Source: Antedon mediterranea (lineage: Eukaryota > Echinodermata > Crinoidea > Comatulida > Antedonidae). From it: DNA of 64,000 nucleotides. Where the stretch lies: NCBI RefSeq assembly GCF_964355755.1, contig NC_092677.1, forward strand, positions 5,771,001 through 5,835,000. The letters are read 5' to 3'. The position numbers and the translations under genes were made by a program. Below the pieces are notes generated by a model. The model was not told where the DNA came from. It ran no database searches and saw only the letters and a program-made list of their open reading frames with translations. Of this stretch, positions 1 to 64,000 are shown piece after piece (the first letter of the stretch is position 1; each line of letters starts with the position of its first letter).

Positions 1-80
1 AGATGTATTTGGATAGCATCTATAAAACAATTTTGGAGAAACAAAACATCAGATTAGCAATTTTATTTTTCGTACTACTA

Positions 81-202
81 GGCAACATAAACGAGACCAA
101 CAGATATAAGTCGCGTGCTAAAACGCATAGTGATACCGGACCGACAGACCGACCGACCGACCGACATAGTGAACTATAGAGTCGCGTTCACGCGACTAAA
201 AA
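81..202 (+). repeat. GTCGCG-hairpin interspersed repeat, copy 1
   Basis: A member of a short repeat family found six times here. It has a CCGA/GACCGACC tract, then CATAGTGAACTATAGA, and ends in a strong hairpin (GTCGCGT / ACGCGAC) followed by TAAAA. Other copies are at 28712, 48568, 56440, 57576 and 62190. A hairpin directly before CTAA recalls non-autonomous Helitron 3' ends, but this assignment is only an inference. Confidence 0.7.
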
Positions 203-352
203 GGAATAATTGCAATAGGCTTACATTATTACCAATATATTTTCATTAATTAATAAAACAATTGTAAAATTGTAAAACATAATAAAATAAAAAGGTTCAT
301 CCTCTTGACTGCATGCTCTATTAAGTGTAAATAAAATTTAAAGTAAAATCAC

Positions 353-664
353 CTTTCTTAACTGTCAGCGGTGTAGTATGCGTCAGTTCTTTTTCTCCAT
401 CAACTGGCTTCACTTCACATTGATACTTGCCACTATCACCAAGTACAACATTCTTTATCTTCAAAGACAGAGTGCTATTTTGGCAGCTTTTTACTTCAAA
501 TCTAGGATCTTTAGAACAATCCTCAATCTCTGTTGTGCCATCTTCCTTAATCTTCTTCCACTTGTAACCTGTTAATGGCATATCTGAAGGTCCATATCTG
601 CACTTCATTTCAAAATTACTTACACCACGTTCTGTTGAGTACTGTGGATTTACCACTTTAATCC
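353..664 (-). CDS. Ig-domain exon of a gene running off the left edge
   Basis: A single Ig domain in one phase 1-1 exon. On the minus strand an acceptor lies just before position 664 and a GTGATT donor follows 353. Visible are a B-strand Cys (FEMKCRYG), a core Trp (GYKWKK), and the F-strand motif GDSGKYQCEV. Its exon structure matches the Ig exons of the receptor genes to the right. It lies downstream of the stop codon and probable polyadenylation signal of the neighbouring minus-strand receptor, so it probably belongs to a further gene in the same direction. The rest is outside the window and no tail or membrane segment can be seen. Confidence 0.75.
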
Positions 665-864
665 CTTAACAAAATGTGAATATTTTACAATTTCAGTCCC
701 TTAAACATAAAATTACAGATACACATTTGCAATGGAATTTGCTGTTTACACATTTTTATTATAAGAATCTTGGTTACTAAACTATTTTAAAGCTAGCATG
801 AATGAAAAAACTACCATATTGATTTTGTGTTATTTACAGATTGATTAAAATCAATAAAACTCAC

Positions 865-1010
865 AATAAACAGATAAATTGGCGACACCTTGGCGATGAT
901 GCTTTCTACTGGGTTTTATTTTGCAGTTGTACTTCCCCGAATCGGATTTCAATTGATTTGAAAGTGTTAATTTGATGCTTCCTCTACCATTTGTAAACAC
1001 TTCAAAGAAA
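865..1010 (-). pseudogene. Broken Ig exon, second half only
   Basis: The minus strand reads a clear Ig C-terminal half with the F-strand motif SDSGKYNCKIKP and a phase-1 donor (T|GTGAGT) in the usual VYC position. Upstream in the same frame come TGA and TAA codons (about 1020-1035). An acceptor-like AG is present there, but the B-strand Cys and core Trp are missing. Its F strand resembles that of the exon at 353-664, so it looks like a duplicated exon that lost its first half. Confidence 0.55.
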
Positions 1011-1119
1011 ATATCTCAATTTTAAAGCAGGACCTACAATCAATTAATTTGTTATCTTTGTTTGCTATTCAACAGAGAAAAATATTATTTTCTAGTGTAT
1101 TACTATATTATAATTTTTC

Positions 1120-1125
1120 TTTATT
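1120..1125 (-). promoter_or_regulatory. Possible polyadenylation signal AATAAA
   Basis: TTTATT on the plus strand, about 240 bases beyond the stop of the minus receptor. It is a common word in AT-rich DNA. Confidence 0.35.
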
Positions 1126-1360
1126 TTTCGAGACAATTTTTCAGTATCAATGTAGAACTGCTGGTTTTAAAAATGGATTGCAGAAATACATGAAATAAAA
1201 GGAAACAAACAGTGAAATAATACGTTTTAATAGACCAGTGATTCACAGTAAGCAAAAACACATGGGTCAAATAAATTCACTTAATGAGTATACACAATTT
1301 GTACTAATATGTATACTTTGATATTCAAGAACATACATAACCAACCCAATACTTCAGAAA

Positions 1361-1399
1361 CTAATTCACTTCACCTTTTCTGACATAAATATAAATTGG
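1361..1399 (-). CDS. Minus receptor exon 18: terminal exon with stop
   Basis: Acceptor TATTTTAG followed by PIYIYVRKGEVN and TAG at 1363-1361. It continues phase 0 from exon 17. Two tyrosines (IYIYV) may add a final SH2 site. Confidence 0.6.
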   Translation of the reverse strand, partial: PIYIYVRKGEVN

Positions 1400-4300
1400 C
1401 TAAAATAACATTGGTGTTTGTAAATGTCATATTGGATGAAGATGGTTATTACTTACTTGAGTAAGAAGCTTCTGATCTGTAAACAAAAAAGTAAATCTTA
1501 AAACTTCACATGATCTTTAATTATTTATAATAAGTTTAAAACATACTGTATTTGCAAAGGGCTTTAATAAGAAAAAAAGCTTTGTTTACATGCTACACAC
1601 AACTAATAAAGTATAAAGTATATAACTATAAAGTAGAAATGGTATAATAAAATATTAAAATGATATGTCTATGCAGTGACTGGATAGGCATACTATTATA
1701 TAATTATTAATAATTAACTATTATAAGTTTTATTTCCTCTACATAGAACGTTGTTTAATGCAATTATAAACCAAAGAGTTATGATAATAAGCAGGCTAAA
1801 ATCAATAGTTGTTGAGATAATAAGATAAACTGTTAATATGGTATGAATGGCATGGAATGATATATAATATAATTGTTCACAAAATAATATCTAACGAATA
1901 TAGCATAGATTAATTGTGTTTTAAATAAATTAATGAAAGAATATAATAAAGCATTTACTAAATGGAAAACACAAAGCCGGTGTTATTGTCTGTAGAAAGT
2001 GTTATAGAATCTTTGAACAAAACTGATTTCATTGAGAGAAAAAACGATTTTAGGTACAATTACTTATGATAGAATCAGTGGTATGATGATGACTAAATTT
2101 CAATATTAATATTATCATTTACTTGTTATGATAATTAATATAGTGAAAATGATGTACATAGTATAGTAGTGTAATAATGAATAGTATAACGAATTTAGGA
2201 CAACAGCAAAGATTATTAGCATTAACTTATGAATATCAGAATATAGAATACATACATAGTAAAGATGGTGATGGTAAAATGCAATAAAATCATTAGGCCT
2301 AAACCATAAAGATTTTGCTACAAGTTTGGTTTTGCTAGTTTGTTTTAATTATTATTTTTACACCACAGACAGATTCTTTAAGATTGTATAAAAGCAAAGT
2401 GAATCATACGAATCATTGTATGATTTTTGTGAGATCTAGTGGAATTGCAAAACCACTCAATTTTACAAGCTTTGAGTTATATATCTTTGTTGTACTGGTC
2501 TCACAAAGTTATAGTACAGAAAATAGAGATTTGATGTGAATATGTAAAGTTTCGTGTTTGTAAAGATGAAACGACATTTACCTAAAACTAGCTTTAGTGT
2601 ATATGTAATTTTGCTTAAATTCTTTTAAAGCTCTATCAGAAAAATAAAAATTAAACAATCTAAACAAAATAAAATTTGCTGCACTATTAACAAAATAAAA
2701 TAACATTACCTTTCATATGAGTCTGTTGCTAGAACAATAAATAAAAAAATCTTTATCTTTAAATATGTTATGGTTAGCTGTGGAGAGGACAGACTCTGTT
2801 TTTTGATTAACTGTAATTTTTGTATGGTGTAAGTTTGAAAATTCTTTTTCTAATTATTGACAATTAGCTTTATGATAAAAAATTATGCAATATTAGTGAT
2901 AATAACATTTGAGAGTAACATTTATCCTTGATTTGCTATAATCATAGTATAAATACCAATTTTTTTTGCATATTTGAATCAATCAATCAACCAATCAATC
3001 GATCAGTAAATAAATTTGAATAGATAGTAGTTAAGTACTATTTCATACAACACAATAATCACAATAAAAATTCCATATATGTAATATAAATAATAAGAAT
3101 TACAATCATTTATATTAAATTTTATATTTCCTGCTGTTTCTCTTTTTTGACTGTTATCCATTTCCCTTGTATGTCAGACCTGCCTTGCTTTTGTTTCATT
3201 TTCATCGTTTTGAGCTTTGCCCTTTATTTGACATTTTTATGTGGTTTTAATAAATATACTATTATGAATTAATGAATATTATATATTTTAAACTGAACAG
3301 ACAAAAATAGCCATTGAGGTCATATTTCAAATTACTCACGATTACTCTTTGATTTTTCAAGATTTAGTTATGTATAGTACAGTTGCATAGTTTTTCGTAA
3401 ATAGGCTACTAGAAAGTTTTTCTACTTTACAAATTACCTAGGATGACGAATAGTAAAATTATACATCTAAATAAATTACTTTATAATACTATGGATAACA
3501 GGAGGACCTGATTTTATATTTACTATTTCAAAAACATTTATTTTTGTTATTATCTAATACACCTGTATTACCTTTCTTTACAAGCCTTCCCGTGGATACT
3601 TCCATATATGGTGTTTGTTGTCCATTATGTATAATCTTTCCTGAAGTACAAGCTTGTAAATCAAGATCTGCATATTGAATCTCTTTATTCTATAAATCAT
3701 CAAAACTAATCAATACATTAATACATATTCTTAAAAAACAGTTAATACAATTATTGAACCAGAAATAAAGCAATTAGATAAATAACTATGATTTAACGTA
3801 TCAGTTTCTAAAGAGTTTGTAATTCATTTTTTTATATATGTATTTTCTACAGCATATTTAGCAAGATTGCCTAAACATTAGAAATACCTTGTATTTATCT
3901 TCTTCAAGTTTAACCTTTGATGTTCCTATTGTACCATAAAAACAATCAATTAAGAATAACAAACATTATGGATAGGAAATTGCAATTGAGATTTAAATCA
4001 AAGATGTTGGGTTGTGTGACAGAGTTTGTTATTAACTAATGCAAAATTCATTTAAAATAGCTTTGGATATGTTCTTCTGATAAATTGAAAGTAACCCAAT
4101 AATTATCAACCTTGCAAAGAAAGAAAGAGTATTTTTAAATAATGATATAGGCCTAGATTATACCTTTCTTGATCAGCCTTCCCTTGGATAATTCCATATA
4201 TGGTGTTTTTCTGTCATTGCTTATTATCTTTCCTGAGGAACTGGCTTGTAAATGAAGATCTGCATATTGAATCACTTTCTAATAATAATCATAATCTAAT

Positions 4301-7300
4301 CAATACATGTTACCAACATATTTTAAAAGAAAATTAGCATTCATTCAATTCTAATAAAAAAATCCATACTTAGGGCCAACATAGGGAAGGACCTCTGAAT
4401 AAAAAAAAAGTCACAATTGGTAGTACCCTGTTTGTTAAACTTGCTCAAAAATATTATTTTAGGTTAATCGATTTTTATTAACATTTGTTTTCCTTAAAAT
4501 TTAAAAATACCTTTCTTTTATCTTCTTTATGTTTAATTTTTGACGTTTCTATAGTACAATAAACAAGCTAATACATTAAACGATTACAAATTATTATTAT
4601 ATATATTATTAATATGGTAAACTTTAGAAATACTTTTGAGATGTTTGAGAATATGACATGTTATTAAATAATGCAAAATGCATTTTAACGCAGATTTATA
4701 TTCTCTATGTTTACATTCATTTTAAAAGAAACAAAATATGTTGCTTTTCAATTATGCACTTTAAAACAAAAAAGAGGGTTTCTTGTAAAATGAAACAATA
4801 AAATAAAACTTAAATAAAACATAAATAAAATATAATTTAGATTTATCTGTACTACAAACGTATATAAAGTACACAAATATATAAAACATAGATAATTAAT
4901 TATAAATGTGTTATCTAAAACACATGTCAAATTAAACTAAAAAATATTAACTAAAAATATGTACTAAACAAAATTAATAAATCTACTAAAACGTACTATC
5001 GTTAACAAATAGAGCATGCATTTCTGAGAAATAAATGACAATTAATTCTTGGTTGAGTTCAACATTGTTTCAGGCATGCATTCTGAAATGTACTGTTATT
5101 CAGAATGATAGAAATAAAAAGGTTAGAAGAACTAATAACATAAAATTAATTTATTTGCAACACAAGCTTTACTTTAAAAATACGATGTAAAATCGTTTTT
5201 AGGAAAGGTATAGCATAAATGCTAAATTAAAACAGGTTTATTGCTGGTGTTCTTCCTATTTTATATAATTTGGCGTTTGGTAAAAGGAACTCAATTGAAT
5301 TAAAAAAAAAATCCATATTTGAACTTTTATAATATCAAATAATCTTACACTACATTGTAGACACAGGACTTTTTAAATGCAATCTGAGTAAAATTCCATC
5401 AACTAATTTTACTAGGTTTCGTAGCCTGGTTCTATCGGTTTATACTAGGTCAAGTTTTTTTTCCACAACAAACTCGTATTACAAAAACATTTTAACAACG
5501 ATGAGGTGTAAATTAATAATAAATAAATAACTAAATAATGAATAATCACAATTGAACATACTCTCCATAAGTACGTGGGGGGCGTAACGCATACTATTAT
5601 TGTTAGTGAATGAAAGCTGTTATGAAAATTGTATAATTAAATGATATCACCAATGAATTTTCTTCCTCTTTTATTAACTTTTGCGTAAATAACAGGATCT
5701 TCCGTAACACATGACATAGGTGTACTACATTTTACACTTGCATAGACTATTTCCCGCTGTGAAAATATTGTTATCATTTAACTAAATATGTTATATAATT
5801 AGCCCACGGCGCTTTATTCAAGAAAAAGATTAATTACAAAATTTGATTGATTTATAATTTGATTTATTCGATTTTATATATTCAATTCTGGTGATATCTA
5901 ATTGATTCAAAGATTTTAATTGTTATTTAATAATTGTTAAAAAAAATTGTAGTAGAAAAGTACTAGTTACAAAACAACAACAACAAATGTAATTTTATTT
6001 TTATAGCAATTCAAATAAAGATAAATTCTTACTGTGTGACTGATGCTGAAGTGTCCTCCTTAATTTAACCAAGAATAAGATAATTACTTCTAATAATAAA
6101 ATACGGTTTCGATCCAAGTCGGCCCTAAACCGTCTCGGCCAAAGTCAAGTCGGCCCCAAGTCAACTCGGCCCCAAGTCAACTCGGCCTCAAGTCAACTCG
6201 GCCTCAAGTCAACTCGGCCTCACGTCAACTCGGCCAAAAAATAATCGGTCAACTCGGCCCCGTTAAAGTATGGAACGCAAAAAGTGCAAATGAAGGGGAT
6301 TGATAAAATAATATTTCTTCACAATTTTTTAACTATGAATAATTCTGACTTTTAATGAATATTATTATTTAGACAATAATATATTTAGCAAAAAAAATAG
6401 GAAGGATTTCACCAACTTTCCTTTATTTACGTTTAATCAAATTTCGTAGCTGAGCCTCCCTGCGCGTTTGCCAGCTTTTTCGATATCTACAACTGCTACG
6501 TGTTTTCGCTGACCAGGGGATTCCTCTTTTTTAAAAACGCAAATCATGCACAAAAACGATGTACGATCATTTTTTCTATGGGGTGGAACGTACTAGGCCT
6601 CCGTCTTCGATTTCCTAAAATACGGTACCTGCACGTGTTTTTTGTAACACGCGGGTACTTCTATTCATCGGCAATGAGTTCATTTTTTTATATGATATTA
6701 TATTTTTTATTCATTTTTTTTAAAACGTGGATAGTAAGAATCGTAATAATATTAAGCACTTTTTGCGTTCCATACTTTATTGTGGCCGAGTTGACCGATT
6801 AGTTTTTGGCCGAGTTGACGTGAGGCCGAGTTGACTTGAGGCCGAGTTGACTTGAGGCCGAGTTGACTTGGGGCCGACTTGACGTGGGGCCGACTTGACT
6901 TTGGCCGAGACGGTTTGGGGCCGACTTGACCTGCACCCTAAAATACATCTAATAATAGCATTATTTGCTCAATAGAAAAAGGTTCAAGGGAACCTAAGAA
7001 TAAAACTGCACTTGCTTGTTTCATGTAATTAACATTAATACAAACACTAAATTAAATTTTGTGATAATATATTGTTTTTTTTTTTGTTTCATATATTATT
7101 TCCCAATACATAAACTGTTTATTGATTAATTGATCGATTGATTGATTGGTGATATGAGGTTTAAATGCAATAATTAATAAATTATTAAAAGAATGGAAAC
7201 TTTACCTTTGTCTTTAGATGTTTTTTGTTCTGATAAAAGTTGCCTCTCTTCAACATAAGCAGAGCTTGTCTTTGAAAAAAAGCAAAGAATATTAAAGAAT

Positions 7301-10300
7301 GATTCAAATAATGTATACTCTACATAAAAAAAAAACCTATTATATAATAAAATACCTATGGAAGGTTCATTATTAGATGCAGTTGATTGATTAGCATTTA
7401 CCTTTCAATCTTTTAGTATAACTGTATTGTGAAAATATAATGTTGGGTTTCCTTACCAACACATTTAATATGGTCGAACTTAAAGGTGTATACAACCATT
7501 TAGAACTGTTTAGTTTTACATTTTAAAAGTTGTAGTGTAATCTGTTCATTGAAAGTGTATCTGATTTTAGTGAAGAATAATTCATGTCTCAAAACATAAA
7601 TTGAAATAATGTTCTAAATCAATGAAATCTATGAAAAACCCAGCTGAAAGAAAATTGATTGGGGTCTTGTTTAAAATATTGAGGTTTTCTTCTTTTGTCT
7701 TTGTAATTTAAACCAGAAAAACTAATAGAAGAAACAAGAACTTGTTCATAACAAACCTGAACTTCTTGTGCAGTAGCTGCTGCTTCAGTTGCTTCAGCCT
7801 GGTTAGTAGGTGAACTTGATTTAGTTACAACAGGGCCCTCTGCACCATCAGGAACATCTCTTTCATTCGCCATCATTAATTGATACTCTTCTCCAGTTGT
7901 ATTACCATTTCTGTTAAGACAATAAAAACTATTACACTATTCAAAGTATTGCTAAGATACTACCATTTGTAACACCACTACCTTAATAGCAATTTTTAAC
8001 CATGCATGTTTAACAATATTTATCATGTATTACAAAATGAAAACGTTTGTATTAAACTCACCTGGAGCTTTCATGTTTCTTTTTATCTATATCATTGTAA
8101 ACAACTGTTTAAATAAAACAAGAAACAAAATGTAATGAAGACAAATTGGTATTAAATTTAACATTTGAGGCATTGACTGACATACAATGATGTATTCTTC
8201 ATGCAAAATTCACACTATGAAGTAAAATAGTTCAATCTGTATCTATAAAATACATAAAAGAAACGAAAAAAAAACAATGTATATATAAAGGACCCTTGGA
8301 AACAAGCTTTTGGGCTTTTATGTGTATGCTTTTGGTTTTATTTGTGTAAATGACCAACAAATGTTTCTTTACCACATTTGAATTATTGCATTTTATTGAC
8401 TATTTAATAAAAATAAATATCATCAAATACAGAGTGCAGAATAATGATAGTTCTTAGACAATCAATATAACTTACCCGATTTGTATTCAATACAAAAGAA
8501 TCCACAAAAGTAAAGACAGCAATAACAGACAAACTGACAGACTGATTTCCAACTACTGAATTGCTGTTGATTTGAACCAAGCACTTTGTCTTCTTTCTTT
8601 ATTTCAAATGTCTTGAACCTTGCAATACTTGGACGGTATTTAAAACTCATCACAACTGGTTTACCACCTTCAACTGTCACTGTATTAATACCTTTATTGC
8701 TCCACTCAATATTCTTGTAATACATGAAATCTAAAAATTAAATAAACAAAACTAAACTGGTAAAACTAGTATTTTTTTATTTTATTAATTTAGTCCCCGA
8801 AATATTTATTTACATGAAATATTCAATAAAACCTACAGAAAAAGGAAATTCAGAAAAATAGAAATGTTTGAAACATAACTCAGAACATAATAGTATAACA
8901 TTGAAGCGTTATTATGAATATGGCATGTAAAATATAAAGGCACTATTAGCTTAATAAAATAATTATCTTTACGCCATGGTTTCCTCGATATTTCCGTAAT
9001 TCAATAAGAATTTTACTTACAAACAAGAAGCAGTAACCATAAGAACAAACCAACAATCAAAACAATCAGGATGATGTGCAATGAACCCGAACCTGTTTAA
9101 AAAAATACTATTTCCAATATTACAGTGTAAAAACAAATGGATACAGAATTACAAATATAATTTTACAGATATTTAAACCAGAGAAAAGTAAAATTACTGT
9201 AATTATTTCACTTTCTCTGATTTTAAACTAATATTATAATATTATTGTTTAAAAACGCTGGCTAAAATCGTTTCATCTTTTTTTTAAATAACACAAAGCA
9301 AATGTAATAATATAAATTAATGCTGCTATTATGCATTCTTATTAAACGCAAGCAAGTGTAAGAAGATTGGGCTGAAATCAAATTAATTTACATATTTCAA
9401 CATTTATTGGCCCCTTTTGAAAATAAAGCAAGGCAGAAAACCCCTATTAATAATAATAATAAATGTCGTTACAGTTTTAAAAATTAATGGCGTTTGACGG
9501 ACTATAAAGCATCATTTTCTAATTATGCAGTTACAATTTGTTATAAACACAAATCATAAAATACATGATGGTATTGCAGGTTCAGTAACATCAAAGTTCA
9601 TTATTGAGCAACGTCATGCTACAGCTACTCTGTACGACTGAGAGCTGTCTGTGTTACGATGGTTTAGACGGTAATCTTGTTTACATAAATTCTGTTTTGT
9701 TCGATAAAGGAATTAGTACATGGTATGCACTGCAATGTAGTACAAGACGAGGTTTGTCCAAATATGTTTTCAGTTAAACTGAAGTTAATTAAATACCGCG
9801 TTAAAGATGTATTGTCCCCCAAAAGAATGAAAAATGAAGATTAATTAAATCAGACTTTGAATAGGTTTTTTTGCAGTTTCAATAAAGTTCATCACTTCCG
9901 TAGAAAAAAAATGAAAATAAATTATGTTTTCCGTTATAAAATGACAAAATAAATGGTAAAATTTAGCCAAAAATTCATTGGCTGGCAGCCAATTTGACTA
10001 TTTTTTTGCAGGTAAGAAATTTTTTTTAAAATCTAATTTTTGGTCAAAGTGGATAACTATTATGTGAAATTATAATGGTATATTCAACAAAAACATTTTA
10101 CATAATTATTTTTTTCAGGGGACAATACATTTTAAATAAAAAAACACCTCCTTAAAATAAACGCCTCTATTTAACATACATAGGCCTAAACATTTAAACT
10201 GCATAATGCAATTGGTATAATTACCTGGGACACAGTTACCTAGTGTTGTTGTACCATTTAGCTTTTCATTCTCTGCATAACATGTAAGACTTGTTTGACA

Positions 10301-13300
10301 TGTCTCATCATTAATTACTATAGTTGCTGTATTTTCTCCTTTCTTAACCACTTCTCCATCTTGTAATATCAATACTGATGATAGCTTGGGATAGCCCTCT
10401 GCTGTACATGTTGCAATACCATCTTCAGATGTAAAAGTAACAACAATAACTGAAGCGACAAAATCAGTTAATTTAGCAAAATGTATATAGATTGTGTAGG
10501 TAAATGTCTGTAATAGTATTACATTTTTTCTTAAATGAATTATAGATAACATACATTACATCATGTTATAATACATTTACAAAATCAGCAGAAGTGCATA
10601 TGATGGTCCTCTCTTTACTATGAATATACATTTTAACAACTAGGATATGGAAAACTTGACTTGCAAGAAATTTAGCTCACACTGGGAGTTGACCAGTTAG
10701 GTATGTACATTTTAATTTAAAAATTACAAAACCTGGTGATAATGTTGCAAAAAACTTCACGATTTGTCAATAAAAAATGCATGTACAAGCTATTAATTGT
10801 CATGTACTGTTAATTGTTAAGTAAAGTAATGTTTACCTACAATATACTATCAACTGTATTTCAACACTTGTTTTAGCATCCTCTCCTTTAAACTGATCAC
10901 TTTCTGCTTTACATGTATATATCCCACCATCTTCTTCAGTAGCAGATTTAATCTTAAGAACTGACTCTGTACTGTTATTGGTAATCTTATATCTAGAAGA
11001 ATTGTTGGTGTTGACTGTCTGTCCATCTTCATACCAAGTAATGTGAGGAATAGGATCACCATCAGGTTTACTACAAGTAAAGGTCACTGGTTGACCTTCG
11101 TAAACTGTTCTATGTGAGGCAGAAAGAAGTGGATGATCCAAATCTGAAAAACATAGTTTTTGAATTTAGTATCTGTTGTGTAATGTAGGGATTTCTGAAA
11201 AAAATCATTTATTTGTATTATAATCTACTTATAGAGGAACAGTAATAATATTATATGATTGAATAAAGTGTGAATATAATACATTAAATTGTCTTGTCAA
11301 TGTTTATTAATTTTAAATAAATAAATACCATAATTGATTTAACGAGAGCATTTTACCTATTTACTAATTATTTTTTTATGTACATTACGTGACTACTGTA
11401 ATTCTGAATAAATTGAAATTCAAAATAAATTAATAAACCACTTATACCAATTAAACAAACTGTATTTAAAATTAAATATAACTAGAGGGTGAGCGTGCTT
11501 CGCTCGCTTCCCGTCTAGGAAGTGTAGACGATGGTTCTCGGAATGATAATGACTCTGGTAAAAAGTTTTAGAAGGACATTCTGGCTTGGACGATTTCGAT
11601 CGGTTACCATTATTTAAATGCGTTTGATATTGGTAAAACTAAACCTACTCACTCACAGTGTCTTAGATGATTAATAGCGTTTTACGTATAGTGTTTATTG
11701 TAGATATGAAAAGTGGTAAAAAAGAATAACAAATGCTTGGTAAATTGTAGATAACAGTCCGATGAAATCTACTAAAAAATAGTATAATTGTGTAATAAAT
11801 ATAATACAATATTGTGTGTATAAATGTGGATGGGCGTTAATTAGATGGCATTTGGATATGGGTGGGGGGGGGGGGGAGTGGCGATAATTATTTTAATTGA
11901 TGTTTTAATGGGGAAGTGTTCCGGGCGTTTATTCAAATCAATACCATCCTAATCGGTATAATTAATACATTATTCCGCGACACAGTGAGCCGTTTTGGCC
12001 TAAGAAGGAAGACATTTTAGACGGCTTGCAATATGGGCAGAAGTATCTATGGTTCTGACGGGACACAGATAGCGCATAGTATACATGAGTCCTGGCAGCT
12101 TACTTGTTTTAAAACTCCCTGGTTGAAACCAACTATAGTTGAGGGCGCATCATGAGTTAGCAACCGTATAAACAGTGCTCCGTCTTCATTAAAAATAAAG
12201 TAAAGTTTTGCCAAAAATAGCCATAAGACAACTGTGCTACATAAGTGAGTATTACAATTTGGTTAATGCTGTCATCGTCTTTTGATCTAAAACTAAGAAA
12301 ATGGTCAGAAAAAAGGACCAAACTGAACGTACCCCTCCGGACACCTCAACGACCCAGGCGACACCCACCGAAGAAACCAGCTAAATCCAGTTATTAAGGC
12401 GGGAGATTAAAACGCTAACAACTGAAATGCAAACAAAACTGGACTCCATACTTAAAAATCAAACCTCAATTATGAATAGAATTGACTCAATGGAGGCAAA
12501 ACAATTAGATATGGAGAAATCCATTACTTTTACCTCCGATTCAATCAACGATCTTGAAAAGAAAGTAACAACGTATGATAGCGAAATGAAAGATATTTCA
12601 ACAACACTTGAAACAGAAAAGAAAAAAATTACCAGTATACAAAATGATATTCTGAATCTTGAACGGTATTCAAGGAGTTTTAACCTGAGATTTGGTGGGA
12701 TAACTGAGGAACCAAACGAAGATGCAACAAAAAAGATTAAGGAATTACTAAATAAAACACTCAACCTAAACGACATCGTCATTGAAACGGCTCATCGCAC
12801 AGGAAAACCATCAACAATAAGTGGTAAGCCAAGACATATCATTGTTAAATTTATATATCGACCACAGAGATTTGAAGTACTCAGAAGAGCTAAGTCGATA
12901 TTGAAAAATTCCGAGATGTTTGTACTAGAAGATAAGCCAGTAGCAGATATTATCAAAAGGCGAGGCCTGCGAGAAGTTATGAAGAAAGCGTATGAAGAAG
13001 GTAAAAAGACTGTCTTTAGAAATGGCAACCTTTACATTAACGGTAAAATGTATACATAACTTCTTTATTTTCGTTCGTTTGTTTTTAATTGAATTCAATT
13101 TGTGACTATATCCTGCCTAACTATAACAGCATTAAACCATATGCAGAAAATGGGTACCACTTATTGTATCCACTAGGAGAATTCAAACTGTACGGAATTG
13201 AAACATCAACACGATCGCGATTATGTGTTTACATAACCTAAACATTAGCAGGTGAAAGAATTGGCACACTGACTTAAATACCATGTTACGTAATCTGTTG

Positions 13301-16300
13301 CTGTGTTGTGTGTCACATACTTTGCCTATTGGTTTTGTAGACCGACAAACATAAATACATCTAAATATACAAACTATAGAAACGTACTTACCAATATTAT
13401 TAGAAAACGAAAAAAGGATTACTATTTTAATAAATTTGAAAAAAATAAAAATAATATGAAAGAAACGTGGAATGCCATTAATCAACTTTTAGGTAGGAAG
13501 ACAAAATCCCAACTGCCATCAAACCTAAAATATGGGACAGAGACATACACTAACCCAGAAACAAAATCCGATGCATTCAATTCTTACTTTATTAATATTG
13601 GGAAACAATTAGCTGACAAAATTAACCATGATAACAACCCTGCCATTGATCCAACGTCATATTTGACTGGTAACTACCTTAATTCTATGTATTTCAGACC
13701 CACAACAGAATACGAAATAATGACATACATTAATAAATTAGAAACAGATAAAACACCAGGTCACGATGATATCAGTGCTCACTATATCAAGTACAATCCC
13801 GTCTACCTTACAAAACCTAATTCACACTTAATAAACGTTTCACTCGCCACTGGCCGATTCCCTGATGAACTAAAATGTGCCAAAACTATACCTGTTTTTA
13901 AAAGTGGCGATAGGCAAAACCTTAATAATTATCGACCCATATCAATCTTACCATATATAATAATATATATATTTTTTTTATTATTCAACTGTCATTTATG
14001 ATTATTGATTATTGTCTCTATTGTTTACATATATATTTACTAATTGTTATTGTTTTTATTGTAATTTATTTATTTATTAATTTTTTCCAATTTTTAATTG
14101 TTACATAGGACATCACATTTTAAAGCTTTGCTTATAATGTCATGCCCGATTCAATCAATCAATATATAACTTTTGCTTAAAACCATGTTCAACTGTAGGC
14201 CGTTGCCAATATACTGTAATCTCCCTAAACACTGCTACTTTTAATACTTACAATATTATATGTTTTCATCTTTTCCATTGATTGTAAACCTCTAATTAAA
14301 CTTTCCAGTATTTTATTATTCAACTTCTGTTTCCAATAATATTCAATATAAACAATTAATTTTTATTTTTATCATTACTGTAAATAATCATTGTATATAT
14401 TTTATAATTAATATTTATATTGGTCTTGTTTTTTTGTAAAAATGTACTGTAATATTATACCTTATTATGGTTACCATTTTAACAAATGTACGATTGATTG
14501 AATAAAGTTCACATATATAAAAACCATGCAGGGAACTTGCAAGGTGATTGACACACCTTACCGTGAACCCGGAAATTACTTACCGCGCGTAGAGTTAAAA
14601 TTTACCAATTGAAATTAGAAAATTTCTTATAAAACCCTTTATAATATCTTCCTAAGATAGAAATATGGAACAATATCGTAATAGTGGAAACTAATGTTAT
14701 AAAATCTACGTTTCGCGGTACATCTGAGATAGATAGGGTAGGTATCCAAGGCGGAGTTTAGTACCGAAGTTTTCCACCGCCTACGTCAGAATTAACCATA
14801 ATTTATATATAGAAGCTTAAATATTAAATATACTGTATAAAGATAGAAGATGCTGCTACTGTGAAATACATTAAATGGTAACAAATAGGGTGATCCCTCC
14901 GCTTGAACACTGAACTCACTTAGTATAAATTGAACTGAACGTTTTGCAACATGTGTATACCCAGTACTACCAAGGAACTAAATCTGAAAATCCCAAAATA
15001 GATTTTCTTTGATCGTTTCTGCCTTGTATAATGTACTTTTTAAAATTATACTTTAAAATCGAATTTTGTTTTAGTAATATTCTGAATGTAATGTTAGTAT
15101 TTGAATAAAATGTCAACAGGAATTTTATATTGTTTTATACTGTACGCCTTATTCTTTTAATCACTAGAAATGGCCTATATATATTAGTGAAGCCTATAAG
15201 GCTTATAAATTACCAGGTATAGGACATTCTGATCGTAATTGTATTAATCTTATTCCGAAATATAAACAGAAACTTAAACAGCAGAAACCTATTGTTATAG
15301 AAAGATTAGTGTGGTCTGAGGATAAGGTTAATGAGTTAAAAGGGTGTTATGAAGCCACTGATTGGAATATGTTTATGGACTCTTCGGAAACTTTAAATGA
15401 GGCTACAGTAGCAATTGTTGAATACATAAAATTCTGTCAAAATCTGATCTTACCCAAAAAGAAAATTAGAATATCTAATAATAATAAGCCTTGGCTCACA
15501 AAAGATGTAAGAAAGGAATTACTTAAGAAATATATTGCATCCAAAAACAAATGCAACGAGATGGAAAAGAAAAAGATTCAAAAATGTGTAAATAAGAAAA
15601 TCAAATCATGTAAAAAAGAATAGGCCTATGGAGAAAAAAATGAGAACAAATTCAAGTGCCGGGACACCCGTCAGGCCTGGAATGGAGTTAGGAAAATTAC
15701 AGGTATGGGGAAGAAAAATAATGAAATGGAACACAGTTTTAAACCAAATGATTTTAATATTTTTTATTCTAGATTTGATGAAATAAATTTTAAATGTGAA
15801 ATGACTGCATCTGCTGAAGGGTTTAAAAATGAAATGAATGATAAAAGTGCAATAAAAATTGATGTAGATGATGTTAAGAAATATATGGAAAGGGTAAATG
15901 TTAGTAAAGCAAAGGGTCCGGACGGTGTATCAGAGCGTTTGATTAGATCATGTGCCTCTCAGCTTTCACCAATAATAAGCCAGCTTTTCCAGTGTTCACT
16001 GAAAACGGGGGTGTTACCTGATCTATGGAAGGTCTCTGAGATTATACCTGTTCCGAAAATGTGTAACCCTAAAATCATTAACGACTTCAGACCAGTGGCA
16101 TTAACATCTATTCTAATGAAGATCCTTGAGAAAATTGTTAGAAGTCAACTAATGTCTGAATGTAGTGATTTTATGGATAATAACCAATTTGCATATCAAT
16201 GTAATAGAGGGGTCGATAATGCTATTATAACCTTGTTAGACCTGGTGGTTTCACATTTAGATAAGAAGGGGACCTATGCTCGAGGGCTATTCATAGACTT

Positions 16301-19300
16301 TTCATCTGCATTCAATTTGATGCAGCCTCATATTTTAATGAATAAAATGTCTGAAAGCAGTACCTTCATCTAGTTCAGTGTCGTGTCGTCATTAATCATT
16401 CGTAAAAATATAGGTAAAAACCCCGATAATAATAATAACTGAGGAAGCATTGTGTCGACGGATCGTTAATCAGTACTCGAAAAAAGAGAAGGTGGTAGAA
16501 TGGGTGCGTATACACACAAGGAATAGCCCACAATAAAGTGCCCTAACCTGTTCAACTGTACTTCCTGTTTGTGTCGGCGGGGTCGCGAGCACGTGATGCT
16601 TAAGATATCTCGCCATAACATGAGCCGTCGAACGCAATTTAATGAATTTAATCGAATTACCGCTCTCGTAAAATTTAACTAGATCAGTACTTATCTCGCC
16701 CTAAGTTCGATATGAACCCAACTTATGGGTTGGTGATTTTCTTACAAATCGGCTACAGTATGTTAACGTTGGTAAATCTATCTCAGAGATTAGAAGGATC
16801 AACAGTGGTGCACCCCAGGGGTGTTTTCTGTCACCAAGTTTATTTACAATATAATACTAGTGAATGTCGATCTTCATGTAGCATGTGTCATATAATCAAA
16901 TACGCAGATGACATGGTACTGATTGGTCTATTGAAAAATGCTGACGATCATGTGTATAAGGCTGAATATGTTAAATTAATGTCATGGTGCAATGGCAATT
17001 ACCTTAAGATTAATTTTAATAAAACTAAAGAAATTATATGGGATTTTAGGAAAAAGAAAAATGAAAAAAGTTATCTGATAGTTAATGATCAGACAATTGA
17101 ACGTGTTCATGAAACCAAATATCTTGGTACACATATTGATGATCAACTTAGTTTTGAAAAAAATACGGCCAAGATAATTAAGAAAGGTCACCAAAGGTTA
17201 TATTTCCTAAGAAAGCTAAATACATTTAATGTTAGCTGTGGTACTTTAAAATTATTCTATGAAACAGTTATTCAATCAGTACTAGTTATCTCTTTTATTG
17301 CTTGGTTCGGTAATTTAAATGAAACACACAAGAAAAGTCTCATTAGAATTACTAAGATAGCATCAAATATAATTGGTTGTACGGTTAATGATTTAAAATA
17401 TCTTTATGAAAAACAGGTCTTAAGTAAATTAAGTAAAATTTTAGAAGATAAGAAACATCCATTACATATGAGATTTTTTAAGAACAAGTCTGGCCGGTTA
17501 CGGGCTCCTAGAGCTGATACGTCAAGAAACCGACTGTCTTTTGTACCAAATTCAACTCATATTTTTAACTCAAAGATTGTTAGATCATAATAGCGCACAT
17601 GCAATATATATTTTAAAGTTTTACTGTTGATGGATGTTTTAATTAATGTTTTTAAATTGTAAATTTGTTCTATGTATGATGTAATTATGAATGTTTTACC
17701 ATATTTTTCTGTCGAGGAAAACAATTTTTCCATGTAAAATTTATTTTATATGGAACGAATAAAGATTTGATTTGATTTGATTTGATTATACATTTATACG
17801 TTTTATATTAGAATGTGACGCAATTCATATATTTTTGCGATGCCACTTCTTTTTAATAAAACATAATTGAATTGAATAGAACTCAGAGTATGTTCTATTG
17901 TAGTATAATAGTACTTATACTTCCAATATTTTATTTATTTTTATTTTGCTTTAATCCAGTGGCTATGAATTAAAGTTTGGCTCAAACATTCAGATTGCTA
18001 CTCACAATATACAGTTAGAATAGATGGATTTGATCTTTCAATAGCTCCATTTGTTGTTATCAGACACTGAAATCTTCGTAGAGAATCATTTCTCATTGGC
18101 TGTGACATCACCAAGTCAGCTTTCCCAGGTTTTATGTTTAATTTAAAACGTACATTTGCTACAAGTTTTGTTGTAGATCCATCTTCATTTACTTCATCCC
18201 ATTGTATTACATCAGGTGTAGTAGAAGTAAATTGTGAATAATCACAAGTTATCACCACATCAGCATCACCTTCCTTGGTTGTCTGGTCAGATGTTGTCAG
18301 CAACTGACAGTCTGCATCTAAACAAATTAAGTAGATAATCAGTATATATCAGTATATAGCTTGTATGAATACTACAAGTAACTCTAACAACTAAGCTATA
18401 GATATTGCTAAGAAAATATAAACAAAAATGCACCTGAAATGGCAATGCATTGATGGTGAAACATGGTATAAAAACATTCTCTAAAAACATATGTTTTAAA
18501 TAATGATTTTAGAAACACATTTATATATTTTATGTATGAAAAGAAACTTACCCTTTTTAATAACCAGTAATATTACAATAAAATACACAGCTACAAATAA
18601 CTGGAAAGAACAGAAAATAAATGTATGTCATTAAATAAGAGACAATATTAATCTACAAACAAATTATATAATTTCTCTGAAATACTTTATTCAAAAATGA
18701 TAATCTAATAATGCAGTCAAAACTGTGAAATATGAAGAAACAGTGTGTCTATATAGTTATTCTGTTGTTCATGAGCATATTATCCACATTCATTTACAAA
18801 TTTCGAATGTTTTTTCTCTTTGGTATAGACTATGTGATACTTGCTGATTGTGTCATGTGCTTAACGTTATTACGTTTCAAAATGTCATGGGTAAGTATGC
18901 TCTGGCCTTAATCTAACCATCCACTTTAAATATACGAGTTTCATGGTACTGAGTGTGAAATCTTAAAACGCAAGCAATAAGCCAAATCCAAGCGTTAAAC
19001 AAACACAAGAAAAGAAAATTGTAACTACTGTTACTTCTATGAATTTTTTTTGAAACTGGAATATTTTCTTTCACCACAGCTAGATTAAAAACAAGTACCG
19101 GTATAGTGCATAGACATACATACTGGTATGTAAACACTCGTAACTGACTGTTATAGTAATCAAATATTTGTTAAAAGATTAACGGGAATTTTTAAACTGT
19201 CGAAAATATTGAGAACAGTGTCAATGAATTTTTTATAGCGCATTGTAATTCCCCCACCCTTTTTTTTCTTATTGTTACAGGGCACCTACATTATCACTAT

Positions 19301-19799
19301 GAATGGTTATGAAACTACACATTTCTTCTTCATATTGAGTAGACCTACATAGTTAATCCTCACGAGCGCTTTACTATATCGGTCGCGTTTAAAATACATA
19401 CGTGTTATGTTGATTGCGATAAAATAAATGCTGTTGACAAGACGGGTGAAAATCAATCGCGTTTTATTTTAGTTGCGAAAAAACGTCAACTATTGTATAG
19501 AGTGCGCCGCTAGGTACGGTTTTTACTCACCGTCGCTATCGTTTTTTCTCACCGTCGCTCTTTGGTGTACTCACCATATTCTTTACTTACTATTTGCCAT
19601 TTGGAGGAATATGTTTATTTAATTTCGAAGACTAAGACAAGAAGTTGATTAATATCATCAAAAACCTAGAACTCGACCAATTCCAAGCGCAACCAATATT
19701 ATCGTATATCAATAATAGTAAAAACCTCACCAACAGATACGAAAATTAATGTAAATGTTACAACATTCTACTTACTTTATGCCTACCACAAAGCATCAT
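1361..19799 (-). CDS. ITIM-rich inhibitory-type Ig receptor, 18 coding exons
   Basis: Coding exons in transcription order: 19799-19776, 18600-18552, 18317-18006, 11143-10841, 10449-10225, 9092-9021, 8730-8476, 8104-8062, 7910-7757, 7269-7206, 6058-6033, 5756-5651, 4548-4511, 4278-4164, 3925-3888, 3689-3572, 1476-1457, 1399-1361. Every junction keeps phase and the sum is 2001 nt (666 aa plus stop). The product is a type I membrane protein: signal peptide, three Ig domains, one helix, then a long cytoplasmic tail. ITIM-type sequences are VVYNDI, IVYASV, VIYAKV and IQYADL twice; TPYMEV fits an ITSM. In vertebrates these recruit SH2 phosphatases such as SHP-1/2, so inhibitory signalling is the likely role. 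Introns carry several transposons. Exon order is predicted from splice signals only. Confidence 0.83.
1457..1476 (-). CDS. Minus receptor exon 17: 20-nt linker exon
   Basis: A micro-exon (DQKLLTQ with the incoming G), phase 1 to 0, with TTTACAG acceptor and GTAAGT donor. It takes the linker position of the last module. Its small size makes it the least certain exon, but phase fits on both sides. Confidence 0.5.
1477..3571. other. Intron of the minus receptor without visible coding exon
   Basis: About 2.1 kb of AT-rich sequence. It includes an (AATC)n-like tract at about 2975-3005 and a pyrimidine-rich block with AATAAA near 3130-3255, which looks like a worn LINE 3' end. No Ig or tyrosine exon was found on either strand. 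Confidence 0.5.
3572..3689 (-). CDS. Minus receptor exon 16: ITIM plus ITSM exon, module 3
   Basis: A 118-nt exon, phase 0 to 1. It reads KEIQYADLDLQACTSGK, then QTPYMEVSTGRLVKK. IQYADL fits an ITIM and TPYMEV fits T-x-Y-x-x-V, the ITSM consensus. It is a tandem duplicate of exon 14. Confidence 0.82.
3888..3925 (-). CDS. Minus receptor exon 15: short linker exon, module 3
   Basis: A 38-nt exon, phase 1 to 0 (TSKVKLEEDKYK), paralogous to exon 13. AG acceptor and AAG|GTATTT donor. Confidence 0.72.
4164..4278 (-). CDS. Minus receptor exon 14: ITIM exon, module 2
   Basis: A 115-nt exon, phase 0 to 1, encoding KVIQYADLHLQASSSGK, then KTPYMELSKGRLIKK. IQYADL is an ITIM; TPYMEL has a Leu where an ITSM prefers Val or Ile. 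It is nearly identical in plan to exon 16. Confidence 0.8.
4511..4548 (-). CDS. Minus receptor exon 13: short linker exon, module 2
   Basis: A 38-nt exon, phase 1 to 0, encoding TSKIKHKEDKRK. It is clearly duplicated at 3888-3925 (TSKVKLEEDKYK). Confidence 0.72.
4549..5650. other. Intron between tail modules 1 and 2
   Basis: A 1.1-kb AT-rich stretch. The 60-codon frame at 4748-4930 is low-complexity and has no family features. Nothing else is visible. Confidence 0.45.
5651..5756 (-). CDS. Minus receptor exon 12: double-ITIM exon
   Basis: A 106-nt exon, phase 0 to 1, with two perfect ITIMs: REIVYASVK and DPVIYAKVN, 20 residues apart from tyrosine to tyrosine. Tandem ITIMs are the classic arrangement for binding both SH2 domains of an SHP phosphatase. 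Confidence 0.8.
6033..6058 (-). CDS. Minus receptor exon 11: short linker exon, module 1
   Basis: A 26-nt exon, phase 1 to 0 (GHFSISHT), with TTAAG acceptor and GTAAGA donor. It is the first half of a two-exon module seen four times. It was chosen because the alternative frame meets a stop in the next exon. Confidence 0.55.
6105..6938. mobile_element. Foldback DNA element with repeat-built inverted ends
   Basis: Both ends are arrays of about 17-bp units containing CGGCC and AAGTCAACT, arranged as inverted repeats (about 6115-6270 and 6775-6930). The inner parts continue the inversion (GGAACGCAAAAAGTGC against GCACTTTTTGCGTTCC). The element is flanked by identical 8-bp words TAAAATAC at 6097-6104 and 6939-6946, a good target-site duplication, which fits hAT-like or foldback elements. 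It sits in an intron of the minus receptor. No transposase is seen; the frame at 6500-6802 resembles no known protein. Confidence 0.85.
7206..7269 (-). CDS. Minus receptor exon 10: tail linker exon
   Basis: A 64-nt exon, phase 0 to 1, encoding TSSAYVEERQLLSEQKTSK and two more residues. One tyrosine (SAYVEE) lies in an acidic context but lacks a +3 hydrophobic residue. Confidence 0.65.
7757..7910 (-). CDS. Minus receptor exon 9: tail exon with YQLM
   Basis: A 154-nt exon, phase 2 to 0. It has EEYQLM, a YxxM sequence of the kind bound by PI3-kinase p85 SH2 domains, then an acidic and Ala/Glu/Thr-rich linker. The donor is CAG|GTTTGT. Confidence 0.7.
8062..8104 (-). CDS. Minus receptor exon 8: tail exon with ITIM VVYNDI
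   Basis: A 43-nt exon, phase 1 to 2. With the last base of exon 7 it reads VVYNDI, a V-x-Y-x-x-I ITIM; if exon 7 is skipped it reads FVYNDI, so the -2 residue depends on the choice of upstream exon. It continues with basic DKKKHESS. Confidence 0.72.
8476..8730 (-). CDS. Minus receptor exon 7: symmetric cassette exon after the membrane helix
   Basis: A 255-nt open exon with good acceptor (TTTTTAG) and donor (G|GTAAGT), phase 1-1, so it may be included or skipped without a frame change. Its first part resembles the front half of a V-like Ig domain (TVTVEGGKPVVMSF). The end is rich in Cys and aromatic residues (FVCYCCLYFCGFFCI), which may be a second hydrophobic segment. Its place between membrane helix and tyrosine tail is odd for an Ig-like piece. 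Confidence 0.6.
9021..9092 (-). CDS. Minus receptor exon 6: transmembrane helix
   Basis: A 72-nt phase 1-1 exon encoding GSGSLHIILIVLIVGLFL followed by WLLLLV, a single-pass helix directly after Ig3. It can splice in frame either to the exon at 8730-8476 or directly to the exon at 8104-8062. Confidence 0.8.
9808..10129 (+). mobile_element. MITE with TGTATTGTCCCC ends, copy 1
   Basis: A 322-bp unit starting TGTATTGTCCCCC and ending GGGGACAATACA, hence terminal inverted repeats. It is shared with 59270-59596, including a central palindrome-like TTGGCTGGCAGCCAA. The TA next to the ends fits a Tc1/mariner-type origin. It lies between the Ig3 and membrane exons of the minus receptor. Confidence 0.75.
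10225..10449 (-). CDS. Minus receptor exon 5: short membrane-proximal Ig domain 3
   Basis: A 225-nt phase 1-1 exon with IATCTAEGYP and SLTCYAEN as the paired cysteine strands and two more cysteines (ETCQ, GNCVPG). It matches receptor A Ig5 (VVTCIADGHP, AIMCYTKN), including the extra Cys pair, so the two genes share the order Ig-Ig-short Ig-TM. It lacks a core Trp. Confidence 0.8.
10841..11143 (-). CDS. Minus receptor exon 4: Ig domain 2
   Basis: A 303-nt phase 1-1 exon with a canonical I-set pattern: EGQPVTFTC, HITWYEDG and EDGGIYTCKAE. It is the counterpart of receptor A Ig4. The donor used is TAT T|GTAGGT; the alternative AG|GTAAAC would bring a stop in the next exon. Several NxS/T glycosylation sites lie in the middle. 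Confidence 0.85.
11484..12110 (+). repeat. Dispersed repeat, plus copy of a pair in opposite orientation
   Basis: It begins with CTAGAGGGTGAGCGTGC and contains AGGAAGTGTAGACGATGG and, further in, AAGGAAGACATTTTAGACGG. All these reappear reversed at 43310-44034. A poly-G run of about 13 bases lies at about 11863. The class is not recognised. Confidence 0.65.
12301..13059 (+). pseudogene. Non-LTR retrotransposon ORF1, nonsense-interrupted
   Basis: Reading starts at ATG 12301 (MVRKKDQTERTPPDTST...), meets an in-frame TAA at 12382-12384, and continues open to 13059 (210 codons from ATG 12427). The long part has a coiled coil of about 80 residues, then an RRM-like segment (LERYSRSFNLRFGG) and a basic C-terminal domain (ETAHRTGKP, RHIIVKF). 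This is the layout of LINE ORF1p RNA chaperones that coat the element RNA. The nonsense codon marks a dead copy. Confidence 0.8.
13303..13970 (+). pseudogene. Truncated reverse transcriptase of a CR1/Jockey-type LINE
   Basis: The frame carries the region before and at the start of the RT domain: KKDYYFNKFEKN, MKETWNAINQLLGR, FNSYFINIGKQL, TDKTPGHDDISAHYIKY, then TIPVFKSGDRQNLNNYRPIS. Catalytic motifs after NNYRPISILP are missing because the sequence passes into AT-rich DNA at about 13970. The endonuclease is largely gone too. It probably belongs to the same insertion as the ORF1 at 12301, with internal deletion. Confidence 0.75.
13971..14165 (+). mobile_element. 3' end of LINE with (AATC)n tail
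   Basis: AT-rich sequence following the cut RT frame ends in GATTCAATCAATCAATATA. Short tandem tails of this type are usual for CR1/L2-like elements. Confidence 0.5.
15150..15623 (+). pseudogene. LINE ORF2 segment upstream of RT
   Basis: An open frame with WSEDKVNELKGCYEATDWNMF and NNNKPWLTKDVRKELLKK, the conserved linker between endonuclease and RT in CR1/L2/Rex-like elements. It stops at 15623, just before RT proper resumes near 15640 in another frame, so a frameshift separates them. Confidence 0.75.
15705..16373 (+). pseudogene. LINE reverse transcriptase, N-terminal motifs
   Basis: It contains SKAKGPDGVSERLI, WKVSEIIPVPK, NDFRPVALTSILMKILEK, and motif A with one catalytic Asp (LFIDFSSAFN). 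It ends at 16373 where unrelated sequence begins. It continues at 16790-17590 in the same element. Confidence 0.82.
16375..16780. mobile_element. Foreign sequence inserted within the LINE RT
   Basis: About 0.35-0.4 kb separating RT motif A from motif B. It has no LINE coding similarity and is richer in GC (for example GTCGGCGGGGTCGCGAGC). Exact borders and class are not determined. Confidence 0.45.
16790..17590 (+). pseudogene. LINE reverse transcriptase, C-terminal part, frameshifted
   Basis: Motif B (GAPQGCFLSPSLF) is readable only in a different frame around 16805-16850, then the main frame gives motif C KYADDMVLIG, TKYLGTHIDDQLSF, GHQRLYFLRKLNTF and the C-terminal region up to TAA at 17590. 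Frameshift plus the upstream insertion make this copy inactive. Motif style resembles CR1/L2/Rex groups and differs from the LINEs at 12301 and 20670. Confidence 0.82.
17591..17790 (+). mobile_element. 3' UTR and (TTTGA)n tail of the second LINE
   Basis: A short untranslated stretch ends with AATAAAGATTTGATTTGATT and further repeats of the 5-bp unit, marking the element's 3' terminus at about 17788. Confidence 0.7.
18006..18317 (-). CDS. Minus receptor exon 3: Ig domain 1
   Basis: A phase 1-1 exon of 312 nt. It contains B-strand VVITCDYS, core Trp in VIQWDEV and F-strand RRFQCLI. It resembles Ig3 of receptor A (29777-30112): both start with an early Cys, share an EGD/EGE..V.I.CD pattern and a VIxW(D/N)E segment. 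Confidence 0.8.
18552..18600 (-). CDS. Minus receptor exon 2: signal-peptide core
   Basis: A 49-nt exon between a pyrimidine-rich acceptor and GTAAGT. It encodes LFVAVYFIVILLVIKK, a typical hydrophobic core. Phase is 0 at the start and 1 at the end, fitting exon 1 and the first Ig exon. Confidence 0.7.
19776..19799 (-). CDS. Minus receptor exon 1: start codon and n-region of signal peptide
   Basis: ATG followed by eight codons (MMLCGRHK) and a strong AAA|GTAAGT donor in phase 0. It joins in frame to the hydrophobic exon at 18600-18552. No ATG in the second exon could serve, which supports this start. A second ATG follows the first immediately. Confidence 0.65.
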
Positions 19800-20344
19800 A
19801 AATTCTTAATGATACAGTTTTAAGAGATAATCCGCTGTGATTACATGTCCAAAAGTATCGACTGCTGCTACTACCATAAAAACCGTTTGACTAATAATCT
19901 AACGTTTCAAACATTATACAATGGACAAATATTTGTTTTCAGATTTTAGACATTGGACTTTGGCGGAACAATTTAATCACTGCTGTCAACCAAACAAACA
20001 CGCACTTTAAACATAAATATCGTGAATCAGCATCGATCGAAACGTACCTATTGTAAACATGGTATGCTCGATTGCTCTAGTGTTTCTCTAAATGGTTTTC
20101 ATTTCCTCAAAATCTGACCAAAGAAAGTTAGTTTTTCTACAGGCCTAGTTTATTTTGAAAATATTTAACTTAGGCCTATAAACTTATTTTAAGCTATATT
20201 AAAATAATGTGTTGCCATGCAAGTCTTTTTGATGTTCAGTGGTGTTTAATATTAGGCCTATATAATTTTGTTTCAATATAGGAAATTATATATTATGCCT
20301 GTGATACGATATTATTTATTGTCCACGTAGTGGAGCTGTAGCTT
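19800..20344. other. Upstream flank of the minus receptor
   Basis: AT-rich DNA between the first coding exon and the 3' end of the LINE at 20345. It probably contains 5' UTR and promoter of the minus receptor, but no defined element was recognised. Confidence 0.4.
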
Positions 20345-20669
20345 GGTGGTTTTTTCATTTCATTTCATAATAACATTTATTTCCTTCATAATATACAAAA
20401 TAAATAATATAATACACAAAATTCATGACGAGAAGAAAGATAGTTAAAACAATACAATTTTTTTTTTTCTCATCTTTAACATGAATAAAACAATATTATG
20501 AAGGAGGCACAATTTCTAAAAAGCAAAAGCTTGTGTTGAAAGTGCCTGAACAAAACAAAAAGTAACTAAAATCAAATTAGTAAATAATAGTAAATGGTAT
20601 ATAGGAATAAAGTAATTACCATAACGGAATATGAAAACAATAAAAAACTGATTCCTAGAATATAACTAG

Positions 20670-23384
20670 TTAATTAATTTCCTTTTGTATTAGATATTGT
20701 TTAGTGTTAAAGACGAAGCTATGTTTGTTTGCAGAAGTTGTAATTTTGTTAGGAAGTGAGTTCCATATCTTGGGTCCAGTAAATCTAATATTATGTTGAA
20801 AAGAAGTCTTTTTATGTTTAGGAATATGAAGGTTATTGAGGATTCTTGTGGAATAGCCGTGAAATTCATAATTGGGAGAAAACATATCGCGTAAATGAGA
20901 TGGAAGAAGAGCATTTTGGCTTTTGTAAATAAATAAACATTGTTGGAAAATATTAATATCTGTTAATTTTAATAATTTGAGAGAACGAAATAAAGGATCT
21001 GTACTAGTTCTAGGTGAAACATTCGAAATTATTCGAATGATTTTCTTTTGTAGTATTTGAAGTTTATTTAAATTAGATGGGAATGTGTTACACCAAACGA
21101 TATTGCAATATAAAAGATATGGCAAAACAAGGGAGCAGTAGAGTGTTCGGAGAATATGATGTGGAAGAAAAGATGCCAGTCTACAAATTATACCAATATT
21201 TTTTGAGATTTTGTTTTCTGTCTCAATAACATGGGGTTTCCATGTCAGACGACTATCAATGGATACACCCAAAAATTTTGCATGATTGACCATGGGGAGA
21301 ACAGAACCATTTAGTTTAATTTGCAATGGACCTAATTTAATCGGCATCGTACTACTTCTAAACAAAACATAGCTGCACTTTTTTAGATTTACAGAAAGGC
21401 TGTTTGCCAGAAACCATTCGGATACATTAATTAAACTTGTATTTACAGTGTTAAATAACGACTCTAAGTGTCGATTTTTACAGATTAGTGTTGTGTCATC
21501 TGCATATAAAAAGTAAGATAAAGATACTGACGAATTGTAAATATCATTCACATATAAAAGAAACAGAAGAGGACCTAGTAATGAACCTTGTGGTACTCCA
21601 CAGGTAATAGGCAAATAGTCAGATTGGGAATCACAAAACTTGGTACATTGGTAGCGGTTAGATAAATAGCTCTTAAATAAATTGAGAGGAACACCGCGAA
21701 TACCATAGTGATACAGTTTTGAAAGAAGAATGGGATGGTTAATGGTATCGAATGCTTTCGATAGATCGACAAAAACACCAATTGCAAACTCATCATTTTC
21801 AAATGCATCTATTATTTCATTGGACAAATCAATTAAGGCCATTGCGGTATCAAAATGTTTGCGAAATCCAAATTGCTTATTGAATACAATATTATTTTTT
21901 TCCATAAAGGCATAGGTTCTATTATAGATAATTCTTTCTAATATTTTAGAAAATAGCGAAAGGACTGAGATCGGTCGGTAATTAGATAAAGTGTCCTTTT
22001 TTCCTGCTTTAAAGATGGGAGTAACTCTTGCCAATTTCAATTTATTTGGAAAAACTCCTTTTGTTAAAGACAGATTAAATATGTGACATAGAGGTTTAAC
22101 CAAAAGGGAAATTGATTGTTTAATAACTTTTGGACTGAATTCATCAAGTCCTTGCGCTTTATTAGTTTTAAAACACTTGACAATATCTATAATTTCTGTA
22201 TCAGACACTGGACACATAAATAAAGAGTTTAAAGTAGGTAAGGGCAAATACGTTTTAAAATCAGATTGATCGGTTGGCAATTTTTTTGAAAGAGTTGGTC
22301 CAATTTCGACAAAAAACTTATTGAATTCATTTGCGATTTGAGACGGGTCTTCAATGGATTCACCATTATTGCCTGTTAGAACAACTTTCGTATTCAAATT
22401 CGGAGACCTTTTAATCAAGGAGTTAATTACGCGCCAAGTACCTTTAATATCATGTTGACATTGAGTGAATCTGTTTTGATAGTATTCGGTTTTAACACGT
22501 TTAATAAGTAAATTTAAGGTATTACGGAATTTAGTGTATTTTATTTTATTATGATTGGTAGGATTATTTAGGTATTTAGCATATAACTTGTGTTTATATT
22601 TAGTAGATTGCAACAGACCATTTGACATCCAAGGTTTTAATTTTGTGTTTTTTTTACTTTGCGTAGTCATTGGAAAATGTTTATTATATAAAAGTTTTAA
22701 TTTAGTTTCAAAAGTATTATAAGCTTGATTAGGTTCTTGCAATAAGTTCACATCGTTCCATGTTATTACGCTAAGCTCTCGTTTAAATTGTTCGATGTTA
22801 TTTTCATTAATTTTCCTAAAAGGTTTATTTGGAGGTCTACTGACTGCTTGATTATTTTTGTATGTTAAGGTAGATATAGAAAAAACAGGTAGGTGATCGG
22901 AAATATCGCAATAGAGCTGACCACTAGCGAGGTGTAAATCAGGCTGGTTGGTTAATATGTTATCAATAAGAGTAGCACTATTTGATGTTATCCTAGTAGG
23001 TCTAAGTATTAGCGGTAAATAAAAGTTGCTAAAAAGAGTGTTTACAAAATTGTTAGTTGTGGTTTCATAAGTATATTGCAAAATATCTATATTGAAATCA
23101 CCCAACAGATATACCAGCTTATTTTCAGTTGAAAGAGTATGAAGTAGGTTATCTAGGATATCATTGAATGCATTGATATTCAAAGACGGAGCACGATAGA
23201 TTGTTCCCACGATGATATTTTTCCCATGTATCTGTTCTATTTCAATAAATATCGATTCACATATTGATTCATCTGTTGTTAAATCATTACGGACAGTAAC
23301 TGATACATTGTTTCGTACGTACAGGGCTACGCCACCACCCGCCTTAGATTTCCTATTTCTAGAAAAAATATTATAACCCGGCAT
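20670..23384 (-). CDS. LINE ORF2: partial endonuclease plus reverse transcriptase
   Basis: A 904-codon frame. Residues about 1-190 hold the C-terminal two thirds of an APE-type endonuclease (GGGVALYVRN, LLGDFNIDIL, TLIDNILTN, DISDHLPVFS). RT spans about 400-720: ANKAQGLDEFSPKVIK-like segment, ARVTPIFKAGKKD, NYRPISVLSLFSK, motif A VFVDLSKAFDTI, motif B GVPQGSLLGP, motif C FLYADDTTLI. All RT catalytic aspartates are present. The true start should lie upstream, since the endonuclease N-terminus is in the separate frame at 23398-23649. The first Met here (MPGYNIF) is internal to the domain. Confidence 0.88.
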   Translation of the reverse strand: MPGYNIFSRNRKSKAGGGVALYVRNNVSVTVRNDLTTDESICESIFIEIEQIHGKNIIVGTIYRAPSLNINAFNDILDNLLHTLSTENKLVYLLGDFNIDILQYTYETTTNNFVNTLFSNFYLPLILRPTRITSNSATLIDNILTNQPDLHLASGQLYCDISDHLPVFSISTLTYKNNQAVSRPPNKPFRKINENNIEQFKRELSVITWNDVNLLQEPNQAYNTFETKLKLLYNKHFPMTTQSKKNTKLKPWMSNGLLQSTKYKHKLYAKYLNNPTNHNKIKYTKFRNTLNLLIKRVKTEYYQNRFTQCQHDIKGTWRVINSLIKRSPNLNTKVVLTGNNGESIEDPSQIANEFNKFFVEIGPTLSKKLPTDQSDFKTYLPLPTLNSLFMCPVSDTEIIDIVKCFKTNKAQGLDEFSPKVIKQSISLLVKPLCHIFNLSLTKGVFPNKLKLARVTPIFKAGKKDTLSNYRPISVLSLFSKILERIIYNRTYAFMEKNNIVFNKQFGFRKHFDTAMALIDLSNEIIDAFENDEFAIGVFVDLSKAFDTINHPILLSKLYHYGIRGVPLNLFKSYLSNRYQCTKFCDSQSDYLPITCGVPQGSLLGPLLFLLYVNDIYNSSVSLSYFLYADDTTLICKNRHLESLFNTVNTSLINVSEWFLANSLSVNLKKCSYVLFRSSTMPIKLGPLQIKLNGSVLPMVNHAKFLGVSIDSRLTWKPHVIETENKISKNIGIICRLASFLPHHILRTLYCSLVLPYLLYCNIVWCNTFPSNLNKLQILQKKIIRIISNVSPRTSTDPLFRSLKLLKLTDINIFQQCLFIYKSQNALLPSHLRDMFSPNYEFHGYSTRILNNLHIPKHKKTSFQHNIRFTGPKIWNSLPNKITTSANKHSFVFNTKQYLIQKEIN

Positions 23385-23397
23385 ATCTGTTAGGGGA

Positions 23398-23649
23398 TTA
23401 TTTAAAACGTTTTAAAGAATCCATCTTGCCCAAGAGACTACGTGTATTAAAATGGATAGTAGACAAAATATTTTTATCATTGTTATGCTTAGAGAAATTC
23501 TCTGAGAATGTTTCTGGATCAAAATAATTAGATTCATTTAAACTAGCATAAACTTGAGAATGTGGATCAACATTTTCGTTAATATTCATGTTCTCGTATG
23601 CCACAAAGGGGTTAAATTTCACATCAGTTGTAGGGTTGGATTGGCACAT
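23398..23649 (-). pseudogene. LINE ORF2 N-terminal fragment
   Basis: It ends with STIHFNTRSLLGKMDSLKRF, the start of an APE endonuclease (N-x-R-S-L region), then a stop. The next frame resumes with NPLTDMPGYN, which normally lies several dozen residues later in the domain. The segment with the catalytic Glu (usually in SETWL) is therefore deleted and the frame broken. Confidence 0.65.
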
Positions 23650-23999
23650 TAATTATAGGTATCATAGATAATTTAAACATTAGGTAAAAGTTAACAATAA
23701 TATAATAAAATAAAAAACTAAATATAACAATAATTAAACATAAAACAATTCTGTTTAGTGCTGCCGTATTACTAATACATAGGTAGCGTAAGCGTTGCAC
23801 TCCCCGTGTATAAAACGGAGAATAATTCATTAGGTATGCAACCGGGTATGCAAAGGTATAATTTGCATAATGGTACGTAGCGGACATGCTTGGAATTTAA
23901 ACAAGCAAAGCCAGGTTAAGTATACTGACATTACAAAATGAAAGAAGGCAGAGAAAAAGAAAAAGAAACCATTCATATCCCAGTTCCTCAAAACACCGT

Positions 24000-24062
24000 A
24001 AACGTGCTTGCCTTCCAATCCCAAGGTCCCGGGTTCAATCCTGACCTAGTACAGGGTTGTAA
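24000..24062 (+). repeat. tRNA-like SINE fragment
   Basis: GGTCCCGGGTTCAATCCTGA fits an RNA polymerase III B box within a tRNA T-arm-like context. The rest of a tRNA cloverleaf cannot be built, so a SINE remnant is more likely than a tRNA gene. Confidence 0.4.
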
Positions 24063-24091
24063 CTCATGACTCTTTCAACTCCACTCCCTAA

Positions 24092-25166
24092 GGCCCTGTT
24101 CAGACCCATGGCGTTAGACCGTTTTAGCGTACAACGTTACTATCAAGGTCACGTTACAAACCGCAGAGAAAAAAACGAGGTGTTCAGACCCATAGCGTAC
24201 GATTATCGTTACAACGGAAGTACGTCATCCAGGTTGTTTCTAGTTGCATATTCATGTGCTCTTACCCACGTGTTTTCATCATTATTTCCACTGTATATAG
24301 GCCTAGATCTCAGCCCTACAATTATGACAAAATTTGCCGTAAATAAAACATACCTCAGCATTTATTTAAGAAAAATATAGTAAAGCCAATTAAATTTCTG
24401 TTTCTATTGTTTTTATTTTGTAGTAAAAAACATTTTCCCAGGCTCTTGTGTTACGAAAATAAAGCAGGCCTCGTAATGAAGAAAACAATGATTGTGATTA
24501 GTCTATCCAGTCCAGTCAAAGATATATATTCTTTGGTCCAGTCGGTTGAAAATAACCCTTAACTTGCTAATAAAAGGGACACAGCTCCCCCTTGTTTGTT
24601 TACTGATTTTTTTAGGAGTTAGGGGGTTTTCAGCATTAAACTTGTCCAGTCTAGTCTGCCTTGATGAATGAGTGACTTGATGTCCCACGCTAGTTTTTAG
24701 CTTGAATGAAATGCGTGAATGGCTCTAGGCCTAGCTAGGCCTAAAAGCGGATGGGATCGTAGTCCCTATGTTTAAATACAAGGTGCATGTATTTATGTCA
24801 TTTGTTAGAAAATATAATGGTAATCAGTTGATAATAGTTTGTAGCCTTTGTAACAGTTGTATTTGTAGTGTAGTTAGGCCTTATTTATTCTGGCCTTTTT
24901 GTTATTGAAATCCATCTCACACATTGACGATACAAGATGTCAGCCTAGGTCAAACCTTGTTTCGCGTCATAACAGGAAACGTTCTGATTGGATACAACGT
25001 TGACTTACAGTAGCGTCGTACGCTAAAACGCTACTATCAACCGTTTTCCACTACAACGCTACAACCGTTGTACGACGCGTTGTACGCTAATCCCCAACTG
25101 TTCAGACACACATTCTTTTAGCGTCGTACGCTAAAACGGTCTAACGCCATGGGTCTGAACAGGGCC
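24092..25166. mobile_element. TIR element flanked by TAA, PIF/Harbinger-like
   Basis: The first and last about 38 bases are inverted copies (GGCCCTGTTCAGACCCATGG ... to AGCG). TAA stands on both sides (24089-24091 and 25167-25169), fitting the 3-bp TWA target of PIF/Harbinger elements. Subterminal words such as GTTCAGAC and GTCGTACGCTAAAACG recur. No transposase frame, so a non-autonomous derivative. Confidence 0.8.
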
Positions 25167-25169
25167 TAA

Positions 25170-27218
25170 GCCTCAAATGAGACTTAGTTTATAAGCACGA
25201 TAAATTATTAAATAGTTTATCCATCCTGTAATTGGCGAGTTATTCGCTGTTGGATGAGTATGATAAAAAAAAAATAAAATAAAATAAAAAAAAACAATGT
25301 ACAAATGAATTTTGGTTGGTTGGTTTACATTTTGATTTACACAATGAATACATTTTTTGTACTTTTTGGGTCCTTTTTTCCCCTGAAATTATGTTTCTTT
25401 CCATAACTTTTTAGGTCTTTTTTGCCAGGTTATCGATGGAAACTTGGATTGCTGTAGTCGAGCATTTTCATCATTTTTTATGATTGGCTAGTAGTAAAGT
25501 CATACGTCACAGTCAACCAATGTAAATCCTTCCAATTCATTTGTTCATGGTATACCATATTTGTTACTGACGTATGTGAGTAGAAACTAAGGCCTAATAC
25601 AATTAATAAAGTAATACACCACCCCTCCCCTCGTAGCTATAGGAGCCTTTTCTGTACTCATGGACCTATGCCTTCAGTTTATTCGTTAATTGCCTACAAT
25701 CACATTTTAATTCATAAAATAAATTCAACCTATACACATGATCTTTATTTAAAAAAAAGGTTAAGCCATCTTATCTTCTCGCTCTTTGATAACATGTACA
25801 AACACAGCAGCAAGTCGCAGATAATAAAGATAGTATACTATTTGTTATTTTGTCTGCTTCGGAACGCATATGAAACGTCTTAGGGAATACAATGTATATC
25901 ATTTTGTAGGGCAAATACAGTAGGATTTTTATTATCTACTAACGCCAATATACTGTAATTTAATATTTAATAGAGAGAATATCATGTATATCATCAATAG
26001 AAAGAATATAATTTCTATTCGATATGAATAAATTATAATAATATTAGAAATAATACTTTAATATACGGATTCACCCATTTGCTTTCCGAAATGATGATGT
26101 TCCGCCAACTTCGGTTACCGAACCGAGTATTATCAGCATTGGTCAACAAAAAGTAGTACCGGTAAGCTAGTGTATTTATATCAAAATGTAGTTTTGTATA
26201 TACATTAAAAACAATATAGAGAAACAAAACTATGATCACATGAATTAACCATATTAATAGAAACAAACACAATTTAGATTAAAGAAATTTTCGTAAAACA
26301 CGTCGGCGGCATTAGTAATTAGTATGTTATAATCAACAGGAGATATCGGTAAGTAGGTTGGCGTAGATAGTTATTACATTATTATTTTAAAAATACATTG
26401 ACGATTTAAAGATTTATAAAAATGTACCAAATGGATAGGATAAATAGGTAACAGCGACTGCAATAAATAACAAAGATGTAATATTTTGTAGTGACAATGA
26501 AACGACAAAAGTAAAGCGGAGAGAATAATGTAATTGATTGCTTTCGATGGTAATCATCGACGCAGGTTTATACAAACATTTGCTCTTGAACATTGTATTA
26601 AGACTTCCTTTATTGTCTATTGGTTTGCATAGAGAATAAACATTAGTAAAGTTAGGCTTGCGGTACACCACAATCAAAACTTTACTAACAATTTCTTTAC
26701 AAACTCATGGTACATGCTCAAATATATGTGCCTTGCACGCTACTGCGCATGTGTTGTTTTACAAAAATGGGATAGTGTCACTGGCTGTACATCCCGCTTA
26801 AAATTAAGATGTTTATTCAATATTATCAGAGTATTCAACTCGAGAAACAATTATTGAATCTTATCGATTGATTGATTGATTAGTCACTATTCATATTCAT
26901 GAACAAATAATATTTCTGGCGTTTGATTGAAGAGTGCGTCCTTGTTAAACTTACATTAAACATTTATTTTCATTTTGTGGCGGATTTTATTTACAAAAAC
27001 ATAATGTGTTTATGGCGATTAAGCTTAACATGACAACATAACTAATCAATGATAATGATTTAAAAAATGTAAAACAATGAATATAATAATATTATAGTCA
27101 TTAATGAAATATAATGATAATATGTGATTAATGCACAGTATATTATTATTACTCTGTCGTATTACCTTTTTAGAAAACCTGTCAATTCTAATAATTATCT
27201 AACAATCTTTCCCTAGTC
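25170..27218. other. Intergenic region upstream of receptor A
   Basis: AT-rich with short frames of no known family. A possible noncoding first exon ends at about 26349 (GAGATATCG|GTAAGT), which could splice to the acceptor just before the receptor A start codon. A (GATT)n tract lies at about 26866-26880. Confidence 0.4.
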
Positions 27219-27267
27219 ATGGTGTTATTTCAGGCAACACTCATTTTTGTTATACATTCTGTAGTCG
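27219..27267 (+). CDS. Receptor A exon 1: signal peptide
   Basis: ATG two bases after a splice acceptor-like TTTCCCTAG, encoding MVLFQATLIFVIHSVV and ending in phase 1 at G|GTAAGT. The acceptor before ATG implies an upstream noncoding exon. Confidence 0.8.
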
Positions 27268-30200
27268 GTAAGTTTAAAATAAATGATTATTGCAGTTTTA
27301 AATAAAATATTAATTGATAATGTATAGGCCTAATTAATAATATTTCTAACGTGTGAAGTGAAACAAAAGGAAGCATAGATACTGCAAAAAATGAGGTGCA
27401 GTATAATCACTTCATACATGTATATATAATTTGTTTTAAATATAATTTTCAAATCAAATAACTGAGATCTAATCTACAAGATTTAAAAGATGTTCTACAT
27501 AAACAAAAACTTAAACAAATCTTTAGGAGATAAGTTTTTTTGGCATGAGGAAAAATCCTTACATCTGAAACGATTTGTACCAAAGTAGCTACGTATCTTA
27601 TTCACTACTACCGCAAAACGAAATACATCATTATTGAACACCCATACTTAGCTATTGTTTAAATGATTTAATTATCGTAGTATAGGGCACTCATCCTCAA
27701 ACTTAACAGACGAATTGTGCATCACTGGTACTATCCCTTGATTTGAAAATTCTATTTGTATTTTGATTTTTTAGCTGATACATCTACCAAAACATTTTCG
27801 ATAATCGAAGGTGAAACTATCACAATGTCAGCACCAGAAGAGGTTCATCAGCTCAAGATCAACAACGAGATAATGAATATAAATTGGTTTGACGCTAAAT
27901 CACCCAATTCAAAGCATCTTATACTTAACCTGAGCGATTCCAAAGATGGCCGATTTTCAATCGATGATACTACTGCAACATATGGAAATTTAATCATAAA
28001 AAATGTAAAGAGAGAAGATGAGGGACACTACACATGTCAGGTGGTAAAAAATGATGGAATGACTGACTGGAGAGAGACATACCACATGCTTGTATACTGT
28101 GAGTCAATTTTCTCAGAAGGATTTTTTTTTTATTTTGAACATAGGTTAATTTTAATAGATTTAATATCTGTTTACTAGGTCGATAACGAACGACGATACT
28201 ATACATTTTCCAACAGAAAATAACTTTGGTGAAAATAATATATTATTTCAAGTCAAGAACAAAGGAAACCGACATACTTTGAATGCATCTTTAAATTATT
28301 TACATTCTCATTATAGAAAGGCTATGAACTATACCTACAACAAATAAACATAAATAACAAATAGTTGTGACCAATTTTGATTGAAAAGATATAAAAGAAA
28401 AAATATCTGCCTTTTGTTGAACGCGTATCCATATTTTGTGTGTGTTAACGTTGACTATTATTATATTGGTGTAACACACCTATATACCATATTTAATATA
28501 ATTAAACATAATTATACCGTATTGCTTTAAAGTTATATTAAAAACATTTGATTGAATATGCCATTAATGTCACATAATAGTTATTCACTTTCACCAAAAA
28601 TTTGATCAAAAGCCTGAATTTAACCAGTTATTTTGCTTATTTATTTTTTAAAGTGAAAACATGTCTTCATTATAATGTTTATGAAAACTGCAAAATAGCC
28701 TATCCAAAGTTTTTTAGTCGCGTGGACGCGACTCAATAGTTCACTATGTCGGTCGGTTGGTCTGTCGGTCTGTTGGTCTGTCTGTCGGTCCGGTATCACT
28801 ATGCGTTTTAGCACGCGACTTATGGCTGTTGGCCTTGTTTTTTTATCAATCTTCATTTGTTATGTTTTTGGAGACAATACATCTTTAATGATATAAAAAC
28901 AATCACATTTTCTTGATTTAGATATAGATCGTCCTACTATTTCTGGGCCATTTACATTGGTCTCTGACAACACTAATTCTGTTACCTTTTTCTGTACGTG
29001 GGGTAACATACATCCAAATGAGGAACCCAAAGTCTCGTGGTTGTTTGAAGAAAGTGTGCTTAACACAACAGGAGGAAGATACGCTTTAAAAGATGACAAA
29101 AACAGGCAATCAATTGTTGTAATGAATATTAGTTTAAGCGATTTTGGAAGGTATGCATGTCATATCAATGTTGAAACTAACATGGCTAATATGAGTAAGA
29201 CAAGCAATTATGAAGACCTCACACAGATGCCTAGTAAGTATATTAACCAACGATCTTACTAACACATTATAAAACAAGCCTATCTTTAGGAAACCCTGCT
29301 ATGTCCGTCTATAGGCCTACAAAAACGTACAAGGTGCACGTTCGTAACAATTGAGTAGGTTTACATTTCAAAGATTTTTTTGTATTTTGATGAAGTGTCC
29401 GTGCCCAACGAATTATATACAGCAAAATAGCATGAATTATTTATGTTTATTTTGTGACGTTTCATGAGGGGTCCCCAACTTATGTACGAAAAAAAAAATC
29501 GCTGCCCGGAACTCCCTACTGTACAAATACATCATCTATTTAAACCAACTCACAGGTGGAAAATATGCAAATATGTCATTGCGTACAAAAAGAGTAAATG
29601 ACGTCACAACATTATCATAAGGAAGTGGTATGTGTTTTGGAGTAAGTTGTGCTTCATCACCACCTTAGTAAAAACAGTATACAATGGAAAATACCGCTTT
29701 CAATTACCCACTTGGCTAAAGCCAGACCCTTATTTCCATTAAAGTAATTTATTAGTTATTTTTCTATAATTAATAGATTGCGAGCCACTGCTTATTACAG
29801 GATATCCCTTTACAAATGTAGAAGAAGGGGAAGAAGAAGTAAAGATACAGTGTGATGTAAAATTTCGTAAACATATTAAAGTAATAATTTGGAACGAATT
29901 AGACGACGCAGGTGATGATGTAAACATAGCAGTAGTGAACTCGATGAGGCGAGTTAACGGCCGCTACAAACTAACTGAAGAATCAGGAAAATCAAACTTA
30001 GTCATAAAGTCTCCGAATGGAAGGGATTCTGGAAAGATGTTCACGTGTATTGTTGTGTTTGTTGATGGAACTACGGCCGCCATGGAATCTCCCTCTAGGT
30101 TAAATGTATGGTGTAAGTATAAAAACGAAAATATATATTAAACAAGTGTTGCTAGTTGTACAAAGTACCAATTCTATTACGTCCGACCACCCTATCAAAT

Positions 30201-33200
30201 CCTATCCCTATACATTATACAAAATAATATATATTTAAAGTTGCAACTGCATTTTGATTGATTTTTTATCTAGTGACTTTATCTTGTACCTTTTTAGATA
30301 ACTTTTGTTTTCAGTCTAAAGAATCAAAGAATATTATTGTACATGTTCAAATTTATTTGTAAAAACTAACATTTCTAATAATAATCCAGGGACTTTCTAA
30401 ATGTTTTATTTTGGATGAAACCTGAAGGTACTTATCTGAAAACTATTGTATATATTATTGTAAACATAGCGATGAAGATTGTTATGTTTAACTACTTTCA
30501 TTGTTACATTTAAAACATTATGAAACTGTAGTATACTCATTTATTAGTGTACTTAAACAGAAATGAAACGCACAAGAATAAACAATAACAATAGACATAC
30601 TTCTTTTTCCTTTTATGGTTAAAGTTTTCTCCCTGCTTCTAACAAATTCAGATTGTTATATTTTAACAACTTTCATTTTTATTCTTAAAACAATAAGAAA
30701 CCGTAATAAATTATTACGAAACTCATTTATTAGTGAAGTTTATTAATATCAAGAAAACCGAAACCCCTTAATGACAAACATCATACGATAGAACTACTTC
30801 TTTTGTTTAGATAATTGTCTTCCTGTTTAATGCGTGGATTTATATTGTAACTATACATACATTACAACATGATCGGATGTAATGTAGAAAATATATATTA
30901 ATGGTTGTAAAGTGAAAACACTAACTCCGGAACCAATTCAATTCTAGGCCTTAAACCTTAGGTGCAATTGTTGAAATTTATGTATAATGCATATCAAGAG
31001 TGTGCAACGTTCCCAGCTATTAGACCTATGATGAAAAAAACCCTAGTTTATTTTCTTTTTTAAAATGTATATTTTTCAGATCTACATACGCCACAAATAA
31101 TGATATCTAAATCTAATGTCTATATTGGAGAACCAATCTCCATGATCTGCAACGTTAGTAGCAATTGGTACGCACAAGTACATATCACGTGGTTCAAAGA
31201 CAACGCCATCTTCACAAACGATAATAACAACTATTCGTATAGACTACAAATTCCAGCCGCATCTTTACTTGATAATGGAATTTACCAATGTCGAATCCGA
31301 AGTGACGACTTAGAAAAAATAAGTACTGGTATTTACGTATCAGTTACAGATGTTTGTGAGTATTATACCTCAATGATTGAAGACATTAGTTAGGTCACCT
31401 GACTTTGATACAGAAAGACCCGGATTTAATTTCCGAGGGATGACAAAGTGGCATGAAAAAGAACTTAGTACAGTGAGCTCATAAATAATAGCCCATCCCA
31501 TACGTTCGGAATGGCACGAGACTCTCCTTTACCTTTTGTAATTGAAGGTAATAAGACAAATAATTATTAAAAAGATATTATTGATTGATTTATCAATATC
31601 AATATATTATTGATTTATTAATTCGTCATAAAACATTTACATAAGATAATGGAAAAAAGAAGGTCCAAAAAACATTTAAAAACATGAGAAAAGAAAACAA
31701 TTATATAAAAGTAATATTACTTGGCCAAAAAGAATGATTAATAAATAAAAATTTAAAAATTTGCTTTATTAAAAAATTATTAAAATTATGGATACTACTT
31801 TACAGACTTTCCAACTTGAAACAATTTACCATTGGAAGGTTTTTTTTATGTATGTACAACTATGAGGGCGCAATCAAATTTTTAAAATTACATTAAGCCA
31901 TAAAAGTCCGCGCTTCACAAATAGGAAAATATTTACATCTTTAATATTAAGTAGTCAGGCGTGTCTAAGGGGAAAATGCGTACCAACTCAACATTAATTC
32001 ATTTATTAAATTAAAATTTATTACATTTCTTACGTTTCAGTTATCGATGCTAAACTGTTATACGAATCTGACACTGGTGTTGTAACATGCATTGCGGATG
32101 GACATCCCCCGCCCTCGCTAGTCAGAATATATTATAATGGAGAAAAAGTTGCAGAAGGTGACTCCTCGACCATTTACACAATGGACACATCGGTTTGTGG
32201 AGAAGCTATTATGTGTTATACAAAGAATGCTAGAATGAACAACACTACACAACTACAAACAGATGAGCACTGTAAAGGTATGGATAGTTATCACAAACAT
32301 GATTACGTAACACCAAAGACTAAAATTTATAATAGAAAATCGTATCTATGGGCTCATACCCCATTTACCTAACCAAAATGTGTTTACAGGAGAAAGAGCA
32401 CATGACAAGCCGAATGTCAAGTATGGCAACAAAAATCGCTGCCCATTCGGATAAGTTCAGATTAGCTGTGGTTTTAATTGGTCATGACGACGATGACAAT
32501 AAAATACAAATTATATGTGAGAGTTCTTTTATTTAGCTGTAGGCGCGGGCCCAAATAAAATTAGAATATACTTCTATAGACTTTCTAAAGTACATCAATC
32601 ACTAGATTACTAATTTATAGGATGAAATCACTGGCGTTGGTGTTTTTTTCTTTACGGTAGCGATATTTAAGACGACTGGTTTATCAGTCTAGTCTATCAA
32701 CCATGCGCAGTAACCTGGTGTATTAATGTATGCTTACACGACGCTCTATCGACAGGGGGCGCAATAACAGTACTAGCAAAAATCATTCCTACTTCATTTT
32801 GCAGTATATAAGTTTCGCATGACTCGCCAACATATTAACCTTGCGCAGTTTAAAATGAAAGTAATGTTGAGGGCGATGTTACCGACACGATTTTCTGTTA
32901 AAATGATTTTCTAATGTAAACCAATTGTTTGATATTGTTATTTTGGAGTTTAAATTTTTATTTTTTCAGAGGATTTTTATTCACCTTCAACATTATCAAG
33001 CACAGTTCTAATTATAATAGCTGCAATGTCTGCTTTCATCTTTGGCGCCGTTCCGACATGTGTTATTACTCGTTTTATTTATGTAAGTTTTTTTAAACTT
33101 CCAAAGATTTTTAGTCAGTAAATAAAAAAAACAAACAAACAAAAACAAGATAAAAAAGAACAACCTAAGAAATTGAAACTATTATATTAAAATAAAATGT

Positions 33201-33845
33201 ACACAATTTGTTCATCTATCAACTAAAAGTACCGTAGGCCTATATCTATATATTACGTTAATATACATTACTAATAAACAAAGTTAGTAACAATTAATAA
33301 TTAACAGAATGTATTTCAGTTTGTTGAATTTAGGACATTATGATTTTATATTGAATTATATATATATTTTAAATTAATAAATACGGTAAACTAGTAATGT
33401 GATCCTAACAATGATGGTATACGTTTTTCAGAATTTAACGCCTAGGCCTACTTATTAAAATTATTCTTTTGAATTGATGAGCCTACCCAAACTATAGGTT
33501 AACATCAACGAACAACTTGTAATACTAGTATTGTTTCTTTAGTAAATTGTCTGTGATCTGATTGAAGACAGGTCTACACAACAGTATCTTAGATGTAAAA
33601 CACCAACAAATAAATTGAAATCATTATTTTTTATTTAGATAAAACGAATAAGAACAATTCATTGTGAGTATCGAAATCCTCGCTACCAAGAACTAAAAGT
33701 GTCTGCGCTTCCTGCCATTTACAAAGAGCTCAACAAAGTTACTAAAGTAGATAACGGTGCTAGGCCCACGACGACGACAAGAAAGGAACAAGTCAACACG
33801 GATTCGAATGTGGCCAAAAGCATTTATGAAAATATTTCAGAATAA
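27219..33845 (+). CDS. Receptor A: five-Ig receptor with ITAM-like and ITIM-like tail
   Basis: Coding exons: 27219-27267, 27775-28098, 28922-29233, 29777-30112, 31080-31355, 32041-32277, 32970-33082, 33639-33845; 1854 nt, 617 aa, all phases consistent. Order: signal peptide, V-like Ig1, Ig2 of the C-x-W type, Ig3, Ig4, short Ig5, membrane helix, cytoplasmic tail. The tail has RYQEL and IYKEL separated by eight residues (YxxL-x8-YxxL, within the ITAM rule) and ends with SIYENI, an S-x-Y-x-x-I ITIM. Ig3-Ig5 match Ig1-Ig3 of the minus receptor, while Ig1-Ig2 match the other plus-strand receptors, so it bridges both types. A cell-surface signalling receptor is the likely role; the ligand is unknown. 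Confidence 0.85.
27775..28098 (+). CDS. Receptor A exon 2: V-like Ig1
   Basis: A 324-nt phase 1-1 exon. It contains SIIEGETITMSA, NINWFDAK, GRFSID and EDEGHYTCQV. The F-strand Cys is present, but the B-strand Cys is replaced (TITMSA), so no canonical disulfide can form. Confidence 0.88.
28712..28840 (-). repeat. GTCGCG-hairpin repeat, copy 2
   Basis: Reverse-orientation copy directly upstream of the Ig2 exon of receptor A, with hairpin, GTCGGTCNG tract and flanking AGTGATACC word complete. Confidence 0.75.
28922..29233 (+). CDS. Receptor A exon 3: C-x-W type Ig2
   Basis: A 312-nt phase 1-1 exon with the family signature VTFFCTWGNIHPNEEPKVSW and F-strand DFGRYACHINVET, ending near KTSNYEDLTQ. 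The same signature recurs in B, C, E and G. Confidence 0.88.
29777..30112 (+). CDS. Receptor A exon 4: Ig3
   Basis: A 336-nt phase 1-1 exon: EEEVKIQCDV, VIIWNELDD and KMFTCIVV. Paralogous to the first Ig of the minus receptor. Confidence 0.82.
31080..31355 (+). CDS. Receptor A exon 5: Ig4
   Basis: A 276-nt phase 1-1 exon: GEPISMICNVS, HITWFKDN and DNGIYQCRIR. Paralogous to the second Ig of the minus receptor. Confidence 0.85.
31405..31530 (+). repeat. Possible SINE remnant in receptor A intron
   Basis: GACCCGGATTTAATTTCCGA resembles a B-box region within a tRNA-like stretch. Only weak support. Confidence 0.25.
32041..32277 (+). CDS. Receptor A exon 6: short Ig5
   Basis: A 237-nt phase 1-1 exon: VVTCIADGHPPPS, AIMCYTKN, with extra cysteines SVCGE and EHCKG. 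Paralogous to the third Ig of the minus receptor. Confidence 0.82.
32970..33082 (+). CDS. Receptor A exon 7: transmembrane helix
   Basis: A 113-nt exon, phase 1 to 0: SPSTLSSTVLIIIAAMSAF continuing through IFGAVPTCVITRFIY. There is no charged residue inside the helix, so pairing with a charged adaptor is not suggested. Confidence 0.85.
33639..33845 (+). CDS. Receptor A exon 8: signalling tail
   Basis: A 207-nt phase-0 terminal exon. It encodes NPRYQELKVSALPAIYKEL (ITAM-like spacing of eight) and ends KSIYENISE then TAA. A basic stretch (IKRIRT) follows the membrane. Confidence 0.88.
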   Translation: MKRIRTIHCEYRNPRYQELKVSALPAIYKELNKVTKVDNGARPTTTTRKEQVNTDSNVAKSIYENISE

Positions 33846-36184
33846 GAAAAAACACTAATCTTGTAACTAAGAGATTCTATTTTTATTTCCTGATGAAAGC
33901 AAAAAATGATGACACGTATACCAGCATACGTGTCCCTAGTTTTACAAAATCAAAATCTTTAATTATTGCACCTACTTGTGTTGAAATATTTTGTTAACAA
34001 ATGTATTTAAATTAATAATGCAATCGATATGAGTGGATGGAGGCCACATTGACTTCAGTGAACATTATGTCGGAAAACAACTCCAATAATATTAACAAAA
34101 TCAACTGCCCTTAAGATGTAACCTATAATTTATTACAAAATATTTCTTATTATAACTATAACTATTATTATTATAACTATAATAATAACTACAATAGTAA
34201 TGACAATAATAACTATTGTAATAACAACAATTTTAAATGTAAATATGCATATGTTTGTTTGATGTTGTATGTTTAAGCGGATATTAGCCCTTGATGGCAT
34301 TTGCAGCAATAAAGAAATTGAATTGAACAAGTAAATACAATTGAAAAAAAAAAATTCAAATTAAATTCCCCCTATGTGCTAGGCCTACTGGGTGAGTTAT
34401 ATGGATTTGTTTCCCCTTCCTGCAAACTTGTCTATTTTTGTAATATGTATTGTTTTTTGCATATTTGGCAATAAAAAATAATAATTTAAATTTGATTAGA
34501 CCCGGCTGTATACATAATTTAATGTATGATAAATCAAACGTTCGTTTATTAAATACAGTTAATCAACAACCTATAATTAGATTCCTACTATTCAAAAGGA
34601 GGTAGCTTCACAACACAATGGAGAAAACGCTTTTTGTATAGAATTTTAACTGTGTGTTGATAATAGTTAATTTTCCATTTAAATAAGAACTTGTAAATAG
34701 AAAAAAAAATACATATTTTTTTACGATTTACCTTTCAATAATCTTAAGCAATTTTAATATTCAGTCGTCGTCAGTAGTCTTGACGTAATTTAAAATGTTC
34801 CACTTGCTATATATAGTATGTGTATCTTGATAATAATTCTTATATGTATATATTGTTTTTTTATCTATATATTTATATACTCTTTTATCATCTTCTGAGA
34901 CGGAGTGACCGGCCTGAGGGTCAAAGTTTTATTTTAAACTGTGGTCATTCAATGCCATCTTGGACTATGTATTTTTGTATTTTTATGGCTAATAAAGAAA
35001 TGAAAAATAAAAAAGTGCGCTCAATCTCTATTGTAATATAACTAACTTGAATTATTGTGTCATGTGTTAAATAAAATAACATTAGTAATCTGTGCATTTT
35101 ATTTATATATTTTAAAGAAAAAAGTAATTAACCGAATAGTTGACAAACAACTCGGTCATACGGATTCGGATGGTGACGAACGTACTCGTGTGAAAAGGGG
35201 CTTAGTGGCATAACGACGTACACATGCGGTAAAGTGCAAATGACTCATTGAAAAAAAAACCATCAGAAAATAAACAATCATACATAATAATAAAAGAGGT
35301 AGCAACTAAATATGCCAGGTCGCAAAATACTGGGCGGCAAATGTAAGTGGCAATGTTTGTTGAGAAGAGGTAACGGAGTAGACCCGTGATAAGTAAATAC
35401 ATCACATTTGAATGTAAATGTCACGGAGCTATGATATTATGCGATTAACAGATAATGGTCAATAAAAAATAATACGCAGACTATATTTTTAGCGTACCTT
35501 GGATGGAAGCAACATTTTAAAAAAACAGTGATTTTCATTGGATGTCCAAATAATGACCTAAACGTGGTCAGTGTTGTAATGAACAGTTTTGCAATTTTAA
35601 TATTCAAAACCAGAAGTGTAGCTTCGGTATATATATATTTTTATGACGGATGATGAAACTGAAATATAAACTGATAAACAGCAGAATAATCTGTATTTAT
35701 TAAAAAAAGCTAAGGTTGTGAAGAAAGGGATTCAACGAGTAAATCGTAAGTGTGTATTTGCAATCAGGATTTTTTTTTATAAATGATAAAATTATATATT
35801 TATGTACTACTGTTTTCATGGTAAAGACTAAACTTAGAATAACTTATTTAAAAGCAATATTTATTAATAAAAGATTTATATAATATAATATGTACATCTT
35901 ATATACATTTATATTGTACCATACTTATATTATTTGATTTAATATTATTGTAATGAAAGTTATTAGTTATAAGAATTCTTTTATTGTCACGAATATTTGG
36001 TCTTTGATCAATGAATCATTCCTATCATATTCCTCTCTCTTTCCAAAAAAATATATTGAACAAATAAATCTAAATGAAATATGAGAGTTAAACAAGTATT
36101 CTCAGTAGTTGGTCATAGCATTGGAAATGACAGTATTTAAAATGCTAACACAATGAAGGAAATTTTTTCTTTTCTACTACATAG
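33846..36184. other. Intergenic region between receptors A and B
   Basis: It holds an (ATT/ATA)n-type microsatellite at about 34137-34235, and two LINE 3'-end-like blocks ending in AATAAA words (about 34385-34490 and 34890-35020). A segment at 35230-35370 is also found at 45130-45280 upstream of unit D. A possible noncoding first exon for B ends at about 35747 (GTAAGT follows). No coding gene is seen. Confidence 0.45.
34308..34313 (+). promoter_or_regulatory. Possible polyadenylation signal of receptor A
   Basis: AATAAA about 460 bases after the stop codon. Nearby sequence is an AT-rich microsatellite, so the assignment is tentative. Confidence 0.35.
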
Positions 36185-36236
36185 ATGTCAACATTTGTAT
36201 TTCTGTACCTACTGTTTCTGATTGAACACGCCATCG
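36185..36236 (+). CDS. Unit B exon 1: signal peptide
   Basis: ATG immediately after a CTACTACATAG acceptor, 17 codons, phase 1 donor GTAAGT. Nearly identical to exon 1 of C and D. Confidence 0.8.
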
Positions 36237-36624
36237 GTAAGTTTTTTTCAGGTGTACAACAGAGAGAATCCTGCTCGGCATAGCCTCTTGCATATCTAAT
36301 ATATATTATTACATTATCTAATCTAAAACTAAACAACTAATGGTTGTTTGTTGAAGATGCGTTAATAAACAAACTCTTGCTCTAACATCACGTAATAGCT
36401 CAATAAATATACATTCTGATCAGAACGTCATAATTTCTTATTGTTATTTAAGATTTATAACATTAATTTAACCGTGTTATAATTGGGGTAATTGTATTTA
36501 TAAAGAATACTAATGCATTATATACAAATTATAAGAAATTGTATTTCTGTTATTGGCTGACCAGTTTCGAAAATGATATTTTCTCGACATTGGTATATGA
36601 CAAGAGTGTTTAACTCAGTAAATA

Positions 36625-36700
36625 AAGAGGAGGAGGGGAGGAGAATAGAGGGAAGGGAAGAGTGGGAGAGGGGAGAGAGAGAGAGAGAGAGGGTGGAGAT
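36625..36700 (+). repeat. GA-rich tract in intron 1 of unit B
   Basis: Purine-only sequence with a (GA)n core. Equivalent tracts lie in intron 1 of C (38970-39035) and D (45550-45690). Confidence 0.8.
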
Positions 36701-36849
36701 GATAAGGACATGGAGAGCGTGCATGAATTCGTTGAAAACCTGAACTTGTGCAAAAACATGATATCTGTACTCATTAATTGTTTCCAAATTAGCATTCTAA
36801 ATTGCTAATGTGGTGTTTTGTATCCAAGATTATTCTATTTATATTTTAG

Positions 36850-37143
36850 CATCAGATGTTATAATATCTGTAATTGAAGGTGAATCAATTACAATTCCTG
36901 CTGGAGGTGGTATTCGCAAGGACGAAATACATTCGATAAGTTGGTTTAAAGGTAAAAACATTCGTCATCAAGTTATCGTTAATTCTGTTAATCGTCAATC
37001 TGGCAGATTTTCGATTGTTAATGCCTATGGAGATTTGATGATACAAAATGTAAGCAGAGAGGATGCAGGATACTACACTGTTCAAGTTGTTAAAAGTGGC
37101 GAGGAAAATCAAGAGACCATGACATATCCCCTGGATGTATATT
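36850..37143 (+). CDS. Unit B exon 2: V-like Ig without either canonical Cys
   Basis: A 294-nt phase 1-1 exon: SVIEGESITIPAGGG, SISWFKGK, GRFSIVNAYGDL and DAGYYTVQVV. Both Ig cysteine positions are replaced (Pro region and Val), while the Trp and the D-x-G-x-Y motif stay. Confidence 0.87.
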
Positions 37144-37479
37144 GTAAGTTTTAAAATATGTTTAATATTAGTATATCTTTAATTTAGATATTCTAAAATT
37201 AGATAAGTATACGTTTTTTGAATATTTACACTCAAATCAAATTTCAATTAAATGAAAACTTTCACAGGAGGATTAGAAAATATATAAGTTAAATTAATGT
37301 TTTAGTTATTTGCAGAATACTATTCACAAGGTTATTACAATGACATTTCTTCTTATTCTTATAAGAACATTCTTTGTTCAGTTTTTAAAATACCCATATT
37401 TTGTAACATACATTTATATTCAATTTGAGTTAGCAAAGATACCGTATGAATTCACAGTTAATGCATGCCAATGTCATCA

Positions 37480-37690
37480 CAAAAGACATAAAGAGTGGCA
37501 CCCCATAACGTAGGTCGGCTAAACTAGTTGTGCCCTAGACCGTACTAGCCGTTTGTTCCGTGTACAATAACGCAGTACACCCTTTGGAAAAGAGAAGGGG
37601 ATCGTCTCTCGGTGTACTGCCCAATATACCAACAGCAGGACCTCTACAGACTTAGTGGGCTATACTTGGTGTATAACACTAAAAAAACAA
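37480..37690 (+). repeat. SINE-like block shared with unit C intron
   Basis: It contains GTCGGCTAAACTAG, ACGCAGTACACCC, AGCAGGACCTCTAC and TGGTGTATAACACTAAAAA. The same order appears at 40040-40245. It may be an element that was inserted before the B/C duplication. Confidence 0.55.
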
Positions 37691-37745
37691 CACAAAAGAT
37701 AAAACAAGTAGGCTTATTACTATATGTCCTTCTTTTCTATCGCAG

Positions 37746-38042
37746 ATATGGATTTTCCAACTCTTACATCGAACACTAAAAATAATAACGATAGCAAGTA
37801 TATTATATTTCACTGTCAATGGAGTGAAATATATCCCAAAATGAAACCGAACGTTACGTGGATACAAAATGGAAATTTACTTGACCCCAACACAATTAAA
37901 TACAAAGGAAGTAATACTATAATAAATAGGGTTGTTTATCAAGTGTCTGAAAACGACTATGGAAACTATGCTTGTCGTGTCACTGTTGAAACAATGGCAG
38001 GAAATATGAACTAGAAGAGCAGTGTCGAAGAAATTACGCAAA
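37746..38042 (+). pseudogene. Unit B exon 3: C-x-W Ig with premature TAG
   Basis: Signature FHCQWSEIYPKMKPNVTW and NYACRVTVET are intact. TAG at 38012-38014 cuts off the last nine codons of the exon and everything beyond. Confidence 0.85.
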
Positions 38043-38171
38043 GTAAGTACAGTATTTACAATCAGGCATTCTTACATAGAAACCGTGTTTTTTATTATTA
38101 TTGTCAATAGGAATTTGAAAGGTTTTATCTACACTAACTCTTTTTAAATAGTAAACATTGATTTTTTTCAG

Positions 38172-38278
38172 TTGCTCTGGATTTAACCTCACCAACGGGC
38201 ATATTGACTACAGTTTTAATATTAGCTGTTATCGCTTCGTTCGCCATTGGTTATTTTGTAGTAGCAGGTTTTCTTTAT
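38172..38278 (+). CDS. Unit B exon 4: transmembrane exon
   Basis: A 107-nt exon, phase 1 to 0: TSPTGILTTVLILAVIASF followed by AIGYFVVAGFLY. It has a normal donor, but no partner tail exon before the next gene. Confidence 0.75.
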
Positions 38279-38487
38279 GTAAGTATAAAGATAAATTATG
38301 TGAATTGATTAGAACGGCCAGAATATATTTGCTCCCCACCCATAGAATTCGCCCCTGGATATGTGACGCGATTAATTATTGTAACAAGTATTCCCAGTCA
38401 ATAGTTGATCATAGCATTGAGAATGACAAGCAGTATTTAAAATGTTATCAAAATAAAGGAAATGTTTTCTTTTCTACTACATAGATT

Positions 38488-38539
38488 ATGTCAACATTTG
38501 TGTTTCTGTCCGTACTGTTTCTTATTGAAAATGCAATCG
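38488..38539 (+). CDS. Unit C exon 1: signal peptide
   Basis: MSTFVFLSVLFLIENAI, three bases after an ACATAG acceptor; phase 1 donor. Confidence 0.78.
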
Positions 38540-38969
38540 GTAAGTTTTGTTCAGGTGTAAAACAGAGAGAATCCTGCTCGGCATAGTCTCTTGTACATCT
38601 AATATTATTATTACAAAAATACGAATAATGGTTGCTTGGCGAAGATGCGTAAGAAACAAACTATTGCTCTAACTTCACGTAGTAGCTAGCTCAATAAAGA
38701 AATAATTATTCCCATCCTTACTTGAAATAATGCAAATTTAAAAATCTAAGATGTCTTAAATCAAACCGCGTAAAATAACCGCGTTATAATTATATATTAA
38801 TAATATTATATTTATAAAGAATACTAATACATGTACAAATTATATGTTATAAAAATTATGTTATATTGGCTGACCAGTTCCGAAAAAGAGACCATTTTTA
38901 CATAAATATTTTTCTGTTTACTTAAAACAAAAGATTTGGTTACTTCAGTGTGCATAGCTATGTAATTTC

Positions 38970-39035
38970 TATAGGAGGTGGAGAAGGGAAGAGTGGGCGG
39001 GGATGGGAGGGAGGAGGGGGAGAACGTGCGTGCGA
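38970..39035 (+). repeat. GA-rich tract in intron 1 of unit C
   Basis: Purine-rich stretch in the same place as in B and D. Confidence 0.7.
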
Positions 39036-39343
39036 GTGGCAACTGACTGCGAAAGGAAAATTGTATGCAACACAATACCTTATTGTTCATTTAATCATGG
39101 ATCCTTAATCCATGATTTAATGCACATGAGTGCGGCGCGTACATATCGGTGACCATCAAAATACCGAAATTAGTATTTACTGTTCTATGATGATCTATTG
39201 TTCATCATCCGGGTTGTCGTGGCGGACTACATAACACAATGTCCTGGTCTGGTAGTTTGTATTAGTCATTAATTGTTTCTGAATTAGCACTCTAAATTGC
39301 TAATGTGGTGTTTTTATCTCAGATTATTCTATCTATATTTTAG

Positions 39344-39631
39344 CAATACTATCGATAATTGAAGGTGAAACAGTCACAATTGCTGTTAGAAGTGGTATTC
39401 GCAATGACAAAATACATACGATAAATTGGTTCAAAGGCGAAGAAATAAGTGTAAATCTATTTATCCTTAATTCTGAAGCAAGTAAATCTGGCAGGTTTTC
39501 AATAGTTAATGCCTATGGAGATTTGAGGATACAAAATGTAAGCAGAGAGGATGCAGGGTACTACACAGTTCAAGTTGTTGAAAGTGGCGAGGTATATGTT
39601 GAGACCATGACATATCACCTGAATGTATATT
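39344..39631 (+). CDS. Unit C exon 2: V-like Ig without canonical Cys
   Basis: A 288-nt phase 1-1 exon: SIIEGETVTIAVRSG, TINWFKGE, GRFSIVNAYGDL and YYTVQVVESG. Open throughout. The donor is T|GTAAGC. Confidence 0.85.
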
Positions 39632-40039
39632 GTAAGCTTTAAAAAATGTTTAATAATTTTTAATTTAGATATTCGAAAATAAGATCATTATACGTGTTTT
39701 TCAACAATCAAATTTCAATTGAAATGAAAACTTTCACTTAAGGATTAAAACAATTAGAAGTTATATTAATATTTTGCTATTTGCAGCATACTATTCACAA
39801 GGTTATTAAAATGATATTTCGTCTTATTCTTATAAGAACATTCCTGTAAATACGATTTATGTGGGAAATATGTGGGAAATTCTTTGCATATCATTTCGTA
39901 TATGGTCTAAATGTTTTGTAAAATTATTTTTTGCAATAACTTAGAAATATTTGTGTAAACATGTACTGTATTTATATTCAATTTTAGTTAGCAAAGATAT
40001 AGATTCACCAATTCTCTGCAATGTGATCACAAAGGACAT

Positions 40040-40245
40040 GAAGAGCGGCATTTTACGTAGTCGGCTAAACTGGTTATGCGCTAAACCGTTGGTCCCATGT
40101 GCAACATGGCCAATGTGCACATTAAAGAACGCAGTACACTCTTTGAACAAGATTAAGGGATCGTCTCCAGATGTGCTGCCAAATTTACCACCAGCAGGAC
40201 CTCTACGGTCTTAGTGAGCTATCCTGGGTGTATAACACTAAAAAA
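40040..40245 (+). repeat. SINE-like block, copy in unit C
   Basis: Paralogous to 37480-37690, with TAGTCGGCTAAACTGG, ACGCAGTACACTC and GTGTATAACACTAAAAA. Confidence 0.55.
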
Positions 40246-40315
40246 GAAACCAACATCACAAAAGATAAAACAAGTACGCTTATTACTATAATTATGTCCT
40301 TCTTTTCTATCGCAG

Positions 40316-40612
40316 ATACGGATTTTCCAACTCTTACATCGAACATTAAAGATAATACCGATAGCAAGTATATCATATTTTACTGTCAATGGAGTAACAT
40401 ATATCCCATAATGAAACCGAATGTTACGTTGATACATAATGGAAATACACTTGACACCAACACAATCAAATACAAAGGAAGTAATAATGGAGTAAATAGG
40501 GTTGTTTATCAAGTGTCTGAAAACGATTATGGAAACTATGCTTGTCGTGTCACTGTTGAAACATCAGTTGGAATTATGAGCAAGACGAGCAATGTCGAAG
40601 AAATTACGCAAA
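40316..40612 (+). CDS. Unit C exon 3: C-x-W Ig with Trp to Leu
   Basis: A 297-nt phase 1-1 exon: FYCQWSNIYPIMKPNVTL and NYACRVTVETSVG. The core Trp codon is TTG, which should weaken the fold. Confidence 0.85.
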
Positions 40613-41015
40613 GTAAGTATTTAAACCATGTTTTTTTTTAAATTATTATTGTGAATAGGAATTTGAAAAGTTTTATTTACACTAAGTCTTCTTACATAGT
40701 AAACATTGTTCTTTTTTCAGGTGCTCTGGATTCAATTACCTCACCAACGGGCATATCGACTACAGTTTTAATATTAGCTGTTGAAACATCAGTTGGCATT
40801 ATGAGCAAGACGAGCAATGTCGAAGAAATTACGCAAAGTAAGTGTTTACAATCAGGCATTTGTTACATAGAAACCATGTTTTTTTTTATTATAATTGTGA
40901 ATAGGAATTTGAAAGGTTTTATTTTCATTAACTCTTTTTACATAGTAAACATTGTTTTTTTTGCAGGTGCTCTGGATTCAACCTCATCAACGGGCATATC
41001 GACTACAGTTTTAAT
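40553..41015 (+). repeat. Partial tandem duplication in unit C
   Basis: About 228 bp repeated in tandem: the end of the Ig exon, the intron and the start of the membrane exon (about 40553-40780 and 40781-41015). It created the chimeric exon. Confidence 0.82.
40721..40837 (+). CDS. Unit C exon 4a: chimeric membrane/Ig exon
   Basis: A 117-nt phase 1-1 exon. The first half is the start of the membrane exon (TGISTTVLILAV) and the second half is the end of the C-x-W Ig exon (ETSVGIMSKTSNVEEITQ). The join lies in a shared CTGTT. Both splice sites are intact, so it could be included or skipped in frame. Confidence 0.8.
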
Positions 41016-41082
41016 ATTAGCTGTCATCGCTTCATTCGCCATTGGTTCTTTCCTGACTTTTGTAGCAGCAGGGTTTCTTTAT
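40967..41082 (+). CDS. Unit C exon 4b: transmembrane exon with GC donor
   Basis: A 116-nt exon, phase 1 to 0: STGISTTVLILAVIASFAIG followed by SFLTFVAAGFLY. The donor is GCAAGT where B has GTAAGT. Read-through ends nine codons on at TGA 41110-41112 (ASIEINYVN). Confidence 0.78.
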
Positions 41083-41297
41083 GCAAGTATAGAGATAAAT
41101 TATGTGAATTGATTAAAACGGCCAGAATTTATTTAGTAACATCAAAATTTGAAAAATACCTCTATGGAAGTACTACATACATATCAAAACAAAAAAGATA
41201 CAGAAACAACAAAATAAAAAGACACCGTGTTTGATAAACTGGCACTACTCATGCTTCTAGATATCGGTGGCGAATCCAGGATTTTGAAAATGGCGGC

Positions 41298-41317
41298 GGG
41301 GGGGGGGGGGGGGGGTT
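41298..41317 (+). repeat. Poly-G run
   Basis: About 19-20 G broken by one C, between membrane and tail exons of unit C. Length is prone to sequencing error. Confidence 0.7.
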
Positions 41318-41539
41318 TTGCAGGGTCTAAAAGTAGTGAAATGAAGTTCTTAACTTAATTTGATGTACTATCCTATGCATTACACATTGTGAAAGCTAGA
41401 GGTGGCCCGGGCCGGGAGGCTGGGTAGGCAGCTCCACACCCCACCCCTTGAACCCCTCCTGGATAAGTGACGCGATGAATTATTGTAACACAATACATTT
41501 ACTTTAAAGCACAATGCAGATTATTACAATAAGATCTAA

Positions 41540-42720
41540 AGAGGCAACATATAACATCAGTAGAACATTTCATATTGGGATTGAGCGAGTTGCTTCTAAA
41601 AAACACGTTTCCTCATCACTGCGATCACACGTGAGAATATGAGTACCAAGACTTCTCAAATAATTCATCGATTGCAAACTCTTTACAACAAACTGACGTA
41701 CTAGTTGCTGGAGTATAGAAACTGTTAGAGTTATAAAAGCAAATCAAGATCCTTAGCGATAAATTAATATGATATAATATGCCAACTGTTTGTACTAAGA
41801 AACTTGATTTGGCCGATTTTTGTTGTGAACTTTACAATATTTAGTTAAAAGTAATAAGGTTGCAATGCAAATTGTTATTGAAATTACAACCTAAAAATAC
41901 GATTTGATTAGTTAACAATCCAATGTTAAAATCAGTTGTTATCGCTTCAATCGATCTTAGACTAAGTTGCTAATTATGATTGTGAAACAATGGTATTAAA
42001 TAAAATCGACAGCAATAAGAAACTTACTTTCACTCAAATGATACATTATTGTTTTTACAGAAAAGACGATTAGGTCTGAAAGAAAACAAGTCTAAAGATA
42101 ATGACCTCCAATATCAAGACATGCAATATGCGTCACCCCTTCTCATTACCAGGAGCTAAAACCCAGTAAGTAAATACACGACAAGAAGGCGGAAAAATGT
42201 CAAAACGTATGCAATGACAAGAAGACAAGATGAAGATGTACCTGAACAAGTTTTAGATTAAGTTCTCATTTACCTATAGATCTTTAATAGTAGGGGCTGA
42301 TATGAAAAGAGTTGTGAAAACAAAAACGATTCTATATACTAAAAAGATATATGAACGTTCCTCCTAAAATTAATAATTGTAATTTATATGAACCCCGCTA
42401 CTAGCCTACCTACATTTTTAAAGTTGATATAGTGATTTTAATTATAAAAGATGCATTAATTATTTTATGTAAATAAGGTACAATAAAAATAATAATTTAA
42501 ACAGCGCAAACTAAAACTAGGCCTAATATATGTTAACAATTGTTTCCACTAGTCAAATTTTCGAATCGAAAGCGTCATCTTATACGCATGGGTGTATTGC
42601 AAAGCGAAAATTGGTGCTAAACCAATCACGAGTTCAGGAAATTAGTTATGACGCTTCAGTGAGCACTTATGCGTATCTTAAATCTCAGTAGCAGACACGC
42701 AATGGAAATGAAAATCGGCA
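41540..42720 (+). repeat. Segmental duplication shared with 46730-47860
   Basis: Intron, tail exon and 3' flank of unit C closely match those of unit D, for example ATTGAGCGAGTTGCTTCTAA, the tail exon, and AGCAGACACGC near the end. Confidence 0.82.
42061..42159 (+). pseudogene. Unit C tail exon, frameshifted
   Basis: Phase-0 exon reading NDLQYQDMQYASPLLITRS then TAA. The unit D copy reads YASPPSHYQELKPSKK at this place; one missing T near 42137 explains the difference. Confidence 0.8.
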
Positions 42721-43309
42721 AAAAAAAAAGAAAAAAATAAATATTATAAAACTATTTATAGGCTATAAATACAAAAGCGAGTTTATAGTATCTTCTTCTT
42801 TTTTTTATGTATAGACAGTTTAGATTTAATGGGGCTAAGAGAACTTGTGAATTTCATTCTGATATTATACTAAGATACTAATAATATTTGACTGTTGTAA
42901 TGAGGACTTGCTTTAGTATAAGTGACTTCTGTGATATTCCTTTAACGTTTTGCTTTAAAGATATATTTAAATAAAAATTAAAAAGATGAATAAAATAAAA
43001 TTTTGAACACGAAATTTTGCAGTTCACATGTTCACCTTGCAACTTTCTGGTGTCAACTAAGTTGGCCGTTAGTGGCTATAGTCATTTTAGTTTGTTTGTT
43101 TATTTTAGGAACGGACCGCGCGTGTGAAGGTACAGTAGTTAAAAAATAAAAATTATACTGCAAATTAATAAAGATCAATACAAATTAAATATACGCCATA
43201 AAGAATCGGAAGATATTGTGAGGAATAGTATTAAAAAATTACATAGGGAGATCTGATGATGATAAGACATTTTATTTAAAATCGAGTGAAATCCCGATAG
43301 CCGAGTTTT

Positions 43310-44034
43310 ATTGAATAAGCTGGCAGGAATAACTGTAGGCTATCTGTGTCCCGTTAGGACCGGGATGTCTGCCCAAGTTGCAAGCCGCCTAAAACGTCTT
43401 CCTTCTTGGGCCGAAACAGCCCACTCTGTCGCGGAAGTTAGTTTCAAAAGACGTTTAAATTAAATAATGTATTGATTATTAGGATGGCATTTATTTGAAT
43501 AAACGCCTCCCCAAAAAAACATCACTTTGAATAATAATCGCCCCTTCCCCCAACCCAACTTTCTAATAAACGCCCATCCACAATTATACACACAATATTG
43601 TATTATATTTATAATAACACAATTATACTGTTTGTAGTAGAATTCATCGCACTGTTATCTACAATTTACCAAGCATGTCCTTCTTTTTCACCACTTTTCA
43701 TATCTATTATAGGATTTTATTTAACTATAAATGTTACCATTATTATTTAAAAAAGAATTAAACATATCCCTCGAATGAGCACCTCCCTCAAATGAACTCT
43801 ACCTCCCCACCTCCGCCCTATAAGGGTCCTACTAAACAATAAACACTATACTTTAAAATGCTATTAATCATCTAAGACACTGTGAAAAAGAGTAGGTTTA
43901 GTTTTACGAATGTCAAGCATTTTAAATAATGGTAACCGACAGAGAAAACGTACAAGGAGAACGTCCTTTTTAAACGAGTCATTATCATTCCAAGAACCAT
44001 CGTCTACACTTCCTAGAGTACTTCCCTCTAGTAT
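43310..44034 (-). repeat. Dispersed repeat, minus copy
   Basis: Reverse counterpart of 11484-12110: it ends in GGAACCATCGTCTACACTTCC... and CCCTCTAG, and starts with GGCTATCTGTGTCCCGTTAG. It is longer in the middle than the other copy. Confidence 0.65.
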
Positions 44035-44143
44035 ATAAAAATACATTAAATAAAAAGTTAAAAAGCCGGAAGCGCGGCTATATTATTATGTTTTATCAAC
44101 GTGTTTATGTTTTCTAAAATAATTGAAACTGAAATATAACGTA

Positions 44144-44200
44144 ACAATATGCAGAATACACGTTGTGATACTGTATCACAACGTGTATTCTGCATATTGT
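44144..44200. repeat. Perfect 27-bp inverted repeat with 3-base spacer
   Basis: Arms start ACAATATGCAGAATACACG and mirror exactly around CTG at 44171-44173. The arm sequence recurs in modified form as CACAACGAGTATTCTACATAT upstream of unit E, twice. Confidence 0.9.
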
Positions 44201-44219
44201 CGTTGTCATGAATAAACCG
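44174..44219 (+). promoter_or_regulatory. Candidate noncoding first exon of unit D
   Basis: CACAACGTGTATTCTGCATA followed by TGTCGTTGTCATGAATAAAC and a CCG|GTAAGT donor at 44219-44220. Unit E has the matching arrangement at 48985-49086. Both stand about 1.1 kb before an ATG exon that has an acceptor directly upstream. Confidence 0.45.
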
Positions 44220-45374
44220 GTAAGTTTTTATTATCTTTTTTATTTTATTTATCAATATTACTATTAAATTAACAATTGTTAGAGGAATTCTAACGTAAGA
44301 GAAGAGTTGTTTTTCTCTGGTCGTTTTCTGTTTAGACCAAATTAACAAAGACAAAGTATTATAATTATACTGAAAGATAAAAGATAATAATCTCCCATCT
44401 GAAATATATATAATATTTTTCTACTATGTCTAGCTACTATGAGGACGATCAAAGCACATTGATCGAAACGTCTAGAAACTCAACAGTTCTTTTCAAAACT
44501 GATATACGTGGTGTATCGCAAACTTTATATCAACATTTGATTTCGCCATGCAAACCTTCAAACAATATTATAAAAATATTATTAATAAGCGTGAAGATAA
44601 AAGACTTTCACATAGTTAAGTGCAGTTGCCATTCGCCGTAGCGGATCTATTATTTTGAATTAGTAAACTTCGTAAACTTATTAGCAAAATCATTGTTAGC
44701 ATTTGTAGCTTTCCCGTCTCCCTTAGATCTGCCTGTGATTTCTAATATAATGAGAATGATACAAATACAGTGCAATGCAAGTATGCGAGTACTATTTTCA
44801 TTTTCTAAGATAGATTGAACCATATGCGACTTGTTTGTGATCAAACAATGTAACATGAACAAGATTGACTTATAAAAAGAGAGAAATATTCACAAGATCA
44901 CTTCAATTCAATATCTAATTCATTTTAGTTGGTGACTTAAACATGACTTAAGTTGGCCTGGCTTCTATACCACAATATAAAACAACAAATACATGCTAAC
45001 CTTCTATAAAATGGGTATTGTCAGTATAGCACAATAACAGATCAAAATACAATTGCAAATTGATTTAATTAATTAAAATAATTGAATAATTGAATACCAT
45101 TAAAAAGTAGTGTAAAAATACTGATAGTAGTGATGATGTGATAATGACTCATTGAAAAAAAAAACCTCAGAAAATAAACATATCATAAATAATAATGAAT
45201 CGGTAGCAACTAAATATGCCAGGTTGCAAAATACTGGGTGGCAAATGAAGGTGGCAATTTTTGTTGAGAAGAGGGCGGCTAAGAATTCCCAGTAGTTGGT
45301 CATAGCATTGGAAATGACAGTATTTAAAATGTTAAAAAAATGAATGAAATGTTTTTTTTTCTACTACATAGATT

Positions 45375-45426
45375 ATGTCAACATTTGTGTTTCTGTCTCT
45401 ACTGTTTCTTATTGAAAACACAATCG
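45375..45426 (+). CDS. Unit D exon 1: signal peptide
   Basis: Seventeen codons after a CTACTACATAG acceptor; phase 1 donor GTAAGT. Confidence 0.78.
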
Positions 45427-45549
45427 GTAAGTTTTTTTCAGGTGTACAACGGAAAGACCATTGTTCTATAACTATTTGTTGTGTTTACTTTAATAAAAAA
45501 AAAATTCAGTAAATAAAGATTTGGTTACTTCAGTGTACATATCTATATA

Positions 45550-45690
45550 TCAGGGAAGGAAGAGGGGAGAGGGAAGGGAGAGGGGGAGAGGGGGAGAAGG
45601 AAGGGAGTGGGGCGGGAAGAGTGGGGAGAGGGGAGGAGAAGAATGAGAAAAAGGGGAAGAGAAGAATGAGAAAAGGAGGAGTAGGAGAGC
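45550..45690 (+). repeat. GA-rich tract in intron 1 of unit D
   Basis: About 140 bp of nearly pure purine with GGGGAGA-like units. Reading frames across it on the other strand are low-complexity only. Confidence 0.8.
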
Positions 45691-46038
45691 GTTCGTGCGG
45701 GTGGCAACTGAATAAAACAAGGAAATTGTTATGCAGCACAATACATTCTTCAAACTAGGCATAATAATAATTGTGTTCGTCTTATTGAATGTACATAATA
45801 GGAATGCGGCTCTTATATATCGATGACCATAGAAATACCGAAAACTGTTCTATGATATATTGTTAATCATCCAGGTTCTAGATAAATATTCATAACACAA
45901 TTATATTCATAACGTGAACTTATTTACAAATATTAACTTATTCTTAATCATAATTCGTTCAAACCAGAACTTGATATCTATAGCCATTAATTGTTTCCAA
46001 TTTAGCATTCTATATTGCTAATTCTATTTATATTTTAG

Positions 46039-46335
46039 CCTCAGATGTTATACTATCTGTAGTAGAAGGTAATTCAATCACAATTCCTGGAGGTGGTATT
46101 CGCATTGACAAGATACATGCAGTAAGTTGGTTCAAAGGTGAAAAAGCATATCAATATCAACAAGGTATCGTTCATTCTAACAATCGTCAATCTGGCAGAT
46201 TTTCGATCGTTAATTCCTATGGAGATTTGATGATACAGAATGTAAGTAGAGATGATGCAGGGTACTACACTGTTCAAGTTATTGAAAGTGGCGAGGAACT
46301 TAGCGAGACCAACACATATCACCTGGATGTATATT
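46039..46335 (+). CDS. Unit D exon 2: V-like Ig without canonical Cys
   Basis: A 297-nt phase 1-1 exon, open: SVVEGNSITIPGGG, AVSWFKGE, GRFSIVNSYGDL and DAGYYTVQVIESG. Confidence 0.85.
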
Positions 46336-46729
46336 GTAAGAATAAAAAAATGTTTAATAATATTAGATCTTTAATTTAGATATTCTAAAATTAGATAAGT
46401 ACGGTATATGTTTTTTCAACATTTACAATACCAATCATATTTCAATAAATGAAAACATTCACTTAAGGATTGAAACAAATTAATATTACATTGATAATTC
46501 TTATTATTTCTTCCTATTCTTATAAGAACATTCGTGTTCTGTTTTTAAAATACTTACATTTTGTGTAACACTATGTTTTGTAATAACTTACATACATTCA
46601 TGTCAACATGTAAAACATTTATATATTAGATCTTAGTTAGCAGAGATATATATTTACCGATTCTCTGACAGTTAATGCATGCAATGTGATCACAAAAGAC
46701 ATATAGAGAGAGGAATAGCGCAGTCCGCT

Positions 46730-47860
46730 AATTGAGGCAACATTTAACATCAGTAGAATATTTCATATTGAGATTGAGCGAGTTGCTTCTAAAAACTATC
46801 ACACATGAGAATACGAGTACCACGACCTCTCAAATAAATTCATTCTCGATTGCAAACTCGTTACAAACAAATACCGTACTAGTTGCTGGAGTATAGGAAC
46901 TATGAGACTTATAAAAGCAAACATTTAATATGATATAATATGCCAACTGTTTGTACTAAGAAATTTGATTTGGCCGATTTTTGTTGTGAACTTTACAATA
47001 TTTAGTTAAATGTAATAAGATTGCAATGCAAATTGTTATTGGAATTACAACCTAAAAATACGATTTGATTAGTTTAACAATCCAATGTCAAAATCAGTTG
47101 TTATCGCTTCAATCGATCTTAGACTAAATTGCTAATTATGATTGTGAAACAATGGTATTAAATAAAATCGACAGCAATAAGAAACTTACTTTCACTCAAA
47201 TAATACATTATTGTTTTTGCAGAAAAGACGAGTAGGTCTGAAAGAAAACAAGTCTAAAGATAATGAACTTCAATATCAAGACATGCAATATGCGTCACCT
47301 CCTTCTCATTACCAGGAACTAAAACCCAGTAAGAAATAGATCACACGAAGGCGGAAAAATGTCAATACGTATGCAATTTCAAGATGACAAGATGACAATT
47401 TTCCTGAACACGTTTTATATTAAGTTCTCATTTACTTATAGATTTAATAGTAGGGGTATGAAAAGGTATGTAAAAACAAAAACGATTCTATACTAAAACT
47501 TAAATTAATAATTGTAATTTATAATGAACCACGCCTTCTACTAAACTACCTACATTTTTAAAGTTGATATAGTGCCATTAACAAAAATAATGATAAAACA
47601 TGCATTAATTATTTCTGTAAATAATGTACAATAAAAATAATAATTCAAACAGCGCAAACTAGAAGTAGGCCTAATGTGCGTTATGTTTTTTCCACTAGTC
47701 AAATTTGCGAATCGAAAGCGTCAGCTTACACGCATGCGTGTATTGTAAAGCGAAACAAATATGCTAAACCAATCAGAGCTCAGGAAATTAGTTATGACGC
47801 TTCACTTATGCAAATCTTAAATCTCAGCAGCAGACACGCGATATAAATGAAAATCGCAGC
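46730..47860 (+). repeat. Segmental duplication shared with 41540-42720
   Basis: Counterpart of the unit C 3' region, including the tail exon and flank up to ATCTCAGCAGCAGACACGCG. Confidence 0.82.
47222..47340 (+). CDS. Unit D tail exon
   Basis: Phase-0 exon: KRRVGLKENKSKDNELQYQDM then QYASPPSHYQELKPSKK and TAG. YQDM-x8-YQEL has ITAM spacing with Met in the first +3 position. No membrane exon lies between it and the V exon, so use by unit D would need a change of frame. Confidence 0.72.
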
Positions 47861-48567
47861 TATCGGTCTTGTAGCGCGATTGTTTTCTCTGTAAAACATT
47901 TGGGAACTAAATTCCCTGAGTGTAAAACGGGCTTTTGGTAAACGTGTAAAGGTAATGTAAGGTAGAGGATAATTCTACAAAGTAGTAAAAACAATATAAG
48001 TTATAACTAAAGTGAGAAGACAAACTAAATGAAAAGATATGTTCTTTGATAGAAGAAGCCTACATATTTGAATAGTTCAAATACAATAATCAATATAATA
48101 GTTAAGGTTATCATATTACTAGTTATAACTCTATTATGTTTTAAGCATTTTGATTTTTTTATATTCTTTAGTTAACATTTTTCATTATAACGTCTTAAGT
48201 GTAGTCTTTTTGCAAAGGCAAGATATTCTATGAATTCAATCTTGGATTTCAACATGGCGGTTGGAATATAATATTTAAAACTTTGATAGCAATGTATATG
48301 GAATTCTATAATATAATAAACATGGGTATAGAAAACAATTCTAAACTGCAATTCAAATTACCAAAAACACATTTAACTTAATTATTTGCTTTTATTTGCT
48401 TTTAACATAAAATGCCTACAGCATCTGACGGATGGTGGTGCTAATGCTTTAGTGATTTATTGTAATAATTCCTATAAAATAAATGTCCTCAAAACATAAA
48501 CAATAAAGATGAATAAATCAATCTTCATCATTTTGTAGTTACAGTAAAGTTATTCACTTCCAGAAGA

Positions 48568-48670
48568 AACAAGGCCATTTAGATGGCTGCAGTCGCGTGC
48601 TCAAGTTAGTGTTTACCGACCAACCGACCGACATACTGAGCTGTAGAGTCGCGTTGTACGCGACTAAAAA
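48568..48670 (+). repeat. GTCGCG-hairpin repeat, copy 3
   Basis: A shorter variant: AAGGCCATTTAGATGGCTGC, GACCAACCGACCGACAT and terminal GTCGCGTTGTACGCGACTAA. Confidence 0.7.
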
Positions 48671-48977
48671 GAAAGCAACAAAACCATCATATCATAAACG
48701 ACAAAATACAGTTAATAACAAAAAACCTTTTTTGATTATCCAATACATAACATGTCTGTTGGACTTAACTTGAGGATTTATTCTCGAGCATTTGCTGGTC
48801 AACAAAATTAAATAGTAATAGATGAGAACGTGTACCGTGACATCTCGCTGTTGCTGTAGCAAAAGCTTGAATGTAATCAGCAAAAATATATTATATAAAA
48901 CGTAAAATTACTTGTAATAGTTCAACGTGATTGTGTTGTGTTTCCTACATTATTGAAAGTGCAATACAAACTGACTG

Positions 48978-49086
48978 CACGATCACAACGAGTATTCTAC
49001 ATATCATCGTCGCCTTGACCGCACTATCACAACGAGTATTCTACATATCGTCGTCGCCTTGGCATTATTCCGTGGAATGAGTCGGT
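48978..49086 (+). promoter_or_regulatory. Tandem repeat and candidate noncoding first exon of receptor E
   Basis: Two copies of a 44-bp unit containing CACAACGAGTATTCTACATA and TCGTCGCCTTG, then GGAATGAGTCG|GTAAGT at about 49083. Related to the palindrome region before unit D, which suggests a shared promoter or 5' UTR. Confidence 0.5.
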
Positions 49087-50171
49087 AAGTGTTTATTTTT
49101 TAGTTTACTCCTACTTTTTATTTATCAACATATTCACATTGTTAGAATGGGATTTTCACGTAAACGAAGAGGTTTGTACACTTTTATCTGGTAATGTGGC
49201 ATATTCACTTCCACAAGAAGTGAATGATGGAGTAAGAGCAGTTTTCTGTTTGGGCTCATGCCTATTACTTGCTCCTGGCAAGATGAATTGTAAAATGTAC
49301 TTTATGAACTTTTGCCGAATAAATATTATTATTATTATTATTATATATTGTTTAATTGATCTAGACCGAAAATAATAATGATAAAGTACGTCAATAAGAT
49401 ATCAATCTACTATATACAAACAATGTGCCTTTCTCATAGGCCGACTTTTTTTTTCACACGTGCACAACTTTATTTAAAAATTGCTTTTCCACAACATGCA
49501 TAAATAAAAGATCTATTTCTGATTTAAAAATCTGGTTTTTGTTTTTTATTTTGTAGTGGCACTACTACACTTATTGTGAAAAAAAGATTATATCTAGAGT
49601 CTTTTGACTATTTATAATTATGTATATTTGGGTAAATAATGTGAGGTTGAATAACGTTTCACAGTCGAAAAATAATATATACAGTAGGCTGTTTCCAATG
49701 AGAAAGAATACAATTACAATTGCAAACTCTTTCCATTTTCTAGTTGGACCCAATTGTGATTGTTAATGTAATTCAACAAACAAAACAAAACAATTTTAAA
49801 TCGTTAAGAGATATGTTAAAACTGACATCCTTTTAAAACAAATGCAAACAACAAATACGTTGCTGGTGCACATATGCCCAACAATACAATGCCACACCAG
49901 TGATAACATTATTACTAGTAATGAAATCTCTCCATTTCATAAATACTAGTCATTCATGATGGTTTTTTGAAATATATTGGAGCATCAGTATTGTATTTTT
50001 AAATAATCTTATAGAAGAAAATAACAGTTATGTATACATTACTTTGGTACATGCTTGAATAATAATTTGATTTGAAATCAATTTCCTCTATTTCGAAAAT
50101 TTGGAGTAAACTGTCATCGTTATTAAATCTAAAAACTGTATAAAGATAATACTTTCTTTCTCCTATAGATT

Positions 50172-50229
50172 ATGGCGAGAATTGTATGCATATTTCTTTC
50201 ATTACTGATTTTATTCGAAAGCGCTATAG
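50172..50229 (+). CDS. Receptor E exon 1: signal peptide
   Basis: MARIVCIFLSLLILFESAI after a TCCTATAG acceptor; phase 1 donor GTAAGG. Confidence 0.8.
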
Positions 50230-53200
50230 GTAAGGGTTGTCAGCGATAAAAATCGCTTAACAAATGTGCACCTCCTCAAAACGTTGATTGATAAAATCAA
50301 TACTTTTGCATTATGATTTTGATATAGTATACACTTGTGTGTACAAGACTATTTTTTTAAATAAAATAATAGGATAATATTTTGTATTTATAATGTAAAT
50401 TTCTTTACTGGACACCAGATGATGTGCATTTATTATAAACTATAATGCAATGGTTTTTATGCATTTAGGTATGTTTAGTAATCCATATTTTAAAAAGGGT
50501 GCTTCCACAGACTACTTTGTGATTGTACGGTAGTATGTTTTTTTTTATGTAAACTATTTAATTATTATTTTATTATTATTTCATTTTTGCTGTGATTCAT
50601 AAATACAGATTAGTTTATAATATTAATAATAATAATAATAAATAATTTATATCTAAGCCTCGGATCGTATAAAAGAACTGTCAATAATTGAAGATGAACA
50701 AATCACAATCTATGCTGGAGGTGGCATTCCCATTGATAAAATACACGCGGTAATTTGGTTCAGAGGTAAAGAAGTATATGGAGAAAGACAAATTGTTAAC
50801 TCTGTTAGTCAACTTCAAAATGGAAAATTTTCAATCGGAAAAGTGTATGGGGATTTGATCATACAATATGTTGATATAACAGATGAAGGATATTACACAG
50901 TTCAGGTTAATGACGAGGAAACGGCTCGGACCACAACGTATCACCTGGATGTGTATTGTGAGTTATTTCCTAACCATTTCTATACATTAATGTAATAGCT
51001 TTTATAGAAGATGAACTTTTTAGTTTATTTATGCTAGTACAGTGATACTTTATAAAATAATTATATGAAATGAAAGTAATGCGATTTTCTATTCAGTACA
51101 CTCTGATAACATAATGAACTAGGTAGTGTTATTCATATTTTTTACTTTGAATATCTTCTGGTCTAAGTAAGCATGTATTTTAAAACTAACTCTTCCCAGT
51201 ATATTTAAATAATACTATCACTATCATCTTTACAGATATGGATTCTCCAAATTTCATAGCATCAATCGATAATAGCAATAGCCACTATGCATTCTACTGT
51301 ATATGGGGTAACATATATCCCGAAATGGAACCGAAAGTAACATGGACACTTAATGGAAATTTATTAAATACATCAACGCCTAAATACAGTGTAACAGATG
51401 AAGGGAAACGTTGGAACAAACTGGTTATTTTTGAAAATATGTCTGAGAATGATTTTGGGAACTACTCTTGTCGTATTACTGTAAACCTGGATGAGGGTAC
51501 TATGGAAAAGACAAGCAATTTAGAAGAAATATGGCAAGCATCTAGTTCTGGTAAGTAAAACATAACATTTGGTTCTAAAGCCTTGTCTACACTATCAAAC
51601 TTTATGGGACACCAAAATATAATGTGCCCATATCTGGACATGATTATGTCACCTCACTACCATAGTAGTATTTTTTGTCAAATTAGTTTGTGTGCAGATT
51701 AGACAGAGCTGGAACCTAGTTCAGATCTATACCGTATATCATAGCAATAACAAAAGCGTAAGCGCAGTAGCGTCCTGTAAAGATATAGAGCCTAAGTGTA
51801 TTATGTTGTTTTGAATTAATACTAGATACTTTCAACGGTTCATTTAGATTCATCGTAATTAGGAAAGTTTCGTGATGAGTCATATTATAAGTAAGGAAAT
51901 GGTGATAGAAAGTAAGCACAGAATTGAACTGTCGCCACTAAAAAGTTATATTTATGTAAATATTTGTTTCATTTCAGCTGCTCCATCTATAGAGACGTTT
52001 TCGGTAATCGAAGGAGACCGAACCGTAATTCCAGCTAGAGTCGATGTGCCCATAAACACAATACAATCAATAACTTGGTACAAATTTAAATCACCACAAA
52101 CAAACTATACAATTGTTAGTTTAACAAATCGAACCAATGGCCGCTTCTCAATTGATGGAACTGGCAAAAACTACGGTGATTTGATCATACAACATGCTGA
52201 TAGAGAAGATGCGCGTTATTACACATGTCAGATTTTACAAAATAGAAATTCTAGAGAGAAGACCATTACGTATTATTTAGATTTATACTGTAAGTTTAGT
52301 ATATCCTAGTGTATAGATATTTTGGCGATTAGACCTAACGTTATAATATTATTATAAAAACGTTTGAAGCATGGATAAAAAGATCTCATGTAGCTGACTC
52401 TATCACTTATGATATAATAATATTATACACATAATTATGAAATGAGGTAAATAATTCCATAAGAGGAAAAACTACTTACGTTTGATAAATAACTATATAA
52501 ATAAAACCCAATACAATTTCCAACAATAATACAACACACAAGATCGCCTACTCTTAAATTCAGAATGAGTTGTGTTATTCCATTTTTATTTCAGATCTAG
52601 TTTCTCCAACTCTCACAACATTCACTGAAAACAGTCCTACTGGTAACAAATATGGTTTCTACTGCATATGGTTTAAAATGAACCCAGAGATGGAGCCGTA
52701 CGTAGCATGGCTACATAATGGACATATATTAAAAACCTCAACGACTAAGTACAGTGTGATAAAGGACGAAGAAAGGAGCATACAAACACTCATTATTCTG
52801 GAAATGACTGAAAATGATGTTGGAGAATATGCGTGTCGTATTACGATTGAAACAAAATTAGGAATGCCTAATATGAGTAAAACAAGCACCATCGAATACG
52901 TTACGATAAGTAAGTAGGCCAACCCCTTTTTACTACCCTTGTCACACTTCTTTCTGTTACCTGCAATAACTTTAATATCTAAAACTAACTAATTTTCTTA
53001 GCATTTTGTTCTGTTTCAGGTGCGTTGGATTCACCTTCGTCAACAGGCCTATCAAGTACATTAATAGGAGGCTTAGCTACAGTGACAGTTGTTTGTATAC
53101 TTGTCTCTATCCTTACTTGTGTAATAGCACGTGTTATGTATGTAAGTATTTCAAATTATACAGGAAATAAAAACACGGAGATGAATTAAATTCAACAAAT

Positions 53201-53816
53201 GTACTGCATAGTAGAACTTTGACTTTGAATGATAATGTTAATGATGACGATGACTATGACACAATGATGACGATGACGGTGACTATGACACGATGGTGAT
53301 GATGATGATTACGATGATAATAATGGTGCATAATGACCATCACGTGCAACTGGAACTTACATTTTTGTCTCATTTAGTATTACGTTTGCTTGGCCTAAGC
53401 ATTACGTTTTAGATTGATTGGTATTATATTGCTCGTATCATTTTGTGACTTGAAAGAAAATACATTAGTCATTCAGTCGGTTCTGTTTATGATTTGAGAG
53501 TTATATAATAACTTAATGACACTGAATAAAAACAACAGAAAGTCTAAACTTTTACTTTCAATCAATATTAAAACACAGGAATTATTTAAAAAAATTTATA
53601 TTCTTTTGATAGGAAAGACGAGTAAAGCAAATTAATTCTAAACGTAAAAGTCCTCAATACCAAGACCTGCAATTTATGCCACGCCCTGACCAGTACCAAG
53701 AGCTTACTATAGATTCTAGAATACACGACGGTGTCACCAACAAAAATAAAACAGATAGAAAAATCTCGGAAACGAGTTCGAAGGTTAACGTTGTTTATGA
53801 AGACATACCTAATTAA
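50172..53816 (+). CDS. Receptor E: four-Ig receptor (V, C-x-W, V, C-x-W) with ITAM-like plus ITIM tail
   Basis: Coding exons: 50172-50229, 50658-50957, 51236-51550, 51978-52289, 52595-52909, 53020-53141, 53613-53816; 1626 nt, 541 aa, all phases consistent. The ectodomain is a duplicated V plus C-x-W pair, then a membrane helix. The tail reads PQYQDLQFMPRPDQYQEL, that is YxxL-x8-YxxL as in an ITAM, and ends with NVVYEDIPN, a V-x-Y-x-x-I ITIM. In vertebrates an ITAM recruits Syk/ZAP-70 type kinases; here this is inferred from the motif. It looks intact. Confidence 0.87.
50658..50957 (+). CDS. Receptor E exon 2: V-like Ig1 without canonical Cys
   Basis: A 300-nt phase 1-1 exon: SIIEDEQITIYAGGG, AVIWFRGK, GKFSIGKVYGDL and DEGYYTVQVN. 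Confidence 0.86.
51236..51550 (+). CDS. Receptor E exon 3: C-x-W Ig2
   Basis: A 315-nt phase 1-1 exon: FYCIWGNIYPEMEPKVTW and FGNYSCRITVN. The Ig ends with a short Ser-rich linker (WQASSSG). Confidence 0.88.
51576..51711 (+). mobile_element. MITE with GTCTACACTATCAAAC ends, copy in receptor E
   Basis: It opens AAAGCCTTGTCTACACTATC and closes with ATTAGACAGAGCT, with the shared inner words GTGCCCATAT and GGACATGAT. It lies in the intron between Ig2 and Ig3. Confidence 0.65.
51978..52289 (+). CDS. Receptor E exon 4: V-like Ig3 with F-strand Cys only
   Basis: A 312-nt phase 1-1 exon: SVIEGDRTVIPARVD, SITWYKFK, GRFSIDGTGKNYGDL and YYTCQILQN. It is closer to the V domain of receptor A than to that of B-D. 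Confidence 0.87.
52595..52909 (+). CDS. Receptor E exon 5: C-x-W Ig4
   Basis: A 315-nt phase 1-1 exon: FYCIWFKMNPEMEPYVAW and VGEYACRITIETK. The usual Gly after Trp is Phe. Confidence 0.87.
53020..53141 (+). CDS. Receptor E exon 6: transmembrane helix
   Basis: A 122-nt exon, phase 1 to 0: SSTLIGGLATVTVVCILVSI followed by LTCVIARVMY. Confidence 0.86.
53225..53335 (+). repeat. GATGAC-type simple repeat in last intron of receptor E
   Basis: Tandem GATGATGAC / GACTATGACAC units on the plus strand. Confidence 0.75.
53613..53816 (+). CDS. Receptor E exon 7: signalling tail
   Basis: A 204-nt phase-0 terminal exon. It starts ERRVKQINSKRK (basic, near the membrane), then YQDL and YQEL eight residues apart, and ends VVYEDIPN with TAA. 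Confidence 0.88.
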   Translation, partial: ERRVKQINSKRKSPQYQDLQFMPRPDQYQELTIDSRIHDGVTNKNKTDRKISETSSKVNVVYEDIPN

Positions 53817-53829
53817 ATTAGTTCTACAA

Positions 53830-53835
53830 AATAAA
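53830..53835 (+). promoter_or_regulatory. Possible polyadenylation signal of receptor E
   Basis: AATAAA 14 bases past the stop codon. Confidence 0.4.
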
Positions 53836-55467
53836 AAATGTTTGTCAATCACTTTTATGGAAAATGGAGATTATGTGAACACGCTTTAAGTATGAAGAAG
53901 CATAAGGTACATCTACTACATTATTGATGACTATAACTTAATAAAATCCTCTAAATAATTCCTCAACTACAGTAGTAACAAAAAAACACGTCGAAAAGTG
54001 ACAAACCCATCTATAGTCTATACTGCACCATTGAGTCACACAATTGGCTTGCAGATTAATCGTTGACATTAAAATCTATTTGATCTATGCCTATGATTGT
54101 ATAGCGCCCCCTACAATATAAAACTTTATGCTGTAATTAAGCTAATGAATTATTTATGATTGAATTGTATAGGTAACTTGTTGCTAAATAAACTTTTATA
54201 TAATAATTAACACTCATCAATTTATAAAAAGAAATTACGTAAATTGTAATTAATAAATATGTATAAAAATAATATGTGTCCATGACCAAAGTAAAGTGTT
54301 TTCCTTTTAAAAAAAGAAAAAATATATTATGGAATAAAGCAGGTAGGCCTACAGCAGGCTTTTTGTACAAATCATAGGTTAGCATCAATATACTTTTTTT
54401 AACCATTAGACATACTTTTAGTTTGATTTACGTATTTGTTAACATGAAATTAAACATAACAATATTTCCACGTATTCGAAGGTAACTAAATCAGGTCATT
54501 CTTAGAAAAGTGATAACTAATGTAGTTGTTAGTTTACTGTAATCATGATTGTAAATAAGTTTATTATCTAGAATTAATGAAATCATTAAAACCAACATAG
54601 TGATTGCTATTAATATTATCATTATTATTATTATTACCATCGGTTTCTTTTATCATTATATTATTACATTTCTCTTTTCTATTTTATTTCGTTTTCTATA
54701 CGGTTTAATAGAGCACTGTAGTTAGCATTTCTCTACTGAGGGGCAACCGTATATTGAAATCTATAATTCTAATGAATGTTCAAATGACAAAATTTTCCAA
54801 TGTATAAAACATTTGTTAAACCGTAATCACCAAAAAGTGATGTTCCCATATGAACATGATGATCACTATTATAATATGGCATTATCACATTTGGACACAT
54901 CGCACCTAAAGTCTGATAGTGCAGACAGAGCTTTAGAATAACACAGGTATGAAACTCATTGTCATTGTATCGTAAGCATGGTTGATTTCTAAAAATATAA
55001 ATGTATTTTTTGTCTTTTATACTTTGTATGATTTGTTACTTTTTATAAACATTAATTTCACGAGGTTCATTAAAATATGTTACAAACGGGTCAACATTGT
55101 ACATTCATACAAACGTAATTGTTCAAAACATTAATGTTAATACGTTCATGTACATTAATTCGGTTTATGGTTATATACTGTAATACAATTTACAATTTCA
55201 AAAATGATACCGGTTTTATAATATATAATAATTACACAATAAATGGAGTACGCGATACAATAACGTGTATTTTATTGCTAATTTTCTTTTTTCACTACCG
55301 GCGTATGGCCGTTTTCTTTGATCCGATACTGTATTTTTTAATTTAAAACCATTGCTTGTTCTTATCAATTTCATTCGTGTAAGGTCAAGCTTTGCTGGTG
55401 GTGGTGGACATTTGGTGACAACTTTTAACAATAACACATAAAGTCTAACCCAAATTGTTATTAGATA
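53836..55467. other. Intergenic region between E and F
   Basis: AT-rich; only the MITE at 54826 and an (ATT)n tract at about 54615-54640 are recognised. Confidence 0.45.
54826..54934 (+). mobile_element. MITE of the same family, second copy
   Basis: It ends GTCTGATAGTGCAGACAGAGC and contains GTTCCCATATGAACATGATG. Confidence 0.55.
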
Positions 55468-55513
55468 ATGGCAACATATATGTTTTTGCTCTTTCTCATC
55501 CAACAGACGACAG
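55468..55513 (+). CDS. Unit F exon 1: signal peptide
   Basis: ATG three bases after a GTTATTAG acceptor-like site, 15 codons, ACA G|GTAAG donor. Confidence 0.7.
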
Positions 55514-55799
55514 GTAAGATATCATTGTAATAAAGTGAAGAAAATTGATGGGGTGGGGTTGTGAATTGTGTCAGTTTCGCCCCTCGGCCGAAAAAAGTGT
55601 TATTTGTCTAGTATAAAGATATGATACAAGGAATGAAAGTACCTGGAAGGATCTACTACCGTATTCGATATCGACACCGGTGGACCTTTTTGCAGAGTAA
55701 ATTGAAGTGGTGAACTACGATATATCAGTGAATTTTTGACAATATTATGTGTACAGGTATTTAAATATTAATTTCCCACATTGCTTCTGTTACCTACAG

Positions 55800-56150
55800 A
55801 AAAGAAGAGCATCAGTAGAAATTCATTCTAAACAAGATCTACAATACCAAGATGTGCAACTTTCTTCATTCCCCTCCGTGTACATCGATTCTAACATAGA
55901 CAACGGTGTTATCTATGCAAATACAGAGGCCGGCAATATGTCGGATAGGTGGCCGAAGGAAGACGGAGCCGGCAAAATGCTGGATGCGTGGCCCAAGGAT
56001 GACGTAAGCAGGAACATGGCGGATGAATTGCCAAAGGGCGGCGTTACGGTGAAATTTTCGGATGCGTGGCCAAAGAGCGGCGTTACGGTGAACATGTCGG
56101 ATGCGAGGCCGAATAAGGATGAACTCAATTATGAAGTTGTGAATTATTAG
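55800..56150 (+). CDS. Tyrosine tail exon with five 13-residue repeats
   Basis: Phase-0 exon after TACCTACAG. It starts KRRASVEIHSKQDLQYQDVQ with YQDV-x8-YIDS, a weakened ITAM-like pair, followed by VIYANTE. Then come five repeats of 13 residues (39 bp) of the type NMSDAWPKDD/GG V, richer in GC than the surroundings. It ends ELNYEVVNY; LNYEVV is an L-x-Y-x-x-V ITIM. The acidic, Trp/Pro-containing repeats are not known to me from other receptors. Confidence 0.8.
   Translation, partial: KRRASVEIHSKQDLQYQDVQLSSFPSVYIDSNIDNGVIYANTEAGNMSDRWPKEDGAGKMLDAWPKDDVSRNMADELPKGGVTVKFSDAWPKSGVTVNMSDARPNKDELNYEVVNY
55930..56124 (+). repeat. 39-bp coding minisatellite, five units
   Basis: Units share GGCAA.ATG.CGGAT.GGTGGCC-like cores with in-frame length 39 bp, so copy-number change would not break the frame. 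Confidence 0.8.
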
Positions 56151-56305
56151 ATCCAAAAATGTTGTTGAATAAGAGTGATAGATTTTAGTTTCAACAACTT
56201 CTATAGCTAGTTGTCTTGTTGTTGTTTTATTGAAAAGTCTAAATTATCAAGCTTTATTTCTCGATTTGTTCTCTTATATTTGTATTGTATAAAATCTGTA
56301 TAAAG

Positions 56306-56435
56306 AAGCTATGTCTACACTCTATCAAACTAAGTGTGAAATGCCCAAATATGGTAGTGATATGAGATCATCAGGTCCATATATGGTCACATGACATTGT
56401 TTTTGTCACATCAAATTTGAGTGTAAACAGAACAT
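56306..56435 (+). mobile_element. MITE with GTCTACACT ends, third copy
   Basis: It opens AAGAAGCTATGTCTACACTC and closes AGTGTAAACAGAACATGG, with inner CCATATATGG. Confidence 0.55.
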
Positions 56436-56439
56436 GGCT

Positions 56440-56527
56440 AGCCCAGTCACGTGTCCAAATTTGAGTTAGTGCTTACCGACCGACCGACATAGTGAGCTAT
56501 TAGAGTCGCGTTGCACGCGATTAAAAA
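56440..56527 (+). repeat. GTCGCG-hairpin repeat, copy 4
   Basis: Partial copy with CCGACCGACCGACATAGTGA and the terminal hairpin GTCGCGTTGCACGCGA, directly after the MITE. Confidence 0.65.
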
Positions 56528-58410
56528 TAAAATATTACACTAAATATACATTATACGGTAAGTGAGATCATGGCGGTATTGTTAATTTTACTTCCATGTC
56601 GTGATAGTTTGTACGTTTATTTGTTCGTTATTCAAATGTTTGTTACTGTATGCATAGAGCTTGGATCCAAGGTTTGGGCCAAAATCGGGTCAAAATGCCC
56701 ACTTTTTCGGATTGTACTGGAAAGGTTTTAAACTAAATTTGAAAGCCGCAATGCAATTTCTTAATATAGGCCTAAAATGAGCAAAATAGCAATTAGAAAA
56801 ATTACAAATACTGTTACTATTGATATTGACATGGATTGTATGTTCAATTGTATTTCATTTTTATGGCAAAAATTGTATTTCTAATACAATATAATACTGA
56901 ATAAAATAGCAATAGAGATTGTGTGTTGTTCGTGTGTGTATGGAACGTTTGAATATCCAATTCAATTACTGTAACTTTTGTCGCATTTTTTTTTATCTGT
57001 TTGTTCTATTCTTAGTTCGTATTGCTAAAGTATACAATGAAAATGAAACTACCGTTTCTAATGTAAAGAAAAACGTACTTTTGTACTGATAAACAAAATG
57101 ATAAATAATTGGAGTAGTTCTTGACGTAAAACAAAGTATAAAAGGTAAAAGTTAAATTTAGATTATGCCCTTTCAATTCGAGGTTGTTTTAAAGAATTTT
57201 CTAAATACATTTACACTCTTAGTAACTTGACATGACATACTTTGAATGAATAAAACTAAAAAAAAACTAATTGTATCAATGAAGATAATGAAGATAATGT
57301 ACAAGGCCATGAGGATATGGCCACTATATTAAATATTTCTAGAATGTTGTTAGGAATACTATATAATAATGACGAACACACAATTTCATTATTTTTTTCT
57401 GAAATGTTATAAAGAAGCTTCGAGAATTTTACATATCCGACACAACGGTTTAATTAAAAGTATATTGACATTATTGATTTCAAAGTTATAAAAACTGAAA
57501 ACAAAATAATGGGAATGTTAAAGTAGTTGTATGACGCAATACAATAGAGAAGCTTTACTTCGTATTTAACAACATTTTAGTCGCGTGCAACTTTTGACAG
57601 TAACTTGAGCAAGCGACTGCCAGCCATGTAGGCCTATATGGCCTTGTTAAAGTATGATTTTCACTTTAATCTATAATTAAATCGTTTGTGAAAGTAATTT
57701 GGACTGTTGAGTAGACAAACAGCATATGGTTTATAGGAACGGTAATGCACAGAACGTGATGGTTATTTCGAGACACAAGCAACGGTAGTCATCTCCTCAC
57801 CTGAACACGTCACGCGTGCTTTATGGTGTGTTCCTGCGTTAGACAAGCTAGATTTGCGAAGTCCAAAGGAAGAACTAATTTATTTTTATTTAATGGATTT
57901 AGAAAAATCAAAGTGAATTCACAGTCTGCCCATACTATAATAATATACATAAAATATGATGTTTTAGTTCCAACAAAAGTTGGGGAACTTTGGCCTACCG
58001 CGTGCAGCGCTTTCGCTTCGTACTGATCGATCATTTTTTATTTTTGAAAAGTTTCAAAATGACTTCATAAATGTTGGTATCGTATCGAACGGTAAATCGA
58101 TTATAGTCTCGATAAGAACGGAACGGATTATACTGGACTTATATACGCATGCGCAGATTAATATGTTTTATAATAATTACAATATCCTTTCATATCTACC
58201 GTCACGATGTGAAAGCTCACGACTGTGACGCGACATTGTGCGGTTTATGGTTATTTTTTATTGTATATTAAAACTTGACACAATTGCATTGATGTACGTT
58301 ACAGGCTATACTCTCGTACTTGACGTTGCATTTGGAAAGAGACCTGATTGGAAGCTATTTGAACTAAGTCTAACCAAACTAAAGCCTATTACGAATCGTA
58401 TTTTAGAGAT
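56528..58410. other. Intergenic region before receptor G
   Basis: AT-rich. Frames around 57823-58456 have no recognisable domain. The upstream part of receptor G may lie here, but no clear first exon was found. Confidence 0.4.
57576..57650 (-). repeat. GTCGCG repeat fragment, copy 5
   Basis: Reverse fragment: TTTTAGTCGCGTGCAAC at one end and GGCCTATATGGCCTTGTT at the other, with the CCGA tract missing. Confidence 0.5.
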
Positions 58411-58456
58411 ATGGCAACTTACCTGTTTCTGCTGTTCCTTATTCAACAAACGATAG
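58411..58456 (+). CDS. Receptor G exon 1: signal peptide
   Basis: MATYLFLLFLIQQTI with phase 1 donor G|GTAAG; TTTTAGAG just upstream may act as acceptor of a 5' UTR intron. Confidence 0.8.
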
Positions 58457-61400
58457 GTAAGATAGTGCAAGGTTTGATATGGGAGTAGGGTGTGGTTGAT
58501 GCTCTTCTCAAAGTCAAATGAAATATATCATGGGTTCGTCTACATAGTCTAAATAGTTCGTCACTGGGTAGACGAAACCATGATATATTTTTATTTCACT
58601 TTATTTTAATACAAAAATACATAGAGAACTGGACTATTGTGTGTAAAATGCCAGTTTTACCCGACAGCGGAGTAATCGCGTATCGCGTCGACGAACAGAT
58701 AGCATTATCCTATTATAATTATTTTAACAAATTATTTTATTTTTAGTCTCTCATGTTCTACTATTGAACGACGATAAAACGTTCTTTTAATACAATAAGT
58801 TGTGTTTGTTATATTATCTGATCTTATCTTATCAAATATTACTATCATTAAGATGATCGAAATTAACTTTCTTTTTAGCTTCACAGACTAGACGTCTGCC
58901 GATAATCGAAGGTGAGCAACTATTAGTGATCCCAGCTTTATCTTGTCTGTCACCTGCTGAAGTAGATTCGACCAGTTGGTTCAATGGTACAGGAACACAT
59001 CCAACTAAATTACTCGTTAATTCTGCTAATAATTCTAAATTTGGCAATTTCCTAATCAATGACATTTATGGCGATTTGATTATACAACGCGTAAAGAGGG
59101 AGGATGCTGGGCTTTACACTTCACATGTAGTTGCAATTGACGAAGTAAACGGTTACACAAATACGTATCATTTAGAAATATACTGTAAGTTATTACGGGT
59201 TTTATTGTTAGTAGCAACAGTAGTTACATAATGTAAAAGATTATCTAAGGTGATATAACTATTAAACAGGTATTGTCCCCAAAAAAAACATGAACAATTA
59301 ATATTAAATTAAATCAGACTTTGAATAGGTTACTTTGTAGTTTTAATAAAGTTAATCCCTTCCGTAAAAAAAATAAACAAACAAAAATAATGTTGTTTGA
59401 TATAAAATGACAAAATAAATGGTCAAATTCAACCAAAAATTCATTGGCTGGCAGCCAATTTGACTATTTTGTTTTAAAATTACAGTTTTTTCATGTAAAT
59501 ATATATATTTTTTTCGATTCAATTTTTGTTCAAAGTGGCTAACTATGTGACATAAAATGGCATATTCAACAAACAAATATTTAATTTAATTATTAGTTTT
59601 ATTATAGTTTATTAAACTATTTACTATTAGACCATATCTAGGCAAACTGTAGTAATCTAGGAAGTGTGGCTTCGAGGCAACGTAAACAATTTCATGTTTA
59701 GTACATTCTAACTTCTGGAAATGACAATTACAAATCTAAAAAGTTTGTATGATGAAAATGTAAAATGCTTATAGGCCTATTCTTCTATTAGCCTATTTTT
59801 ACTGGCGTCATTTATTCTAAACCCACTTTTTTCTCTATCCAAAGATATTGATTTTCCAACTCTCACATCCTACACTGAAAACAACAGTAGTGAGATCAAC
59901 AATGTTATATTTCACTGCGAATGGGGTGAAATTTATCCCCAAAACGATCCGAACATAACGTGGATACACAATGGAAAAACTCTTGACATAGACACGAAAA
60001 CGACCAAATACAATGTGATCACAAAAGAGAAAACAAGTACACTGGTTTTTCATCAATTTTCTGACACCGACTTTGGGAACTATGCTTGTCGTATCACCGT
60101 TGAAACAAAGAAAGGCAATATGACCAAGACGAGTAATTTAGAGGAGATTGGGCCGCAAAAAGCGGTTTCTAGTAAGTTACCGGTATAAATACAATTTCCT
60201 ATGGGAAGCGACTGTAGGGCCTACAAATTATTATAAAATAATATGAATAATGTGTGAAGGCAATAATAATCATTTTTATGTTATAGATGTTGATGAAGAC
60301 ACTAGTAGCAATAAAAGCATCAGAAAAAGATCCCTAGGCCTGTGGTTCATTGTGTTTGTGTGTGCGACGGTATTTATTGTTTGCGTTATTGGCGTTTTAT
60401 TGTCAATTACCAACAGAAAGAGTAAGAATGTAATTTATTTCTATTTCATATTTAAAAAAATGATATTGTGCACTTCCAAATTATTGAATTAACTCTTAAA
60501 TCTACTTTAAAAAAAATTAAATAAAGCAAGAATCTATACTAAAGGGGGCGCTATGTCTTTAATAAATGTATCATTCTTTCAATATGTAACGAGATAGTTT
60601 TCAGTAGAGTTTCAATGTTAAAAGCAACTCTTTAGTTTCAAGTGCTGCATTAACATATTGGTACCACATTTCAACTAACGTGTGCAATACGCATTACATT
60701 GTCACTAGTCTATAGAGGGCGATCTATATTTAATACTACCAGAGCCGGCCATATAAAGAGTTACGACATTGAAAATTAGAAGCCATTTTTGTGTCAAAGA
60801 ATTCGCACGCTGAGGGCGCGCGCGTCTCTTTTGTATAGCGTTTTCCTGTAGTTCCATGCATTATTTTTAGATTTTGTTGTCAATGAAATAACGCTTAGAT
60901 TCCGTTTTTATTTTAGTAAATAATGTTATTAATGGTATTAATTTGGTAACATATATATATTGTGTCTATAATAACAAAAGAATAAATGCTAGGGCCTACA
61001 TGCAAGTCAGGATACATCAAAGCATGAACCAATACAAAAAACACACAAATTCACCCCTCTTTTATACAGTATATGGCTCTCTGTGTGTTTTTGACACAAA
61101 CTTTCAGAGACTCGTTCATCATTTCATTTGTAATAATTTGCCTTTATTATTTTAATATTGTTCATACCTATTCAATATATTAACAAATATATCCACGACA
61201 CTTTATTATTTTATTTAGTCATCAAAGCATGCATTATGAATTGAAAATATTACATAATTGTTATTAATGGGACGTAGTTATGGGATGTTTTGTTCCAAAA
61301 TCAATCAATCGAACGTTATAATGTACTAGCGTACGCGCGCGCAATATTCTTTGGCGCAAGTGGTTCTGTACGCTGTGCACGTCGATATTCCACCGTAAAA

Positions 61401-62080
61401 TGTGCAATTACATTTTTTTAATATAAGAAAAAGTTTAAAGTAATTTCTTGCTCCTATACTTTACATGCATTAACGGAGACAAGTTTGACACAAATTGATC
61501 TGCATATCACGTGACTTAAATCCAATGTCGTAACTCTTTATATATATGGCTCTGAATACTACTGTACCTGATAGAGAGTGTGCTATATTTTAAAACCGAA
61601 TAGTTCAGTTCAACTAATAATGCTGTACGTAATTTGTGAATACTGTTTCAATTATTACAAAAACAATTACGAATTGAATTTTTTTAATGATACATTAATT
61701 GTTAAATGGTTTGTTGGTGGCGATACTGAGGCGGTTACTTATATCACCCAGTAGGGCCTACTGCCAGAGGCAACTGATCATTTTCTAAATAATCCCTAAA
61801 TCAGTGAAAAGGCAGATATATGTTGTATGTCACCCAATAACGTTTTATTATTGTGTCTATAGGGAAAAGAGATAGCAGAAATTTATATCAAACATCAGAA
61901 TTTACTTCAAGCATTACAGGAGGCCCGGACAACGGAGATAATTTACCGGTACCTCCATCATACCTAGACGTTACCGAACATGTCAATATTCCGGATGTAT
62001 GTGATGGCACTACTATGGCAACTATTGAAACAGAAACTATTTCAGTAAATTGTTTAGTGTATGATGAAATTCCAAACTGA
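58411..62080 (+). CDS. Receptor G: two-Ig receptor with ITIM-like tail
   Basis: Coding exons: 58411-58456, 58879-59184, 59845-60171, 60287-60421, 61863-62080; 1032 nt, 343 aa, consistent phases. Order: signal peptide, V-like Ig, C-x-W Ig, membrane helix, tail. The membrane exon ends in phase 1 instead of phase 0, and the tail is unrelated in sequence to those of A-F. The tail has SYLDV (YxxV) and CLVYDEIPN near the end, an L-x-Y-x-x-I ITIM. It lacks the YxxL-x8-YxxL pair, so it would be an inhibitory member if the motif works. Confidence 0.85.
58879..59184 (+). CDS. Receptor G exon 2: divergent V-like Ig
   Basis: A 306-nt phase 1-1 exon: IIEGEQLLVIPALSCLS, TSWFNGTG, FGNFLINDIYGDL and DAGLYTSHVV. 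One Cys lies beyond the B strand and the F-strand Cys is Ser. Confidence 0.84.
59270..59596 (+). mobile_element. MITE with TATTGTCCCC end, copy 2
   Basis: Matches 9808-10129 over nearly its whole length, including TTCATTGGCTGGCAGCCAAT, but its right end is worn. It lies in receptor G intron 2. Confidence 0.72.
59845..60171 (+). CDS. Receptor G exon 3: C-x-W Ig
   Basis: A 327-nt phase 1-1 exon: FHCEWGEIYPQNDPNITW and FGNYACRITVETK. Confidence 0.88.
60287..60421 (+). CDS. Receptor G exon 4: transmembrane helix
   Basis: A 135-nt phase 1-1 exon: a basic SIRKRS before the helix LGLWFIVFVCATVFIVCVIG and VLLSITNRK after it. The donor A|GTAAGA joins A to GG of the next exon (Arg). Confidence 0.82.
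61863..62080 (+). CDS. Receptor G exon 5: cytoplasmic tail
   Basis: A 218-nt terminal exon after GTGTCTATAG: KRDSRNLYQTSEFTSS, PPSYLDVTEHVNIPD and CLVYDEIPN with TGA. Confidence 0.82.
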
Positions 62081-62189
62081 TTTATTTAAAACTAGTTATA
62101 CGCATGCTCGGTCCTTTTCGATTCTATTAGCCTAAATACATTACATTTGCAAAAATACGTATAAATTCTACTCAGCGTACGCCAAAAGT

Positions 62190-62306
62190 AACAAGGCCAA
62201 CAGCCATAAGTCGCGTGATAGTGATACCGGACCGACAGACAGACCGACAGACCGACCGACCGACATAATAAACTATAGAGTCGCCGCGCGTCCACGCGAC
62301 TAAAAA
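62190..62306 (+). repeat. GTCGCG-hairpin repeat, copy 6
   Basis: A full copy: AACAAGGCCAACAGCCATAA, CCGGACCGACAGACAGACC and terminal GCGTCCACGCGACTAAAAA. Confidence 0.75.
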
Positions 62307-62484
62307 TGCTAGCGGGAACCATAACCATTATATAACCAGGACCTACTAAACAACGTCGATGTCGCCGTACGTTTGGCTATGTAGGCCTACAACTGTTCGA
62401 GATTAAGTTCTTTATGGGTACAGCATTCATAGATATAGAACCTCACTTTATAGTCTATCTCGTAAATATACCGTAAAATCTAAT

Positions 62485-62490
62485 AATAAA
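62485..62490 (+). promoter_or_regulatory. Possible polyadenylation signal of receptor G
   Basis: AATAAA about 400 bases after the stop; it would place the GTCGCG repeat at 62190 inside the 3' UTR. Confidence 0.35.
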
Positions 62491-62986
62491 CTTTATTTAT
62501 CATGATAGTCGAGATCCATGATTATGAAGTAAATCCTTCAGATAACGTTAGCATACAATATGAAATACTCAGTAGTTCTGAACAGCCGGTTCAAGCACTC
62601 ATACGAGACAAGCCTAGCTAGGATATAATAAGAACAAGTCTTAAAGGGCTACTGAAAGACACAAGCGAACTATGCTGTTTTCTAACTAATAGTGATATAT
62701 TATATTAAAAATAAAAGTAAACTTTTAATAATGCAAAAATTAACATTCTTAGACCGAATAATTTGTTTGTCTTATTTCGGAGAAAAGTTTTTTTTTATCT
62801 AAGTAGGAAGGTGTCGGCCAAAACATTAGTGTCGCAAACAGTACGGCAGTTAAAACAAAATCATTTGCATTGTAATTTAAATGATCACTAACTCAGAGTA
62901 GATTAGTAAACAATGGTGTACTTATTAACGGTAATGATACACTTTTACTTTCACTCCATATTGCATTATTGCTATTTTTCTTACAG

Positions 62987-63090
62987 AAAAGACGAATAAA
63001 AGAAATCCATATTCTTCTTTCTTATTCTGTCTTATTCTTTCTTATTTCTTCATTTCCATTCATCATACATATTCATAAACATACATAAAA
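62987..63090 (+). pseudogene. Remnant of a tail exon
   Basis: TTTTACTTTCACTCCATATT, a pyrimidine-rich stretch and TTACAG|AAAAGACGAATAAAAG closely follow the intron end and first codons of the C/D tail exon (KRR...). After about 20 bases the sequence changes to TCTT repeats. No tyrosine motif is left. Confidence 0.6.
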
Positions 63091-63372
63091 AAGAAACAAA
63101 GAGAAAAAAAGAATGGAAAGGGGGAATCTCGAAAGCATAGATTTATAGAAGAAGAAGCTAACTTGCTTTTTACTTTAAATTAATACAGACTATAAAATAT
63201 AAACAATTTAAAAAAAGCTTTTTTTCCTTAAGCAATATCGTTTAAATAATGATTATAATTATACTCCAGGAATAATTGATTGTTTTTTTTAAATCATGCA
63301 ATTATGAAAAATGTAATAAAAAAGAAAACATATACATGTGACTAACTGTTACGTTGCTCCGGTTTCTACTGT

Positions 63373-63533
63373 AAAGCTCAGTCTACTTATTAAACTTTAT
63401 GTGACAAGAAAATGTGATGTGCCCATATATGGACATTATGATGTCATTTCACTACAATATTTGGGCATATCACTACTATATTATTTAGGAACTACATTTT
63501 AATCAAACTAGTTTGATAGTGTAGACAGAGCTT
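63373..63533 (+). mobile_element. MITE with GTCTACACTATCAAAC ends, fourth and fullest copy
   Basis: It starts AAAGCTCAGTCTAC and ends GTTTGATAGTGTAGACAGAG with CTT, with inner GTGCCCATATATGGACATTA. About 160 bp. Confidence 0.7.
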
Positions 63534-64000
63534 AAAACAAGCTAACGTGTATTAGAATGTTCGTCCCAACACATGCGTTTTGTATGGTGTCCCAGTGTGT
63601 GTATTCTGCAGAGTTTTGCTATGCATGTAAAACGGGTATTTGTTCTCACTTTAATGTCATACAAAGTACAATTTATGTTACTGGAGGGCAGCGCAAAAAG
63701 CCAAGACTGGTATATAAGGTATATAAAAATTACCGGAACATCAAAATAATTTGATTACCCCTTCCGGACCAGCAGAGACAAGAAAGACCGGGAAATCTGA
63801 AACTTAATTTGATGCCTCTCGGTATCCCAACATGCAACGGTACGACCGACCACCGCCCTCCGCGACACAACATTATCTTTTATTGTGCCTATGAAAAATG
63901 TTGTTATCTTCATATAAAAAGTGTATCTATAATAACATTAGGCCATTATGTGCTTAGAGAACCGTTGCTTTTTCAAGTTTAGTCTAGATTTCAATTGGTT

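Follow-up and report, generated by a model that had tools for sequence, protein, structure and literature searches.

Immunoglobulin receptor genes with ITAM and ITIM tails at the edge of a probable paired-receptor complex in an echinoderm genome

Why does one stretch of an echinoderm genome carry immunoglobulin (Ig) superfamily receptor genes on both strands, with ITAM motifs in some tails and ITIM motifs in others? Judging from its sequence, the window (the whole stretch of 64,000 nt that we analysed) is probably the edge of a large echinoderm complex in which activating and inhibitory receptors of the Ig superfamily are paired. Such a complex would most likely be a germline-encoded system of paired receptors, used by immune or allorecognition cells. 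The preliminary description correctly placed Ig receptors on both strands: multi-Ig exon chains are found on the plus and the minus strand. The plus strand holds seven Ig receptor genes, A to G:

27219-33845, plus strand: gene A, five Ig domains, open spliced model of 617 aa
27219-27267, 27775-28098, 28922-29233, 29777-30112, plus strand: gene A exons for signal peptide, Ig1 (V), Ig2 and Ig3
31080-31355, 32041-32277, 32970-33082, 33639-33845, plus strand: gene A exons for Ig4, Ig5, TM and tail
36185-38278, plus strand: gene B, signal peptide, Ig1, Ig2 and TM; broken or truncated
38488-42169, plus strand: gene C, signal peptide, Ig1, Ig2, TM (GC donor) and tail; likely broken
45375-47339, plus strand: gene D, signal peptide, Ig1 and ITAM-like tail exon; incomplete
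50172-53816, plus strand: gene E, four Ig domains, open spliced model of 541 aa
50172-50229, 50658-50957, 51236-51550, 51978-52289, plus strand: gene E exons for signal peptide, Ig1, Ig2 and Ig3
52595-52909, 53020-53141, 53613-53816, plus strand: gene E exons for Ig4, TM and tail
55468-56150, plus strand: gene F, exons for signal peptide and tail only; incomplete
58411-62080, plus strand: gene G, two Ig domains, open spliced model of 343 aa
58411-58456, 58879-59184, 59845-60171, 60287-60421, 61863-62080, plus strand: gene G exons for signal peptide, Ig1, Ig2, TM and tail

In A, E and G the spliced model has an uninterrupted reading frame that begins with the signal peptide and ends at a stop codon; exon borders are AG/GT and Ig exons are in phase 1. 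The other four of the seven genes (B, C, D and F) are disrupted or lack exons. Pfam assigns Ig1 of gene A to V-set (5.4e-11), its Ig2 to I-set and its Ig4 to Ig_2, and Ig4 of gene E to I-set (7.2e-7). The tail of A carries an ITAM, YQELKVSALPAIYKEL (YQEL-x8-YKEL), followed by the C-terminal ITIM-like SIYENI, and that of E carries YQDLQFMPRPDQYQEL (YQDL-x8-YQEL) followed by VVYEDI. The earlier claim of a plus-strand array of ITAM-like pairs, often with a terminal ITIM-like sequence, holds in full for these two genes. Gene G has the terminal ITIM-like LVYDEI and no ITAM; the pair is altered in D (YQDM-x8-YQEL, where M replaces the first I/L) and degenerate in F (YQDV-x8-YIDS, with LNYEVV at the terminus); the tail of C is frame-shifted, and B has an in-frame TAG inside Ig2. 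Exon-chain modelling in the window found no tail exon for B, no Ig2 or TM exon for D and no Ig or TM exons for F.

The minus strand holds one receptor gene, M, and part of another:

18318-27218, no strand: spacer that separates the divergent genes M (minus) and A (plus) and contains a reverse-transcriptase frame of LINE type; the complex has 18 such head-to-head spacers
18006-18317, minus strand: gene M Ig1, V-type domain; as a query it retrieved some 47 related genes on contig C8
10841-11143, minus strand: gene M Ig2 (I-set; Pfam Ig_3 1.4e-17, I-set 3.5e-17)
10225-10449, minus strand: gene M Ig3, a short Ig-like domain rich in Cys, unmatched in Pfam at E<=1
9021-9092, minus strand: gene M TM exon (SGSLHIILIVLIVGLFLWLLLLV), a phase-compatible cassette; order the same in relatives
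8476-8730, minus strand: gene M exon q, 84 aa, a mark of ITIM-type genes
5637-8104, minus strand: gene M cytoplasmic exons c1 (8062-8104), c2 (7757-7910), c3 (7206-7269), c4 (6033-6058) and c5 (5637-5756)
3572-4548, minus strand: gene M alternative 3' ITIM exons a1 (4511-4548), b1 (4164-4278), a2 (3888-3925) and b2 (3572-3689)
324-1030, minus strand: Ig exons of another receptor, continuing beyond the window (Pfam V-set 4.9e-8 at 321-665; DSGKYNC motif at 923-943)

Gene M had been described as carrying five ITIMs and an ITSM. The ITIM exons are real; they do not form one chain. The phase chain c1 to c5 is open up to a stop in c5, which follows the ITIMs IVYASV and VIYAKV and rules out a single tail carrying all the ITIMs. 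Exons a1-b1-a2-b2 (IQYADL/TPYMEL in b1, IQYADL/TPYMEV in b2) are in phase after c3 and fit only as an alternative 3' end, and by its exon phases gene M is predicted to have two alternative tails. The c1-c5 order is kept in a relative, L036, where the match to c5 is confined to the second part of that exon. In L036 and in a further relative, L038, the c5-like exon continues past the position of the stop, which is therefore peculiar to M. The a1-b1-a2-b2 order recurs in L036, about 1 Mb off, where b1 has an in-frame stop, and b-type exons are present on contig C3 too. No in-frame ATG was found in the exon of M that matches the signal-peptide exons of its relatives, and for that reason M itself may be silent. 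Exon q has 19 genome matches, M's copy counted, and no match in Pfam. It is predicted to form strands and then a hydrophobic Cys-rich helix, and is a possible alternative membrane exon; a model of its fold was too weak to use (pLDDT 54).

The N-terminal domains have a predicted V-set fold, assigned by Pfam for Ig1 of A and by modelling for Ig1 of M, which resembles antibody and TCR V domains. The AF2 model of M Ig1 has a pLDDT of 87.5, and almost all of its best 50 Foldseek matches listed are chains of antibody entries, with one TCR (E 2.6e-7 to 1.9e-6, TM 0.69-0.82). The first-ranked match is the L chain of an entry whose title names human NCX1, and presumably belongs to the Fab of that entry. 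At the level of sequence, M Ig1 matches Pfam V-set weakly (0.027) and had no match among PDB sequences at E<=0.1. The homology proposed earlier between the ectodomains of A and M is borne out: Ig3, Ig4 and Ig5 of A match Ig1, Ig2 and Ig3 of M in the same order, at 33, 30 and 33% identity (tblastn E 1.3e-7, 6.6e-9 and 2.4e-11). Weaker matches link M Ig2 to three further Ig exons of the plus strand (E 0.002 to 1.7e-6). With only about one third identity across the common domains, the pair in the window are not close twins.

It is the rest of the genome, more than the window, that supports the paired-receptor logic put forward in the preliminary description. M Ig1 has 50 genome matches, of which 47, A's Ig3 among them, fall within 1.1 Mb of contig C8 (4.70-5.80 Mb), with two on C3 and one on C4; the match at 4736057 contains a stop. 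By homology, M would be one of about 47 genes that share a three-Ig ectodomain with a V-type N-terminal domain. This ectodomain is joined to an ITAM tail in some genes and to an ITIM-type backbone in others. Among 33 loci (32 fetched M-type loci and M), 16 have tails homologous to the ITAM tails (the pair of tyrosines is missing from one of them, L017) and 13 have the ITIM-type exon q; ITAM-homologous tails have 24 genome matches at E<=0.1. Three ITAM-type genes, L020, L022 and L034, have an unbroken reading frame between signal peptide and stop codon (402, 403 and 398 aa). ITIM motifs were found in five of the 13 q-type loci (M, L036, L037, L038 and L039). No ITIM exons were matched in the other eight: the sequence examined ended at 3.5 kb in three of them, and extended about 7 kb beyond q in L024 and about 2-3 kb beyond c2 in L028 and L029. 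In gene A and the four loci whose TM was read, no charged residue was seen in the hydrophobic run. Ig1 identity is 65.6% between the two tail kinds, and 65.5 and 66.7% within them, and the tail label switches seven times on the Ig1 tree. Average dN/dS is below 1 in every domain (0.44-0.62). Strong positive selection on Ig1, at which codon-position counts had hinted, is not supported by dN/dS. Features expected of paired receptors are thus found together in the sequence: homologous ectodomains with opposite tails, ITAM and ITIM motifs, and gene clustering.

The complex contains 18 head-to-head neighbour pairs, M/A among them, against 11.1 junctions expected (a number reached in 0 of 20,000 shuffles). 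Within these pairs the two Ig1 exons lie 2.8 to 43 kb apart, and other genes may stand between. Both tails could be assigned in 12 pairs, and all 12 combine one ITAM-type with one ITIM-type gene, an outcome matched by 6 of 20,000 label shuffles; the units are at least in part products of duplication, two of the spacers being 90% identical, and the 12 are therefore not independent events. The idea of head-to-head partners as coevolving twins finds no support, partners being no more alike than non-partners in the six of 18 units compared (ranks scattered from 1 to 13 of 13 or 14, with L032, whose tail was not assigned, counted on the ITIM side).

Could the motifs mislead? YxxL and YENI motifs overlap endocytic and Grb2-binding motifs, and an ordinary adhesion or neural-type Ig cluster, with tyrosines that serve endocytosis (YxxPhi) or bind Grb2 and resemble ITAMs and ITIMs by chance, would account for single motifs: a lone ITIM-like motif was reached in 938 (A), 614 (E) and 828 (G) of 5000 shuffles. 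One such motif per tail is weak evidence alone; the terminal motif gains credibility because its C-terminal place recurs in A, E and G. The ITAMs are another matter. We scored 17 tails, 15 from fetched loci together with A and E. L017, whose tail is homologous by tblastn (E 4.8e-4) and lacks the YxxL pair, was left out here and counted as ITAM-type in the Ig1 tree and in the identity, head-to-head and partner comparisons. The strict ITAM (spacing 6-8) occurs in 11 of the 17 against a shuffle mean of 0.06, and the wide form, Yxx[IL]x6-12Yxx[IL], in 14 (12 of the 15 fetched-locus tails); for A alone the chance in shuffles is 0.008 and for E alone 0.002. This conserved spacing, the presence of one ectodomain on two tail kinds that are opposite in every decidable head-to-head pair, and the large expansion, broken copies included, make an adhesion or neural cluster unlikely.

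We regard as more improbable still a mostly decaying, retrotransposon-ridden array with few functional genes. The broken or incomplete B, C, D and F, the missing ATG of M, the stops in b1 of L036 and in the match at 4736057, and the reverse-transcriptase frames that adjoin M are all of the kind it predicts, but A, E, G, L020, L022 and L034 are intact, exon q has one open frame in 13 of 13 loci while each of the other frames has stops in all 13, and dN/dS stays below 1. In addition, 98 of 99 Ig exon matches in the 33 loci (all but Ig2 of L033) have assignable open borders, by a routine that favours stop-free borders and with L040 and L043 showing Ig1 alone. The third alternative is a narrower version of our own explanation: a locus for allorecognition, comparable to Alr of Hydractinia or fuhc of Botryllus, in which conspecific tissue rather than microbes would be judged through homophilic or polymorphic ligands. 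The bulk of the family lies in one cluster, as such a locus would have it, ITAM/ITIM signalling is tied to both known allorecognition systems (PMC12065747), and echinoderms reject grafts, as reported for both sea stars and sea urchins (PMC2248247). The lack of any special likeness between head-to-head partners in the units compared speaks against it, and we hold this narrower version to be possible rather than likely.

For the paired activating and inhibitory complex that we favour, the genome offers signalling partners in a Syk-like SH2 exon (best match SYK, E 2.7e-37) and a SHP-2-like SH2 exon (best match PTPN11, E 5e-39). ITAM-type and ITIM-type genes would be expressed together in immune-type cells, perhaps from a common promoter region. 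On ligand binding a Src-type kinase would phosphorylate the tails; the Syk-like kinase would dock on the ITAM and begin a response that the SHP-2-like phosphatase, docking on the ITIMs, would damp, and the cell outcome would be set by the balance of the two, as with vertebrate NK receptors. The duplicated and varied N-terminal domains may supply a range of ligands, microbial or allogeneic. A bolder proposal, offered tentatively, is that echinoderms possess an NK-like system, encoded in the germline and made up of recurring divergent units, each an opposed pair of one ITAM and one ITIM gene on a common bidirectional promoter, which might jointly underlie graft rejection and cellular self/non-self choice, V domains having moved between activating and inhibitory backbones. 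The back-to-back units would allow a direct test of co-regulated opposed receptors. We know of no receptor system identified for echinoderm graft rejection, and the complex, with its signalling motifs, Syk/SHP-2-like partners and sequenced map, is a concrete candidate locus.

The preliminary description knew of no equivalent. Analogues have been published (Hydractinia Alr, Botryllus, oyster CgIgIT2), and what stands is that no echinoderm equivalent was found among the literature matches listed. Vertebrate paired receptors (LILR, KIR, Siglec, CEACAM, SIRP, CD300) likewise combine related ectodomains with opposite tails in clusters subject to gene birth and death. The sequence likeness seen to LILR, KIR, Siglec and CEACAM is that of the Ig fold, mostly generic Ig Pfam models being matched. 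Many vertebrate activating members signal through an adaptor, CEACAM3 and FcgRIIA being exceptions, whereas the activating member here bears its own ITAM, and the TMs read (gene A and four loci) have no charge in their hydrophobic run. The complex also differs in its 18 head-to-head neighbourhoods and in exon q, without Pfam match; SIGLEC11 and SIGLEC16 do have a head-to-head arrangement, with about 9 kb between them (PMC5701461). Salmonid NILTs share V-type domains, ITAM or ITIM tails and a multigene cluster, but are teleost genes with one or two Ig domains (PMC3022915).

Among invertebrates, Alr of Hydractinia has a domain plan that includes a spacer region, and we liken it to our complex by description. 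It too is an Ig-type cluster with ITAM/ITIM motifs (41 genes in the allorecognition complex), and the portions of these sources used here do not mention head-to-head units of opposite kind (PMC11999971, PMC12065747). Alr is cnidarian, and a Hydractinia or other cnidarian origin of our sequence is ruled out by matches in the host genome to let-7 (over the cut-off) and bindin (107 bits, 66/238 positions). These matches presumably point to an echinoderm instead. A search for COX1, from which the mitochondrial code could have been read, gave no match, and the GC content of about 33% given for a feather star (PMC7351957) is no more than compatible with a crinoid source. The Botryllus fuhc receptors (fester, FcoR), again compared by description, also come from a deuterostome invertebrate and have ITIM and hemITAM motifs, but bear an Ig/Sushi region and other ectodomains (PMC12065747). 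Oyster CgIgIT2 resembles gene A in its five Ig domains, TM and classic ITAM; it is described as a lone mollusc receptor, with no paired complex mentioned in the portion of the source used here (PMC11999971). Alongside the cnidarian, tunicate and vertebrate cases, the complex would extend balanced ITAM/ITIM V-domain receptors to the echinoderms.

By their predicted sequences, the genes with activating (ITAM-type) and inhibitory (ITIM-type) tails in this genome appear to be the same outside and opposite inside. Identity in Ig1 is 65.6% between the two kinds, against 65.5% within ITAM-type and 66.7% within ITIM-type genes; the corresponding values are 70.9, 69.0 and 77.1 for Ig2, and 63.1, 61.8 and 70.2 for Ig3. 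The Ig1 tree requires 7 changes of tail label (shuffled mean 9.9; 19 of 500 shuffles as low, for the ITAM label), the Ig2 tree 3 and the Ig3 tree 4 (0 of 500 as low). Ig1 thus looks less tied to tail kind than Ig2 and Ig3, and since support values are low and the bootstrap is unsettled on two trees, we take the trees to show this looser tie only. Selection on these exons and on q, a conserved 84-aa exon marking ITIM-type genes, appears relaxed, with dN/dS not above 1: as a ratio of means it is 0.52, 0.44, 0.54 and 0.62 for Ig1, Ig2, Ig3 and q, and for close pairs 0.75, 0.66, 0.81 and 0.64.

The family is large and its counts are lower bounds. Searching the genome with Ig1 of the minus-strand gene M returned at least 50 matches, 47 on C8 (4.70-5.80 Mb; Ig3 of the plus-strand gene A is one of them), two on C3 and one on C4. 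The 32 loci examined span 33 of the 50 matches and are 55-85% identical to M per domain. ITAM-homologous tails occur in 15, of which 12 have the full motif at a spacing of 6-12; a further locus, L017, has a homologous tail that lacks the tyrosine pair. All three ITAM-type loci assembled whole (L020, L022 and L034) have an unbroken reading frame between signal peptide and stop codon, and the transmembrane segments of four ITAM-type loci examined are hydrophobic runs without a charged residue. Thirteen loci, M included, contain exon q, and ITIM exons were seen in five of these; they were not matched in L041, L043 and L044 (sequence to 3.5 kb only), L016 and L019 (to 1-2 kb past q), L028 and L029 (to 2-3 kb past the cytoplasmic exon c2) or L024 (to ~7 kb past q). 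No tail was found in L025, L032, L040 and L046 within the stretches examined; the genome-wide q search placed a q exon ~6.5 kb downstream of L040 Ig1. Genome-wide there are at least 24 ITAM-tail matches (E<=0.1) and at least 19 q exons. At C8:4703535-4743004, on the minus strand, ITAM-type genes run head to tail about 5 kb apart with no ITIM-type match between them. A second small group at C3:26142694-26194789 comprises L037 (ITIM-type), an ITAM tail (C3:26179138-26179314) and another M-Ig1 match.

Ordering the M-Ig1, ITAM-tail and q matches along C8, with kinds labelled by hand, neighbouring double Ig1 matches joined into one and two q exons that lack a detected Ig1 counted as genes, gave 47 genes: 22 ITAM-type, 17 ITIM/q-type and 8 without an assigned kind. 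Head-to-head neighbours number 18, against a strand-shuffled mean of 11.1, and none of 20000 shuffles reached 18; the Ig1-to-Ig1 distance across these pairs is 2.8 to 43 kb. Tails could be assigned on both sides in 12 of the 18, and in all 12, M/A among them, the kinds are opposite (label shuffles: 6 of 20000); the 12 include one pair whose ITIM-side Ig1 was undetected (q at 5079584) and one that involves L017. Two units, including M/A, have the reverse order, with the ITIM-type gene on the minus strand and the ITAM-type gene on the plus strand. Candidate signal-peptide exons were present on both sides in three of six spacers examined, placing the starts ~1.8, 2.1 and 2.8 kb apart; in the 2.1-kb spacer the minus-side candidate is unlike its relatives. 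Two spacers are 90% identical, marking a recent unit copy, and the remaining spacers have only short stretches in common; partners are no more alike than non-partners in the six units compared. The pattern thus shows that this architecture owes its spread at least in part to duplication, not to repeated independent origins.

M comprises three Ig exons, a transmembrane (TM) exon, q and cytoplasmic exons c1-c5. The preliminary description placed five ITIMs and an ITSM in its tail; the motifs are real, but a stop in c5 divides them. With c4 included, the phases are open to that stop and yield IVYASV and VIYAKV. Exons a1, b1, a2 and b2, contributing IQYADL twice, TPYMEL and TPYMEV, lie beyond it on the DNA and are in phase after c3, so the motifs would fall into two alternative tails. 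When the a/b tail was shuffled, 1 of 5000 shuffles reached four broad-form motifs and 164 of 5000 reached two strict ITIMs; for the c5 tail, 69 of 5000 reached two strict ITIMs. The order Ig1-Ig2-Ig3-TM-q-c1-c2-c3-c4-c5-a1-b1-a2-b2 is common to M and L036, a related locus ~1 Mb away whose c5 match is confined to the second part and whose b1 is interrupted by an in-frame stop. The candidate first exon of M, identified by match to relatives, has no in-frame ATG, so M itself may be silent. LINE-type reverse-transcriptase frames (RVT_1 2.6e-9 and 1.2e-33) lie in the region:

12385-17590, plus strand, in the intron between M Ig1 and Ig2
20670-23652, minus strand, in the M/A spacer

The q exon of M (window 8476-8730, minus strand) recurs at 18 further places in the genome. 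One frame is open, and both others contain stops, in 13 of 13 loci. It has no Pfam match, and its model, strands then a helix, is weak (pLDDT 54). In ITIM-type genes it stands beside the separate TM exon, and it was present in none of the ITAM-type loci examined. Both exons are phase 1-1, so either can be skipped; we suggest that they may be alternative membrane exons.

Seven plus-strand genes, A-G, were spliced by reading exons directly from the window (C8:5771001-5835000; assembly of 354 Mb in 18 contigs). Three of the seven are intact, each an uninterrupted frame between signal peptide and stop codon, with AG/GT borders and phase-1 Ig exons:

27219-33845, plus strand, gene A, five Ig domains
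50172-53816, plus strand, gene E, four Ig domains
58411-62080, plus strand, gene G, two Ig domains

The tails of A and E carry an ITAM pair, eight residues separating the two boxes, plus a terminal ITIM-like motif; G has the terminal motif only. Gene B contains an in-frame stop, the tail of C is frame-shifted, and the Ig2 and TM exons of D and the Ig and TM exons of F were not found in the window. Pfam reads A Ig1 as V-set (5.4e-11), Ig2 as I-set and Ig4 as Ig_2, with weak matches for Ig3 and Ig5. Plus-strand genes of the V + Ig2 type go on to the right (L002 and L004, window coordinates ~73000-84000), and other-type Ig exons at 324-1030 on the minus strand, extending left, are part of a receptor beyond the window. 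GC is 27-34% per 4-kb block, and the word TAGGCCTA occurs 21 times in the window (~0.5 estimated from base composition).

The AF2 model of M Ig1 (two sequences) has a pLDDT of 87.5, and among the 50 structure matches listed (E from 2.6e-7, TM 0.69-0.82) the best are chains of antibody entries, mostly light, and one TCR; sequence search found no solved relative at E<=0.1. Among 18 stretches examined from 53 SH2 matches in the genome, SYK is the best match of one exon (E 2.7e-37) and PTPN11/SHP-2 that of another (E 5e-39); both are single exons rather than whole genes. The genome also contains a let-7 match (62.7 bits, above cut-off) and a bindin match (PF02084, 107 bits, positions 98-163 of 238, one TAA within the stretch), which we take to be signs of a bilaterian and an echinoderm, respectively; neither was matched in 14 control genomes (prokaryotes as far as named).

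We consider the gene architecture as read very probable and the signalling reading of the tails, which rests on their motifs, probable. By architecture the cluster is a paired-receptor complex, its descent being established from no named family. No echinoderm paired receptor appeared among the matches listed from open-licence literature; graft rejection is reported for sea urchins and sea stars (PMC2248247). PMC12065747 describes ITIM and ITAM-type motifs in Hydractinia Alr and Botryllus receptors, and PMC11999971 gives 41 Alr genes and describes the oyster CgIgIT2. A head-to-head arrangement is described for SIGLEC11/SIGLEC16 (PMC5701461).
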